Positions 1-64,000 of a stretch of 64,000 bases of DNA are shown here, one piece after another (positions within the stretch are counted from its first letter, which is position 1; every line of letters starts with the position of its first letter). The DNA comes from Scenedesmus sp. ARA3 (taxonomy: Eukaryota > Chlorophyta > Chlorophyceae > Sphaeropleales > Scenedesmaceae), in contig RWJK01001582.1 in the NCBI GenBank assembly GCA_004335835.1, forward strand, positions 62,001 through 126,000. Reading direction: 5' to 3'. Position numbers and translations under genes: made by a program. Under the pieces are notes generated by a model that had not been told where the DNA came from, made no database searches, and saw nothing but the letters and a program-made list of their open reading frames with translations.

Positions 1-3000
1 ATAACGGGGACAGCACCGGCAGCGCGGATTTGGACGCACAACCTTCTGGAAACAATGAAACATAACAAAAGCACGTAACACAGCGATTCCAGCGCACCTG
101 TGCCGGAGGCATCCGGCGTCATCTGTAGCGCCGCCTCTGCATCTGCCAGCAGCTTTGCGCTCATGATGAGCACCAGCATGTGCTGCTGCCACGCCATGCC
201 TGAGGGGATCACCGCCTGGCCCTGCGCGCAGCAGCAGCAGCAGCAGCAGAGCGGAGCTGTAATGTATTAGCAAACAGCAACAGATGTTAGCTGAAAAGCC
301 AAGCAGCAGCAAAGGATGGTGCAAATGTCCGCAGTGACAGTTGCAACCACGCCGCGCTGTGCAGCAGCCCCCCCCCCCAGATCTGCTATGGTTTTGCAAT
401 CAACACGCCTTGGGAAGCACCCAACCCTTCCACGCGTACCACACAAGGCCACAGCAGCATGCCACTGCAAAGGCTGGCCCTGCAACACCCACTCGACTCT
501 TGTCTCTATCCAGCAGACCATGCAGCTTCAACCCACAATCCTGACACACCCCACACACCTGTGCGTTCCTCCTGCAGCCTGGATGGCTCTCCGCAAAGGC
601 AATAGGGTTCATCAGCCGCGCATCCCCGCTGGCACTGCGGATAATCAGCTGCAGCAGCTGGCTGCGCTGCTGACTGTACGCATCCCAGCTCATGTGCCCC
701 TGCCCACTTGCAGGAGGCATTGCCCCGGCATGTGTCAGCGCCACTATGGTGTTGAGCCATATGTGGGGCCCGCATGCGTTCGTGACGGCTTGCAGGACAG
801 GCACCTCGCCGCCGGCTCGCGACGGCTGGTCAAACCTGGTCAACAGCAGCAGGCGATGAGGTGAGTTGAACTTGGTCACACTGGGTCAAAATAGTGCAAC
901 ACGGACAGCGCATGCGTTAGTGACGGCTTGCAGGACAGGCACCTCGCCGCCGGCTCGCAACGGCTGGTCAAACCTGGTCAGCAGCAGCAGACAGTGAGCC
1001 AAGTCAGACCTAGTCAAACTTGGTCAAAGTGCGGCATGAAAGACAGAGAAGGGTAGAGCTTGAGCTGTCACACCCGCCAAGCAAAAGCAGTAATACAACC
1101 GGGGACATCATGGCACATCCAGCACACGTGTCCATTGTGCACGCATGCAGTGCACCCATACACACAACACCACCAAGCACACCAACCGCCCACCTGTCCA
1201 CATACAGCACCATGTCTATCTCACGCTGCTGGAAGATGAACAATTCATCCACGGCAACATTGCGATTCCCACAAACGAACCTTGCTTTCAACAGCTGCTG
1301 CTTGCGCCCACCTGTCCACATAAAGCACCGAGTCTGGCTCATGCTGCTGGAAGATGCACAGACTGTCCTTGGCAACTGTGATGTTCAAACAAACAAAATC
1401 TCTTGCCTTATTGCACCGTACCTGTCCACGTACAGCACCAGGTCTGGCTCATGCTGCTGGAAGGCCTTGCGCAGCTTGCGCAGCACCGCAGCATTCGCAG
1501 CAGCGCCAGCAGCACTCGCTGTCAGCCCCGGTGTGTCGATCAGCGTCAGTGTCACACCCAGCACCTGACCCTGGCTCACTTCCACGCGCTTCGTGCCTCC
1601 TGAAAAGGCATCCAGCGGCAGGCTGGCTGCACTGCTGCTGCTGCTGCTGCTGCTGCTGCCCATGGCAAGGAGGCTGCGGATGAGCTGCGTCTTGCCGGTG
1701 CCGCGTAGGCCGATTACTAGGATCTTCACATTCAGGTTCAGCGACGAGTTGGGGCCCTGTGAACCCATTGTATGCAGCCATACAGGCAGCAAAACTGAGT
1801 ACCAGTTAAACATGCATAATGCGTACATGAGTTTGAGATTACGGCAACGTTATGTGTGTGCTTCCGATTGCTTGCTTCACAACATCAGTGGTTCCACAGT
1901 AGCCCAAGCAGCATCAATGGCACACATGGCACCTCCAATCGCCCAATTGCATGAGAGCATGCATGTAATTGCACCTAAATCACATTGTTTAGCTGACATG
2001 TGACGTGTCACATGCTGCAACAGCTGTCGAAGCCGCAAGGTGGCTCACCTCTGCTGCTTCCAGCTGCTCCGCCTCGCGTGCCGCCAGCAGTGCTGCATCG
2101 GGCCGCAATGCAGCTGCCAAAACAACAAATTGCATGAGAATGCATGATGCCATGGGACAGCAATTCACAGCTCGCACAGCTACATAGAAATTGCAATCTC
2201 TGTGAAGCACTGCTCACCTCTGCAGCTTCCAGCTGCTCCGCCTCCCGTGCCGCCAGCAGAGCTGCATCGGGCCGCCTCGTGCCCTTCCTGAACGGCTCCT
2301 TGAGCTTCTCAGCCAGGTACAGCCGGTACAGCACCTGTGATCGTGTTTAACAATGCAGCCAACTGTCAATAACAAGCAACGTACGAGACACACACTAAAT
2401 GGAGCACGATAGGGGTAGGGAAGCAAGGGGAAGCTGTCAGCTTGCACTGCTTTGCACATGTGCAACTGTATCTGAAGGGGCAATGGGTGCCTGTTTCTGC
2501 TGCCATCACAACTGTGCTTCCTCCTGCTGCTCTGCTGCTCTGCCGAAATCAGGCGGTGAGGTGCTGCACCTGCACTTGCCAACACACTGCTGCACAGGAC
2601 AAGTATGGAAAGCATTGCACCGCACTGCGATAGGCAGGGTAAGCAAGCGACATGCAGAAGCCAGCAGGCGCTGCTGCTGCTCTGCTGCCCACTTGGCACC
2701 AGCTGGCCGCCTACGCCTCCTCCTGTTGCACAGCACCCTTGCTGCTGCTCAACAGTAGCAAAACCAACCGTTCTGCCGCAACCCTGCCGCTGCCGCTAGC
2801 GCTCCACCGCATGGCAGCAGAGTGCTGCACACCCCACTACAACCTCCTAATTTACCCTTTTTCAATACACGCAGCATGCACCCACCTGCTTCACCAGGCC
2901 ATTGTCATGCGCATAGCCCAGCCTGCTAGTTGCCCCGATGAAGTCAAAAGCACCCATCTGCTTCGCACCCCGCTACAACCTCCTACTTCACCCTTTTCCC

Positions 3001-3891
3001 ATACATGCTGCATGCCGCACCCGCCCACCTGCTTCACCAGCCCGTTGTCGTGTGCATAGCCCAGCCTGCTGGCCGCCCTGATGAGCCGCACGCGTATGCT
3101 GTGCACGTTGGCTCGCAGCTTCTGCGTAGCTTCAGACTCCTCTGGGTCAATCACACCCACCACTGGGCTGCTGCTGGAGGCTGCAGCAGCAGGATAACAG
3201 CACACAAACCTTTTAGGGTGTGGAAAATCAGGTTTGAAAGGCAGGTTTTGTGTGGCTTCAGACTCCTCTGGGTCAATCACACCCACCACTAGGCCGTTGC
3301 TGGAGGCTGCAGCAGCACAAGAATGGCACGAAAACACTTGACATCACAGTTTGAAGGGCAGGGTTTGCAGTGCAGTTGATTGATCACGCAACGTCCAAGA
3401 AAAGGTCTTGCCACCAAAAAGTAAGGGCTCTGCATGTGCTTGCGTTGCACGTTGCGTAATCAAAGCAGCAAAAAGTGCCTGCCTGGTAAGCTGCCATCAG
3501 CGCAGCTCTCACCTGCTGCCCTGGCTGGCAGAGCAGGCATGCCCCTGGGGCCTGCAGCAGCACCTGCATTGCCTGCTGTGATCTTGCCGCTGCTGTTGGG
3601 CCGCACTAAAGTTGGCCCTCTGCTGCTGCTACTGCTGCTTGTGACAGGCGTTGCTGCTGCATCGCTGCTGCTGCCTGCTGCCTTGGGTGCTGACGCTGCA
3701 GTGCCATTGCCTGCAGTGCGCGCATTTCTTGGCGGCAGTGTGGGGGTTGCCTTTGCCTTGGAGGCAGCTGACTGCTGACTAGCTACTGCTGATGTAACAT
3801 CCTTACTAACTGCTGCCAGCCCATTGCTGCTGGGAGTTGGAGCTGCTACTGCTGCTGCTGCTGAGTCTGACGAGGTGCTGCTGCTGTGCAT
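1..3891 (-). CDS. TOC159-family chloroplast import receptor GTPase (3' end outside window)
   Basis: This gene encodes an outer-envelope GTPase that receives preproteins at the TOC translocon. The visible exons follow the TOC159 order. A Ser/Ala-rich N-terminus (3891 to about 3512) comes first. Next is a helical stretch with SIRVRLIRAASRLGYAHDNG (about 3185-3026), then VLYRLYLAEKLKEPF (2334-2218). The G domain follows (about 1770-1421) with P-loop GLRGTGKT, the IDTPGL switch and PDLVLYVDR. A further exon (about 858-550) holds IWLNTIVALTHAGAMPP and GDARLMNP, and the last one (about 225-1) begins GQAVIPSGMAWQQHMLVL. Phases agree at the joins checked (1, 0, 0, 2, 0). The membrane (M) domain would lie left of the window. 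The ATG at 3891 is the only good start I see and gives a short, non-acidic A-domain, unlike the long acidic one of plant TOC159. Family assignment is firm; the subtype (159, 120 or 90) is not. Confidence 0.85.
775..990 (-). repeat. Duplicated exon start in TOC159-like gene
   Basis: About 80 bp at the 5' end of the THAGAMPP exon (about 775-858) is copied at 905-990, upstream in the preceding intron. The copy keeps the GACCAG acceptor and still reads FDQPSRAGGEVPVLQAVTNA on the minus strand with few mismatches. Confidence 0.85.
1193..1465 (-). repeat. Triplicated exon 3' end with donor sites (TOC159-like)
   Basis: The end of the G-domain exon (PDLVLYVDR plus GT donor, 1421-1465) recurs at 1311-1352 and 1193-1235 within the downstream intron. 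Each copy keeps the GACAG|GTgg junction. The two ghosts have drifted to PDSVLYVDR-like and IDMVLYVDR-like peptides. Confidence 0.85.
2045..2290 (-). repeat. Duplicated exon 3' end with donor (TOC159-like)
   Basis: The segment coding RPDAALLAAREAEQLEAAE plus its GTGAGC donor (2217-2290) has a close copy at 2045-2115, about 170 bp further into the intron, also ending in a GTGAGC donor. Confidence 0.85.
2885..3312 (-). repeat. Both edges of one TOC159-like exon duplicated outward
   Basis: The exon at about 3026-3185 has ghosts on both sides. Its start (VVGVIDPEESEATQ, with the CTGCAG acceptor) is copied upstream at 3245-3312. Its end (RLGYAHDNGLVKQ plus GTGGG donor) is copied downstream at 2885-2945. 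The duplication therefore affects acceptor and donor sides of the same exon independently. Confidence 0.85.
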
Positions 3892-4856
3892 ATTCTTTGA
3901 GTGACCTCAGCACATGGGCAGCTCAAAGCTGCTGTATGTTGTATTGTAAAGCAGCTAAACCATCCAACTGCATGCAACACGCCGCTTGCTGCCGAACGAG
4001 GCAACGGGTTTGGACGATGGAACAGCTGTGATGCAACACAGCCAATGCGGCGATATGTTGTTCGTTGAATCGGAAATAAGCTTTTTGTTTGACGTATGTC
4101 GGGATCGAGTGCGCAAATTGAAAGCAAACGCGAGAGTTTGGCGGCACAGACAGTTGTTAAGACAGCGTGGACATGCTGTGAACGGCTCAAAACAAAACAA
4201 TGATGCGACCTGCGAGCTAGACAACGTTGTGTGAATCCATGCACGCTCCTTACGCTGATGTGTCACTGGTACTGCAGTTGTCTGCCAAACTTCTGCAGCA
4301 CAAAAATAGATGCACTGCTCCACCTCTGTCAGCAACAGCGTAGAGATGATCACCTCATACAACTTGCGCTTCGCAAGAATCTGGACAACTGCAAAGCAGC
4401 CTCAGGCAGCTGCTGCGCTAGTGGCATCCCAGCCATGCCAACTAGGCTGGATACCAGCGTTCACTAAAAGCAAGCTACCTGTCCACCATAGTTACTGTTA
4501 ACATGGAGTTTGCAGTGCACACTGTGCACATAATGTTCTTCAGCCCAGCTTCCGACCAAGTCAACAACCTATATCTTGGCAAGGGTGCACATCAGCCAGA
4601 ACTGCTCTTGCAGCAGTACTGTCCACACCAGACACAGCTGCTGCGTCACTGTCATACACACCGTCAGAACACCCTACATATCCATCGACACAACCTGCTA
4701 GCGGTGCTGAAGGTATTCTTATCTCTGCCAGCAGAGCCTCCCCAGTGGGCTGGAACATGCAATGCTGCCACCACTCAATCACCCAGCAACAGCAGCTGCA
4801 GCTACCCGCTTTCTTTGTTACGGGGCGGTAAGCTACCTGCTGCTGCCTTGGTGTTG
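3892..4856. other. Intergenic spacer, DNLZ 3' side to TOC159-like 5' side
   Basis: About 960 bp lie between the TOC159-like start codon and the DNL zinc-finger stop codon, both on the minus strand. It should hold the TOC159-like promoter and the 3' UTR of its neighbour. Open frames here have no recognisable domain or splice structure and I call no gene. Confidence 0.5.
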
Positions 4857-6413
4857 CTATTGCTGCACGCCAGGTGCTGCTGCTGCTGCTGCTGCTGCTG
4901 CTGAAGAGACCTCCTCCTGGCTGCTGTCACTGCCTGCTGCCAAGCCCAGCACAGTCCCTGCAGAGTGCTGGGAATCCTCCTGCAAGCTGCTGCCACCTGC
5001 AGCCACTACAGCAGGACAACCACCGCGAAACCACATGCAGCACGTTGCAAAACCTTTTAATGTGAAGCAGCACAGCACAGCATAAGCCAGTTCCTGGCAG
5101 CACCAGACACCGAGGCTGCTGGCTGCTGTCCCTGGTGCTCCCTGCAGCAATCCGCGGGCTGTTGGGTGCTGCTGCATGCAGGGCATCACACTGCACCACA
5201 CATTCAGAGCAGGCACGCCACAAACTTGAGACCCAACACTCACCAGCCGCTGCTGTGCTGCTGACTACCTGCTGCTGTTGCTGCTGCTGCCACTCTGGGT
5301 CGTTGTACCGGATCTCTTCGATGATGCTGGGGTGTGCAGCCAGGGTGTGCCACACCTCGCAATGCTGGCACTGCGCAAACACAGCACCCTTCTCCCATGC
5401 AACGGGGTTCACCAAGCGCGCTGACCGGCCACCTACACGAGACAGCAGTAGTAACAGCAGGCAGCAGCAGCAGCCGTGTGATCCACTGCCACTACCTAAG
5501 GCACAGAAATGCACAACGGGTATGCCGAAGGCCGTGTGTGCATAAAGCTCCACCCGCGAACCTTGGACTGCAGCTGCCAGAGCACTTTGCGATGCTGCCA
5601 GGAGACCAAACACGAGCGGAATAAGAGTGACAGCTTGACTGCCGCAACAGATGACGCACAGCCTGCACAATAAGCAGCTGCTGCCAGCACACCACATACC
5701 GCACTTGTTGCAGGTGAACATGACCATCTTGGTCCGCCGCTGCCCCTCATTGACTGCCGCCAAAGGTATCCGAACGGTCTTTGTTGCTTCGTCATATGTT
5801 ACGTGTTTTGCTGCAGTATCCGGATTGAGCTCCAGCTGAAGGTCTGCAGAAGACAAAGGTGCTGTGACGCCTGAGCTTGCAATGGCTGAGTATGTGCTTG
5901 GCATTCTCATAGCATTACTGCTAGCATGCGGCACCGCTTCTCAGCCCATTTAAAAAACTGCAGGCTAATCTCTGTTGGCTGTGCAATATCTTTCAGGACA
6001 ACTTCAGTGCACACTCCTGGCTGCAGAAGGCACCAGATGCAGCAATATGCATGCATGACCTGCTGCTGCGTGCAGAGCTGTGCAGCTGTGCAACGGCAGC
6101 ATAGATACGCACCTTCCGGCAGTGGATCGGTGTACGTTGTGCTCCTGCAAACATACGACTGCTGCGTTCTGTGGGCGCGGGGTGCACTGACAGTGCACGG
6201 AACAACTGGCGAGGCGCACTCGACTACCACCCTCTGGTGGCTTGAATTATTGAAGCTTCTAGGTACAAAGCGAGCTGCTACGTTCGGCAAGCGTGCGGCG
6301 GACCACGCACTGCCTCTGCTGCTGGCAGCACTGTGCCTAGCTGGGTGCTGGAGCAACATCTGGGCCAGCTGCTGAGCACGAAGACTGCACAGGTATGCCG
6401 GCACGAAATTCAC
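4857..6413 (-). CDS. DNL-type zinc finger protein (Zim17/HEP family), organellar Hsp70 helper
   Basis: Members of this family bind zinc and keep mitochondrial or plastid Hsp70 soluble. Four exons fit with matching phase: 6413-6113, 5843-5700, 5432-5244 and 4996-4857. Exon 1 is rich in Arg, Ser and Ala with few acids, as expected of an organelle transit peptide. The DNL core reads RRTKMVMFTCNKCG, then RSARLVNPVAWEKGAVFAQC, then QHCEVWHTLAAHPSIIEEI, giving the two CxxC pairs (CNKC and CQHC) and the WEKG and HTLA signatures. The last exon is a low-complexity Ser/Ala tail encoded by a CAG run and ends at a TAG. Exon 1 might itself contain a small intron, since TTTGCAG lies before GAGCACAACG. Mitochondrial or chloroplast location cannot be told by eye. 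Confidence 0.85.
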
Positions 6414-7952
6414 AGCAAATGATGTTCAAGAATGCGACTTTGTGGACGCTTGCACCCGTGTGTGCCTACAAATGGCAGGGCTGATGAACTGTGGCACCAC
6501 AAGCGTCAGTAACGCACCACGTGTAACTGACACTGACGCTGGCAACATGGCACGGCATTTTGGCGACCTGATGCAAGTTACATCTGGTTGCAGCAACTTG
6601 CACTCCTTTATTTGGTGGATGTTCAGCTGGCAACTTGTCGGAACACTAAACTCACTACCAATCACATGCCGCACCCAACACACTGTGACAAGAATGGGAG
6701 GCCCAATCAGGAGCCAACCATGCAGCAGTGCAATTGCAAGGGCCCTTGCAAGGGCTGCAAAGCTTATCACATCACTCACACACCACCAGAGCTGAACCTA
6801 TATGAAAATTAGCCTAGCTTCCTGCAAGTGTGCTGCTTGTCAGCAGTCGTGCAAGCTCCCAGCACCTTTTTTACAACTAACTAAGGCAAAGCTGGCACAT
6901 GATGCATGCGCGCTGTCACCAAAATCTTAAAGCACTCTCACATGCATGGCTGCCTCTGCTGCCGTCCCATTCAAATAGGGCATAGCAGGCCTTATCCGAA
7001 GCCCAACAAACATGCTGCTGCGGAAGGCGGTAAGTTTCCATGATAATCATATTTGCATTGCTGCAGCAGGAGCAGCAGCAGCAGTACAGTATCTTGCTAA
7101 GGGAAGGACCACTAACTGACAGCACTAGCTGAGTGTAAGCTGCCGTGGGTCCACACTGGGTCACTCTAGGGTTCAGGTAGGGGCAGACCAACCCTAAACC
7201 CTCCTGCTCACAACCGTTGGTCATAAAAAGAACCAACACCCTGCAGGGAACATACCTCAGCACACTGCAGGTTTCCAGGATTGCACTTGATCATCAGTGC
7301 TAGCGCATGCTTTGAAATGCGCTGCAAGAGCACACTGTCTAACAACTCTCACACACACCCGGGGCAGTATGCGCAAGCGCACACCGTACACAGCTACAGG
7401 CACCAGCGGCACAGCAATGATCGCATATGACGCCTTGTAGTCAGCCGCCAGGCACTCAAAGCAGCCACACCAGGTCACACCGCATGTTGTGCTGCGGTGC
7501 TGCTCCTGATCCCATCTAGTGCTTAACAGAACAATGCTGCCACAGATACTCTACAGAGGCACTCTAACTAACGACATGCTGCGTTGGGGAATTGCTTGAA
7601 CGCCGTCACGACAGGCGATGCTGCTGGCATTGAAACAGCACGCCGCGCAACACAACTGAAACCTTGCCCCCGCAGCCACCCTTCCAGATGTGTCATCACA
7701 CCATTGGTACAGCTCACATGTGGGTACACGCCCAGCACTGCAGCACAGCTCACAACTACTGCGAGGCTTGCTACAGCCCCAGCCCACCACAGCCTGTACC
7801 TGTGCCTGTATGCAGCTGCTCCACTGACTCTGCAGAGCGCCCAGCAGCTTGCTGCAGCTGCCACACTCGGCCTGCATGTGCCCAACCAGCATACGTGCTT
7901 GCCTCCAATTCACCTGCTACGCACGTGTCACTGTTGTTACTTTGCAGCTGCT
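6414..7952 (-). other. Gene-poor stretch with possible exons of an unidentified membrane protein
   Basis: No recognised gene lies between the DNL protein and the acyl-CoA reductase. On the minus strand several hydrophobic, exon-like segments occur: YRHRYRLWWAGAVASLAVVV (about 7765-7700, followed by GTGAGC), YKASYAIIAVPLVPVAVYGV (about 7450-7375), SMFVGLRIRPAMPYLNG after a CCGCAG acceptor (about 7020-6945, followed by GTGAGA), and ALLHGWLLIGPPILVTVCWV (about 6750-6680). They could be exons of one small membrane protein, but I cannot link them by phase or name a family. They may equally be chance open frames. Confidence 0.25.
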
Positions 7953-8212
7953 TCACTTGATGCGGCGGAAGTCATGCTCCACAAAGCACTCCTCCTGCAT
8001 CTCCTGGCCATCCTGCCCTGCTGCTGCTGCTGCCACTGCCGCAGACGGCAGCATCCTGCGCTGCTCAGGCACGCTGCCAAACAGCATGCGGTAGATCCCA
8101 GCCATCTGCGTGTGCAGAAACCTGCGCCAGATCACATCTCCGTCAACCGGCGCCAGCTGAACCTCGGACCGTCCGGCCCACTGATGCTGCTGCTGCTTGG
8201 TCTTGCCGCTGC

Positions 8213-8248
<36 letters not shown>

Positions 8249-8750
8249 GTTTGGTGATTGGCCGCCACACGAGCAGGAACTCAGCCGCCTCTGCAGGTGC
8301 CAGTGCGGCCTCGAGTGCCACCAACGCATGCGTGGAAAACACCAGATCCCGGTCTGTCTTGCTGTTGTTGTGCACGCAGAAGGTATCATAGCCCACCACC
8401 AGCTTCTTTGCCTCTTTTTCTTTGCCCAGCATGCGCAGCAGTGTGGAGATGGCCCACACCTTCCACCACACGCGGCGGCGGCACGCCATCACGTTGGCGT
8501 CTGTTGGCACAAAGTCGGGGCCCATCTTGGGCACGGGGCCAAAGCTGATCCTGCAGGGGCAGCAGCAGTGCAGATGGACCCATGCGCAGCTGTTGAGGAG
8601 GTGCATTGATATGTGCAGTGGTACGTACTGTCATTGGGAAACCAATTGCATGGTCGCAGCAGCTATGTCAGAACATAAGTAGCAGAGGTGCCAGGTGGGC
8701 ACAAAGTCGGGGCCCATCTTGGGCGCGGGACCAAAGCTGATCCTGCAGGG

Positions 8751-8783
<33 letters not shown>

Positions 8784-9202
8784 GCAGCGGATGCAGCGGC
8801 AGACTGAGCAGCGGCAGCGCTGACGTTGCAGAGCTGGGCAAGACAGACGGCAGTAACAAGCCTGCACATTAAACAGCACTCTAACTGCGTGTCATCGCAG
8901 TGAACGGTAGTAATCCCTGCATGTGATTACTCACCTGAAGGGCGGCGGGTGCGCCTCAAAGAAGTCCAGGTTGTAGTTCCAGCCCTCCATGAGCACCAGC
9001 GGGTAGGTGCTGCTGGTTGCCGCATGCACAATCAGCAGCGGCAACCGCGGCTCACCATCACTTAAACCCTCAGATGCCAGCTCGTCACTGTTGCTGTTGG
9101 AGTCCTCTGTTGAACTCGCCACATTCACGGCAGCCAGCAGCTGCTGCGTCAGCTTGGAGGTCTGGGGCGAGCGGCCTGCAGGAATGCTGCTGCGCATCTT
9201 CG

Positions 9203-9235
<33 letters not shown>

Positions 9236-9789
9236 CACCGGCGCTGTCCACCATCGCTGCCAAGTCAGCTAGGCTGGACACCCGGCCGCCAGGATACATC
9301 GCTGTATCGTCTGAAGCAGCAGACATGGCGCGTCCTGCAGCTGCCGCAGGCTTGTGGCCTCCAGCTGCTGCTGCTGCCTGGATTGGCTTCAGCGCATGCT
9401 CAACAGCAGCAACCTTGATTGTGGATGTGATGTCAGCGCTACAGCCGTCAGCTAGCCCGGCGTGCTGCTCCGCAACATGCGCCGCATGCGCTGCATGTGC
9501 TGCAGGGCTGAATGGATGCGGCTGGCCCAGTACCACGGCTGCATCAGCCGCACACCCTGCGATGCTACCTGAGCGCGTAGCGCGGCTGATCGAAGCCGCC
9601 ACGCCTGCTGAGATTGCTGCTGCTGCTGCAATGATGGAGGATGCCACCAGGTCAGCCGGCACAATGTCCCAGACGCCCATGGGCTGGCTGGCAACTGATT
9701 CAAGGCAGTCAAAGAGGCCGATGGCCATGGCTGCGCCTGCGCCGATGGGGCCAGCCCAGTTGCCCACGTAGCCAGGGTAGGGCTCGCCT

Positions 9790-9874
<85 letters not shown>

Positions 9875-10576
9875 CAGCAGCAGCAGCAGCCAAAGGCTTA
9901 CAAGAGGTGGTGGAAACACTGCAAAGGGCATGCCGAGACGTGTATGTGCAACAGCGTGGTGCTGTACGCCAGCGCTGACAGCAGACGATAGTTTCAGCAG
10001 GTCTGTTGTTCACATTTTTGTGCAACACTACAAAAAGAGCCTAAATCGCAGGGAAACAGCTGGGAGTGTGTTAGGCAGCCCCACCTGCAATGGCTGACAC
10101 CAGGCTGGGCCGCACAATAGCCACAGGCAGCTGCTGCTTGGCCTGGTAGCGGGTGACCAGCTGCTCCGACATGTGCTTGCCCTGCAGGCGGCGGCAGCAG
10201 CAGCACCGGAAGAGCAATCAGCAGTCAAAGTTAGGATTGCTGACCGCACGTATGCTCACCTGCCTTTGGACAGGTCATGTACGCTTATGCACAAACTGCA
10301 GCCTGTAGGCTCAGATAAGTCGGGGTGGACCAGCAGCAGCGCAAACGCAGCTGCTGTGAGCAAGTCAGCTCAGCAGCATTACACCTAATCAACACCAGGC
10401 CCTGGGCTCGCCATCCATACCATCATGCTCATCAGCGCAGGACACAGCAATCAGCCATACACAGTGAAGCTTTGCCGCACCATGGTGTAGGTGTTGGGGA
10501 ACTTCCAGCGCCTCAGCAGTATGTCTGCCCGTAGGTTTGCGTCACGCTTGGGCATCGTCAGCAGCTCCTGATTGGT

Positions 10577-10634
<58 letters not shown>

Positions 10635-12138
10635 NNNNNNNNNNNNNNNNNNNNNNNNNNNNNNNNNNNNNNNNNNNNNNNNNNNNNNNNNNNNNNNNNN
10701 NNNNNNNNNNNNNNNNNNNNNNNNNNNNNNNNNNNNNNNNNNNNNNNNNNNNNNNNNNNNNNNNNNNNNNNNNNNNNNNNNNNNNNNNNNNNNNNNNNNN
10801 NNNNNNNNNNNNNNNNNNNNNNNNNNNNNNNNNNNNNNGCTGCTGCGCGGCTGGTTCATGTTGACAAACGCGGAGCTGACGTGCACCAGCGCCTTCAGGT
10901 GGCCCGCTGCTGCTGCCAGCTCCAGCACCGTGCGCGTGCCCTCAAAGTTGGCAGTCAGCGTCTCCTGCAAACATACGTACACATTTTTGTTGCAGCAACT
11001 TTAGCAATGATGAAGCGCTTAGTTTACTTGCGCGGGTGATGTGCAACTGGCAGGCCGGAGGCTCAACTTGATGCGACTTGTGTGCCGGTCTGACTGCTAT
11101 CTACGGCTGGCTGGCCCAGGGATCCTGCTCAGCGTCTGCCATGTGGCTGTTGCTGCATGTATCATTGCTAAAACACATGCAGGAAGAGACCATATATCAC
11201 AGGCCCGCTGCTGCTAAAGCGGGTTAGATGCCTTTCTGCTTCAATGGCCATGGCAGAGCTGAGCTGCCCAGCTGCTGCGTTTAAGACTGCTGCTGCTGTT
11301 GCTGCTGCTGCTGTTCACCGTCGGTTTACTGCTGCGGAGGCAGGCAGCCCCACCTACAGCTGAGCTGCTAAGCTGCTGGGTATGCGACTGCTGCTGCTGC
11401 TGCTGCTCCCACCTGGATGTCTGCCTCCAGCCGTATGTCTGCTGCGCAGTGCACAATGAAGTCCACACTGCTCAGCAGCGCTGTGCGGTCTGCCGGGCTC
11501 AGGCCCAGCCCTGGCAGGCTCATGTCGCCGCCCATGACCTGCACCTTCTGCAGCAGCTTGGTGCTGTCCCGCACCTGCAGGCCAGCAGCAGCAAGGTTGA
11601 TGATGGATGTTGCAGGGTGGCGCTAGCATTTTATGCTCTTGCGCTTGCTTTGATAACATCAGCTGTGTGCTGCTTGTCCAAGTGCAGCAGCTGCTGCTGC
11701 TCAGGATGACCGTGCAACTGGCACGCAGAGCACCCGCGCATCTGAGTGCTGTTGCTTTACCAGTTGTTTACAAAACTGCTACTGCTTGCTGTTCATAGCG
11801 GCAGATAACGGGAAGCCTGCAGGCTTGCTGCCGCGCACCTTGTGGAACAGCGCTCCCTGCAGCAATGCATCTGCCCTGGCCTGAATGCTCTGGCCCCTCC
11901 GCGGCCTCAGCAGCAGGTACACTTTGGCCACGTTTGTAGTGCGCAGCAGCTGCTCCAGTACCACGCTGCCGATATAGCCTGATGCTCCGGTAATAAACAC
12001 CACTGCGCCATCAAACTCCTGCTTGATGCTGTATGAGCTGCAGCCTGGCGGGCACTCGTTCGGGGGGTGCCCGCCTCTCTGCCACACGGAAAGAGGGTTC
12101 ATGCCTGCGTTCGATGAAAGGAAGAGAGCAGGGGTCAT
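7953..12138 (-). CDS. Fatty acyl-CoA reductase (alcohol-forming), NAD_binding_4 plus FAR_C
   Basis: This enzyme reduces acyl-CoA to fatty alcohol with NADPH, usually for wax or ether lipids. Exon 1 holds the Rossmann motif FITGASGYIGSVVLEQLL and VYLLLRPRRGQS. The next exon (11581-11415) has DFIVHCAADIRLEADIQ, the next (from 10966) VLELAAAAGHLKALVHVSSA. After the gap come RRWKFPNTYTM and, at 10226-10092, LPVAIVRPSLVSA. Then YPGYVGNWAGPIGAGAAM and VWDIVPADLVASSIIAAAAA follow. The last exon (8552-7953) matches the start of the FAR_C domain (WWKVWAISTLLRMLGKEKEA). Between the catalytic core and FAR_C lies a long Ala/Ser-rich insert (about 9600-9000), unusual for the family. The active-site YxxxK is best placed at YTMVRQS or in the gap, so it is not confirmed. 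The ATG at 12138 or 12102 is the likely start. Confidence 0.8.
8504..8762 (-). repeat. Duplicated exon start in acyl-CoA reductase gene
   Basis: The start of the last exon (CTGCAG acceptor plus ISFGPVPKMGPDFVPT, 8504-8570) is copied nearly perfectly at 8695-8762, upstream in the intron. The copied peptide differs only at one or two residues. Confidence 0.85.
9791..9891 (-). repeat. (CTG)n tract abutting a 3' splice site
   Basis: About 33 CAG units on the plus strand are broken once by TAG. On the transcribed sense strand this is a (CTG)n run ending in CTGCAG, directly followed by the exon GEPYPGYVGNW of the acyl-CoA reductase. It occupies the place of the polypyrimidine tract. Confidence 0.8.
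10578..10838. repeat. CAG microsatellite and 204-base assembly gap
   Basis: A CAG run from 10578 to 10634 leads into unknown bases (N) at 10635-10838. The gap lies inside the acyl-CoA reductase gene between VHVSSAFVNMNQPRSS and ELLTMPKRDAN. Sequence of unknown length is missing at an expanded triplet repeat, possibly with coding bases. On the sense strand the run is CTG and lies just upstream of the acceptor AATCAG. Confidence 0.9.
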
Positions 12139-13104
12139 ATGAGCTGCAGCAATCGACACTGTGCGGTGGCGCGCAGGAGGCTCCAACGTTGTGCATGCGC
12201 GCGGACCTGCGTTGCTTGAATATTGTGCCGCATGCATACGCAAAATGGCAAGCTACAATTGAAGTGTCTGACCATATGCATGTGCGATTGATTGCTGGTG
12301 GACGTTGCTGCTGTCGTTGATCGTGCATGCTCACCTTCCTCCTCAAGCCCACGATCCGCCCCTGCACATGCGAAACGTTTAGAATAGTGATTTGAGTCTC
12401 CTGGAGTTGTGTAGAACGTCTGTGTTGCTGTGCCTCGCTGGTGTCTGGTGCTTTCCACAGCTGCTAAGCTGCGATGCTCTGTATCATTAGTGTCAAAGGA
12501 TATCAACCTGGATTAGTAGCGCTTTCGTTCATCCAGGCAGACAATACTGTCTGTCCATCCACTATTGGCGCCTTTCAGGCAGCATCGCGGGCAATCGCCT
12601 ACAAGCCCGGTACGAGAGCGCCAGGCCAGGGTCTCACCTAGTACAACTTTAGGATAGAATCTTCTGTATTTCAAGGTGCAGAGCAGACAGGCGGGGTCGG
12701 CTCCAATCACGCGCTGCTGCCAACCTTGCGCTGTGCCCAATGCACCAAACTGAAAAGGCCAGCTTCCTGATAGGTGAAGTGGTAATCGATCAAATTGGAG
12801 TTGATCAGCAGTCGATACTGTCATGGTGCCAGGGTGGCAAAGCCCTGTTCGAACTCGTAGCCGGCTAGTGCGCAATGGCATCAACTCGCCCAGGCTCCAC
12901 GTAGCTTCGCCGTTCTTCCACTCGAAGTGAAAGTGTTAAACGATAGTCCTTGCTGCTGCTTCAGGGCCCCGTATAGCGACGTACTGTAGGACGACATACA
13001 GCAGGGCTACTGCAGCACAGCGACCATCACTCGCACAACCACTCTAGCACACACCACAGTCCAACCGAAGCAAAACTTCCAACGTCGCTTCTGCTGCTTC
13101 TGCA
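12139..13104. other. Intergenic spacer with a compositionally distinct block at about 12480-12910
   Basis: This lies between the acyl-CoA reductase start and the MCMDC2 stop. The block at about 12480-12910 has almost none of the CAG/CTG triplets seen elsewhere. One minus-strand frame stays open for about 120 codons (12884-12513), but the peptide resembles nothing I know and has no flanking splice signals. It could be a structural RNA, an inserted fragment or a lone exon. I see no tRNA cloverleaf. Confidence 0.3.
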
Positions 13105-16100
13105 TCACGCACTGCTGCTGCAGCCTGGTGCTGGCCCGCTGCACCCTGAGTCCTCTGCTTGCCCCTCATACTGGTAGGCAGCCTCGTCATCATCCTGAGG
13201 CAGGCAGAAGTGCCTGAATGTTGTGGCCACGATGCCGTGCAGCAGGCCCACCTGCTCATCCAGGCTGCGGCCATTGCAGGGGTTGAGGTCTGCCGGCAGC
13301 TCCAGCACTGATTGGTACTCCTTGCCCAGCTGCAGCAGCAGCAGCAACAGCATCAGCAGCAGATGTTAGGTGCAGCCTGGTGTACAATGGGACATGCGTG
13401 AGCCGGTAGGTGGTTGAGCTGCATGCAAAAACACATCGTGCTGGGGCACAACAGGTCATTGATGCTTGCTGCCCGGCCCTGTCATAGGAAATACGTTGTC
13501 AGCACATCATCAGCTGCGCACCTTGTTGGCCAGTGTGTGCTCCATCAGCAGCACAGCCAGGCTCGCATCAGGCTGCTGCAGCACCTCGCTGCGCAGGTGC
13601 AGGCGCGCCACTGCTGAGGCCACCCGCACCAGCGTGGCCAGCAGCACAGGCTTCGACAGCTGCACGCACCAGCAGCACAGCAACAGCGCAAGACAGACAG
13701 ACAAAGCTGATGCAAATATGTTTCGTAAGCAGACTGCCAGTGGTCGTCCTGCTGCTGCTGTCTGCGTAAGCAGGCTACACTACAACACACAGCTGCAGGT
13801 GATGCGTGGGCAGGATGCAACGCACATGGCATGTCTGCCACTGAGACGTGGCTGCATCAAGCTGACAATCCACCAACGCCAGACGTTCTTGCTTACCTTG
13901 CCGCTGCTGCCTAGAGACTGCCTCAGCACCAGGAAGTACTGGCCTGCGCAAAGAAAACGAGCAGAGCAACAGCAACACATAACCCGCAAACACTATCAGT
14001 TGATCTTGGTGGGGAGGGCCAACCTGGGTAACATGCCAGGCTAGTGGTGGACATACTTTGACACACCAAAGTGCCCGGCAGCGGCGCATGTAGCAGGTGC
14101 GTCGGCGTCTACTCACGCGCGCTAGCGCTTGCATGCAGCATGCGTCACAGCAGCGGCCACCTTTAGCCTGCACTTGGCCAAAAAGCAAGAGCACAGGTTC
14201 ACCTTACAACCATAATGCATATCATCGGCTTACCCAGGAACTCCTGTGCCCCGGCAGACAGCACGGGTGCCTGGCAGGCCACTGCTGCTGTCAGCAGGTG
14301 GCGCAGCGCTGCTGCCGCCTGCTGCTGCGCTGCCTGCTGCGCCAGCTGCTGGGTGCATGGCGCCTCAAGGTCCTCAAGCATCCAGAACAGCTGGTCTGCG
14401 GGTGCATGCGAAGTCGTGGGGTATAGGATGGTGTTGGGGCAGCATGCAGTATGCAGGGACGTAATACCCTAAGGTCCTCTAGCATCCAAAACAGCTGGTC
14501 TGCATGTGTATGCAAACCATGCGATGCAGCATGAGGCAGGCACCTAGAGATCGTATTGAGGCAGCATGCAGTATACAGAGACGTCATAGCGCCGCTGTTA
14601 CAGAGCTCCTCAGCTGTGGACTACCTGACCAGTTGTAACAGGTTCAGGCCCCAAGCACGTTCAGCACAAAAGTGCATGGCAGATGGCAAAGCGCCTCACA
14701 GAAAGCACCAGCCCAGCTGGGGGCCTGCATCAAGCGCAGCTGCCGCGCAGCAGCCCACCTTCATGCACCGTGCCGTCAGCAACCAGCAGATCAAAAGCCT
14801 GCGCTGCTGTGGCAGCTGCTGCCGCCTGCCCTCTCTGCTTGCCATGGCCGTGCACATACGCATCTGCTGTGCCGGCACCGCCAGGCAGGTCTTGCCAAGC
14901 AGTAGACGCCCAGCAGGTGGCAGTGAGGGGCACAGGCAGCTGCTGCTGCAGGCCCTTGGGAAGTGGCGTGGCGCGTTGGTGCAGTGCTGTCAGCAGCTGC
15001 TGCTTGGCCTTGGCTGGCATGGTAGGCAGGTCCGCAACAGCTATGCCTGCGCACAGCGGCCGGGCAAATGGTTGTAGTCTTGATGTTGTAATCTGAACGC
15101 CACGTGGCGCCTGTGCCTGTCAGGTTTCTCTGACACCACATGCCACATGAGCTGCTTCCAAAAACCCACGGAGCAGCAGGAGTGGCCATGCATAAGTTGG
15201 CATTAAGGTGAATAGACAGGTCCAACTACCCAACCCACTGCTGACTACAGCTGAACAAATGGTGTCGCCTCATGCCATGCGCAGAAACAAGCCCCCTCAC
15301 CTGCATTGGCCAGGTGCAGGGTGCTGGCAAACACCGGCCTCACTGCTGCATCATCAGCTCCCTCAAAGCCACTGCCAGTGGTGATGGGTGTGATGTGCTC
15401 CGCCAGCGCTGCTGCCCCGATTGCCATGCTCTGAGGGCACAGCAGGTCGGCCGCCTGCCTGAGCAGCCGGGGTGTTGCAGGCGCAAACGCATCATGCAGC
15501 ACTAGCAGGCTGACCTGGAGAGGTTGGGTGCAGTGCAGCAGTGCAAGCAAACATCATCATCAGCAACATGGGCAGTATTTGGCATGTCAGGCAACACATG
15601 GCAACACTGTGCCTGCTACAAACATAGATGCAGTGGCTGCGTATTGACGCAGCCTAGCATAATGGGCACCTGCATACCCAGTTGCCAGGACATCACGTGG
15701 ATCCCTGCATCGTTCAAATGCTGGGACACAGCAAGTGCTGCTGAGCATATTTCCAAGCATACTATGTTGCATCGCTGAACACATACGAAGTACGCACTTA
15801 AACAGGCCGCACCTGCTCTGCTGCGGCGCCAGGCTGCTGCTGCTGCCCTTTGCCACCCACGCCAGCAGCACTCAGCAGCAGCGCCATTGCCAGGTGAGGG
15901 TCCACAGGCTGCTCCTGGAAGCCAAGTGCTGTGCTCAGCAGCTGCCAGGACGAGTGCAGGGGCTGCTGCTGGTGGCTGTTTAAAACACTGACGCAGCCGG
16001 CAGGCGGCAGGGCCCATTGGAAGTGAGGCAGCACCTGCTGCAGGCTGTTTGCATGAACCTGCAGTCAGCAGTGCAGATGTGTTGAAGTTGCTGGCCTTTC

Positions 16101-16991
16101 CTGCACTCATGGCTGCTGCTTCTGTTCCATGCAAGCACGGCTGCGGTCGTAAGCGCAGCATGAGGCACCAGTTTCACTGTGCAAAGCAGCAGTGGAGCTG
16201 CTGCTGTCATTGGCCTACTGCTGCATGTACATGGATGGCTGCTGCTGCATGTATGGCTGCTGCTGCTGCATGTACAGCTTCTGAATCACTCACATGGATG
16301 CTGCATGTGCTGCCTGAGCTGAAGATGAGCTCTGCGTGGCCTATGATGTGCAGCACAGCCCCGAGCGAGTGGCAGCCCACTGCTGCCTCCGGCACATGCA
16401 CCAGCAGCGGCGCAACAGATGTGCCGTAGGATAGAGGGCCTGCGGCGCTGTTGAGAGCAGTCACCCATAGCTGCTGCGCTGGCACCATCACCCTGCGTAG
16501 CGTCAGCGGCATGTACGTGCACAGTCATGGTTGTCTGCTGATCTCATCCCATAACTCGTATGATTGCCAAACAGACAGCAGCCAGAGCACGTGGAGCTTG
16601 CACGATGACGCACACTATGTTGCTGTGGGTAGAATGCTGTGCCAAGCAGCTTGCAGGAAACATGCAAACAAAGCAAGCAGCTGCCCAAAGCACTGTTGTG
16701 CACTTTTACTTTGCTGCCAGCCATACAGCACGCTGTGTCCCCAAGACCTGTTGCTATACTGTATGTTTGTCTTCAGCCGCATGCAGCCCACCTGCCAGTA
16801 AGGTCTTCGCATGCAGGGCTCTTGCGCACGGTGCAGCAGGGCAGGTACTGCTGCGCAGCCAGCATATCAACGCTGCTGCCACATGCAGGGCAGTTGTAGC
16901 GCGCGCTGTGTGTGACCTCCTGTGGCGCTGCAACACCTGCCACCACAGCAAGCATGCTCACCAGGTGGCTGCTGCTGGGGGCTGTGGGAAA

Positions 16992-17032
<41 letters not shown>

Positions 17033-18482
17033 GGCTCAGCTGCACGAGCTGCTGCTGCACTTGATCAGTGCTGAGTAGAGGCAGCGGCGCCTGCAGCCCG
17101 CACCAGCAGCGGCAGCAGCAAACAGCAAAGTTTTAAGCTTTAATACAAGGCATCCGAGCGCTATCATCCTGCCATAACCCTACGTGAACCGGTGCACTGC
17201 ACTTTTCCTGCAAGCAGCCTACATGCACAACAGGTTGCTCCTGCAAGCTGCTCTTGAACGCTGCTGCCTGCAAGTCGCTTGCACAGGTGAACTGTGCAAG
17301 CTGTGTATGCACAACATGAAGGTGTGCAGCAACTGCAAGCAGTACGCACGTTCGTGTATGTACTGTTCGTACCTGAGTGAGCTGCAAGCTGAGGCGCACT
17401 GTTGGCGGTGACTCATCACTGTCCATGTCTATATCCAGGCCTCCTGCACCAGCTGCTGCACTTGCCGCTGCTGCTGCGCCTTCTGCTGCCTGCCTGGCTA
17501 GCTGCTGGTTGATTAGCGTCTCTGCCTGACTGGCAACACCGCCTGCAGGAAAGACACAAGGAGCTTGCTGATCACGCTGCATGTCTGCACAAGGCATACG
17601 CCATGCATGGCAAAAGCTGATGTATGTGCTGCATGCATGAATCACACGCACTGAGCCCATACACAGTTCGTCACTGAACATTTCCTATGACAACGTTCAT
17701 GCACAGCTGGCCATGTTCACCTGTGTTGTTCATGACCGCTGCTGCAAGCTCGACGTCATCACACATCAGTGCTGTTGCATCAACCTATGCAACATTTGGC
17801 AGCAACAGCAGTAGCACAAACAGGTTTCACATGCTTTCATTCGTTTGGAGCATGCCGGGCAGGTCTGCATGTGGTGCTGGTTCTGTCTTCTGGTAACAAG
17901 GTTTGCAATCCACCTGAAGTGCCACTGGCACAGCTGCACCACTGGTTGGCTGGCCTCCAGCGCACAGGCAGCCCCCCACGTGCTCCAGGACCTGAGTCGT
18001 ACCCGTGACGTCTAGCCATTGCAGTAGATCTGCTGCTGCGGTTGCAAGCTCTGGTAGTGCCATGTTAGGTGTGTGCAGCAGTGGATCACAGCAGCCTGCT
18101 CCTGCTGTTTCTCGTCGCTGCTCTGCCACATAGCGGGAGCTGACAGAAAGATCTGGTGCTTCTTGAACTACTGATGCCTTTTGGTCTGCAACACGACGAC
18201 ACCGTCACAGATGTCGAGGCAGGCCAGCTGAGAAAACCCTAAACGATGTTACTGTCTGTTGCCATGATTCAACGTTGATTTGGCTTTGAAAAAAGTTGAG
18301 CGAAACTATAGATTCAGGGATTATGTAGCCTCGTCTTTTGTCTGACTTCAGTTTGAATGTGCAGCAACACTTTATCTGCTGTTACCTCCTGGCGTGAGCA
18401 CTGCTCGACAGCTCGAGCCCCGACTGCGATTCTTCGAAGCACGTGCTCTTGGTAGAATGGCGTCTAAAGGACCTCCGGGCAT
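13105..18482 (-). CDS. MCM domain-containing protein 2 (MCMDC2)-like, degenerate MCM of meiosis
   Basis: MCMDC2 and the related fly mei-MCM proteins act in meiotic recombination. The first exons fit in phase: 18482-18386, 18185-17914, 17784-17721, 17542-17373. Matches to the family appear in order. They are VALQ joined to VDATALMCDDVELAAAVMNN, then an OB region with RYNCPACGSSVDMLAAQQYL (about 17090-16803). Next are SLGAVLHIIGHAELIF (about 16500-16290) and SSWQLLSTALGFQEQPVDPH (about 16060-15800). VSLLVLHDAF and VRPVFASTLHLANAG come at 15520-15300, then ADLPTMPAKAKQQLLTALHQ and AQAFDLLVADG (about 15048-14720). Last is the winged-helix-like VRVASAVARLHLRSEVLQQP (about 13670-13520). I see no Walker A GxxGxGKS, consistent with MCMDC2 rather than an active MCM. 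A Ser run sits in the OB exon. The middle exons are less exactly placed. Confidence 0.75.
14367..14588 (-). repeat. Tandem pair of about 110 bp in MCMDC2 intron/exon edge
   Basis: The segment 14367-14466 recurs at 14471-14588 with moderate divergence. Both copies start with the sequence coding FWMLEDL on the minus strand and end in similar GCAGCATGCAGTAT text. This is a duplicated exon start plus adjoining intron. Confidence 0.75.
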
Positions 18483-21400
18483 GCTGACACGACGGTCAAT
18501 ATCCAGGCCTGACAGCTCAGGTATTTGCCATCACTGCTGATGCTGTTGTGCATCCTGCACATCACATGCCTCAGCACCAGCGATGCAGCACCCAGGTGCA
18601 AATTATGTACAACTACAGCCAGTCTGCCTCTCTTGTGTTGCTGCAGGTGGTCGCAAGGAGATCCCGATAACTTCCAACTCGCTAGACCTGCTGAAGCCAA
18701 GGCAAGCAACAGCTGCTATGCTTCGCTGCTGCTCTTGCTCACGCTACACCGCCACATGCTCCCATGCTCTCGAATCCTGTTGCAATCTAAGGCAATCACT
18801 GCTGCTGGTGTTGTGCTTTGCAGCCCTGAGCAGCCCACTGCAGGGGAGAGCAGGCCAAGCAGTGCAGGTGGGGTAGCAGGCTGGCAATGTGCGCTAACGC
18901 AGCGTGCAGTATGCTTGCTGCATGCAGTGGCAGGACTCGCCTATCCATGCTAAATAGCAGCACTCACATGTGTTTACCTTGCGTGCAGGTCCACCAAGGT
19001 GCAAGACTCCTGTTGGCGGTGCAGCGCCGCCACGCAGGTGGGTTGTACTGCTGTGCAAGCGGCGCACCAGTAGTGACGGCTCGTTCATGTGTCTAACGCA
19101 TGTTGGTGCTTTGCAGGAGCAGCAGTGCAAACCGCTATGCAAACATACAGGTGAGTCACAGTAGTCAGAGGCAAAGCGGCCACTATGCCCGGCATCCAAC
19201 GCACAAAGCAGTTATCGCTCATTGTCAGGGCGCACTGGTTGCAGCAGCACGCCTGCGCCTCACATCTGCCTCTCTTACATGACGCATCACTTTGCAGGTG
19301 TTGCAGCAGCCACAGCAGCAGCAGAAGCAGCAGCAGGAGCAGCAGCATGGTGGCCTGCCTGATGATGACAGCCTGGTGCTGTACAAGGACCCCAGTGGGC
19401 TCAGCATGCAGCAGTCAGTGGCGTCAGTGGCTTCAGGTGCGCAGCATGGCACAGCACAGTAGTTGGCTGGCTGGACCATCACCTTAGAGGTGTGATTGCG
19501 GCTGATCATCAACGCGGGCTGCCTGCTTCTGGCACAGCAGCTGCAACAGCACCAAGCAATGTAGCATCCCAGGCAGACTCACCTGCGCACGAAGGGCAGT
19601 AGTGCTGTCTGTCAATGCCCCTGTATGTCTGCTGTACTGCAGGGCGTCACCAGGAGGGTGAGACATTCTTCACAGCGCTGCGCCGCAGTTTCTCGTCAGG
19701 CTCAGAATCAGAGCTGGAGCTGCAACAGGTGCGCATAGGTGGTTAGCAAGTGAATACTTACCTGCCACTTGACTTGCCTATTGCTGTTGCGGTTGGCGAG
19801 TGAGATTTGCACAGCTGTACAGGTGCCGCTGCTCACTGCTGGTTGCTGTTACCAGCATAGCTGCAACTGCTGCTGCTGTTTGTTTGCCCATGCACTGCTG
19901 TTCAGCATGTGCTGCTGATGTGCTACCACTGCTACTGCTGCTGGTGCAGGCAGCTGCTGGCGGCCTGTCGTATGTTGACTCCCAGGCCAACCCCATATGC
20001 AGCCCCAGCACCTCTGCCTTCTTTTCTGCGCGTGCCGAGCGCAGCGGCTTGTGCTCTGCTGGCGGCAGCTTGCAGGATGAGTACAGCCAGGCAGCCAGCA
20101 TGGCCACCTGCAAGTCCAGCAGCACCCTGGTGGGGCTTGAACTGCACACATCTTGATGCTTATCCTTTACGTCTTCTATTCTGATGTGCTGCCAGCCAGC
20201 TGCTGTCTGACATGTGTTTGCACGCCACACTCACTCCTCAGCTTGACTCAACAATACCTTGCATCAACGTCTGCCCCGCAGTATCAGGAGGTATCGGGCG
20301 CTGCAGCAGGACCAGGCCTGGCACCTACTGCGTCAGTGCTGGACGTCATCAACAGCTTGTACTGCTCACACGCCACAGCAGGTGCAGCGGCTCACCAGCA
20401 GCGCAAGTGGCAAGAACTGGACCCAGATGGCAAGCCCTTGATGCAGCAGCACGGTAAAGCAGCCGCAGAAGCAAGCCGGGAGACGCAGCACAGCAGCAGT
20501 GGTAATTTGGGTGCAATGGAAGCTGCAATGGCAGCTGCACATGCAGAGCAATCATGTGCTAGCAGTGTGGGCAGCTGGGACCCTACTGCTGCTGGGCAGG
20601 CTGCCTCACCAGCAGATGAGGCCGCAACAGAGCAGCAGCAGCAGCAACAGCGAGCATATACATCCAGCTTGTCTTTTGCTGCCTCTGCAACAAGTAATGC
20701 AGGCTTGGCGGAGCCAGAGGCCAGCTCATCATGTGCATCAGCAACAGCAGATGCATGCAGCGCTGCTGATGAACAGGAATGCGAGGCTGATGCAGATGCA
20801 ACAGCAAGCGATGAGGCAGGTACAGAGGATGGGGCTGCAGAGCAGCCATGCGACCTGCAGCAGCAGCAGCAGGGTGGTGTCGCTGACATTGAAGCAGTTG
20901 ATGGCGGCCAGGCAGGGGCTGCTGCCTGCCTGGCTGCGGTGCAGCAGCAGCTGGACAGTCGGCTGGCGCTGCAACAGGAGCTGAGCGGTTACGTGGCGGG
21001 GCTGGCTGCACGGCTGGGTGACGACGGGGAGCAGCTGGTCACGCTGCCTGCAGACTACCAGCTCATGGTGAGTGGCAGCGGTGTTGCTGCCGCGTGTCAC
21101 GAGAGTGTTGCTGCTGTCTGCTGCGGCATTCAAAAATACATCTCGTTGCAATCAATCTGGGTTTGCTTTTGTTTGTGTTGAGGAAGCTGGTGGCGTTGCT
21201 GCTGCAGGTGGAGCGCCTGCTGCGCGAGCGCAGGTCGCAGTATAGGGCCCTGGAAGGCTGGGAGGGGCCGCGCAGGTGAGGCAGGGCTGCTGCATCAACA
21301 CGTGTGCTGGCTGATTAGATGGGCTGTGTGATGCAGCCAGCACAGCAGGAGTCAGCATCTGCCACAGCAGTGCATCCAGCATCTGTGTGTACCAGCAGAT

Positions 21401-23223
21401 TATCTTTCAAGGTGCGTGTGGGCTCTGGTGCTGCTGCAAAAGACCTGCTGCACAGATGGGTGAGCGGGGTGCATAATGCTTTGTCATTCTGTCCTGTCGC
21501 TGCTGCTGCTGCTGTGATGGTGCTGCCCTGCAGATTTGACGACCTGCCTGTTGCGCAGCTGCCCGCCAGCCATGACGACCCAAAGATTGCTGCCGGCTTG
21601 GAGGTGATCAGGCAGCTGGATGAGCAGCTCAAGGAGGCGTGGATCAAGGTGGGGTTGTGTTCGGGCAAAAGGCCAACGTGCTTGTGCGGCTGTGCAGTTG
21701 TGGGCATGGAGAGCAGAGGCAGCAGGAGCTCAGCACGAATAAAGGGGTGCGGCTGGCGGAACATCCATGATGGCACCACTTTTGCCTGCTGTCTTGTGTG
21801 CACACTTTCAATCCCTGTTTCCGTTGGTGCGTGTAGTGCAGCCCTGCATCCTGTGCTTCACGTAATCTGCAAATGCCATGCTGGGCTGCACCTGTGCCTG
21901 CTGCAGGCCCAGGTCTCTGCGCGAGGCAGCAACCCTGAGCACTGGGCGGCAGCAGAGCGCGAGCGCCTCGCCGCAAGAGCAGCACAGCTGGATGAGGCGC
22001 TGGCACGGGAGCGGCAGAAGCGGCTGCATGCTGCGCGGCTGCTGAGGGCATTGCACAAGCTGGACGAGCAGCAGCAGGCGGATGATGCGCTGCTGCTGCC
22101 GGGGCCTTGCAAGGGTTTGAGCACGTGAGTGTGGTGTTCAGCAAATGCAGGCATGTGCATGACACTGCCGGTAGCATGCAGCACTCTTGATGCATAACAA
22201 CAGACAAGGTGTGCTTCCTCTGCAGTAGTCCTGCAAGGACCGGTCGCTTTCAGCTGCTGATCTTCATGCATCAAACTTGGTCCTGTTCGCAGACTGCAGC
22301 GCTGTAACGCAACTACTTCGCTGCACAAAACCTTGGAACCAGACTGTGCTGTGTATGCTGCGGTGCATGCTGACTTGGAGTGTTGACGTCTGGCTGCATG
22401 TGTTCACACGTGCAGCTACAGCTACTACAAGCTGCAGCCGCAAGAGGAGCAGCTGCTGGCAGCAGTGCTGGGCAGGGACGATGCAGCCCTGGAGCAGCAC
22501 AACCCCTTTGACGCATTCGCAGCCTGCCCTGACGTTGAGGAGGGTAGTGTTGCGGCAGCAGCAGCAGATGATGACTATGCGCAAGATGTCAGCAGCGGCA
22601 ATGCTGCGCCTGCCGAACTGGAGGCGAGCTGCTGCACTGCACAGCCATGTGGTCGGGGGACTGGTGATGCAGCGTTGGTTGAGCAGCAAGGACCACCTGC
22701 AGCGCAAGAATGTTGTGGTAGCGGCAGGCCGAGCAGCGAAGGCAGCTCTCGCAGTGTAGCAAGCAGCAGCAGCAAGCCAAAGCACACGCTTGCAGAGATT
22801 GATGCGCTGCTGGAGGCGCTGCAGGCAGACCACTGCGCTGCAAATAGACCTGGGCTGGGCAGCAGCAGGCCAAGCATCGCCACACTGAGCAGTGCTCCAG
22901 GTGCGCCGAGGTCTGCTTGCACATCCCAGCACTGCAACAGCTGTTTGTTGCCAGCTCTCGCCTGTGGCCTTGCATGTTGTCGAGCGCACAGCTGTTGCGC
23001 TGGTGTGCATGCACCGCAGCCAAGGGCATCAGGTTCTCAGAATGGTTGCGGACTGTGTGGGCGACAATGATGGTGTGTTGCCGCTGTGTCTGTAGGCAGC
23101 CGGCGCTCAACCATCACCAAGGATGCAACGCCTGCCCAGGCAGTGGCAGCTGCTGCGCAACGGCCCCGCAGGAGCGGCGCAGGCAGCGCTAGCAGTGTAT
23201 GCAGCGGCGCCTCCATGCAGGCT

Positions 23224-23258
<35 letters not shown>

Positions 23259-23600
23259 TGACTATGTGCGGGAGCAGCGTGAAGCCAAAGAGCTGCAACA
23301 GAGGTGCGCGTACAGTGTGTGGGTGGTGCCACCAGGCGCTTCCTTCTGCTTAATTAAATGCTGTGCACCCAGCTTGCTGGTCAATGTTCGATCATCGTGA
23401 ATCGCAGTGAACTGACCTGTGTTTTTGCTGTTTGATGGCGGCTGGTGCTGTGCAGGGAGCAGGAGGTTGACGCACAGCTGCGTGCGCTGCGCATCAGTGA
23501 GCTGCCAGCCACACTAGACCCGGAGCAGCTGCAGGCGCTGCTGCAGCAGTGCAGGCAGATTCAGGCTGCTGCCTACTCGTCAGCTGCTTCCCTGGGCTAA
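18457..23600 (+). CDS. FSIP1-like coiled-coil protein (fibrous sheath-interacting protein 1 family)
   Basis: The animal FSIP1 proteins are sperm-flagellum associated; relatives in protists are thought to be ciliary. Exon 1 starts MASKGPPGMLTRRS at 18457 (a second in-frame ATG is at 18481) and joins in phase to GGRKEIPITSNSLDLLKP. Later exons carry DDDSLVLYKDPSGLSMQQS (from about 19298), DPKIAAGLEVIRQLDEQLKE (about 21530-21650), a charged helix AAERERLAARAAQLDEALAR (about 21907-22127), KPKHTLAEIDALLEALQADH (about 22780-22840) and RISELPATLDPEQLQALLQQ (23480-23540). The AEIDALLEAL and LDPEQLQALLQQC motifs align well with conserved FSIP1 segments. The middle is Gln/Ala/Ser-rich (20340-21070). 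TAA at 23598. One intron may use a GC donor (about 18705). It is divergent from and overlapping with MCMDC2. Confidence 0.6.
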
Positions 23601-24817
23601 TCACCTTGGAGCTGGTGGATACATGGCTTTTGAGATGGGCCGTAAAGCTTTCTGCAACTCGCGTCTTACTGTTTGATCTGCATGTGATTAGGGACATCTG
23701 CAAGGATTGCATATTAGTTGATGCAGCCGTGCAATCCTGGCAAGCTGCAGTCTTGATAAAGGGAGGCGCTTGCATCAGCTGTGTTGGGTTTCCGCACAAA
23801 AAGACATGCTCCGCTCAACGTCCTTTGACAGTACCATAGTAGCGTAGCAAAAGCATTATGGAGCCGTCAACATCTTGCTGACCACACACCAGCAGAGCAC
23901 ACATGCCTGCTGCTTCGCGCTTATGCAGCGTAAAGCAGCCTGCTTTACCCGGGGTGCTGAGCCAACTTGTCACTGAAAGAGCAGCAGCAGTGCCTGCTGC
24001 CATGACAAGTTCCCTGTCAGGCCTTTTGGGGTAGATTCAACAGCAAGCTGCCTTGCAAAAGGCTGTAGAAGTCAAACAGTTGGGCTGAATCTTCCCTAGA
24101 CATCAGCAACACATGCATGTGCGCATATGCGACAGAGTTGCTGATGTCTGACGAACCAGCCTGGTTGCGGCAACCAGGCAGCTGCAATCATTGGCAGACT
24201 TTGCATGCTTGTTGGTGCATGCAGCACTCTATACTCAAGTAAGGGTATGGCAGGCTCTCTACTCACAGTACGAAGGGTAACGCTGGTGCAGCCTGTACTG
24301 CACACACACAGCTTGCAAACTGCTACCCTGTCAACATACATATCAACACCCAAAACGACTATCAAACCCCAGGCATGCATGCAGCATGCGTGAGCCAGCA
24401 CCACAGCAGTGCTGGCCTTGAAACTGATTATGCAAGGCACGTGTCTCCAGTACTGCATTCGTTGCTTTACTGCTCATGTTGCTTCCACTTCTCATGAAAC
24501 AGACACCCAAACAACCGCCCATCCGGCAAGGGACAATGGCAAATCACGCTGTGCACCCTCATGCAGCTGATGCGGCGATGCATCCAAATCAATACTGCTG
24601 CAGAACATGGTGCAAAATCCATGCAGCACCATTCCTACTGTTTAAACAGCCTTGCTTGGCGCAAGTCGATACGCCAAAGACAGGCAAGTGGCGCATGAAC
24701 CGTTTGGGTTGCTCCGCATGCAGGCCACTACAACAGCATGCGCAGCAAGCAATAACACGTGATGGTGCAATGCAACATGCCTCAACATGCCTCGCCCAGA
24801 ACTACTCAACTGCATGT
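23601..24817. other. Convergent intergenic region, no gene recognised
   Basis: About 1.2 kb separate the stop codons of the FSIP1-like gene (+) and the secreted-protein gene (-). Open frames are short and unspliced with no known motif. It should contain the two 3' UTRs. It has fewer CAG triplets than the genes. Confidence 0.5.
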
Positions 24818-27800
24818 TTACAGTGCCAGCGCAGCGCCTAGCGCAGCAACAGCCAGTGTTGCAATCATGCTAGCGCAGCTGGTTCCAGCGCTGCTCTTGG
24901 CTGGTGCTGTCTCGTTGGCTGTGGCGTTGGCTGGCTCCACTGTGATGCCTGGGATGGGTATGTCTGCAGCAGGCTCGGCTGCGGCAGCAGCAGCAGCAGC
25001 AACAGCAGTAATGCACAGCAAAGTGTGTGGAGCACACTGGTCAGCAGTTTGCTTGGGTCATGTATCTCTAAGAAGCTTTGCAGCATCGCCTCTCTATTGG
25101 TCGAATCATTTTGCCCACAGACCTATCAACACACATTCATTGTCCCCACAGCTTCTTGCTTGCAAACCTTTCCTGAAAAGGCTGCTGAAATTCCTTGCAC
25201 TTACTCAGGTTTGCCTCCAGCTCTGGCTCCTCCGGCTTGGGCCACTCAAACTCCTTGGCAGGCTCCGCAATCTTCGTCACGATGTCGTCAGTCATCGTCA
25301 AGTTCGTGGCTGTCAGCGTCTCTTTGAAGGTCTTAATAAAGTAGGGGCTACCTGTGGTGCCCAGCACCGACTGAGCCTCCTCCTCGGTGAGGGGCTGGAT
25401 GGAAGTCATAACCTCAATCATGGGCTTGGGGCCCCCGGGCAGCTCCTCCACGACTGCTGCGGCGTCCAAAGATGGCGTTTCTGGCGCTGCGGGTGGCTCC
25501 TCTTCAGTTGCGTTGGTTGCTGGAGCTGCATCAGCTGCATCTGCTGCTGGCTCCTCCTTTGCTGGTGCAGCTGGCTCCTTCTTTGCAGGGGCCGCTGGGG
25601 CTTCCTTTGCTTGGAACAGCGCACGCAGCAGCTTTCGCAGGGGTGCGGACTCAGGCTTTGCCTTGGGGGCAGCTGCTGCTGCTGTGGCGTTAGCAGCAGG
25701 CTTGGCTGCTGGCGCCGCCTTGGCTGTTGCTGCTGCGGGCGCAATGGCTGTTGCGTTGGGCTCTGCTGCTGCCGGCTCTGCTGCTGCTGGCTCAGCTGCT
25801 GGCTCAACTGCTGCTGCTGCTGCTGCTGCAGGGGGCGGGGAAGGCTTAGGTGTGTACAGCAGCTTCACTTGGGTGACCACCACCTGCAGGGGTGACACTG
25901 AGGCTGCCTTGGCCAGGCCTGCAACGAATGTGGCCTGCTGGGCCTGGAACTGCTCCGCGGTGTTTGCAAACTTGGTGAAGACGGTGACTGCTGTGTTGCC
26001 TGGGCAGGCCTTCTTTGTGTCTGGGCACTTGATCTGTGGGTGCCAGCAGCAGCAGCAGCAGTTAGAAACAACGCCGGCTGTTGCACGCTGTTCTGCGCAT
26101 GCTGGGCGTGGTGATGCAGTAATGCTTGCAGTGTGCAGCAGCAACGGCCACTGCTACAGTCAGCCAGGGTACTTGAATGACGTTACTACTAGCTGGAGGG
26201 CTGGGTGTCAGTTGCAACCTCACAAGCATTTTGCTGCGCGTACATCTGCAGCTGCGCAGGGAATCACTTTCACTCCCCAAAATCATTGCTGCAATAACAT
26301 CGGCTTGATGCCGCATCTAATGCAGGTATTGGAAAGACCAAGTAGTGTGGTGATCATGCAACATCACTTGCGCAAATTGAAACATCACACAAACTCACTG
26401 GCTTAGCGCCCTTGATCTTCAGTGTGGCAGCCAGGTCGATAGTGCCAGGCCCGCAGGTGATCATGTGATCCTTGTTGACCGACAGATACAGCCCTCCCTT
26501 TGCGTCACACACCCAGGCAAACGTGAAGCCCTTGGAAGCACCCTCAGGCAAGAGGATCTTTGCGGCCTTGAGTGCTGTTGCGTTTGCAGGAATCTGGTTG
26601 GTCAGCTCCTCACGCATGACCATGCCAGGGGGGTAGGGCGGGGGAGGGTTGGGGGGTGGTGGGCTAGGACGGGGAGGGGGAGGAGGGGGCGGGCTGCAGC
26701 AGTAAAGACAGGTGGACAGATGGACAGCAGCATGGGGGCGTCAGTGGATGGTATGCGATGCTGATGCAAGGCGCTAACGCACGCAGCTGGAACTGCTGTT
26801 GCAACACCTGCGGAGGGTTGAGGTGGTGGGCTGGGGCGGGGAGGAGGAGGGGGAGGCGGGCTGCAGCAGCAGAGACAGGTGGACAGCAGCATGGGGCTGG
26901 GTGAGTCAGGTGGTAGTATGTGATGTGATTGGTGTTGCAATGCGCTGAGACAAGCAGCTGGAACACGCGCTAGAGGACACCAGGCTGTGACAGCTACACA
27001 CTTCCTATGTGTGCCACAGGCCGCCTTCCGCAGCATGTTCCGCTTCACACCAAAGTCAAACGTGTGAATGGAAAATGTCAACTCACTTAGGGGGTGGTGG
27101 GGAGGGTGCCTCAGGGGGCGGGGATGAGACCTTCACTGGTGCTGGCTTAGGGGCAGGAGCAGGTGCAGGAGCAGGTGCTGGTGCTGGCTCTGGCTCTGGT
27201 GCTGGCTCTGGTGCTGCTGCCACTGCTGCAGCAGGCGCTGCAGCTGCATTTGCTGCTGATGGTGCATACACTGGCTGCGTCATGTCTGCTCCGGGCATTG
27301 CTGCTGCAGGCGCAGTAGCCGCGGCAGGGAATGCGGCAGCGGTGGGCTCTGCAGCAGGGAAAGCTGGCTGTGCAGCTGGCTGCGCAAAGGCCCCTGGCTG
27401 TGCAGCGAACCCTGTTGGTTGCGGGACGCCGAATGCAGCCTGCTGCTGCTGCTGCTGAGCCGCCAGTGCGGCTTGCTGCTGCTGCTGAGCGAGGATGGCT
27501 GCCTGCTGCTGCTGTGCAAGCGCAGCCTGCTGCTGCGGCGTGTATGCATAGCCAGCAGCTGGCTGCTGGAATGCTGAATAGGGGCTCCCCAGCACTGGCA
27601 CCTGGGTGGCGCTAGTTGCTGCTGCTGGGATGCCGTTTGTGTTGACTGACGGGCCGTCAGTTGTGACTGGTGCGCCTGGTGTGCCTGGTGCAGCTGCAGG
27701 CACAAGCAGGTTTGCAGCACCGAACCAGGTGAAGTGGATTTTAGCCTGTAGCTATTGATGGCCTCTGGCAGATGCCACCATACTCAGTAGTAGTGCTGGC

Positions 27801-28462
27801 GAAGCCTGCTGGTGCTGTTGGTCAACATGATCAGTTCCAGTAACGGTGTTCCTGCAGGTGTTTTGCTGCTGTCACTGCTGCTCACCTGGCGCCTCCATGA
27901 AGGATGAAAACGGATCTGCTTGGTGTAGCTGACGCTGTGCACCCTGCAGTCACGTAGCAGCAGCAGCCGATTGTGATGAAGATGGTGTATGCCGGGCTGT
28001 TAATGGCTACCGATTGACCAACAAAGGCCTGCAAGACTTGGTTGTTGTTGCTGCTGCTGGTGCTGCTGCCAGGTCAACCACCTCGGTGTAGTTGCACAGA
28101 CCGGGCACCTCGCGCTGTTAATTCGATACAGACTGGTTTAAATCGATTAAATATGGGTGAGACTGACACATAGCATGTCCTATCGCGCCAGCGCATCGCG
28201 GGGGTGGATAACTGTCTTGCTCACCTGAGCTGCCACGCCGCTTGATGCCGCGGCTACGCTGGCATGAGCTGCAAGAATCAGCAACGATTACGTCGAATTG
28301 ATACTACATTGAGTAAAGCAGCTGCTGACAACGTCAACAAACAAGCTTGGGTTGAAAGGAGTGCTCAGCGGCATGCGTGCAGCTCTCGAACTAGGATACG
28401 TGTCGAATCTCACCTATAATTGCACCAGCTAGCAATGCTAGCATAAGCGCACGGGTGGCCAT
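24818..28462 (-). CDS. Secreted Pro/Ala-rich cell-wall-type protein, possible GPI anchor
   Basis: I do not recognise a named family. Exon 1 encodes MATRALMLALLAGAIIG, a typical signal peptide (ATG at 28462), joined in phase to AHASVAAASSGVAAQ. Later pieces are REVPGLCNYTEVV (about 28115), AFVGQSVAINSPAYTIFITI (about 28030) and QRQLHQADPFSSFMEAP (about 27930-27885). A long Gln/Ala/Pro exon with alternating Ala-Pro repeats ends in SPPPEAPSPPPPK (about 27720-27083). Further pieces are IHTFDFGVKRNML, a second poly-Pro stretch before MVMREELTNQIPANATALKA (26700-26400), and KCPDTKKACPGNTAVTVFTK with an Ala/Pro linker (26034-25140). Several NxT/S glycosylation sites are visible. The last open frame ends SAGTSCASMIATLAVAALGA then ALAL, a GPI-signal-like tail, but the phase of its join to the preceding exon could not be confirmed. 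Poly-Pro linkers resemble algal hydroxyproline-rich wall proteins such as pherophorins. Confidence 0.6.
26634..26970 (-). repeat. Duplicated poly-proline exon start and flanking intron
   Basis: The stretch 26634-26790, with the acceptor and the sequence coding SPPPPPPRPSPPP, is repeated at 26828-26970. Both copies are followed upstream by near-identical text including TGGACAGCAGCATGGGG on the plus strand. Only the 26634 copy continues in frame into the MVMREELTNQ exon. Confidence 0.8.
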
Positions 28463-28860
28463 GATGGCCCCTCACTCACAGCTGGACTTGCGAGCCTGCA
28501 ATGGGTGACACACAACGAAGCAGCAATTCGGCCAACCCAAATGCCCTAGTGTCACTTGGCAAAGCTTTTTTCAATGCAGCAAGTACAGCCAGAGTCCACA
28601 ACCTGGCAACCGGATCGACTCGTCTCAACTGTTCAGGACTCGAGAGGTTTTGCTGTTGAGTGACACGATCTTCCAGCATCGTTACCATCACTGGTGTTTT
28701 TCGCTTGAAATAATAAGCATTTTGAAACACCATGGAAACGACAAGACGTGCACGCATAAGTTGACCCGCCTGATGCTGCGCGCGTGCATGCGCCAGTGCC
28801 AAGGCAGGTGTATGCACCTTCTGATGATCGTGCAGTCATCGAAGACGTCACAGGGACACT
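28463..28860. other. Short intergenic spacer between BBS8 stop and secreted-protein start
   Basis: About 400 bp lie between two minus-strand genes. It must hold the BBS8 3' UTR and the promoter of the downstream gene. No coding or RNA feature is seen. Confidence 0.5.
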
Positions 28861-31800
28861 TCACAATGCATTTAGCTGCGCCTTCAGTAGTTTCTTCAGC
28901 TCAAGGCTGTCAGTGTGCTCTGGATAGAGAGCCAGAGCCTCCTTGACCTGCAGCAGGTGCCAACACCAAAGCCAGTTCAGCTAGCACACACAACTTTCTG
29001 AGACTAAACAAGCAGCATGTAACGCATTTGCAATAGCTGCAGCACCAGCATGAACTGCCACTGAAAAGGTCATGCACTTGGTCACTGTCGAGACAAGCAG
29101 CTCTACAGGACATCATGGCATGATGCACGCCGCCACCACATGTAGGCATGATGCACGCCACCACTGCTAGTAGCATCTGAATGCAGCGCCGCAGCCAGCT
29201 GCAGCCAGCACCTCACCTGACTGACAGCCTCCTGCAGATCTCCCTGCCTGTGCGCCAGCAGCGCTGCATTGTAGTGCAGCTCAAACACGTGGTCAGCTGC
29301 CTTCATGCCCGCCCTGAAGCAGCTGGCAGCCTGGTGAAGAAAACAAGCACAACATCGGCAGCGGCAGGCGTTCAGATCCTCATCACGTCTTCAAGCCACA
29401 AGCCGTCCTTGACATACAATGACAACATTGAGTTGTATTTAAATTCACAATGTACAAGGCATAGTGTACATTACATTCTGCGCCGGCAGCCTGCGTGCAA
29501 GCAGCTTGCAGCAGTGCGCTGCTGTTGTCACATGGCTGCACCTTCCTTCCCAGCAACCCACCTGCTGCGGCTGCCGCCGCTTCAGCTGCAGCACGCCCAG
29601 GTTGTTCAGCGCCTCCGCATGGCCCGGGTCCAGCGCTGCAGCCAGCCTGAAGCATTGCTGCGCCCACGACAGGTCGCCGATGCCGATCGCCACCTGCACA
29701 CACACCAGCATACACACACTCACACACTCGAGCAGCCTTCACACAGCCCTTGACGGCTTTTTCAAGTCAAACAATCCGGCAAATTGCGTAATCTGCCTGG
29801 GTCATTGGCAGTTCAGGGTTGTTGTACGTGCAGCAGCTGCACAGTGGCCAGCACCTGACTAGTGTGCAGCCACTGACAGCTGCAGATGCATCCGCATGCA
29901 CCACATGCACATGTGGGTGTACACCTCTAGCAAGATCGCCACAATGCCCAGCAGCTGTTGCCCCACCACGTACAGAGCAGATGTCAGGGCACCTTTCCAT
30001 TCCCAGGGCATTGCCCTGGCGCTGTCAACCAGCAGCGCGCCTGCATGCCAAACTGTGGCGCTGCCACTTGCACTCGCACCTCAGGTGCGGGCGTGCCTTG
30101 CTATCACACTCAAACACCCACTAACCTGAATCAAGCCATATTGACAGAAACACACCTGGCCGATGTTGTACCAGATGTCTGGCAGGGCAGCGTCGCCGGC
30201 CAGCGCCAGGGCTCGCTCAAAGCAGCTGAAGGTGAAGTCGTACTGGCCCGCGTAGAAGCAGCACAGGCCCAGGTTGGCCCACGTCTCAGCGCTGACCACG
30301 CCCATCTGCAGCGCCAGCTCAGCAGCAGCAGCAGCAGCAGCTGTCAGTACAGTCGTTCAGCAGCATCAGCTACTGAGCTGATGTGGGCATTGCTGTGAGC
30401 TATGTCACGTCAGTTCTGCCTGCTGCAAGCTTGCGCCCAATGGAGGAAACCAGGCAAAAGCAGGGCGCAAGAATATGAGATACTGCAGGTAGCAGCACCA
30501 GCGCTGCTGGCAGTTTGAACGCCAACAGCAGCGGCATCTGCGCAAGTATGGCAGCAACTTTCTTTGCCCTGGCATGTGCATGCTGCAAACATTGACAACG
30601 CCCCACCTGCAGCAGCCTCCTGTAGTAGCGCAGCGCCAGCTCCGGCTGGTCGCTGTAGAAGTGGTCTGCAGCCAGGCAGGCGATGGCCTCCACATTGCTG
30701 GCATCCAGCGCCAGCACCTGCAGCGCAGCGGTGCAAGAAGCAGGCCAGTATAAACAAAGTGGCGCTGGAATATCGAGGTGCCAGATGAGCATGGTGATTC
30801 CCACAGTGTTGTTGATCAACCGCAACTCTGCTGCTCATGACCTGCTGCTCATGACCTGCTGCTACAGCTGCAGTCCAACTCAAACCATCAGGTGACTTTG
30901 GGCAGAAGTCTCCTGGTCCAGCATTGCTTGAAATTGCACACACTATGTATCCTTGATCTAATTAAAATTCATCTTCGGCATCCGGGGTTTGTGCAAGTTC
31001 GTCCCTTTTCAAGTGCATGCTGCTGCTCACCTGGTGGTACAGCGCCAGTGCCGCCTGCCTGTTGCCCAGGCCCTCCTGCAGCCGCGCCTGCCCCAGCAGC
31101 AGCCCGATGTCCCCGGGGTGCCGCCCCGCAGCCTCACTGAACAGCGACAGAGCAGCAAGTGGCTGGTCTAGGCGTGTGCTGATTTTGGCTAGCTGGTGAG
31201 TCAGCACCAGCATGTCCTGCGGCAGCAGCAGGTGAGGCAGCAGGTGGACAGCAGGTGCACGTGACTTGGCTGCAGCTGATGGCGGGCGCACCAGATCAGC
31301 CGCAGTAGTGGTGGTGCACAGTGCCAATGTGTAGGTTCTATAAGACATGCAGGGCATGCACGGCCTCGACCCATGAAAGTGAAAGTACGAGTCACACGTA
31401 ATATGACTTCCATCCGCCCAGGGACAGCGACAGGCTCATTGAACCCAACAGTTCAGACCACAGCTCTCTGAAGCACAACATGAGTCATGTAAAAGGACAA
31501 ATTGTTACAGTATATTATGTACTGCCACACCCACCTGGTTCTTGGCTGCGCTGGCCAGCTTCTTCTCCGCATCCCTCAGCAGCCCCAGCTGGTAGTAGGC
31601 CTGTAGTAGGCCTCTCGCCAAAGCACAAGGTGTGCCTGTGCATATGACGCAATCCACCTGGTTCTTGCTTGCTGCGCTGGCCATCTGCTTCTCTGCATCC
31701 CGCATTCATCCTTTCATAACAGGTGTGTGTGCATACTGTGCATCTGCCGCAACCCACCTGGTTCTTGGCTGCGCTGGCCAGCTGCTTCTCTGCGTCCCTC

Positions 31801-34800
31801 AGCAGCCCCAGCTGGCAGTAGGCCTCTTGCCAAAGCACAAGATGTGCCTGTGCATATGCCGCAACCCACCTGGTTCTTGCTTGCTGCGCTGGCCAGCTGC
31901 TTCTCTGCAGCCCGCATGCATCCTTTCACAACATGTGTCTGTGCATAGTGCGCATCTGCCGCAACCCACCTGGTTCTTGGCTGCGCTGGCCAGCTGCTTT
32001 TCCGCGTCCCTCAGCAGCCCCAGCTGGTAGTAGGCCTTGCCCAGCCGCTCCTTCCACCACCAGTCAGCAAAGCCCGCCTCAGCAGTGGCGTGTCCTGCAA
32101 GCTCCAGCACCTTCTGCATGTTGTGGTCCTGCAAGCAACGCAGCACAGCATGCGATTAGTTGTGGTGTACATGTGGTGCAGCACCGTTTGCATGTTGTGG
32201 TCCTGCAGATGACGTGATTGGTGGGTAATGACATTGCAGTGTATACGCAATGTGGTGCAGCATCGTCTGCATGTTGTGGTCCTGCAGATGACGCGATTGG
32301 TGGGTAATGACATTGCAGTGTATACGCAATGTGGTGCAGCACCGTCTGCATGTTCTGGTCCTGCAGATGACGTGATTGATGGGTAATGACATTGCAGTGT
32401 ATACACAATGTGGTGCAGCACCGTCTGCATGTTGTGGTCCTGCAGATGCAGCGCCGCACAGCATGCGGCTATTAATGGTGTACATGTGGTGCAGCACCTT
32501 CTGCATGTTGTGGTCCTGCAAGCAGCACAGCACAGCATGCGGCTACGTTGTGGTGTGCATGTGGTGCAGCACCGTCAGCATGTTGTGGTCCTGTAAGAGC
32601 AGTGCCGCGCAGTGGTCAACGGGCAGCAGAGGGCGGCGCGTTGTCTGTGTACACGTTACATGTGGTGCACAGACCAGACAATGGCACGTAGCGAGTTGTG
32701 AGTATGAGTGGTGCATGCCGCAGGTGCAGGCATGGGCGTGTACATGTGGTCAAGCAGAGGTGTGCTGACAAGTGACAGCCAGCAGGTGCTGTGGTGCCTC
32801 CTGTTACTGCGATACATTCAAGTGAAAGTGCCACAGCATGCGCTCAGCTGTGCTCTATCAGCGACACCATCACCAACGTTTGTTACGGCCTGCTCACATT
32901 ACATGCTGCTTGCACCAGGATATCATGAACATGCGACTCACCACATACAGGATGTAATCGCAGAGCACGCGCGCCAGGTGCGGCCGCGCAGCATACTTGC
33001 GCAGGTCTAGCCGCTCAGCTGCTATGAAGGGGCCCCCATGGCCAGCAGCAGCCAGTGAGGCAGTGCCAAGCCGCACAAACCTGGCATGAGTTGACATGCG
33101 GCGACAACCACACATTATGTCAGCGCCTCCAACATACAAGCAAGGGTTACGGGCATGTTGTAGCAGCTGCGATATGCTGCAGTTGGGATCTGTGGATACT
33201 ACTAAGCATACCTACAGGCTCCCAGCGCCAGCCTTGACAAGGCTCTGCCCAGGTTCTGCGTTGCTGAAGCTACTGCTGCCAGACAGGCGTGCTGCCTTCA
33301 GTGCTGCTGCTGCTGCCTGCCTGCCTGCCTGCACATACTGCCGGCATTTGGACATGAACAGTACCACTGCTCCCCCATACCGCCTACAGCAAGCCAACCA
33401 CCTGAAGTGCATCTGCGCTGCGTCACCAAACTGCCAGGACTAGCACACACCGCAACGCCCACCTGCCAGACGTCGTCAGCGGCCTGCTGCTGCTGCTGCT
33501 GCCTGTGCCAGGCCGAGCTGCCTTGAGTGCTGCTGCCAGCGCTGTGCCTGGTTTGGTGCTGCCTGTGCCTGGCCGTGCTGCACTTGTGCCTGGCCTTACA
33601 AAGCCAGTCAGGGGCCGGCCACTGCCTGTCATGGGCCGCACCACAGGCGATTGCCCACTCTGCTTGCAGGACGGGAGCCAGCACAGCGCAGCAAAGGCGA
33701 AAGGGGAGTGTTTGCAAGCAAGTTTGAAGATGCAACTGGGTAGGGCGGGCAGATGTAATTGCGGCTTGCTGCACGCAAGCAGTGCCTAGTCTTGTGGCAT
33801 GTGTTGCGTCGCATGTGGAAAGTTGGCACGCTGTCTGCAGAGGCTGCTGCACGTTTACAGGGACTGACAGCTGTTGTATCTGCCCGCCTGCCCGCCTGCA
33901 CAGCTGCTTCTGTGCCTGCATGCCTGCCTGCCATGACCTGTGGCTGCAGGGCTGGAACCAGAGGCCCTGCTGCTGCTGCCGCTGCTGCTGCTGCCGCTGC
34001 TGCTGCTCACCGCTGCTGCGCCAGTCATGGGCCGCGCCAGGGAAGTGCCTGGCCGTGCAACCTGAGCCACATTGTGCTCATCCATCAGCAAGTCAGCAAC
34101 GCCCTGTGCCAGGTTGCAGCAGGGTTAACAGCAGCACAGCAGCGGCAGCGGCAGAGTGTGCTGAGTTGGTCGCCAATGTTGAGGATGCTGTAGGTGACTT
34201 GCAGTGGCACAAGAACTGGATGTGTAGTGTAACATGTGCACGTGCAGGTATGGAGAGTATCGTGTTGCTGCAAGTATTTGCTGGAGCCAGGACATCTGAG
34301 GCAACATGCAGCACGGACGACTATTGGCATGCAAGCGGCCGACTGGAAGGTTTTTAGGCTTTACATGCAGCACTGGGCTGGTCAGTTGCTGCATTGATGT
34401 TGCTGCTTTGTGGTTTAATCAAGCCCTGATGCTTGTTCATGTTGCTGCTTGGCGTGTGCTGCTGCAGCAGTTGATGCATAGCGCACCTCCTCTTCTATTT
34501 CTGTATCATCAATCCAGCTCTTCAAAGTGATGGCTCGGCATTTCAGGTACCACGCGACCTGGCAGGCGGGGATGAGAAAGCGGAGTTTGGTTGCAGCAGC
34601 AGGCTGTAAGGCGTCGTTCAGAGTTCATCCCTCAGGCCCATGCAAGTTCACGAACGAGCAGAAGCCAGGCAGTTGCAGGTAGTAGCTGGGTGGCACTTAC
34701 CTGGTCTAGAGGGTTCCTTTGCAGCGCATCTGTGCACAGTTGTATGCACTCATCATAGCGACGCCGTCGTAGCTTGCTCTGCGCCAGCCAGATGGGATGC

Positions 34801-34814
34801 ACGTCTGCCACCAT
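28861..34814 (-). CDS. BBS8: BBS8/TTC8, TPR subunit of the BBSome
   Basis: BBS8 is a TPR subunit of the BBSome, the coat complex that moves membrane proteins in cilia. The whole protein is recognisable. It starts MVADVHPIWLAQSKLRRRRY (ATG at 34814), then VAWYLKCRAITLKSWIDDTE (about 34557-34490), LMDEHNVAQVARPGTSLARP (about 34090) and RPGTG repeats with MVRPMTGSGRPLTGFVRPGT (33650-33470). Next are RFVRLGTASLAAAGHGGPF (about 33060), DWWWKERLGKAYYQLGLLRD (about 32060-31970) and KISTRLDQPLAALSLFSEAA (about 31190). NVEAIACLAADHFYSDQPEL is at about 30700, then WANLGLCCFYAGQYDFTFSC (about 30270). AIGIGDLSWAQQCFRLAAAL (about 29690) and LHYNAALLAHRQGDLQEAVS (about 29280) follow. The last exon VKEALALYPEHTDSLELKKL ends at a TGA (28861). 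Introns hold the two densest ghost-exon arrays. It is divergent from the F-box-like gene. Confidence 0.92.
31532..32040 (-). repeat. Five-copy array of a BBS8 exon 3' end with donor sites
   Basis: Exon end LLRDAEKQLASAAKNQ plus donor GTGGGT occurs with exon/donor junctions near 31532, 31655, 31755, 31867 and 31967. The copies alternate between two types, SAAKNQ (1st, 3rd, 5th) and SAASKNQ (2nd, 4th), spaced 123, 100, 112 and 100 bp. A two-element unit of about 215 bp has therefore itself been duplicated. The copy at 31967-32040 is continuous with the upstream coding sequence. Confidence 0.9.
32105..32605 (-). repeat. Seven-copy array of a BBS8 exon start with acceptor sites
   Basis: The acceptor plus exon start (CTGCAG|GACCACAACATGCAG, peptide DHNMQKVLELAG) occurs once as real exon at about 32105-32135 and six more times upstream up to about 32600. 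From 32173 to 32410 the unit is a regular 79-bp tandem repeat (starts 32173, 32252, 32331, 32410). The others are spaced more loosely. Ghosts read DHNMQTVLHHMYT-like peptides. Confidence 0.9.
33285..33545 (-). repeat. Ghost of the BBS8 RPGTG exon edge
   Basis: Sequence coding LAAALKAARPGTGSSSSS (about 33495-33545) has a diverged copy at about 33240-33300 reading AALKAARLSGSSS, lying in the downstream intron. Confidence 0.55.
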
Positions 34815-35382
34815 TGCAGTAGGCCCTGGTGCAGGCAACTACGGCTGATCAGGCTGTGAAATACTTTACAGGTGCCATTGGAATTCACCGGCTGCTTTGC
34901 AGTGATCAGCGTCTTCGTCCAGCAGATGACTCAGGTCAAACTGATGGCAGAAGATGATGCATCATCGGCGGCCTGGTCTGCAAGGATCCTTGTGGTGATG
35001 CATCGCACTCAAACATTCAAATTCAAGTATCTTGAAGTGTTGTGGTCAGCCGCGAGTTGTCCACCAAACCCCAGTTGTTCTGTTACAGAAGTGCTTCCAT
35101 ATAGGTTCCGAGCACACTGAGAAGGCGATGTTGCACTCTTTCATTTCCTTCAAACGCGTATTCAGTGCTAGAAGTCACACCCACCCTCATCAACAGCAGC
35201 GGTCTGCTTCAGTGCGCAACGCCTTGAAAGCATTAGAGGACAGCCACGCATGCATCGATAACCTTGGTATATATAACAGTCTGCGCCTGGGTCGACGCAG
35301 TTGCTCAACCAGGTGGACACGGCGAAACACAGCACCTGGCCAAGCAGGACCGGTGTCGGTCTCTGTAGCGTAGCTGAGGGTG
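34815..35382. other. Divergent promoter region between BBS8 and the F-box-like gene
   Basis: 568 bp separate the two start codons. It should hold both promoters. Apart from the TATA-like element near the right end, no motif stands out. Confidence 0.5.
35268..35276 (+). promoter_or_regulatory. TATA-box-like element
   Basis: TATATATAA lies about 107 bp upstream of the ATG at 35383. It is the best match to a TATA box in this divergent region. This would place transcription start about 75-80 bp before the start codon. Confidence 0.45.
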
Positions 35383-37618
35383 ATGGCCTTTACTAGGTCC
35401 AAGAAAAAGCAGGTCAATCGCAGGAGTGAGTACAAGCCTGACGAGGCAGACTCCACCGTTGCTGGTTGGCCTTCAGCAGCACCACCCAAGCGCAGGCGCA
35501 ATGTCGCGCCGTGGGAGCAGAACAACGGCGTGGACTGGCAGGACGGGCTGCCGGAGGGCCCGCTGCTTCGCATGTTTGAGCAGCTGCTTGCCGAGAACAC
35601 CAAGGAGGCCAGGGAGGCGGTGAGCACCTGCTGCTGTTGCTGCTAATGCTACTGCCGTTCTGTGCTGAACTATTTGCTCAGCCTCAATGTGACACGCAGT
35701 GCAGTGTTGACACTATACTCTTTACGACTGACACCGTGCCGTCTCTTGCAGATGCACAATGCGGCAGCCACATGCACACAGTGGCGGGAAGCGTTCTATG
35801 AAGTGACATTGGGCGACACTGCTGCATCTCGGCCTGCAAGGTGAGCCTTTGGCAGTATGTGGCTGGACCTCTGACTCTTAAACTGAACAGTGGGGTAGAG
35901 TTTCAAGACAGGTGTATGCTTGCGGCACCCGCAAGGCGTTCCTTCATGGCGCCCTTTTCAGGATGCATTTGGCGGCGGGAGATGCATTCGGCGGAGATGC
36001 ATTAACAGCTCTGCAGCGCTGCTGTCTTGAGCATATTGTGGGTGCTGTTGACGTCTGGTGTGAAACAATCACTGGACGATGGTGCTGCACTCTTTCACAG
36101 TTGTAAAATATATGCTGTGCAGGCCACCCATCACAAGGGATGAAGTGCAAGAGAAGAAGCCGCCAGCAACCACAGCAACCACCTGCGCGGCTGTCTGCGA
36201 GCCATCCAAGTCTGAGACCAACGGTGAGATAGGCAGCTGCGCCAAGCATTGCTGTATACAAGCTGTTGTAGGTTTGCTGGCTTCAATTTGTCTACGTGAA
36301 AATTTCATTCTGGCTAGGTGGACACTCTCGCTACACGCAACTCGCTCTGCACAATCAGTTGTCGCAAGCAGTATGGCTGAGCTGTGCCGCCGCCTTTATT
36401 CATGCAGGCTTTGAGGCATGCAGCGGCAGGCGCTTGCCAGCAGCTGGCGATGCAACAGCTCCTGGCCGCTTGGATCGCAGGCGCAGCAACCATCGCAACA
36501 ATGCAGCAGCACCAGTCCCAGGGCAGGCGGCAGCAGCAGCGGCAGCAGCTGCTGCACCAGCAGTGGCAGACGCATTTGCAGCCGCAGAAGAGCCAGCAGT
36601 ACAGCAGGGTGACCAGCAGCAGCAGCAGCAGCAAGGTGAGCAGCAGCAGCAGCGGCGGGCCGGCCGGGCCATGCGATCTTGGCGGCAGCTGCCGCCGCTG
36701 CCGGAGTTGCCGCGCAGGGGCCGCGGATCTCACCCAGCAGCTGCAGCAGGCAACGAGCACATGGAGGCAGCTGCAGGGGCCCTGGGGGCCGCAGCATCAC
36801 CAGCAGCATCACCCGCAGCATCACCTGCAGCATCACCCGCAGCAGGCAGGCGCATTGTTGATGCCCCTGGCAGCAACCGCCGCGTGCCCAGCCCAGCAGC
36901 CGCAGCAGCTGCTGCAGAGGCTGGAGCAGAGGCAGCACCACAGCAGCGGGATGGCCAGCGCATGCGCGGCGCTGCTCACATCGCAGCAGCGCAGCACCTG
37001 GAGCAAGAGCAGGAGCAGCAGCAGCATACACAAGATGAGGGAGATGCGGCTGGTGCTGGTGAGCATCCTCGCCAGCGGCAGCCCAAGCGCAGGCGGCAGT
37101 CCGCGGCGGCAGCAGCAGCAGCAGCACCAGCTGGCACAGTTGGTACAGCTGACACAGACGGCGATGGACAGCAGGAGGTGATGCAGCCAACCACAGCACA
37201 GAACGATGCTGCAGCGGCAGCAGCGGCAGCCCCAGCAAGGCGCGGTTCAGGACGGCGAGTGAGGAACAGTGGCAATGCAGCAGCGGCAGCAGAGGCAGCA
37301 GCAGCCTCGGATGGCAACACAGAGCAGCCGCAGCAGCGGCAGCAGCAGCAGCATGTTGATGGTGAGCCAAGCGCTCATCAGCAACTGTCTTCAGGCCAGC
37401 AGCGCCGGCGGCGCCAGCGGCAGCAGCAGCGTGAGCAGCCGAGCCACCAGGAGCAGCAGCCCCAGCAGCCTGCCGACTCCACAGAGGCGCAGCAGCTGGG
37501 CCTGCCTGTGGGGCAGGGGGCAGCTAGCAGCCAAGGCCGGCAGGGCAGTGGCAGCACTAGGCAGGAGGGCTGGCTGGGCAGGCTCACTCACTGGTTTGCT
37601 AGGGGTGCCAGCAGCTGA
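35383..37618 (+). CDS. F-box-like protein with a long Ala/Gln-rich tail
   Basis: Four exons join in phase: 35383-35619, about 35752-35840, 36121-36223 and about 36411-37618. The first two together read DWQDGLPEGPLLRMFEQLLA ... MHNAAATCTQWREAFYEVTL. This resembles an F-box: the LPE..L..I start, then the A..C..WR end. F-box proteins usually recruit substrates to SCF ubiquitin ligases via SKP1. The N-terminus is basic (MAFTRSKKKQVNRR). The rest is low complexity: Ala, Gln and Arg runs from CAG/GCA repeats, including four tandem AASP units near 36795-36840. It closes with WLGRLTHWFARGASS. No substrate-binding domain (LRR, kelch or WD40) is present. The F-box call rests on about 60 residues. Unlike its neighbours it shows no ghost exon edges. 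Confidence 0.45.
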
Positions 37619-39362
37619 ACAGGCACACAAGTGATGCTGTCGGGCACCGTTGCTCGTTGATACGTTGCTGCTCCAGCAGAGCGCGCCGCTGCTTGTCTGA
37701 GCTTGCTTGATTTCTGGATGATGACAGGCCTATGTACAACCACCTGGGGTAGAGCCGCAGTGTCTGTTGCAGTGTTCAAGACTGCCCATGCTGCAGCAGA
37801 AAACCATATCATTTGCTCTCAAGCCTCAGGATGCTACTAGCCGGTGTGGTGGACAGTTGTGCATGCATGCACGCTGAGCGGCACACACTGCAGTTGGTCA
37901 ACCAGCAATTTGGTGTTGCTTTGTGCAGCACTGTTGAGTGTCAAGTTGGCGGTGAAACAACAGGTGCATCGCATGCCTTTGTGTGTGCTGCTGCTTCGGC
38001 AGCGCTGCTGCAGGAGTTGTCTGTGCTGTACTATTGAGTGTTGTGTTAGTCTTGTTATGTTGAAGTGCGGTTACAGCAGCGGTGACATCTCATACTGTCG
38101 CCTATGTGCCCGCAGCCCGATTCATATAATCTGAGGTCATCCAAACACAGTCCCATGCCTCAACACTGCCAAGTGCATGCCCAGAAGCGATGTGTATAGA
38201 TGGCCAAATTGGTGCGCCAGGTCCAGTTGTTCGGGAGTCACGAGCAGCTGGACCTCTTGGTGGCAGCCATTTGTATAGAGTGCACCCGGCTTGCAGCGTT
38301 GAGCAGGTGCTGCAATGCGGCCAGGTGTGTCCTGGGTCATTTTCTTGCTGCGCCTTTTGTACTGCGCCAACTGCCTTTGCAGCCTGCTGGCCCTCTGTGG
38401 GCTGCATTGTGTTCACATTGCAGCGCTTTCATGGTCTTCAGCACGGGGGCGCATGGTTGCTATTGCTTGCTTGGTGGTATGACGATGATTATGATGAGTG
38501 GCACCGTGCCACTGACGTGTGACATGATCAGGTTCGAGAAGTGTTTCCAGTCTGTGTGCAGCGCATGTCGAACAGGGTTTTGGACGCTTGCGGCCAGCGT
38601 GATTGGGCATGGGGTGTTCGCGCGGCTATCTTTGCATGCATTGTTTCCCAATGCCAGTCCTTTTGGAGTGTGGTGGCTGTGATCTTGGCCTTGCGGGTCA
38701 TGCCATGACAGCATGGTTGTGCCATAATGCAGACTCTGCTGGGCGCACATTGCTGCTCCTAGTCCGGCCAGAAGTCTGCTTGATCTCTCATGCGTTGAGT
38801 GCCTTGCTTGTCGTAACTTCAAACACGTTTTTGTGCTTGAAATGTGTATGCAAAACGGCTGCTGTCATGTTGAGTGCAGCTGGACGTACAAATGTGGCAT
38901 CAGGTACAGGTAGGCAGCGTATTGGCAGCTAGGGACGCATGATGGCCTCTGTCGCTTGCGTAGAAGTTGCGGCAGCACCGCAGATCGTCAGTTCTGTACT
39001 CTTACTGCTCTCCTTGTTTGTGGTTGGTGTTTGGCGCCATTTACGTTGTTGCACCTGTAACATGCGCATCGGTTGAATTCTGTTGAATCGACCAGTGCCC
39101 ATATGGCGCTCGCCGCTCGCAGATTCATGTTCTAGTAACTTTTATTGATACCTAAATCACGTCGATTGTGCACGGCTGCCACAACACGCAGCGCATCAAG
39201 GATAACAGCTGTGCGTTGAGAGCAACCGCTGCTGCTCGCACCTTGTTTGTGCGCTGAAATATAAACTTCAGATTTGAGATCTATCATTGAATTGAAAGCT
39301 CCCAGCAGCCGAGCGCCGATTGTCGCACTTGTACAAACTTGCAGCAGCACAGAGTCCATATC
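37619..39362. other. Long intergenic region, one weak open frame
   Basis: About 1.7 kb without a convincing gene. A plus-strand frame opens with ATG at 38200 (MAKLVRQVQLFGSHEQLDLL) and runs about 160 codons, but it is Cys-rich, hydrophobic and unlike any family I know. It could be an unrecognised exon. AAATATAAA at about 39257 may serve as TATA element for the next gene. Confidence 0.35.
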
Positions 39363-41876
39363 ATGGATGCCAGCTGCAGCAGGACACATGATGAAGTGTA
39401 CGATGATCAGCATGAGATAAGTCTTGCACTTGGCAGCAGCACGCTCCGGCTGGCGGGGCTGCTCAACTTTGGTCTTGCTAAGCCACGCCACAGGCAGTCA
39501 GCAGTGGACATTTTGACTGGCAGCAAGGGCCCAAAGACAGGTGCAAGCCCGGTTTTTCAGACAGCATCCTTGAACTGCAACAAAGCTGTTGCAGCTTACA
39601 GGAAGAGCAGGCGTGCGCTGAGCAGCTTGGTTGGTGCAGACCAGCCAGTGCTGGGGAAGGACCCAGCAAGCAGCAGGGGTACAGGCAGCAGTGCGGTGCG
39701 ATGGTCAAAGCGCAGCAGAAGCTACAGCAGTGACGACGAGCTTTCCTGCAAGGATGCTGCACCTCTCAGCAGGCTCACCAGGGAGGGCAGCACCAGCAGC
39801 AATGGGAGTTTCCGCATCCCTGTTGCGCAGCATCCTCCTGGCTTGTCACCAGCCCACAGCTTGAGCAGCAGCAGCGCCCGCAGCAGCAGCGATGGTGAAA
39901 ACAGGTGCCAATCATTGGAGCAGCCCGCTGCTGCTGAACCTTCCCGCAGCTGCAGCCAGGACAGCAGCGCTGAATGCCATGCTGAGCAACCGCTGCAGGA
40001 CAGAGCGCAGTCAGATGTCCTGCAAGCAGGCATGCCAGGGTCAGGTGCAGCACACACGGGCGGCAGCAGCGGCAGCTGCAGCGCCGAGCATCAAGACAAA
40101 CTACAAGGCAGCTGCTCAACGCTGCCTCCATTGTCACAGCCAGCAACCCAGTCAGCAGGCAGCAGGGAGCAGTCAGATGGCTACGCTGCAGCCTTGCAGC
40201 GGCGGCAGAAGGCCAAAGCTAAAGCACTGGAGCGCAAACAGCTGCAGCAGGACAAGAGGAGGGCACAGCCAGCACCAGCACACCTGCAGCAGCTGCTGCA
40301 GAAGCAGTTCCCTCTGCCTCGCAGGGTAGAAGCCAAAAAAGTTGATGCAGCGCCACCTTCTGATGAGCAGCAGCAGCAGCAGCACAGTGCAGCAGTGCCA
40401 GCAGACGCGCTGTACGGGCTGCCCACAGGTGCACTGTCTGGGTCCACCCCAGCCCAGAGCCCCCGCAGTGCAGCTCCCATTGCAGCTCCAAGTACTGCTG
40501 TACACTGCAGCCCCTGCAGCAGCAGCTGCAGCAGCAGCTGCAGCAGCATCCCTGGCCTGCATGTCAGCCACATGCGGCGTGTGTTATTGCCACTCCAGCC
40601 CACTTGCAGCAATGCAGGGGCAAGCAAGCAGCACCAGCAGCAGCAGCAGCAGCAGCGCTCTAGCAGTCCTGTTGATGGGCTCACCACCGTAGAAGGCGCT
40701 AGCTTTGCCAGCCTGCTACACAGGACCACCAGCAGCAGCAGTGGCATCAGCATCGGCAGTGCTGACAGCGGCAGCAGCAGTGGTGCTGCTGCAGCACAGC
40801 GACTCAGCAAGTACGGCGTGCCAGCAGCAGCAGCAGTAGGCAGGTCCGTGCTGCTGTCAGCACTTGATGCGGCAACAGCAGCAAATGCAAGGGCCTCAAG
40901 TGCACTGCGTGCTGCTGCAAAGCGTGCGAGGAAGTCAGCCAAGACTTCCACAGGCACAGCTGCTGCTGCAACCGCGGCAGCAGCTGCAGGGCATAAAGGT
41001 CACGCTCCAGCAGCAGCAGCAGCAGCAGCAGGTCTTGAGGCAGGCTGTGGCACTGAGGATGTGGCAGCAGCACCAGCAGCAGCAGCAGCAGCGGCAGAGC
41101 CCATTGGGGAGCAGCAACACGAGCTTGCAGGCATTGTCATGGGCTGGTATTCTGACCCTGAAGATGCTGTGTGTCTTGTGGTGCATTCTGCTGGTGATAG
41201 CAAGGAGCAGCTGGAGCAGCCATGCAGTGCAGCAGCTGCTGCTGCAGCTTCAGCAGCTATGGCTGATGCGCCTTGCAAGGCCAAGTGCATCTGTGGTGTT
41301 GGTTACTCAAGGCTGCAGCGCGGAGATAGCCTTCCGCAGCAGCAGCAGCAGCAGGAAGAAACAAAGGAGAGTGCTGCTGTGCTTGTTGGTGGCTCGCCAG
41401 CTCTTGAACTGGCAGATTTGCAGGCACAGCAGCAGTACCCTGATGAGGTGCTGCAGGCTGAAGCAGCGGCCATTGCTGATGCACAGCCCATGCCGACATG
41501 CAGCCGCGTAAAGCCTGGCCACCTGCTGACTGACAGCAGCCTGCTGTCACCCTTCTGGGAGCCAGCCACAGCAGCAAAGGATGCAGCAGAAGCAGCAGCA
41601 GCAGCAGCAGCAGAGGTGCAAGAGCACCAGCCAGAGACGTCAGACACTGCAGCAGCCACAGCAGCAGCTGTGGCACCAGCTGTCTGTGCTGCAGCAGCAG
41701 CAGCAGCAGCGGCAGCAGCAGCAGCTGCTGCTGCTGCTCCAGTGACAGTTGAGGAGCTGGTGGCAGCCAGTGAGGCCATCATCGTGCAGCTGGAGGCAGC
41801 CTTTGCAGGAGTGCAGCAGACAGCAGCGCTGCTGAGGGAGGCGCAGGCGCCGCTGCGGCAGCTGTACCACAGCTGA
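39363..41876 (+). CDS. Unrecognised low-complexity protein, single exon
   Basis: One uninterrupted frame of about 837 codons runs from ATG 39363 (MDASCSRTHDEVYDDQHEIS) to TGA at 41874. I recognise no domain. The N-terminal 120 residues are the least repetitive (LALGSSTLRLAGLLNFGL, then ASLNCNKAVAAYRKSRRALS). The middle is Ser/Gln/Ala-rich with a charged segment ALERKQLQQDKRRAQPAPAH. A short ordered segment, LAGIVMGWYSDPEDAVCLVV, lies near 41125-41190. The C-terminus VEELVAASEAIIVQLEAAFA looks like an amphipathic helix. Poly-Ala and poly-Gln runs come from CAG-phase triplets. Lacking introns sets it apart from its intron-dense neighbours. Coding status is likely from the long open frame, but triplet-repeat DNA easily gives long open frames. 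Confidence 0.5.
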   Translation: MDASCSRTHDEVYDDQHEISLALGSSTLRLAGLLNFGLAKPRHRQSAVDILTGSKGPKTGASPVFQTASLNCNKAVAAYRKSRRALSSLVGADQPVLGKDPASSRGTGSSAVRWSKRSRSYSSDDELSCKDAAPLSRLTREGSTSSNGSFRIPVAQHPPGLSPAHSLSSSSARSSSDGENRCQSLEQPAAAEPSRSCSQDSSAECHAEQPLQDRAQSDVLQAGMPGSGAAHTGGSSGSCSAEHQDKLQGSCSTLPPLSQPATQSAGSREQSDGYAAALQRRQKAKAKALERKQLQQDKRRAQPAPAHLQQLLQKQFPLPRRVEAKKVDAAPPSDEQQQQQHSAAVPADALYGLPTGALSGSTPAQSPRSAAPIAAPSTAVHCSPCSSSCSSSCSSIPGLHVSHMRRVLLPLQPTCSNAGASKQHQQQQQQQRSSSPVDGLTTVEGASFASLLHRTTSSSSGISIGSADSGSSSGAAAAQRLSKYGVPAAAAVGRSVLLSALDAATAANARASSALRAAAKRARKSAKTSTGTAAAATAAAAAGHKGHAPAAAAAAAGLEAGCGTEDVAAAPAAAAAAAEPIGEQQHELAGIVMGWYSDPEDAVCLVVHSAGDSKEQLEQPCSAAAAAAASAAMADAPCKAKCICGVGYSRLQRGDSLPQQQQQQEETKESAAVLVGGSPALELADLQAQQQYPDEVLQAEAAAIADAQPMPTCSRVKPGHLLTDSSLLSPFWEPATAAKDAAEAAAAAAAEVQEHQPETSDTAAATAAAVAPAVCAAAAAAAAAAAAAAAAAPVTVEELVAASEAIIVQLEAAFAGVQQTAALLREAQAPLRQLYHS

Positions 41877-42531
41877 GAATTGTGTTGTGCTTCAAGCCTG
41901 TTGAGCATGCTGTGTGGCTTGATGTGGGACATTTAATGAGGAGCTGCCCTGCTGCCGGCTGCTGGAGGTGTGGTGCAGCAACCTGGTGACGGATGTGCTG
42001 ATGATGCTGATGCTACTGCCTCTGCAATGTATCGGCTATGCTGCTGCTATTGGAGCATCTGCAGGCAGGCATGTGAGTGCTCTTTCAATGAAGTATTTGG
42101 TAATGATAGATGGTTCCTGTGCGGCTGCGAAGCAGTGAGTACTGCATGTTCATGGGGCATCTTGGCAGCCTTTCAGCAGTGATAGGATCCCTCGGTTGCA
42201 GGTGTAGCTGCCATACACAACGTGCTTGATTGCACCACTTCAACAACAGTTATAGATTAAGTTTTGGTTCTGCATGGGCATGACTTGCACATGGCAGCAT
42301 TTCATGAACCCTCTCCTAGTAGGCATCATCATCTGGATTAATCATAGAGGCCTCAGACAAGGGGTGCCAGAAGCTCTGCAGCGTTCAAGTGTAATAAGCT
42401 GTTGCAGCTGGCACAGCCATGTGGGACGTCGGGGTCCTGGCAGCCAACTGGACAGTGTCTGGCAGCACCTTCTGGACGTGTTTTGAGCAGAGCACATGTT
42501 AAAGCACAAGGTGCATGCTGTGCTGCTGCAG
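41877..42531. other. Spacer where permease N-terminal exons are expected but not found
   Basis: I read all three plus-strand frames for the AAAP N-terminal signature (GAGVLGLP-like, followed by the first three helices) and did not find it. The segment LVTDVLMMLMLLPLQCIG (about 41981-42035) is hydrophobic but does not match. It probably contains the 3' UTR of the upstream gene. Confidence 0.4.
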
Positions 42532-42906
42532 GTTGGAGGGGACAGCCTGCGCGCGTTTGCACACTTCATCACGCCCAACCTGGCTATGGGCAAGTGGAGC
42601 TTCTACATCATCTTTGGTGCCGTGCAGCTGATGCTGTCCATGGTGAGCAGGCTGCAGCGTTGCATGTCTAGATGTTAGGCTTCCTACACAGCACACAGCA
42701 TTTCTTCGCTGACCGCACCTCCTGCTGCGTCAGCTGCATCCTGGGACAGCATCTGGGCAGCTGTTTGACCGCTGAACCTTGCAGAGCATGTGTTCCGGCA
42801 ACCTGCAGAGCACGTGTTCCTGGAAAGGCATATATATTGACGTTCCGGCAGGTAACTGGCGCAAGCTCAGCAGTGCTGGGTGTGGTGCCTGACGTGCTGC
42901 TGCTGC

Positions 42907-42952
<46 letters not shown>

Positions 42953-43435
42953 AGCTGCCCACCTTCAACGAGCTGAGCATGGTGTCGCTGCTGGGAGCAG
43001 TCATGAGCGTGGCTTACTGCGTCATCGCAATCGTGAGTATTTAGTTCAGTTTTGGCAGTTGATTGAGCTTTGGGGGATGCGTTTGTGAGTGTCGCAGATC
43101 ACAGTTGTGTGGGTGCCAGGGCGCAGTGATGAACGTGGCCTGCTGCATCTTGGCAATTGTGAGTGTTGGTTGCGGCCATGCAGCTGCGTGATGTGCAGCT
43201 TGTACAGCACGTTGCAAGTAACTTGCAGGCTGTCATGATTAACCGTGCGTGATGCAAGTCCCCTGCAAACACACATTGGAACCTCGTGCAGGCGCTGACT
43301 ATTGCATGTTGCAATGTTTTGTGCTCCTTTCTTTCAACTTCCAGGTGATGAGTGCGCGCGTGCACCCCGCCAAGGGCACCATCAACTATGCACCAAACAG
43401 GCTACCCCTCCTGACAGCAGCTGCTGTGTGTCTGC

Positions 43436-43484
<49 letters not shown>

Positions 43485-44529
43485 ACTGCAGGTGATGAGT
43501 GCGCGCGTGCACCCCGCCAAGGGCACAGTCAACTACGCACCCGAGGCAGTGGAGCGCACCCCAGTCGAGCGCACCATGGGCATCTTCAACGCACTCACCA
43601 CGGTGCTGTTTGCATACGGTGAGTTGCGAAACTGAATAAGATTGCGGTTTGATGCATCAGCTGTCTGAGGGTTATGGGCATCTTCAATGCACTGATCACG
43701 GTGCTGTTCGCATACGGTGAGCTGGCAAGAGATCAGCAACCGCGCCAGCCTGTTGCAGCAGTGGCGTGCAGGCAGAAGAGCGCACCACTGTTGTAAGGGT
43801 GGCAGCAGCACAGTTGCAGCGCTTCTGGGGCGCCATACGAGACCGTCAGCGTGAACGGCATGTGATTAGCAGCACTTGTGACATCGGTGACCTGGTCACC
43901 TGACGTCCGCATCCTCAAAACAACGCCTCTTCTACGTGCCCTGAAGCAAAGCGCTGAACTTGTGGTGCTGCTGCTGCTGCTGCTGCTGCTGCTGCAGGCG
44001 GCCACAACATGGCGCTGGAGATCCAGGCCACACTGCCCATCAATGAGCAGCACAAGTCCAGCGTGCCTCGCATGGAGCGGGCCGTGCACATCACCTTTGT
44101 GGTGACTGCGCTAGCCTACCTGCTGGTGTCAATCTTTGGCTTCTATGCCTTTGGCACGAGCGTTGCTGACAACGTGCTGCTGACCTTTTCTCACGGGCCC
44201 ACCAGCTGGGTGGTGGCCATGACAGGTGGGCTGCTGCTGCTGCTGTTTGTCTGTTGTGTGCTGCATTTGTGTTACCATAACCAGTGGTTGCCTCCAGCAT
44301 GTCAGATCCTGCTGGGAATCCTGCTGGGCGGTGGCAATGACAGGTGGGCTGCTGCCGTCTTTGCTGCTGCTATTTGTGCACCTGTGTGCTGATCTCATTC
44401 AGCAATTGCGGATCATGTCTGATAACATGCCAGGTCATCAGGTTTGATATGTTTCAATGTGCTGGAATATGGCCGGCATGCTGCTGACCCTGGTGGCATG
44501 CAGCTCTGCGCCAAACCAAAAGCCTCACC

Positions 44530-44569
<40 letters not shown>

Positions 44570-45322
44570 GCAGACATGTTTGTGGTGGTGCACGTGCTGG
44601 CGGCCTACCAGGTGTACATCAACCCGGTCTTCATCATGTGCGAGGCCTCGCTGGCGCGCCGCACGCGTGGCGGCAGCGTGAATGTGATCGTGCAGACGCT
44701 GCTGCGCATGTCTCTGGTGGTGGGCGTGACTGTGGTGGCGGTGCTGATCCCGTTCTTCGGCTCGCTCATGGTGAGTGGTTTGACAGCTCGAGATAGAGAA
44801 AAAGGGATTAGTGGATGTGTGTTGGTGCACGGTTGGTGTGGTGTGACTGTGGTGGCGGTGCTGATCCCCTTCTTTTGGTCCCTCATGGTGAGTGATGACT
44901 GAGATTGGGCTGTCAGCTTGAGGTAATGGAAGTACTGAATAATGGTTGTGTGCTGGTGCTGGGCGTGACTGTGGTGGCGGTGCTGATCCCTTTCTTCGCC
45001 TCGTTCATGGTGAGTGGTTGACAGCTTGCCTGGCTGCTTGAGGTTTGAAATCCGGATGTATCAGATGTATGGTGTGGCGTGTCTGTGGTGGCGGTGCTGA
45101 TCCCCTTTTTCGGCTCCCTCATGGTGAGTGTGGAGGATATGCCGTCTCAAGAGTCAGCAGCAGCTGCACAAGTGACGCCGCAACATCACTGGCTGTTGCT
45201 GTGTCTGCTGTGTTGCATTGAGACTGGCGGTGAGCGTCACTGTGCCTGCTGTCTGTGCCTCCTCAAGCTCAAGCTTGTAGCCCCTGCTGCTTCAGCAGCC
45301 ATCTTTAACAGCATTATTGGCA

Positions 45323-45420
<98 letters not shown>

Positions 45421-45635
45421 AGGGCCTGTTTGGAGCCATCGGCATCACCCCCACCACCTTCACGCTGCCACCCCTGCTGTGGCTGATGCTGAAGCAGCCC
45501 TCCAAGTGGAGCTTTGACTGGTGCCAGAACTGGTTCCTGGTCATTATTACTGGCCTGATGGGAGTGCTTGGCACGATCGGGGCACTGTATGGCATTATTA
45601 ATGCTGCATCAACATACCACCTGTTTGCAAACTGA
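42532..45635 (+). CDS. AAAP-family amino-acid/auxin permease, N-terminus missing
   Basis: These are proton-coupled amino-acid or auxin carriers of the plasma membrane, normally with about 11 helices. Six exons fit in exact phase: 42532-42642, 42955-43032, 43492-43618, 43998-44225, 44574-44770, 45423-45635 (TGA). They encode about 317 residues from VGGDSLRAFAHFITPNLAMG, through MSARVHPAKGTVNYAP, FNALTTVLFAYGGHNMALEI, VVTALAYLLVSIFGFYAFGT, VHVLAAYQVYINPVFIM and FFGSLM, to LFGAIGITPTTFTLPPLLWL and ITGLMGVLGTIGALYGII. This corresponds to helix 4 onward of the family. No start codon or helices 1-3 are visible between here and the gene ending at 41876, so the locus is 5'-truncated, mis-assembled or has far-off exons. 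Four introns end in (CTG)n plus CAG. Confidence 0.75.
42985..43725 (+). repeat. Ghost exon edges around AAAP exons 2 and 3
   Basis: Three separate copies are visible. Exon 2's end (GCAGTCATGAGCGTGGC... plus GTGAGT donor, to 43032) recurs at about 43118-43165. Exon 3's start (CAG|GTGATGAGTGCGCGCG, 43492 on) recurs at about 43345-43395. Exon 3's end (GGGCATCTTCAACGCACT... plus GTGAG donor, to 43618) recurs at about 43674-43725. Confidence 0.85.
44720..45125 (+). repeat. Four-copy donor-side array in AAAP exon 5
   Basis: The exon end coding VTVVAVLIPFFGSLM, followed by GTGAGT, ends at 44770 and again at 44887, 45009 and 45123 (spacings 117, 122 and 114 bp). Each ghost is about 48 bp, keeps an intact GTGAGT donor and keeps the reading frame, with changes such as FFWSLM and FFASFM. 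Confidence 0.9.
45324..45422 (+). repeat. (CTG)32 directly before the last AAAP 3' splice site
   Basis: Thirty-two perfect CTG units (45324-45419) are followed by CAG and then exon 6 (GLFGAIG). With 42905-42954, 43438-43480, 43967-43997 and 44531-44573 this makes five of the gene's introns ending in CTG tracts. Confidence 0.9.
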
Positions 45636-48476
45636 GCTTGCTGTTGTGTGTGCAGCAGCAGATGCAGCTCCAGCTGCTGCACTGACGCAGCGGCATTGAT
45701 GTAGTGGACAGCAGTAGATGCTGTATGCTGAAGAAGGTGTGCAAGGCATTCAACCCAGATGTTGCAGAGATTGTTTCATCATAGTCGGACGAAGAGTGTT
45801 CTGAACTTGCCCAAAGTTTCCCCTGCATGTCTACTTTGCGTGCCTGGCCTAGCTGCCTTGTCTTTGCCCTGCGGTGACGCAGTGAGGCAGGCTCTGCCAT
45901 GTTGCCACCATGCACAGCAGCTGTGCAGGTGTGACGAGTACTGCAATTATTCATGCCTGCGCGTGCCCCCAGTGAGGCATACTGCAGCAGTGTGGATTCG
46001 CACAAAAAAACTGCACCTTTTCTGCAGCGTGCTTGCAACTTGCAAGCGGTTATGCCTGAGTGACACAGCTTGTGTCACTACAGGAAGTGCAGCATGGTGA
46101 GGGGTGCGGGCGGCAGTAGCATCAGCGCCCATAAACTAGTTATGGCTGTAGCGCACGAAACACGTTTTGTTTATGGCAGTGGCACACGCAACACGTTGTG
46201 CTGTATGATCCACTTCCGGTGGTGATATGAGTTGTTGAGCGCCTTCAGCGTCTGCTGGCAGGCCCTCAGAGTGCCGCATCTTGTGTGGTGCAGGTGGGCT
46301 CTGCAAGTTTTGGCTGCCTAGCTTTTTTTCAACATAGGTTGTTACAGTTTCCGCGTCCTGCGTTGTATGTTTGTCAAGTTGTATGATGTTGGGATGATGC
46401 GGCATGCGCGGCATGCGCTGTGCTTTTGCTGATGCACAGCAGTAGATGGGGCAGGTTATAATGCTCCTTTTTGCCAACATGATTGTTGGGGCGCGATGGT
46501 AGGATGGCTCTCCGCCGCAATCTATGATGAGCTATCGTAAGCGTGTTGCAGCAAGGGTGGTGTCCAGACTTCAAACAGCGCATGCAGGCATGCCTGCATG
46601 CCCTGTGAAGAGGGGGGCTGTGTTGTTTTTGTGGAGCATACTTGCGCACGGCTTTTGTGCTGTGAGAGCCAACCCACTTGGGCAGGCCACAGACCTTAAC
46701 AAGGTTGCAACTGTTGCTGTGCACAATCCATATCGTAGTATGTTCACAGAGAGTTTGCATATAGCATGGAATGTATGTTTACGGTAGAACAAAACGCCAA
46801 TGGAGACTGATGCAAGATGTGGCAAGCACAAAACTTGGCAGGAGTGTGTGCATGCATGCTCGTGGTATGCAAGTTGCATGGTGAACTGCACACAGTCCAT
46901 GAGTGTGCTGTACTCATGGATCTGCTGTGGAGTGTGAGCGCTGCCGTACCGTACGGCTGTTGGCGACAGCCGTGTAGTGCATCAGGCTTATCGTCGATGA
47001 CTCTGAACCCAGCGACTGAATGGAAACTTCACTCGGTGCTTTAGCATGGCGTTGATCTGGCCAAGAATTACAGTTCTCCGGCGTATACTCCTGGAGCCAT
47101 CATCAGTGTCTCCTACCAGCCCTTTACCAGTCTCTTCTACCAGCCCTTCCCGCACAGTCAAAAACCCGGTAGTCAAAACCCCATTGATGGCCACTCATCG
47201 CATGCAAGTGCACTTGCAAGTGCAACGTGACCGACCAACCTGTAAGCACCCGCAAAGCAAAGCATCTCACGACTGCAGAGCCTGCAGTCAGTTGCCAGAG
47301 CAGCCACATGCCACTGGCCTGCCTGAATGTCGGGCCTGACAACACAGAAAGCCGGAGATCCGGAAACGCAGATACACGTACATCAATACAAAGGACGTAA
47401 AAAAGTTGCGTGCATACTATGCATACTATGTTGTGTGACACCACATGCACGCAGGTAGCCCTGTCCAGGTTTAAACCGCTGATATGGAAAACTGACAGGA
47501 CACCATGCAATACTCTCCGCAACTTCCACACAACATGTGGTACTTCTGGTACATCCGGCCTGGTCAAACATACAGCGTGGTCAAAACACCAAAGCCTGCA
47601 GTTGACCAGCAATCAAGTCACACACTATGGCTGCGGTGTGCGCGCCAGCAACTCAGCCCATAAGCGCCTTCTTCCTCCAACTGAACACTGGACAAATGGC
47701 AAAACAACTTGGCAAGTTTAAACACGCAAAGAGAACCAGTGCAGTCGCAACATTCACAGACACAGTCAAAACCGCAATCAAGCGCATCGTGGGAACAGCC
47801 GCTGGTCCTGGCCCTTCCTGCAACAGCAGCGACCTGCACAGTCATACCAGCAACCAGCGTCACAGCCTCACAGGGTGGAGCACTTGCACCTGAACCCTGT
47901 CTCAAGCCATGTGAAAACAATGGACTTGGCGTGCTGCCTCAACGAATTGACCGCCACACACCCGCTGCCCTGGCGTGCATCCAACTCCAAAAACTGTAGT
48001 AGCTGTTGCGGCACGCCAAGCAGCTGCGACTGCAGCAGCTGTGATAGAGGCGCATACCTTTGACACCTGCCTGCGACCTAATACATGCTGCTGCTGCTGC
48101 TGCCACAGCAGCAGATGCAGCACAAAAAAACATCAGGCCCTACAGGCTTCTGTAGATGCTGCTGCTGCTGCTGCTGCAGCACAAAAAACGTGTGTCAGCA
48201 GCGTTCAATCACAAGCGACTCCATTCCACAGGCCCTCTTGTGAGGGCACGTCAAACCTCACCAGCTGCTGCTGCTGCTGCTCTTGGCCCGCCGCCTCCAT
48301 CTGTTTGCCTACCTGCGCTGAACATTGCAGACCCTCCAGCTGAGGCATCCCAGCACACACCCGCTGCTGCTGCTGCTGCTGCTGCTGCTAACAGCCAGCC
48401 GCTGTACACTGTGCTGCTGGTACAGCACCTGCACCTCACACGTCAGGCCTTGCAGCTGAGGCACCTCTACACACCA

Positions 48477-48515
<39 letters not shown>

Positions 48516-48648
48516 ACAGTCGCCTACTGGTACAGCACCTGCACCTCGCACGTCAGGCCCTCCAGCTGAGGCACCTCAGCACATACCGCCTGCTGCTGCT
48601 GCTGCTGCTGCTACTACTAGCACCAGCTACTAGCTGTAGTACAGTCGC
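45636..48648. other. Convergent intergenic region of 3 kb
   Basis: This lies between the AAAP stop (+) and the GH36 stop (-). I find no protein domain or RNA gene at 45636-48000. The segment 47046-47340 has an open frame rich in Ser/Thr/Pro (SPTSPLPVSSTSPS) of no known family. From about 48010 to 48648, CTG runs and copies of the GH36 terminal exon occur. The 45.9-47.9 kb portion has visibly fewer triplet repeats and more A/T than the genes. Confidence 0.45.
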
Positions 48649-48700
48649 CTACTGGTACAGCACCTGCACCTCGCACTGCAGACCCTCCAGCTGGGGCACC
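48310..48700 (-). repeat. Copies of the GH36 terminal exon, one with the stop codon
   Basis: The real end ([17 protein letters not shown] then TAG, stop at 48649-48651) is followed downstream by a copy at about 48535-48582 with the same TAG. A second at about 48415-48475 has CAG in place of the stop, and a shorter third lies at about 48315-48350. CTG runs on the plus strand separate them. No splice site is copied here. Confidence 0.85.
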
Positions 48701-51700
48701 TCAAACTCAAGCCGGTTCGTGAACTCATCCCACTCAAAGTTGTGCGAGTTGAGGTTCACCAGAACCCTAGCAGGCCGCACAGACGAGTATGCAAGGAAAC
48801 GCCCACAGCCCTTGAGCTGCAATGCAGCAACAGCACTCGGCGAGCCGCCCACAGCCGCCGCTGCTGCCGCCGCAACCACCGGGCTGCTGCTGCTGCCCCT
48901 GCTGCCGCCGTTACCACCCGCTGCTGCTGCTGCTGCTGTTTGCGCGTGTGCATGCGCAGGTGCCAGCTGGCAGCTGCCCACTGCGCCGCCGCCATTGAAC
49001 ATATCGACTAGCCCCAGTGGAGCGAAGCTGACTGAGCCGCAGACCTGCAGGGGGCTCACCCACACTAAGTCTGAGCCTGAGGGCCCCAATGCTACACTAA
49101 TGCTGCCACTGCTGGGTACCACTGCCAACTCCTCCGTATCATACCGATACATCGCAAACAGCTGCTGCTGCTGCTGCTGCTGGGGTGGAGCTGCTGCTGC
49201 TGCGGCGCCGTCCACGCCGGCCGCTGCCGCTGCGTCCGCCCACCTGCTGCTGCCCCCATCACCATCAGCATCAGCGTCAGCAGCCGCACTGCTGTGTGCA
49301 GGCTGCCGCAGGGTTTCAACGTCGCCTGGCGTCACAGCTGTGGTGAGGGTGCTGCCGAGCTTGTCGTGCACATGGAACTTGCGGCGCTGGCGGTCCCAGC
49401 TGGCTCCCTGCAGGTTGAACACGCCCACAATACCCACCACGGGGTTGGCGTTCCACACCTGCAGCAATTGGAAAAAGGAGGCAGCAGCAGCAGTACAGTG
49501 AGAGACTGAGAAGCTTTAAAAAAAATGCAGGTTGAACACGCCCACGATGCCCACCACAGGGTTGGCATTCCACACCTGCAGCATGCAAAAGGCGGCAGTA
49601 GGAGCAGCACAGTGAGGGACGAAGAAGCATTAATAAAAGGTTGAACACGCCCACGATGCCTACCACAGGGTTGACGTTCCACACCTGCAGCAGCAGCAGC
49701 AGCAGCGGCAGCAGCACGTCAGCAGAGCTGCACTCACTCACTGTCCCACATGCTTTTCACGCACACATATGCACAGGTACGTCATCCACCAATCACTTTG
49801 CGCAAGCCCTTCCATGCAGATGCAATCTCTCTGTCACCAACTGCACGCACCTTGAGCAGCGTCTGCCTGTCCCGCAACACGTCAGCAAAGAGGCAGTCAC
49901 GTGTGGGCCGCCCCGGCAGCGCAGCGCGCAGCACGCCGCCGTCAGGCAGCACCAGCCGCCGCAGCAGCGCAAAGTCGTGCTGGCCCGGCTTGTCACTGAC
50001 GTACACGGCACCGCCCGACACGGCACGGGCCATGCCATGCAGCACACCTGCAGGCAATGAAGACAGAAGCAGCAGCAGCAAGCCAGTACGCTTTGCAAAT
50101 TGAACCTGTGCAAGGAGGTGGTGCTGAGCAGGACGCCCGCGGCTGGCGCAAGCAAGCTTCATCACTGACTGCGACAAGCCTAGCAGGCATGCACAAAACC
50201 ATTGACAACCCGACATGCTTCACATCAACGCTGCAAAGTTTCTCTGCCAGTCACACTGCAGCATCCCCAATACCTCCGACCACTGATATCCTCCAATGGA
50301 AGAATCATGTATCACACCTGCTGGGTGTGCGGACTGGAACATGTCCCAATCTGGCTGCACCAGGGCCCCCAGGTAGAGGCTGTTGAAGGCAAAGTCATGA
50401 ACACAAGACAGCCACACCTGTACCGCTGCAATAATGCTAAACAAGCACATTGATGGTTTGATGGTTCGGCGCAAAACACCACACCCTCTCCACCTTCCAT
50501 CCTGGTCCCACCGCAGCATCCCAATACCTCAAACCACGAATATCCTCCGCTAGAAGAATCATGTATTGCACCTGCTGGGTGTGCGGACTGGAACATGTCT
50601 CAATCTGGCTGCACCAGTGCTCCCAGGTAGAGGCTGTTAAAGGCAAAGTCACGACCACCAGATTACCCCACTTGTACCACTGCAACAATGCTAAACAAGC
50701 ACGTCAATAGTTTGATGGATCCACGCAAAACACCACACCCTCTCCACCTTCCATCCTGGTCCCACCGCAGCATCCCAATACCTCAAACCACTAATATCCT
50801 CCACTATAAGAATAATGTATCGCACCTGCTGGGTGTGCGGACTGGAACATGTCCCAATCTGGCTGCACCAGTGCTCCCAGGTAGAGGCTGTTGAAGGCGC
50901 AGGCGCCGATGTGGGGCGTGGAGCTGGCGGGGTCGCGCGGGTAGTAGTCATCACTCACACGGGCCACAGCAGTGGCCACAAACCTGCGCAGATTGTTGAA
51001 TTTGACAGCAGGGAAAGAGGGCAGGGCATTAGATGGCATGCAGTGCTGCAGCAGGAGGAGGCGGGGTCGCACGAGTAGTCGTCGTCGCTTACACGCGCCA
51101 CAGCAGTGGCTGCAAACCTGCAGCGATGGCACATCACACAGAGAGCGTATACTGTGGTCAGCAGATGGCACAGTAACGTAGCGGGAATGGGAACGTGGAG
51201 TGCAGCACACACAGTGTCACTGCATGCACTACGTCTGCAGCAGACAGTATGTTCCATAACGCGACCCCAACGCGCAACCACTCATCACATACACGGCTGC
51301 AGGCAGCCGTGCACACCTCTAGCAGTTCTCGCTGATGTGGCACATGCAGTTGATCGCGTGGTTGCCAGGGAAGTGCATGTGCTCCACACACAGGCATGCA
51401 GCACACCAAAGCAGCACCACACATGCATTCGTGCAATCACACTACCATGCTAACCTGTAGGAACTTGCGCTGGAGTGGCAGACACAGTTTGATTGCGTGG
51501 TTGCCAGGGATGTGCATTTGCAGACAACCCCAAACACTGCGCATGCACATATGCACATAGGCACACATGCACATCGGCATACACATGCTGCAGGTGTGCT
51601 CCTGCTGCATGTGGCACACTCACCTGTAGAAGTTCTCGCTGGAGTGGCACATGCAGTTGATCGCATGATTGCCAGGGAAGTGCGTCGCAATGCTCGCCTC

Positions 51701-54309
51701 CAGCGCCGCCTGGAACTCCCGTGCAGCAGCAGGCCCGCCCCACAGGGCACTGCCCACCTGGCCCACCCCAGCCTGGCCGCGAAGTGCATGTGCAGCAAAC
51801 ACGGCATGCAGCATACCAAAGAAACACCCCACACACCACTGCATGCACACTACCACGCACCTGTAGAAGTTTTCGCTGGAGTGGCACATGCAATTGATCG
51901 CATGATTGCCAGGGAAGTGCGTCGCAATGCTGGCCTCCAGCGCCGCCTGGAACTCCCGTGCAGCAGCAGGCCCGCCCCCCAGGGCACTGCCCACCAGGCC
52001 CACTCCAGCCTGGCAGTCCACCTTGACACCATCTACTGCTGACGAGGCCAGGTAGGAGTGCATGGCGCTGTACAGCGCCCCGGGGTCGGTTGCGATGCCC
52101 ACGCCTGCATGAGAGGTGAGCAGCACCAGCAGCAGCAGCAGCAGCGGCAGTAGTGTGTGTGAGAGTGCATGGCGCTGTACAGTGCCCCGGGGTCATCTGC
52201 AATGCCAGCACCTGCATAAGAGAAGAGCATCAAGATTGCTTTGCAGTGTTGATCAACACAGTAGTTCTCCACTGCTGATGAGGCCAGGTAGGAGTGCATG
52301 GCGCTGTACAGCGCCCCGGGGTCGCTCGCAATGCCCACGCCTGCATGAGAGCAAAGAGCACGGATATTGTGTTGCAGTGTTGATCAATGCGCTGGTGGTT
52401 CATGCTGGCTGGAGGGCACTGCATTGCGTTTATCATATCAACGCTGCCATGCTTGGCGCACAACCGTTTTGAGCAACATATCACATTGCACAGGCCATCG
52501 GGCAGGCAGGCAGGCAGGCAAACAAATGCACAATGCTTGAAGGTGCGCAGCTTTGCATTTTTCATGCTACACTGTCCATCTTTGAAGTCTACACACAAGC
52601 CAACAAAAGCAAGCCAGCCGCATCCCTACGGGCACGCCGCCAACCGCGACCACATGCAATAGAAAAACCACGCACCTGCCAGCACCGCGGGGCTCCACAT
52701 GAGGCTGGGCTCCACCTCTGCAATGCTGTTTAATTGTTGGCTTAGGGTACAGGCACGCCCCACACCACATCCCATCGTGATCACACTTGGCCTCGCAGTA
52801 TCTACACACACCGTTACACGCCCATCCAAGCACAAGCCAGCTGCCAGTGTCCACGACTGATGTAGGTCCCCTCCCTTCCTGCAAACCAGCAGTCAATGCC
52901 CCAAAACCACGCACCTGCCAGCACCGCGGGGCTCCACATCAGGCTGGGCTCCACCTCTGAATGCTGTTTGTTGGCTTGGGGTACACCAGGCTGCTGCCAG
53001 TGACCCAAATCACACTTACTGCAACGTCAAAACCCTCCGGCACACAGTCCATGCAGATAGCTAACACCAGGCGAAGATAAGGCCAGCAGCATCTTGAAGT
53101 GGCTGCCTGAGTGAGTTGAACCTCAATTCTTTAAGCAGACACAAAACCACGCACCTGCCAGCACTGCGGGGCTCCACATCAAGCTAGGCTCCACCTCCGC
53201 AATGCTGTTGATGGGCTTGGGGTACACCAGGCTGCTGCCAGTGACGCCACACATCACAACCTACCGGTTTTTGAAACCCTCTGGCACACACCTAACGGAA
53301 ATAGCGTACACATCAAGCGCAGATCAAGCCAACTGCATCTTAAGGCAGCTGTCGCCATGAGTATAACCTCCGCTACTTCAGTGCACATGCCCACAATCAC
53401 GCACCTGCCAGCACCGCGGGGCTCCACATCAGGCTGGGCTCCACCTCTGCAATGCTGTTGGTGGACTTGGGGTACACCAGGCTGCTGCCAGTGACGCCGC
53501 ACAACATAACCTACTGCTTTATTAAACCCTCTGGCACACACTAACGGAGATGACGTACACACCAAGCGCAAGGCAGGCCAACTGCATTTTATGGCAGCTG
53601 ATTCAGCATATGAACTTGACCTCCGCTACTTCAGTGCACATGTCAAGGATCACGCACCTGCCAGCACCGCGGGGCTCCACATGAGGCTGGGCTCCACCTC
53701 TGCGATGCTATTTGTTGGCTTGGGGTACACCAGGCTGCTGCCAGTCACCCCAGCCAGGCTGGGCGTGCCTGGCATCACACCACCCCAATAGGCGGGCAGC
53801 CCGTGCCAGCAGTACACGTAGCGGATGCCAAACCTGCAGCAGATACATGCGTAGTTGGTTGCTAGGTTGGCGCTGTGCAGGGGATTTGCATGTCGTGGGC
53901 ACTAAGCATTGCATTGCAATGACCTCTGTGAGGCAGCCCGTGCCAGCAGTACACGTAGCGGATGCCAAACCTGCGGCCAGCACACATGTAGCCATTGGCC
54001 GAGAGACATGCAGCATTGTGACGATTGGCATAGCAAGGTGCATGTCGAGTGAGGTCAGTGATGCAACTGCCAGCTGTTTCGCAACATGCTGTAAGGAGCA
54101 GCAGCAGGACGACCATATCTGCTGCATGCCACATCTCATAGCAAGACCGGGGCCTGCTTGCGCACTGCACTGCGGCCACTCTACTCAAACACCGCCTTTT
54201 TTCACAGCGTCTGCTGGTGAAAGTGCATCCTGCTCACTTCTGTTTGATGTGCTGCACCACGCCCCTGAAGTCGGCAGGCGTGGCCTCCCAGTCCTCCTCA
54301 GGGCCTGAC

Positions 54310-54348
<39 letters not shown>

Positions 54349-57300
54349 CACCAGAACAGCAGCTGTCAGAGCACAATGCTTGTGTGTTGCAGGAACCCTA
54401 CAGACGCGCATGGTACATAGGCTGCTGGCTGCTAGCAATCAGCAGGTATGCTGCCCACCCACAGGTTACAAACATCACCACGATAAAAAATGACATGCAG
54501 CATGCTGGTAGGCAGACACGCGCATATGCGCATGGTGTTATGCAGCAGCAGCAGCCGGCACCAGCCAGCGCTCTTGCATGCTGCGCGGCAGCACACACAC
54601 TTTGCACCCGCCAGCGCACCTGCCTCCAGGCGCGCAAACTTTGCGTTGGCCTCCACGCTGGTGAGGCGGCGCGTGAAGTCGGACGCGCTTGCAAAGAAGG
54701 TCAGCATGGCCCCCCGCAGCACACCCTGCGCAGCAGCAGCATGACAGACCAAATTAACAACAAGCCGCAGGCTGCACATACACATCAATGTACAGCAAAA
54801 GAGCGCCGACACAGCAAACAGTTGATGGATCTTACATTACGCCATACCTGTGTGAGTGCCGCGAAGGCCTTCACCCGCAGGCTGTTTGGTGGGGCGGGCT
54901 CCACAACCCACTGGTAGAACAGCAGGAAGCCGGCAGTGGCCAGACCCACCAGCGCCCCGGCTGCTGAAACTCACTGATTGGCATCACAGAAAAGCAAAAA
55001 GCAAACCTCCACAAAACCCCTCGTAAGGCTCATCACAGCACACCACGCGCAGCGCACAACGCACGGCAGCGCCACTTTTTAGCAATGACACGCTGAACAT
55101 ACCTGTGTGAGTGCCGCGAAGGCCTTCACCCTCAGGCTGTTGGGCGGGGCCGGCTCCACCACCCACTGGTAGAACAGCAGGAAGCCGGCAGTAGCCAGAC
55201 CCACCAGCGCCCCGGCTGCCTTCTGGGCCCAGCGGATGAGGATGAACTGCTGCCGGGGCGTGGGCGAGGCTTTTTGAATTGCGCGCTTCATGGCTTTGTT
55301 TGCCTCCGCCCTGCGGCACAGCACAGCACAGACACATGCGGCGTGTTCATTGAGGGAAGAATTCATTGGCTTGACCCGCGACCTGAAAGTTTGCAGGGCC
55401 CCCTGGGGCTTTTACCCGACTTTTAGCACTAGAGTACTAGATTGTAGGACCGACTCGATACACAAAGTCACATGCACATGCACGCGTAGGCGAGGCCTTC
55501 CGGATGGCGCGCTTCATGGCCGCGACGGCCTTCGCCCTGCAGGGTAAGCAGCGCCGCGTCAGCCTCAGCCTCAGCAGCAGCAGCAGCAGCAGCAGCAGCA
55601 AACAGGCCCAACGCTGCACGTTCAAACCGCAAAGCCTGAAAACCCACCTTGCAGCCTCCAGCCGCAGCTCTGCCTCCACCTTGGCCTGCCCCAGCGCAGC
55701 CTCAGCCTCAGCAGCAGTAGCCTTCAGCTCAGCTCCCACCACCTCAGCAGCATGCTTGGGGTCACTGATCAGCTCCTCAAGGTGGGCTGTGGCCAGCACA
55801 CCTCCACCCTTCTTCTTCTTCGGCTGCTGCTGCTGTTGCTGCTGCCCGTCGCTGCTACCTTCAACATCACCAGCAGCAGCAGCAGCAGTGGATGCGGAGG
55901 AGTCCTGCTGCTGCTGCCGGCGGCTGAGCAGCGGCCGCCGCTCCGAAGGCACGGTGCTCTTCGCTGCATTGCGCCGCGCCTCAGCCCAATCTGGCCGCAT
56001 GCTGCCATCTGCTGCTGCTGGTGATGCTGCGCCGCCGTCCCTGCTATCCCGGCTGGCTGCAATCTCTTCCTCCTTGGCTGCTATGACGGCATCTGCGGGG
56101 GCGTCCCATGTGGCGGCTGGTGGCGCGTGGTGGTGGCTGATGACACCTGCAGATGTGTGGGCGCGGCCCAGCAGGGTTGTGTGGTGAGTGGTGAGTGGGG
56201 GTGGGGTTGCATGGATTTGCAGCGCGGCCGTGAGCACAGTGCGACTGGCGGCACGTGGTGTTGGCTGATGACGCCTGCGGGACTGGGCTGGGAATGGGGC
56301 GGCACTGTGAGGAGAGGCCAAAGCTGCATCTGCGTGGCGTTGCAGACTTGAGCACACAAACACAACAGCGCCTTCCAGCCTGCGTCTTGCCGATGAATTT
56401 AAGGCCAGCATGCTGTAGTTTTTTGCACATCCGGCCGGCTCACCTGTGTTGGCCACTGTGGGGAAGAGGTTGCGCACCTCCTGCTGCATCTGGCCGGATG
56501 CCTCAGCCAGCAGCTTGGCATTCTCCTGATAGAAGGTGTCCTGTTTGAGTGAACAAAAGAAATAAAGACGGGGCGGTTACATATGGTTGTGGTGGCCGGT
56601 TCTGCATGGAAGGCATAAGACAGCATCTGGCCGGACGCCTCGGCCAGCAGCTTTGCATTCTCCTGGTAGAAGGTGTCCTGTAGTTTGCAAGAGGCAATAG
56701 CAGTGAGGCAGAGGCAGTGCATTGAGGCAATGGCAGTGGCAGTGACGGGATTGAGGCGGCAGCGGGCACAACAAGCCAGAGCCAAGCAGCGCAAGTGAAT
56801 GCCAAGCATCAAGGCCGCAGCAAGCGGCCTGCGTGGCAGCAGGCAGCAGGTCACAGACACCGCATGGAGCCACGACCAGGACACAAGCATGCACTGCCGC
56901 ACATGTACTTCAACACGCCCTTCATCGCAGCCAAAGCTGCTGCTTTGAACACAAGATGTGCTGCCTCACAACACTTACGACTTCTGCATATGTTGTTTTG
57001 AGCACCTGTGTCTCCAGCACCATGTCACATGGGCCATGCTCTCAAGCACAAACCCAAATCAAAGTCAGATGAAAGCAGCAGCCAAACCTTGAAGCACATG
57101 CTCTGCGCCGCACCTGCGTCTCCAGCACCATCTCGCGAGGCCCGTCGAACAGCTGCGCAGCCGCGGTGCCCTCGCCAGCCAGCTTGTCGGCCAGCTGCGC
57201 AGTGGGCGCCTTGCCGTAGGGAGGGTCCACATCAGTCAGCTGCAGCAGCAGCAAGAGCAGCAGAAGCAACAACGCAAGAAACAGCGCATTAGCCAAGTAG

Positions 57301-60300
57301 GACAAGCAGCTCGCAGGCACACATAGCACACATGATTGTCATACACAGGCACAACACAACGCACAAAAGAGCAGACGTATGAACTCAACAGGAAGAGTGC
57401 AGCAGGCGCACTCTCACCTGCCAGCTGTCGGTGATCAGCAGATGCGGCATGTATGTGGAAAAAGGCTCGAACGAAGTGAACACACCTCCAGTCATGCAGC
57501 AGGCGCCCTCTTACCTGCCAGCCGTCGTCGATGATGAGCAGCTGCGGCGACAGCCCGCCAGCTGCCAAGCTGCCCAGGCCCTCAACCAGGCCCCGCGCTG
57601 ACACAGTCGAATAAAAGGCGTCCCAGGTGCACCTGCGGCAGCAGCACAATAGAAGTGACGTAATCTCAGAGCATGCACAGCAGAAGGCCTGCCAAGATGC
57701 TGCCAGATACAAGTGCCAGCTGCAGCTGGTTGAAGCTGCAGGAGCACATCAGGATCCCATCACAATGCAAAGGTGCCGCGGCTGACCGTGTGTGAACACA
57801 CAGTGCCGGGACACGGCAAGCCATGCACAGCAAGCCACCCACCAGCCGAAGCCATCCAGGCTTGCAGGCAGATGCTTGGCAGCACGCGGCGCTGCGCCAC
57901 CTGACAGTGCTGCTGCTGCTGCCACACCCGCGTCAACCAGGTGGAAGGGGTCCGTGCCGCAGGCCATCAGCAGCACGCCTGCAGGAAAGTGCAGAGCAGG
58001 TGTACCAACGAAGCAGTACGTTTGTGTGGATACAGAAGAAGTTGTTGTGCAGCAGGCGAACAACAAATATGAAAACCCAGCAACAAAACATCCCATGCAC
58101 TTCTACGCAAGCCCCAGGATATGTAAGCTGTACATGACTGCACAGAATGCTGTTCCAGCTGGCACTCACTGTCGCAGGATTCGCCCAGCTTGCTGTCATC
58201 ACCGCTCTCCACGCGCAGGCACAGGCTGCTCTCTTTGTCTGTCCAGCTCCTGCAGATCCACCATGAAATGACAATGCCAGCAGTGCTCAGCATCTGCCGC
58301 ATGAGGCATTGTGTTTGGGAAGATGCATGGGTTTGGCACAAGTTGTGCCAGCTGCAGGGAGTAGATGCGCCATGTTGAGAGAGGCCCTGAGAGCATGCGA
58401 TACGGGTGCACTGGTGCACCAAAGGTCGTAAGTTGTTTTTCACTATTGCACATGCCAAAAAACAGCAGCGTGTTGGGCAAGGGGCTGTGAGAACAGCAAT
58501 GTTTTAGGGCTTGGCAACCGACAACTGACATGTCAGCTTGGTGCCGTGGCAGGGCAGCGCTCGTCAAGACAACGATGCTGTGCACACGAATACATCACGC
58601 GTTTACAACAGAAACAAGCTGCAGCGCACCAGAAGTGCAGCAACACATACGATCACGTTCTGCTCGCACAAATAAACCATATGAACAGGATCAGCTTATG
58701 ACAGGCTCTGTAGAATAATCGTGACAATACGTTTTGCGAACTGTCTGCAGCGACACAGACAGCAAGTTCAAATGCAGGACGGGTCCGCATCGAAACGGCA
58801 GCGCCTGAGCACTGCCTCGCCCGCTTTTGGACACAATACAACCATGACACAGCATACTGGGTGCGGTGCCGAGCAGCAATGGCGGTTGACACCCCACACA
58901 GCACAGGAGCAGCAAGTGCTGAGAGCAGCATATGGCTATCCTGCATGCAGGGCTGATGGCACGGACGATATTGTCGCGTACATGGCTGCCAGGGGCGGAA
59001 GGGTAAGCGGCAACTGATTTCTCAGGCGTGCGCCAAGCCAGAGGATCGCAACTGCAGTACACTGCTGCTGCAGCACTGCTGTCCTGGCCATGCTGTACAC
59101 AACACTCTGAACATTGCACAGCTTGCTGCTACCGCATGGCACAACTCCAGCATCAACAAAGCAAATACCATCACCCTCACAACATAATCTCAAATCAACA
59201 GCCACCTATCCAATGCGTGAAGCATCCGATAAGCAAGCAAGTAAGCAACCATATCTATGCTCTGTTGAACTGCTGCACTACTCAACTGCTGCGGGGCCAC
59301 ACAGATCCACGAGCTCGATGAGGAGCTGCAATCACTACGCAAGCAGCACCACGAGCAGGCGCAGCAGCTGGAGCTGCGGGAGGCAGAAGTGGCCTCCTTG
59401 AAAAACCAGCTCACTACGTGGCGTGCAGTCAAGGACGCAGAAGCAGCCAGCCTCAGCAGCAGCAACAAGCAGCTCAAGGAGCAACTTGCGCGGGAGATTG
59501 CACACAGCAAGACGCTTGACAAGCAGCTGGCCAAAACACAGGCAGAATGGGTGAGATGATAACCTTACATGTCTTTGAGCTCAGTCACAAGCAAGCAGTA
59601 TCCTGCAGCACCGCCATTGCTTGCAGGAAAGCAGCAGCTCCACCACAAGTGCCACTTATGTTGAGCAGGCATCCTGATGTGTGCACAGCCGTACCAACAT
59701 GATGAGTTCATGCACATCTCAACATACACCTCTCCTGCCCGCAACTTCTGTTGCACTGCCTGCAGGCCAGCGGCAAGCAGCAAGCCGAGCAGCTGCAGCA
59801 GCAGCTGAGCGACGCCAAGCAGCAGGCAGCAGCAGCGGCCTCGTTCTCAGAGCTGACCATCAAAGACCTCAACGCACAGCTCAGCAGCGCACAGCGTGAG
59901 GCAGCAGAGCGCACCAGAACCTCACGGCAATCGCTAGCACTCGAGCAGACGCGCCTACGCACAGAGCAAGATGCGCACTCGCTCACACAGCAGCAGCTTG
60001 CGGATGCGCGGCAGCAGCTCAGCGCAGCCCTCGCACGTGCAGCAGATGCAGACGCAGCAGCAGCAGCTGCACAGGGCCGCGCCATCAGGGCAGAAGCACA
60101 GGCAGCATCCATGGCTGGCAGTGACACGCAGGTGCTGCTGAAGAGCTTGCAGGAACAGGTGAAGCAGCAAGCAGCGCAGGTGGCAGCTGCGCAGGATGCT
60201 GTGCAGCAGGCTGCGGCGCTGCCTGGGCTGCGGCAGCAGCTGCAGCAGGCTCAGGATGAGCTGCGGGAGGTGAAGGCAGCGCTGGAGCAGGCGCAGGCAG

Positions 60301-63300
60301 CGCAGGGGCAACTGGCGCAGCTGCAGAACGAGCTGGAGCTGTGGCGAACGGCATTCAAGGTGTGTGGTGGCTGCAGCTGCGCCTGCTGCTGTTGGTGTAT
60401 CATGTTCTATGCTGTGCTTGCAAGAGCGTTTCGCGTTGTGCTTCAGCAGATTGTTACAGAGCGAATGCCTGCCGCTATCATACTTTGCCCAGCAACCACA
60501 TAAATTAGTCTTCCCAGTGTGTTGGTCTGCCGCCCTGCAGAGCGCCCTAGGCATTGACCACCCCAGCCCTCAAGCCCTGGCAGCACTGCAGAGCAAGCAG
60601 CAGCACCTGGACAAGCAGCGCCACGAAATGCAGGTGCGGCCAGCACTTTTCTCTCTATGCACTGTTGTGCGTTGGCTGTGCGCGAGTTTGACTAAGCTCT
60701 GGTGCCCCTTGTCAGTGGTGCTGTGCAAAACCGATCCAGCTCAACTGCTGCTGCTGCTTTGCAAGCACGCTGTTCCTCTCGTCACTCTCGCTTGCTAACC
60801 CGTCACACCCCACCACCCCTGTTGCCAGGTCGAGCTCGCAACAACCAAAGCAGAGGGAGCAGAGCTGCGCCAGCAGCTGGCAGCAGCAGAGGCCCAGCAG
60901 GCAGCGGCGACAGCAGAGCTGCACAAGGCGCAGCAGCAGCTGGCGCAGGCGCAGCTACAGCTGAAGCTGGGGCAGACTGAACTTGACGGCTTGAAGCGGC
61001 TGGTGACGCTGCTAGAGCAGGAGCAAGAGGCCGATGCAGGCACAGCAGCAGGTGCTGCTGCTGCTGCTGGGACAGGTGCAGCAGATGGAGCAGACGTAGG
61101 TGAATTAGGCAGTGCTGCAGCTAAGGTGGCAGCGCTTCAGGCGTTAGTGACGGAGCTGCAGGCGGCGCAGCAGCAGCTGCAGGCGCAGCTGAAGCAGGCC
61201 ACAGATGGTGAGGCTGCTGCCAAGGCTGGCGAGGCTGCTGCTGCTGCTGAGCTGAAGCGCGCTGAGAAGGAGCTTGATGAGCTGGCTGCGACAGCGGATG
61301 CGCTGCAGGTGTGCTGTCTCTATGGTTTGACTCCTGATCGACTCCTAAACAACTCCTATGCGGCTGTTTTGCAAGGTTGTAGTGCCGCATGCTCGACCAG
61401 GTACACCACATCTTAACATGCGGTGCAGCTCCAAGTCTCCGACAACAGTATTCAAAGGCAAAGTGTCTCAATCGTGGCTGACAGGGGCAAAACACAATAG
61501 AGTGATGTACAGGATGGTGTGAATGTGCTGCAAAAGAGCTGCTCCAGAACATCCATATCACCTTCCCTTGTACCCTGCGCACTGACACATACTGTGCTTC
61601 AATACCGCCCCAATGCGCCAACTCAATTATGCAGGCGCAGCTGGCAGGCGGTGAGTACGACCCTACACGCACACGCATCTTGCACCTGGTGGCCAACCCG
61701 GCTGCTGAGCTGGCACGGCTGCAGGACAAGGCGGAGCTGGAGAAGCTGCGGGAGCAGAATGACGCGCTGAAGCAAGCACTGAGCGCACGGGGCGGCGCGA
61801 CGGCAGCAGCTGGAGCAGGTGCAGGTGGGCTGCGCTGGACAGCTGCTAGCTCTGTATGTTGAAGTGTTTCTACTCATGCTGCCGTCCTGTCCTGTTGCAT
61901 AAATGGCTGATAATGGTTACTATTATTTAACTTGCTGCTGACGCAACTGCCGATCGCATGTTGATGTTGTGCCTGCAGGCCCTTCCTCTGCAGCAGCAGG
62001 CAGCACTGCAGCAGCAGCAGCAGCAGCAGCGCTGGCAGGCGGGGCCAGCAGCAGCGCCGACGCAGACGACCCTGTGGTGGCTGCTGCTGTTGCTGCTGCT
62101 GAGGCGAAGCTGCTGCGGCGGCAGCTGGCTGCTGCTGAGAAGCAGGCTGCAGCCATGAAGGATGTGTTCAAGCAGCGCGTGAAAGCTTTCCGGGAGAGCT
62201 GCAGGTGTGCAGAGACAGCTGCCCAGGTGCCCTGCCACAGCCCAGGCGGCTGCTGCAAGCACTGCTGGCTGTGCTGCTTTGTGCTGCTTTTCTGGCTGAG
62301 GTGCCCTATAAGGTTTCTAGGTCTGCCTGCTTTGCTCGCCCTGCAACCAGTGCTGGCGGTCACCACGGATCAGGCTACCCGCCGCACCAAGCATCACCAT
62401 GTTTTGTGCTGTCCCCTCTGTTCACTCCTCACCATGGCCAGCGGGGCGCTGTTTAGCTACCGCATGGAGACGGTGTCAAACCCACACACTCACAAACAAT
62501 GTAGCCAACAAAACACAACTGCGATGGCATTGCTGTGCATTTGCTTTTTGCCCTCCTGCAGGGTGCTGTTTGGCTACCGCATGGAGATGGTGTCGGACCT
62601 CTCCGCCTGTTGCTTGCCTAAACTAATTACCATTGTGCAATCATGCCTCTGTCTGGCCCCGCAGGGCGCTGTTTGGCTACCGCATGGAGATGGTGAGCGA
62701 CCCCTGGGCTGACGTGGCGCACGCGCCCACCACCTACACGCTGACCTCGTGCTTCGGGCCCAAGGAGGACGTGCTCATGTTCAGGTGCGGCCACATTGTG
62801 TTGGTGTGAGCAAGAGGGCTGCACATGCCTGCTTCAATGCTGTGTCTTGTCACGTTGAATTGTTTACAGCTTGCTACCCCTGTCACCATGTCGTGCAGCA
62901 GGGCATACCAGACGCTTTCACATGCCACGTGGCGCAGTCTTGTAGCTGCTGCTGTGCGTTGGCTATGCACAGCAGCCCTGTACAGCAACGCCTGATGCAT
63001 GCAGAAACACCGCCAATTCCTTTCTGTCAAATCTAGCGCTGCTGCTGGCGCTGCCGCAGGTACCACCCTCAGGCGCAGCCGCCCTACAGCATCCTGAAGA
63101 CGCCCCTCAGCAAGAAGATGGCGCAGGAGGTGCAGGTGTTCATACAGAACTTCGCCAGCATCCCGGCATTCACAGCCAACCACACCATGACGCTGTTCCA
63201 GCAGACCACCTCAGGCGCGTGAGGCGCTCAAGGAAGCAATTTGATTGCATCAACCGTTCGTTGAGATTCAAGGGCTCAAAACAGTTTGCAGGCCAGTGTG

Positions 63301-63870
63301 CTAGGGTTTTGTCCTGTGCCGTGTGTATCTAGTGTGTAGCCAGGGGCCCTGTTGATGTGGTATGCGGCTGTGTGAGGCTGTAAGTACAGTTTGGGCTGCT
63401 GGCGTACATTATCATGGTGGTTGGTTGTCCATTGCGGAGTGTAACAGTTTTTGTTTGCGATGAGTGCGTCACACAGCACATTGAGCTGGCGCCGATGCGA
63501 CCATCACAAAACAGTATACCCTAAGAATGTTTCAAAAAATGTTTCTACACAGCACACAAACGCTGCCACGCCGCACCACCACCCAAAGCAAAAGAAGGCA
63601 CAACAAATAAAGGCATAACGAATGCAAGCAAAAAAATGCAAAGCAAAACAAACTGCCTCACCTGTTGGGCCGCAGCGTGCCCCGAAAGTCCCCGTCTATC
63701 AACGGCAGCAGCAGCGCGTAGCGCTGCTCTCCGCTGCTGCTGCTGCTCTCATCCAGCTGCAGCAGCAGGAACTGTGTCTCTGGCGGCAGCGTGTGCAGGC
63801 TGCTGCCCCACTCCGGGGTCATCCACCACAGCTTGTTGCGTGCACAGGCCAGGTAGCGGCTGAACTTGAG
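48649..63870 (-). CDS. GH36 raffinose synthase / alkaline alpha-galactosidase-like (Sip family), 5' end outside window
   Basis: This family moves or releases galactose on raffinose-type sugars. The first visible exon (63870-63662) reads [20 protein letters not shown] ... [19 protein letters not shown], the family's N-terminal domain. It joins in phase to 58249-58170 ([18 protein letters not shown]), 57978-57843 ([18 protein letters not shown] ... DGFGW) and 57632-57515 ([10 protein letters not shown] ... LLIIDDGWQ). After an unusual insert (57240 to about 54620) come [26 protein letters not shown] and [16 protein letters not shown], which holds the likely nucleophile Asp. Next are [23 protein letters not shown] (likely acid/base Asp), [32 protein letters not shown] and [19 protein letters not shown]. 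The C-terminal beta domain ends EVQVLYQ. Substrate cannot be told from sequence. The 5.4-kb intron (63661-58250) contains MAD1 on the other strand. Most introns hold ghost exon edges. Confidence 0.85.
49400..49690 (-). repeat. Three-copy acceptor-side array (GH36 VWNANPVVG exon)
   Basis: The exon start TGCAG|GTGTGGAACGCCAACC (real, about 49458) recurs at about 49578 and 49690 with the peptide [16 protein letters not shown] or near variants. Each has a CTGCAG acceptor. Confidence 0.9.
50240..50910 (-). repeat. Three-copy array of the [14 protein letters not shown] exon end (GH36)
   Basis: Sequence coding [20 protein letters not shown] plus about 100 bp of following intron is present at about 50900-50760, 50635-50515 and 50395-50275 with high identity. 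The unit is about 255-265 bp. The copy nearest 50900 is continuous with ASSTPHIGA upstream and is the likely exon. Confidence 0.85.
50945..51115 (-). repeat. Duplicated acceptor side of the DDYYPRDP exon (GH36)
   Basis: The segment coding [20 protein letters not shown] (about 50925-50990) has a copy at about 51060-51118 reading [20 protein letters not shown]. The ghost has lost the catalytic-motif sequence YPRD. Confidence 0.8.
51325..51930 (-). repeat. Four-copy donor-side array of the [15 protein letters not shown] exon (GH36)
   Basis: The real exon ends near 51862. Downstream copies lie at about 51782-51625 (a 158-bp ghost, over 90% identical by eye), 51510-51455 and 51375-51325. All keep FPGNHAI- or NHAI-like sequence, and the nearest keeps the CTACAG|GT donor. 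Confidence 0.9.
52045..52350 (-). repeat. Three-copy acceptor-side array of the [17 protein letters not shown] exon (GH36)
   Basis: The real exon start is near 52108. Upstream ghosts lie at about 52215-52160 ([17 protein letters not shown]) and 52347-52265 ([20 protein letters not shown]), each preceded by a CATGCAG- or TTATGCAG-type acceptor. Confidence 0.9.
52670..53780 (-). repeat. Five-copy array of about 245 bp, donor side of the [11 protein letters not shown] exon (GH36)
   Basis: Exon end [16 protein letters not shown] plus GTGCGTG donor occurs with junctions near 53655, 53402, 53152, 52912 and 52673 (spacings 253, 250, 240 and 239 bp). Each ghost includes about 100 bp of exon from [11 protein letters not shown] onward. 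Only the 53655 copy joins the upstream [12 protein letters not shown] sequence. Confidence 0.92.
53790..53985 (-). repeat. Duplicated acceptor side of the [11 protein letters not shown] exon (GH36)
   Basis: TGCAG or CGCAG followed by GTTTGGCATCCGCTACGTGT (peptide [13 protein letters not shown]) occurs at about 53838 and again at about 53973. The copy is nearly perfect over about 45 bp. Confidence 0.85.
54850..55545 (-). repeat. Donor- and acceptor-side ghosts of the insert's membrane-helix exon (GH36)
   Basis: The exon at about 55320-55106 has a 114-bp copy of its end, including the donor, at 54963-54850 (about 95% identical by eye). Its start is copied at about 55545-55490, with changed residues but the same CTGCAG-type acceptor. 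Confidence 0.85.
56110..56300 (-). repeat. Duplicated acceptor side of the GH36 insert exon
   Basis: The exon start reading [11 protein letters not shown] (about 56149) has a copy at about 56285-56240 reading [11 protein letters not shown], with a CGCAG acceptor. Confidence 0.75.
56490..56690 (-). repeat. Duplicated acceptor side of the [18 protein letters not shown] exon
   Basis: The exon start at about 56541 is copied at about 56680-56625 with only a few silent changes over about 55 bp. Both keep CAG|GACACCTTCTA. Confidence 0.9.
57000..57535 (-). repeat. Donor-side ghosts of two GH36 exons
   Basis: MVLETQ plus donor (about 57112-57140) recurs at about 57005-57030. IIDDGWQ plus donor (57515-57545) recurs at about 57418-57450, where the peptide has changed to ITDSWQ-like sequence but the GTGAGA donor is intact. 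Confidence 0.75.
58772..63222 (+). CDS. MAD1: MAD1, spindle assembly checkpoint protein
   Basis: MAD1 recruits MAD2 to unattached kinetochores. Nine exons fit in exact phase and sum to 2343 nt (780 residues): 58772-59002, 59305-59550, 59766-60359, 60541-60633, 60829-61308, 61635-61824, 61979-62204, 62665-62784, 63060-63222 (TGA). The long N-terminal part is coiled coil ([20 protein letters not shown] onward). The MAD2-binding region is visible as [20 protein letters not shown], where RILHLVANP fits the MAD2-interaction pattern of a basic residue, two hydrophobics and a Pro at +8. The C-terminal RWD-like domain reads [45 protein letters not shown] and [17 protein letters not shown]. The length is close to that of other MAD1 proteins (about 720-750). 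It lies wholly within an intron of the GH36 gene on the opposite strand. Confidence 0.9.
62437..62705 (+). repeat. Three-copy acceptor-side array of MAD1 exon 8
   Basis: The exon start GCGCTGTTTGGCTACCGCAT (real, 62665) is preceded by ghosts at about 62445-62485 ([12 protein letters not shown]) and about 62563-62602 ([12 protein letters not shown]). The second keeps a TGCAG acceptor. Confidence 0.9.
63379..63444 (+). terminator. Candidate TGTAA polyadenylation signals for MAD1
   Basis: TGTAA, the usual polyadenylation signal in green algae, occurs at 63379-63383 and 63440-63444, about 160-220 bp after the MAD1 stop. The pentamer is short, so this is weak evidence. Confidence 0.3.
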
Positions 63871-64000
63871 CTGCAAGGACAGGAGCAAGGCAGAGCCGTG
63901 CATTCGAGTGAATCCAGTGGTTGCCCAATGAGCCTGTCATTGGCTCGAAAACGGGCTGTGTTCCCGTTGTGTAACACACAAATGAATGCCAACTGTTGCA

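Follow-up and report, generated by a model that had tools for sequence, protein, structure and literature searches.

Direct copies of exon edges in the introns of Scenedesmus sp. ARA3 and their possible origin by local duplication

The genome of Scenedesmus sp. ARA3, a green alga and very near relative of Tetradesmus obliquus, carries many ghosts, i.e. same-orientation partial copies of exon ends which mostly sit in the adjoining introns. In the window (the whole stretch of 64,000 nucleotides that was analysed), 49 ghosts, one of them just outside the window start, were found at 28 coding borders; these belong to about eight genes when two fused gene-finder models are divided. The raw list had 29 borders and 50 ghosts, from which the row 59766–60359 was dropped as a coiled-coil repeat inside MAD1. 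The original prediction of at least 25 places in seven genes was thus confirmed, as were its statements on orientation and size: copies of donor edges lie downstream and copies of acceptor edges upstream, with 21–154 bp of exon copied in the window. Copy numbers of one to six had been announced; up to six ghosts were counted in the window, and eight (nine units) in a phosphofructokinase (PFK) gene on C1250. The offsets were mostly about 95–150 or 210–255 bp.

For GH36 (raffinose-synthase type) and BBS8, exon positions were set by spliced alignment to algal homologues (P0001–P0003 and P0121–P0123, respectively). Internal borders were consistent across homologues, except at GH36 exons 6 and 14 (P0003) and at one BBS8 acceptor. 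A copy of the adjoining exon edge was detected in 10 of 13 GH36 introns and in 3 of 11 BBS8 introns (one weak). On the minus strand, the homology-defined BBS8 exon 31970–32128 is accompanied by four ghosts of its donor edge (31535–31916) and six of its acceptor edge (32179–32590; 24 bp of exon each). In GH36, also on the minus strand, two ghosts of the 3' end of the coding sequence were identified at 48417–48578; this border has no splice site, and position 48652, formerly taken for a splice edge, is the stop codon. Exon 14 (48652–49458) has two acceptor-edge ghosts (49526–49681). Two donor-edge ghosts of exon 12 (50826–50983), alike over their whole units, lie at 50318–50644, and one acceptor-edge ghost at 51054–51117. 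For exon 11 (51861–52104), three donor-edge (51317–51777) and two acceptor-edge ghosts (52163–52340) were found, and for exon 10 (53658–53833) four donor-edge ghosts with a period of about 250 bp (52676–53498) and one acceptor-edge ghost with 39 of 39 exon bases identical (53932–53970). The last 117 bp of exon 7 (55103–55310) are copied at 54848–54964 with six codon differences, all synonymous, and its acceptor edge at 55484–55536. Single acceptor-edge ghosts belong to exon 6 (55648–56146; ghost at 56241–56274) and exon 5 (56444–56540; ghost at 56623–56677, four differences, all synonymous), and single donor-edge ghosts to exon 4 (57114–57239; a short one at 57006–57026) and exon 3 (57515–57632; ghost at 57418–57448). 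Comparison of exon 11 with the whole genome returned the exon and five partial copies, all located in its two flanking introns and each reaching the exon edge (exon positions 1–73, near-edge 6–49, 91–244, and twice 185–244); no match was obtained elsewhere in the genome, the first pass of the search having proposed a single candidate region.

All other edges come from a home-made gene finder trained on GH36 segments, which recovered 37 of the 44 internal edges of GH36 and BBS8, both also in its training set. Unsupervised training drifted to repeat-like signals, and initialisation with a Chlamydomonas codon table proved too weak. Exons scoring below 8 were dropped. On the minus strand of the window, the real donor edge of exon 98–256 (98–161) has its ghost outside the window (−145 to −82). 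Two donor-edge ghosts of exon 1422–1756 lie at 1194–1353; a GTPase domain was found in this gene, for which TOC159 is the name given in the original prediction. Donor-edge ghosts of exons 2211–2334 and 3029–3180 are located at 2043–2106 and 2886–2941, and an acceptor-edge ghost of the latter exon at 3241–3306. Further acceptor-edge ghosts were assigned to exon 7957–8550 in the fatty acyl-CoA reductase region (NAD_binding_4 domain; ghost at 8695–8742), exon 14234–14395 (14471–14499) and exon 26399–26693 (26812–26860). The segment 771–1028 touches no exon in the gene model used. A Pfam domain search of the MCM-like part of the gene models gave no match. On the plus strand, the amino-acid transporter gene (Aa_trans domain) shows an acceptor-side copy of 43490–43541 at 43343–43394, which was left out of the counts as the gene finder merged copy and original into one exon. 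Donor-edge ghosts follow the edge ending at 43618 (43674–43716), exon 43947–44225 (44320–44343) and exon 44504–44770 (three, 44834–45123), and two acceptor-edge ghosts of the MAD1 exon 62665–62784 (MAD domain) lie at 62445–62592, also on the plus strand.

Ghosts were present in 8 of 15 sampled genome stretches, in line with the earlier view that they are a property of the genome. In the 304-kb sample they were carried by 68 of 583 splice edges (about 12%), a count which still includes four doubtful edges (three in PFK, one in MAD1), and by 2 of 13 stop-codon borders. The latter suggest that the process does not depend on splicing. Ghosts affect 60 of the 259 introns examined (about 23%), and the median length was 450 bp for introns with ghosts (n=60) versus 315 bp for those without (n=199). 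Among the three meanings offered originally, intron growth by duplication at splice sites fits best. Local repeat pairs (less than 1 kb apart, at least 25 bp, pairs beyond these limits being dropped) were 195 direct versus 7 inverted in 304 kb with microsatellites masked; 21 direct pairs classed as exonic, 35 as none and 25 as other (17 of them from the PFK array) were not counted as ghosts. Self-BLAST of the window gave 59 direct versus 22 inverted local HSPs (<3 kb), and 16 of the inverted ones pair a single GCT run with GCA runs. In 264 kb, a predicted exon edge was straddled by 58 of 82 repeat families. The comparison of exon edges with the remaining sequence, called for at the outset, showed the edges to be enriched, with 54 of 82 families at borders versus 32.6±3.9 under random placement (about 1.65-fold), but geometry alone accounts for over half of this excess and exon parts are also easier to detect.

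For 49 of the 97 ghosts (30/54 donor, 19/43 acceptor), the intron side did not outscore the bulk of unrelated introns; it was clearly similar in 36 (20/54 and 16/43). Exon-part identity was unrelated to intron-side similarity, with 0.900 for similar versus 0.909 for dissimilar introns at donors, and 0.913 versus 0.887 at acceptors. Divergence had been described as ranging from almost none to heavy, which is not quite the case: among 72 ghosts with at least 40 bp of exon, rows at identity of 0.70 or less being left out, 46 were at 0.85–0.95 and 15 at 0.95–0.98, none exceeded 0.98, and weak copies were few. Detection was nearly bimodal, with scores of at least 50 at 60 of 540 edges (controls 0) and of 36–50 at 10 (controls 1.3 and 3), in a search to which copies below about 70% identity are invisible. 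Decayed ghosts hidden midway in longer units were sought at 13 edges and rejected (lowest control fraction 0.29). Splice dinucleotides were intact in 53 of 60 donor ghosts (GT) and 43 of 46 acceptor ghosts (AG), and 20 of 23 ghost donors which differ from the real donor in +1 to +4 still have G at +5. A negative correlation of exon-part length with spacer length was set aside, since it is created by the offset cut. The mis-modelled PFK exons C1250 5647 and 6532 were left out of the tests on far-end splice sites, spacers, +5 donors, intron-side similarity, C725 codon counts, expected codon shares, stops and frameshifts, and offset phase; exon 59766 (MAD1) was left out of the offset-phase test and of the window total.

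The exon parts of the ghosts look codon-constrained. With one ghost for each of 70 edges, still including the four doubtful ones (three PFK, one MAD1), the differences from the real exon fell on codon positions 74/74/219, with 187 synonymous and 135 nonsynonymous. Assuming a neutral ghost and a constrained real exon on equal branches, third positions would hold 46% of the differences versus 60% observed (p=1.6e-7), and nonsynonymous changes 59% versus 42% observed (p=2e-10). The noncoding mutation spectrum predicts 33/34/33, and mutation bias was rejected as the cause. The codon pattern was alike in all three offset phases (104 ghosts, doubtful models left out); it is thus independent of the reading frame, and translation in place is not its cause. 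In the GH36 paralogue on C725, all pairwise comparisons of the six copies of one exon (five ghosts and the real one) summed to 74 synonymous and 25 nonsynonymous codon differences, while two other exons of this gene do not look constrained (26 synonymous and 47 nonsynonymous over all pairs; 3 versus 3).

At least four arrays contain blocks of two or three units that were copied in one piece, namely C1192 −6955 (211 bp), BBS8 31522 (222 bp), PFK on C1250 (354 bp) and C725 (371 and 368 bp). The other alignments among the 26 examined for blocks were mostly plain neighbour-to-neighbour matches. Four-gamete conflicts among copies were obtained for 1/3, 2/3, 2/3 and 16/21 site pairs, the last two in the same PFK array, and for 0/6 in the GH36 exon 10 array; three arrays had no informative pair, the remaining ones had few sites, and recurrent mutation could also give conflicts. 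Searches of the assembly (one candidate region each, very common words skipped) revealed neither a second functional copy of the tested exons nor a second haplotype contig beyond the locus itself. The tested exons being found only at their own locus, a partner for sequence exchange would lie outside the assembled genome or in the array only.

The explanation that we tentatively favour, at somewhat less than an even chance, is that DNA was duplicated out of register over coding/noncoding borders and that the copies later exchanged sequence with functional versions of the same exon edge. A direct DNA duplication spanning the border would come first, and the copies may be tolerated because use of the outermost edge continues, with the extra edge either removed by splicing or remaining in the 3' UTR. 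Later rounds of unequal exchange, with the exon parts as anchors and with either other units of the array or diverged alleles from other individuals as partners, would repeatedly bring formerly functional exon sequence into ghost position. The outcome would be non-adaptive intron growth, with no function proposed for the ghosts. The unrelated intron parts in about half of the ghosts, next to exon parts about 90% identical and apparently codon-constrained, argue for this scenario, together with the excess of direct pairs and of borders, the stop-codon borders, the bimodality, the codon shares, the blocks and the four-gamete conflicts. Against it, exon parts down to 24–40 bp offer gene conversion a poor substrate. 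Under intralocus conversion alone, third positions would hold about 46% of the differences, below the 60% seen, so that duplication with exchange would need allelic exchange or a past functional position. The lack of a second functional copy in the assembly searches, the missing four-gamete conflict in the GH36 exon 10 array and the two C725 exons which do not look constrained also count against it.

Alternatively, and this seems unlikely, the ghosts could have been left behind by recombination between alleles that had diverged strongly. Homology would end at the exon border because the introns of the alleles are unrelated; strand exchange would fall off this cliff and be sealed out of register, leaving the exon edge and intron start of one parent in tandem with those of the other. 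If true, introns would repeatedly grow at exon borders, and one process would account for the unrelated introns, the intact splice sites, the differences at synonymous positions and the narrow range of identities. Exon-only copying is also unlikely: break repair or template switching would insert an exon edge T with filler X, giving T-X-T, and intron parts would never be homologous. Sharp junction ends and the 49 ghosts without residual intron similarity speak for such insertion, as do the 67 spacers X, which outside their immediate surroundings matched the 304-kb sample at just two short stretches (E<1e-4), and two introns which genome-wide matched their own locus only. On the other hand, the medians are close to those of ghosts with copied introns, for offset (224 versus 212 bp at donors, 137 versus 146 at acceptors) as well as exon part (51 versus 46 and 48 versus 42 bp). 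Moreover, X begins or ends with splice consensus, unexpected for random filler, and copies of exon interiors in introns are rare (8 non-PFK "other" pairs out of 195).

It is improbable that the ghosts are functional, i.e. selected extra splice sites or exon pieces which regulate splicing or make isoforms, although the retained G at +5 and the codon constraint would agree with this. The far ends showed no clear AG/GT enrichment (60 donor and 45 acceptor ghosts), on which grounds cassette exons with a second splice site were rejected, and offsets modulo 3 (32/44/35) indicate no frame preference. An in-frame stop or frame-shifting gap occurs in 23 of 105 ghosts, the constraint does not differ between the three phases, two of the copy sets are situated past stop codons, and the T. 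obliquus GH36 and BBS8 models P0001 and P0121, as printed, show none of the copies. The reservoir of alternative sites and the splicing decoys suggested originally find no support in these results, nor in the 2 of 13 stop-codon borders affected.

An assembly artefact, with two diverged haplotypes laid in series at exon/intron borders, is quite improbable. Such an artefact would account for exon differences under constraint, for introns without relation and for splice sites left intact, and the offsets close to 120 and 235 bp are similar to read lengths; the assembly sizes of 208 Mb for strain DOE0152z, as stated in PMC5552973, and about 108 Mb for UTEX 393 (PMC5255914) make diverged haplotypes in the group conceivable. 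Against this stand the missing second haplotype contig for the sequences tested, arrays of six to nine different copies, and the stops and frame-shifting gaps. A protein labelled Sobl393, which we read as T. obliquus UTEX 393, also appears to contain a ghost, being duplicated at an edge which bears a ghost in ARA3; as UTEX 393 was assembled from Illumina data with gap filling (PMC5255914), this evidence is only weakly independent. The Sobl393 copy is longer at one edge where ARA3 has a 76-bp copy, a sequence difference which may hint at the ongoing process proposed originally. Equally improbable and disfavoured are one-off border-crossing tandem duplications with later decay of intron copies and ghost exon part, which agree with the 36 ghosts of clearly alike introns, the GT and AG counts (close to the number expected to survive 6% neutral change in the ghosts) and the geometric share of the border excess, but not with equally alike exon parts in the 49 others, the near lack of intermediate ghosts (above the visible limit of about 70% identity) or the codon-type constraint.

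The statement that no named system fits was too strong. PMC4974935 describes a tandem genomic duplication crossing an intron-exon boundary in a potato RdRp gene, in which splicing signals are carried along and a portion of the copied exon comes to lie within an intron. The ARA3 units are likewise direct, local and boundary-crossing. The potato gene, as presented there, is one case read as the birth of a new intron, unlike the multi-copy arrays at about 12% of ARA3 splice edges, with exon parts kept where introns often are not. Introners, described in PMC9860276 as elements copying themselves into many genes, similarly affect many introns across a genome; such a family was rejected here, the 67 spacers forming no family in 304 kb and the two introns matching only themselves genome-wide. 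The AGGT model of intron gain shares local tandem duplication interacting with splicing, but its duplicated piece is exonic and the new intron runs between two AGGT sites. The ARA3 unit extends over the junction, and each copy retains the splice site of its original on the side where the original has it. Nor are the ghosts complete in-frame exons with both splice sites, as in tandem exon duplication or mutually exclusive exons. Higher-order satellite and minisatellite arrays are direct arrays in which multi-unit blocks are duplicated together, as seen here in at least four arrays; unlike in these, the conserved half of an ARA3 unit is formed by an exon edge, and its other half may be unrelated from one unit to the next. 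Boundary-crossing duplication has precedents in single cases, and the density and the exon/intron decoupling in ARA3 appear to be new.

The gene finder called ghosts as exons in GH36, and the protein labelled Sobl393 appears to include one, so that gene models of these algae need checking. The growth and length changes of introns are poorly known, and here a visible process leaves a direct record in about 23% of the examined introns. With it one can test whether mutation drives intron growth, and how splicing disregards almost perfect copies of its own sites at a distance of 100–250 bp. Local duplication is common enough to have shaped many genes in ARA3.

Ghosts, as partial same-orientation copies of exon edges in the adjoining intron or beyond the stop codon are called here, were analysed in approximately 304 kb of DNA, namely contig C1192 from 32001 to 156000 (with the window inside), contig C1250 from 100001 to 150000 and 13 other 10-kb stretches. 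To this was added 9.5 kb of the locus of a GH36 paralogue on contig C725. The nuclear genome amounts to 87 Mb in 1567 contigs, of which the window is 64 kb with a single N run of 204 bases (10635-10838). The GH36 and BBS8 proteins of the window match proteins of Tetradesmus obliquus best, their top BLAST segments being 92% and 95% identical, and the source alga is therefore that species or one closely related to it.

The original prediction that introns hold direct copies of exon edges was confirmed. With microsatellites masked, 195 direct against 7 inverted local pairs were found in the 304 kb. The exons of GH36 and BBS8 were set by spliced alignment to algal proteins, independently of gene finding, and homologues gave the same internal borders except for GH36 exons 6 and 14 and one BBS8 acceptor. 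The adjoining exon edge was copied in 10 of the 13 introns of GH36 and in three of the 11 of BBS8, one of them weakly. A genome-wide search with GH36 exon 11 returned the exon itself and five edge fragments, all from the introns on either side of it; no match beyond its own locus was reported. A second GH36-type gene (stretches L028 and L029, C725:75001-84500) is likewise rich in ghosts, one exon having five on its acceptor side. In the phosphofructokinase gene PFK, nine units of about 117 bp (L027, 5640-6660; C1250:105640-106660) each consist of exon start, spacer, CTG repeat and acceptor; the array is read here as eight ghosts upstream of the real exon.

An assembly artefact was retained as an alternative. 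Against it, some arrays hold 6-9 different copies, some ghosts have disrupted reading frames, and no haplotype contigs were reported for the tested sequences. Moreover, a protein labelled Sobl393 (P0118) contains a duplicate of 44 residues at an exon edge which has a ghost in the present genome (76 bp, 89% identical, 227 bp downstream). The label is taken to mean T. obliquus UTEX 393, whose assembly, built from 101-bp Illumina reads by a procedure that included gap filling (PMC5255914), is therefore not a strong independent witness against artefact.

Within 60-540 bp, 107 offsets were recorded, 45 of them at 100-160, 11 at 160-220 and 22 at 220-260 bp. Steps in multi-copy arrays are often about 100-125 or 250 bp, and near 77 bp in the acceptor array of BBS8. 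Whole blocks of two or three units, a unit being exon part plus intron part, were duplicated in at least four arrays (211, 222 and 354 bp; 371 and 368 bp on C725), the same multi-unit block duplication as in higher-order satellite arrays.

Other repeats occur in the analysed DNA. GH36 intron 10 contains a sharply bounded small element of about 53 bp (window 52531-52583), present with 94-98% identity at no fewer than 39 other places in the genome (40 scored of 213 candidates) and without a match in Rfam. In L019 (7198-7338), a sequence of at most about 130 bp has many matches of 76-96% identity on other contigs and is probably a transposon fragment. CAG/CTG repeats are abundant (window 9790-9890, 10577-10634, 45324-45420 and others), also inside several intron spacers adjoining ghosts.

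The idea that such copies favour exon edges held in part. The first 264 kb contained 82 repeat families, of which 58 lay across a predicted exon edge, 11 were exonic and 13 had no exon contact. When the best pair of each family was placed at random near genes, with wholly exonic placements barred, 32.6±3.9 edge-touching families were obtained, and never more than 44 in 300 runs; the observed number was 54. The excess stands, but more than half of the edge-touching count is supplied by geometry, because introns are short compared with the units, and detection must account for part of the excess, since copies with an exon part remain recognisable longer. In the full sample ghosts were borne by 39 of 288 donor and 29 of 295 acceptor edges, four of these splice edges depending on doubtful gene models (three in PFK, one in MAD1), and by none of six start edges. 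Two of 13 stop-codon edges, that of GH36 and one in L020, also carry ghosts, which suggests that a splice site is not required and that the process works at coding/noncoding borders. Scoring of 540 edges against their own introns gave 60 at ≥50 and 10 at 36-50 (controls 1.3 and 3), the remainder being at chance level; there was thus little sign of old ghosts among these edges, where copies below about 70% identity would escape detection.

Plain tandem duplication would leave roughly equal similarity in the intron and exon parts of a unit. Intron-side similarity was clear in 36 of 97 testable ghosts, in between in 12 and like that of introns of unrelated genes in 49 (Mann–Whitney p=0.71 and 0.16 for low scorers against unrelated introns). 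Exon identity was equal in ghosts with and without intron-side similarity. In the ghosts without it (41 donor, 18 acceptor), position-wise identity was 0.88, 0.90, 0.85, 0.66, 0.88 and 0.56 at donor +1 to +6 and 0.94, 0.89, 0.89 and 0.83 at acceptor -1 to -4, with background values beyond. Since the splice consensus alone is common to these intron sides, and G at +5 is kept in 20 of 23 ghost donors already unlike the real donor within +1 to +4, the real edge and its ghost resemble two splice sites that function separately, each joined to a nearly identical exon. Insertion of the exon part only was kept as a rival explanation.

Simple decay was likewise kept as a rival. Over 70 edges, with one ghost each, real and ghost copies differ at codon positions 1/2/3 by 74/74/219, with 187 synonymous and 135 nonsynonymous codon differences; noncoding duplicates predict 33/34/33, with no mutation bias in favour of third positions. 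For a freely decaying ghost and a constrained real exon on branches of equal length, the expected shares are 46% for third-position and 59% for nonsynonymous differences; those observed are 60% and 42% (p=1.6e-7 and 2e-10). Differences between ghosts were 39/41/97 (30 pairs), a pattern of which part can result from real-exon changes between two duplication events. Of the five ghosts of one exon in the C725 paralogue, four are separated from the real copy by synonymous changes plus no more than one replacement, and the fifth has a stop; two other C725 exons lack this pattern, with 26 synonymous and 47 nonsynonymous codons over all pairs in one and 3 of each kind in the other. A predicted-exon ghost in L006 (5770-6215; C1192:131770-132215) shows 13 synonymous and 2 nonsynonymous differences. 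That ghosts are themselves functional was kept as a further alternative; 23 of 105 are damaged, with stops in five and a frame-shifting gap in 20. Translation of ghosts in place was ruled out as the source of the codon pattern, because in-frame and out-of-frame ghosts show it alike.

Judged from these comparisons, the exon parts look like sequence that has occupied the functional position for a large part of its history, next to introns that are not shared. Duplication across coding/noncoding borders, followed by exchange of the copies with functional versions of the exon edge, is proposed tentatively as the class of mechanism, with confidence a little short of even. Intralocus gene conversion accounts for the constant exon identity but leaves part of the codon bias unexplained. 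A putative exchange with diverged functional alleles, itself not observed, would account for both; the assembly searches reported no further copy of the exons tested. Recombination among copies has thin support: four-gamete conflicts came from four small data sets, of which a single PFK array supplied two, and the array of GH36 exon 10 showed no conflict. The boldest reading put forward is an allelic 'homology cliff' form of the exchange.

Passages in earlier papers describe tandem duplication across an intron-exon boundary in a potato gene (PMC4974935) and count tandem duplication among the seven mechanisms suggested for intron gain (PMC3443670). Among the top matches listed in open-access full text, no genome-wide or Scenedesmaceae report of such copies was found. 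As far as these matches show, the event itself is known, and its density in this alga and the uncoupling of exon and intron parts are new.
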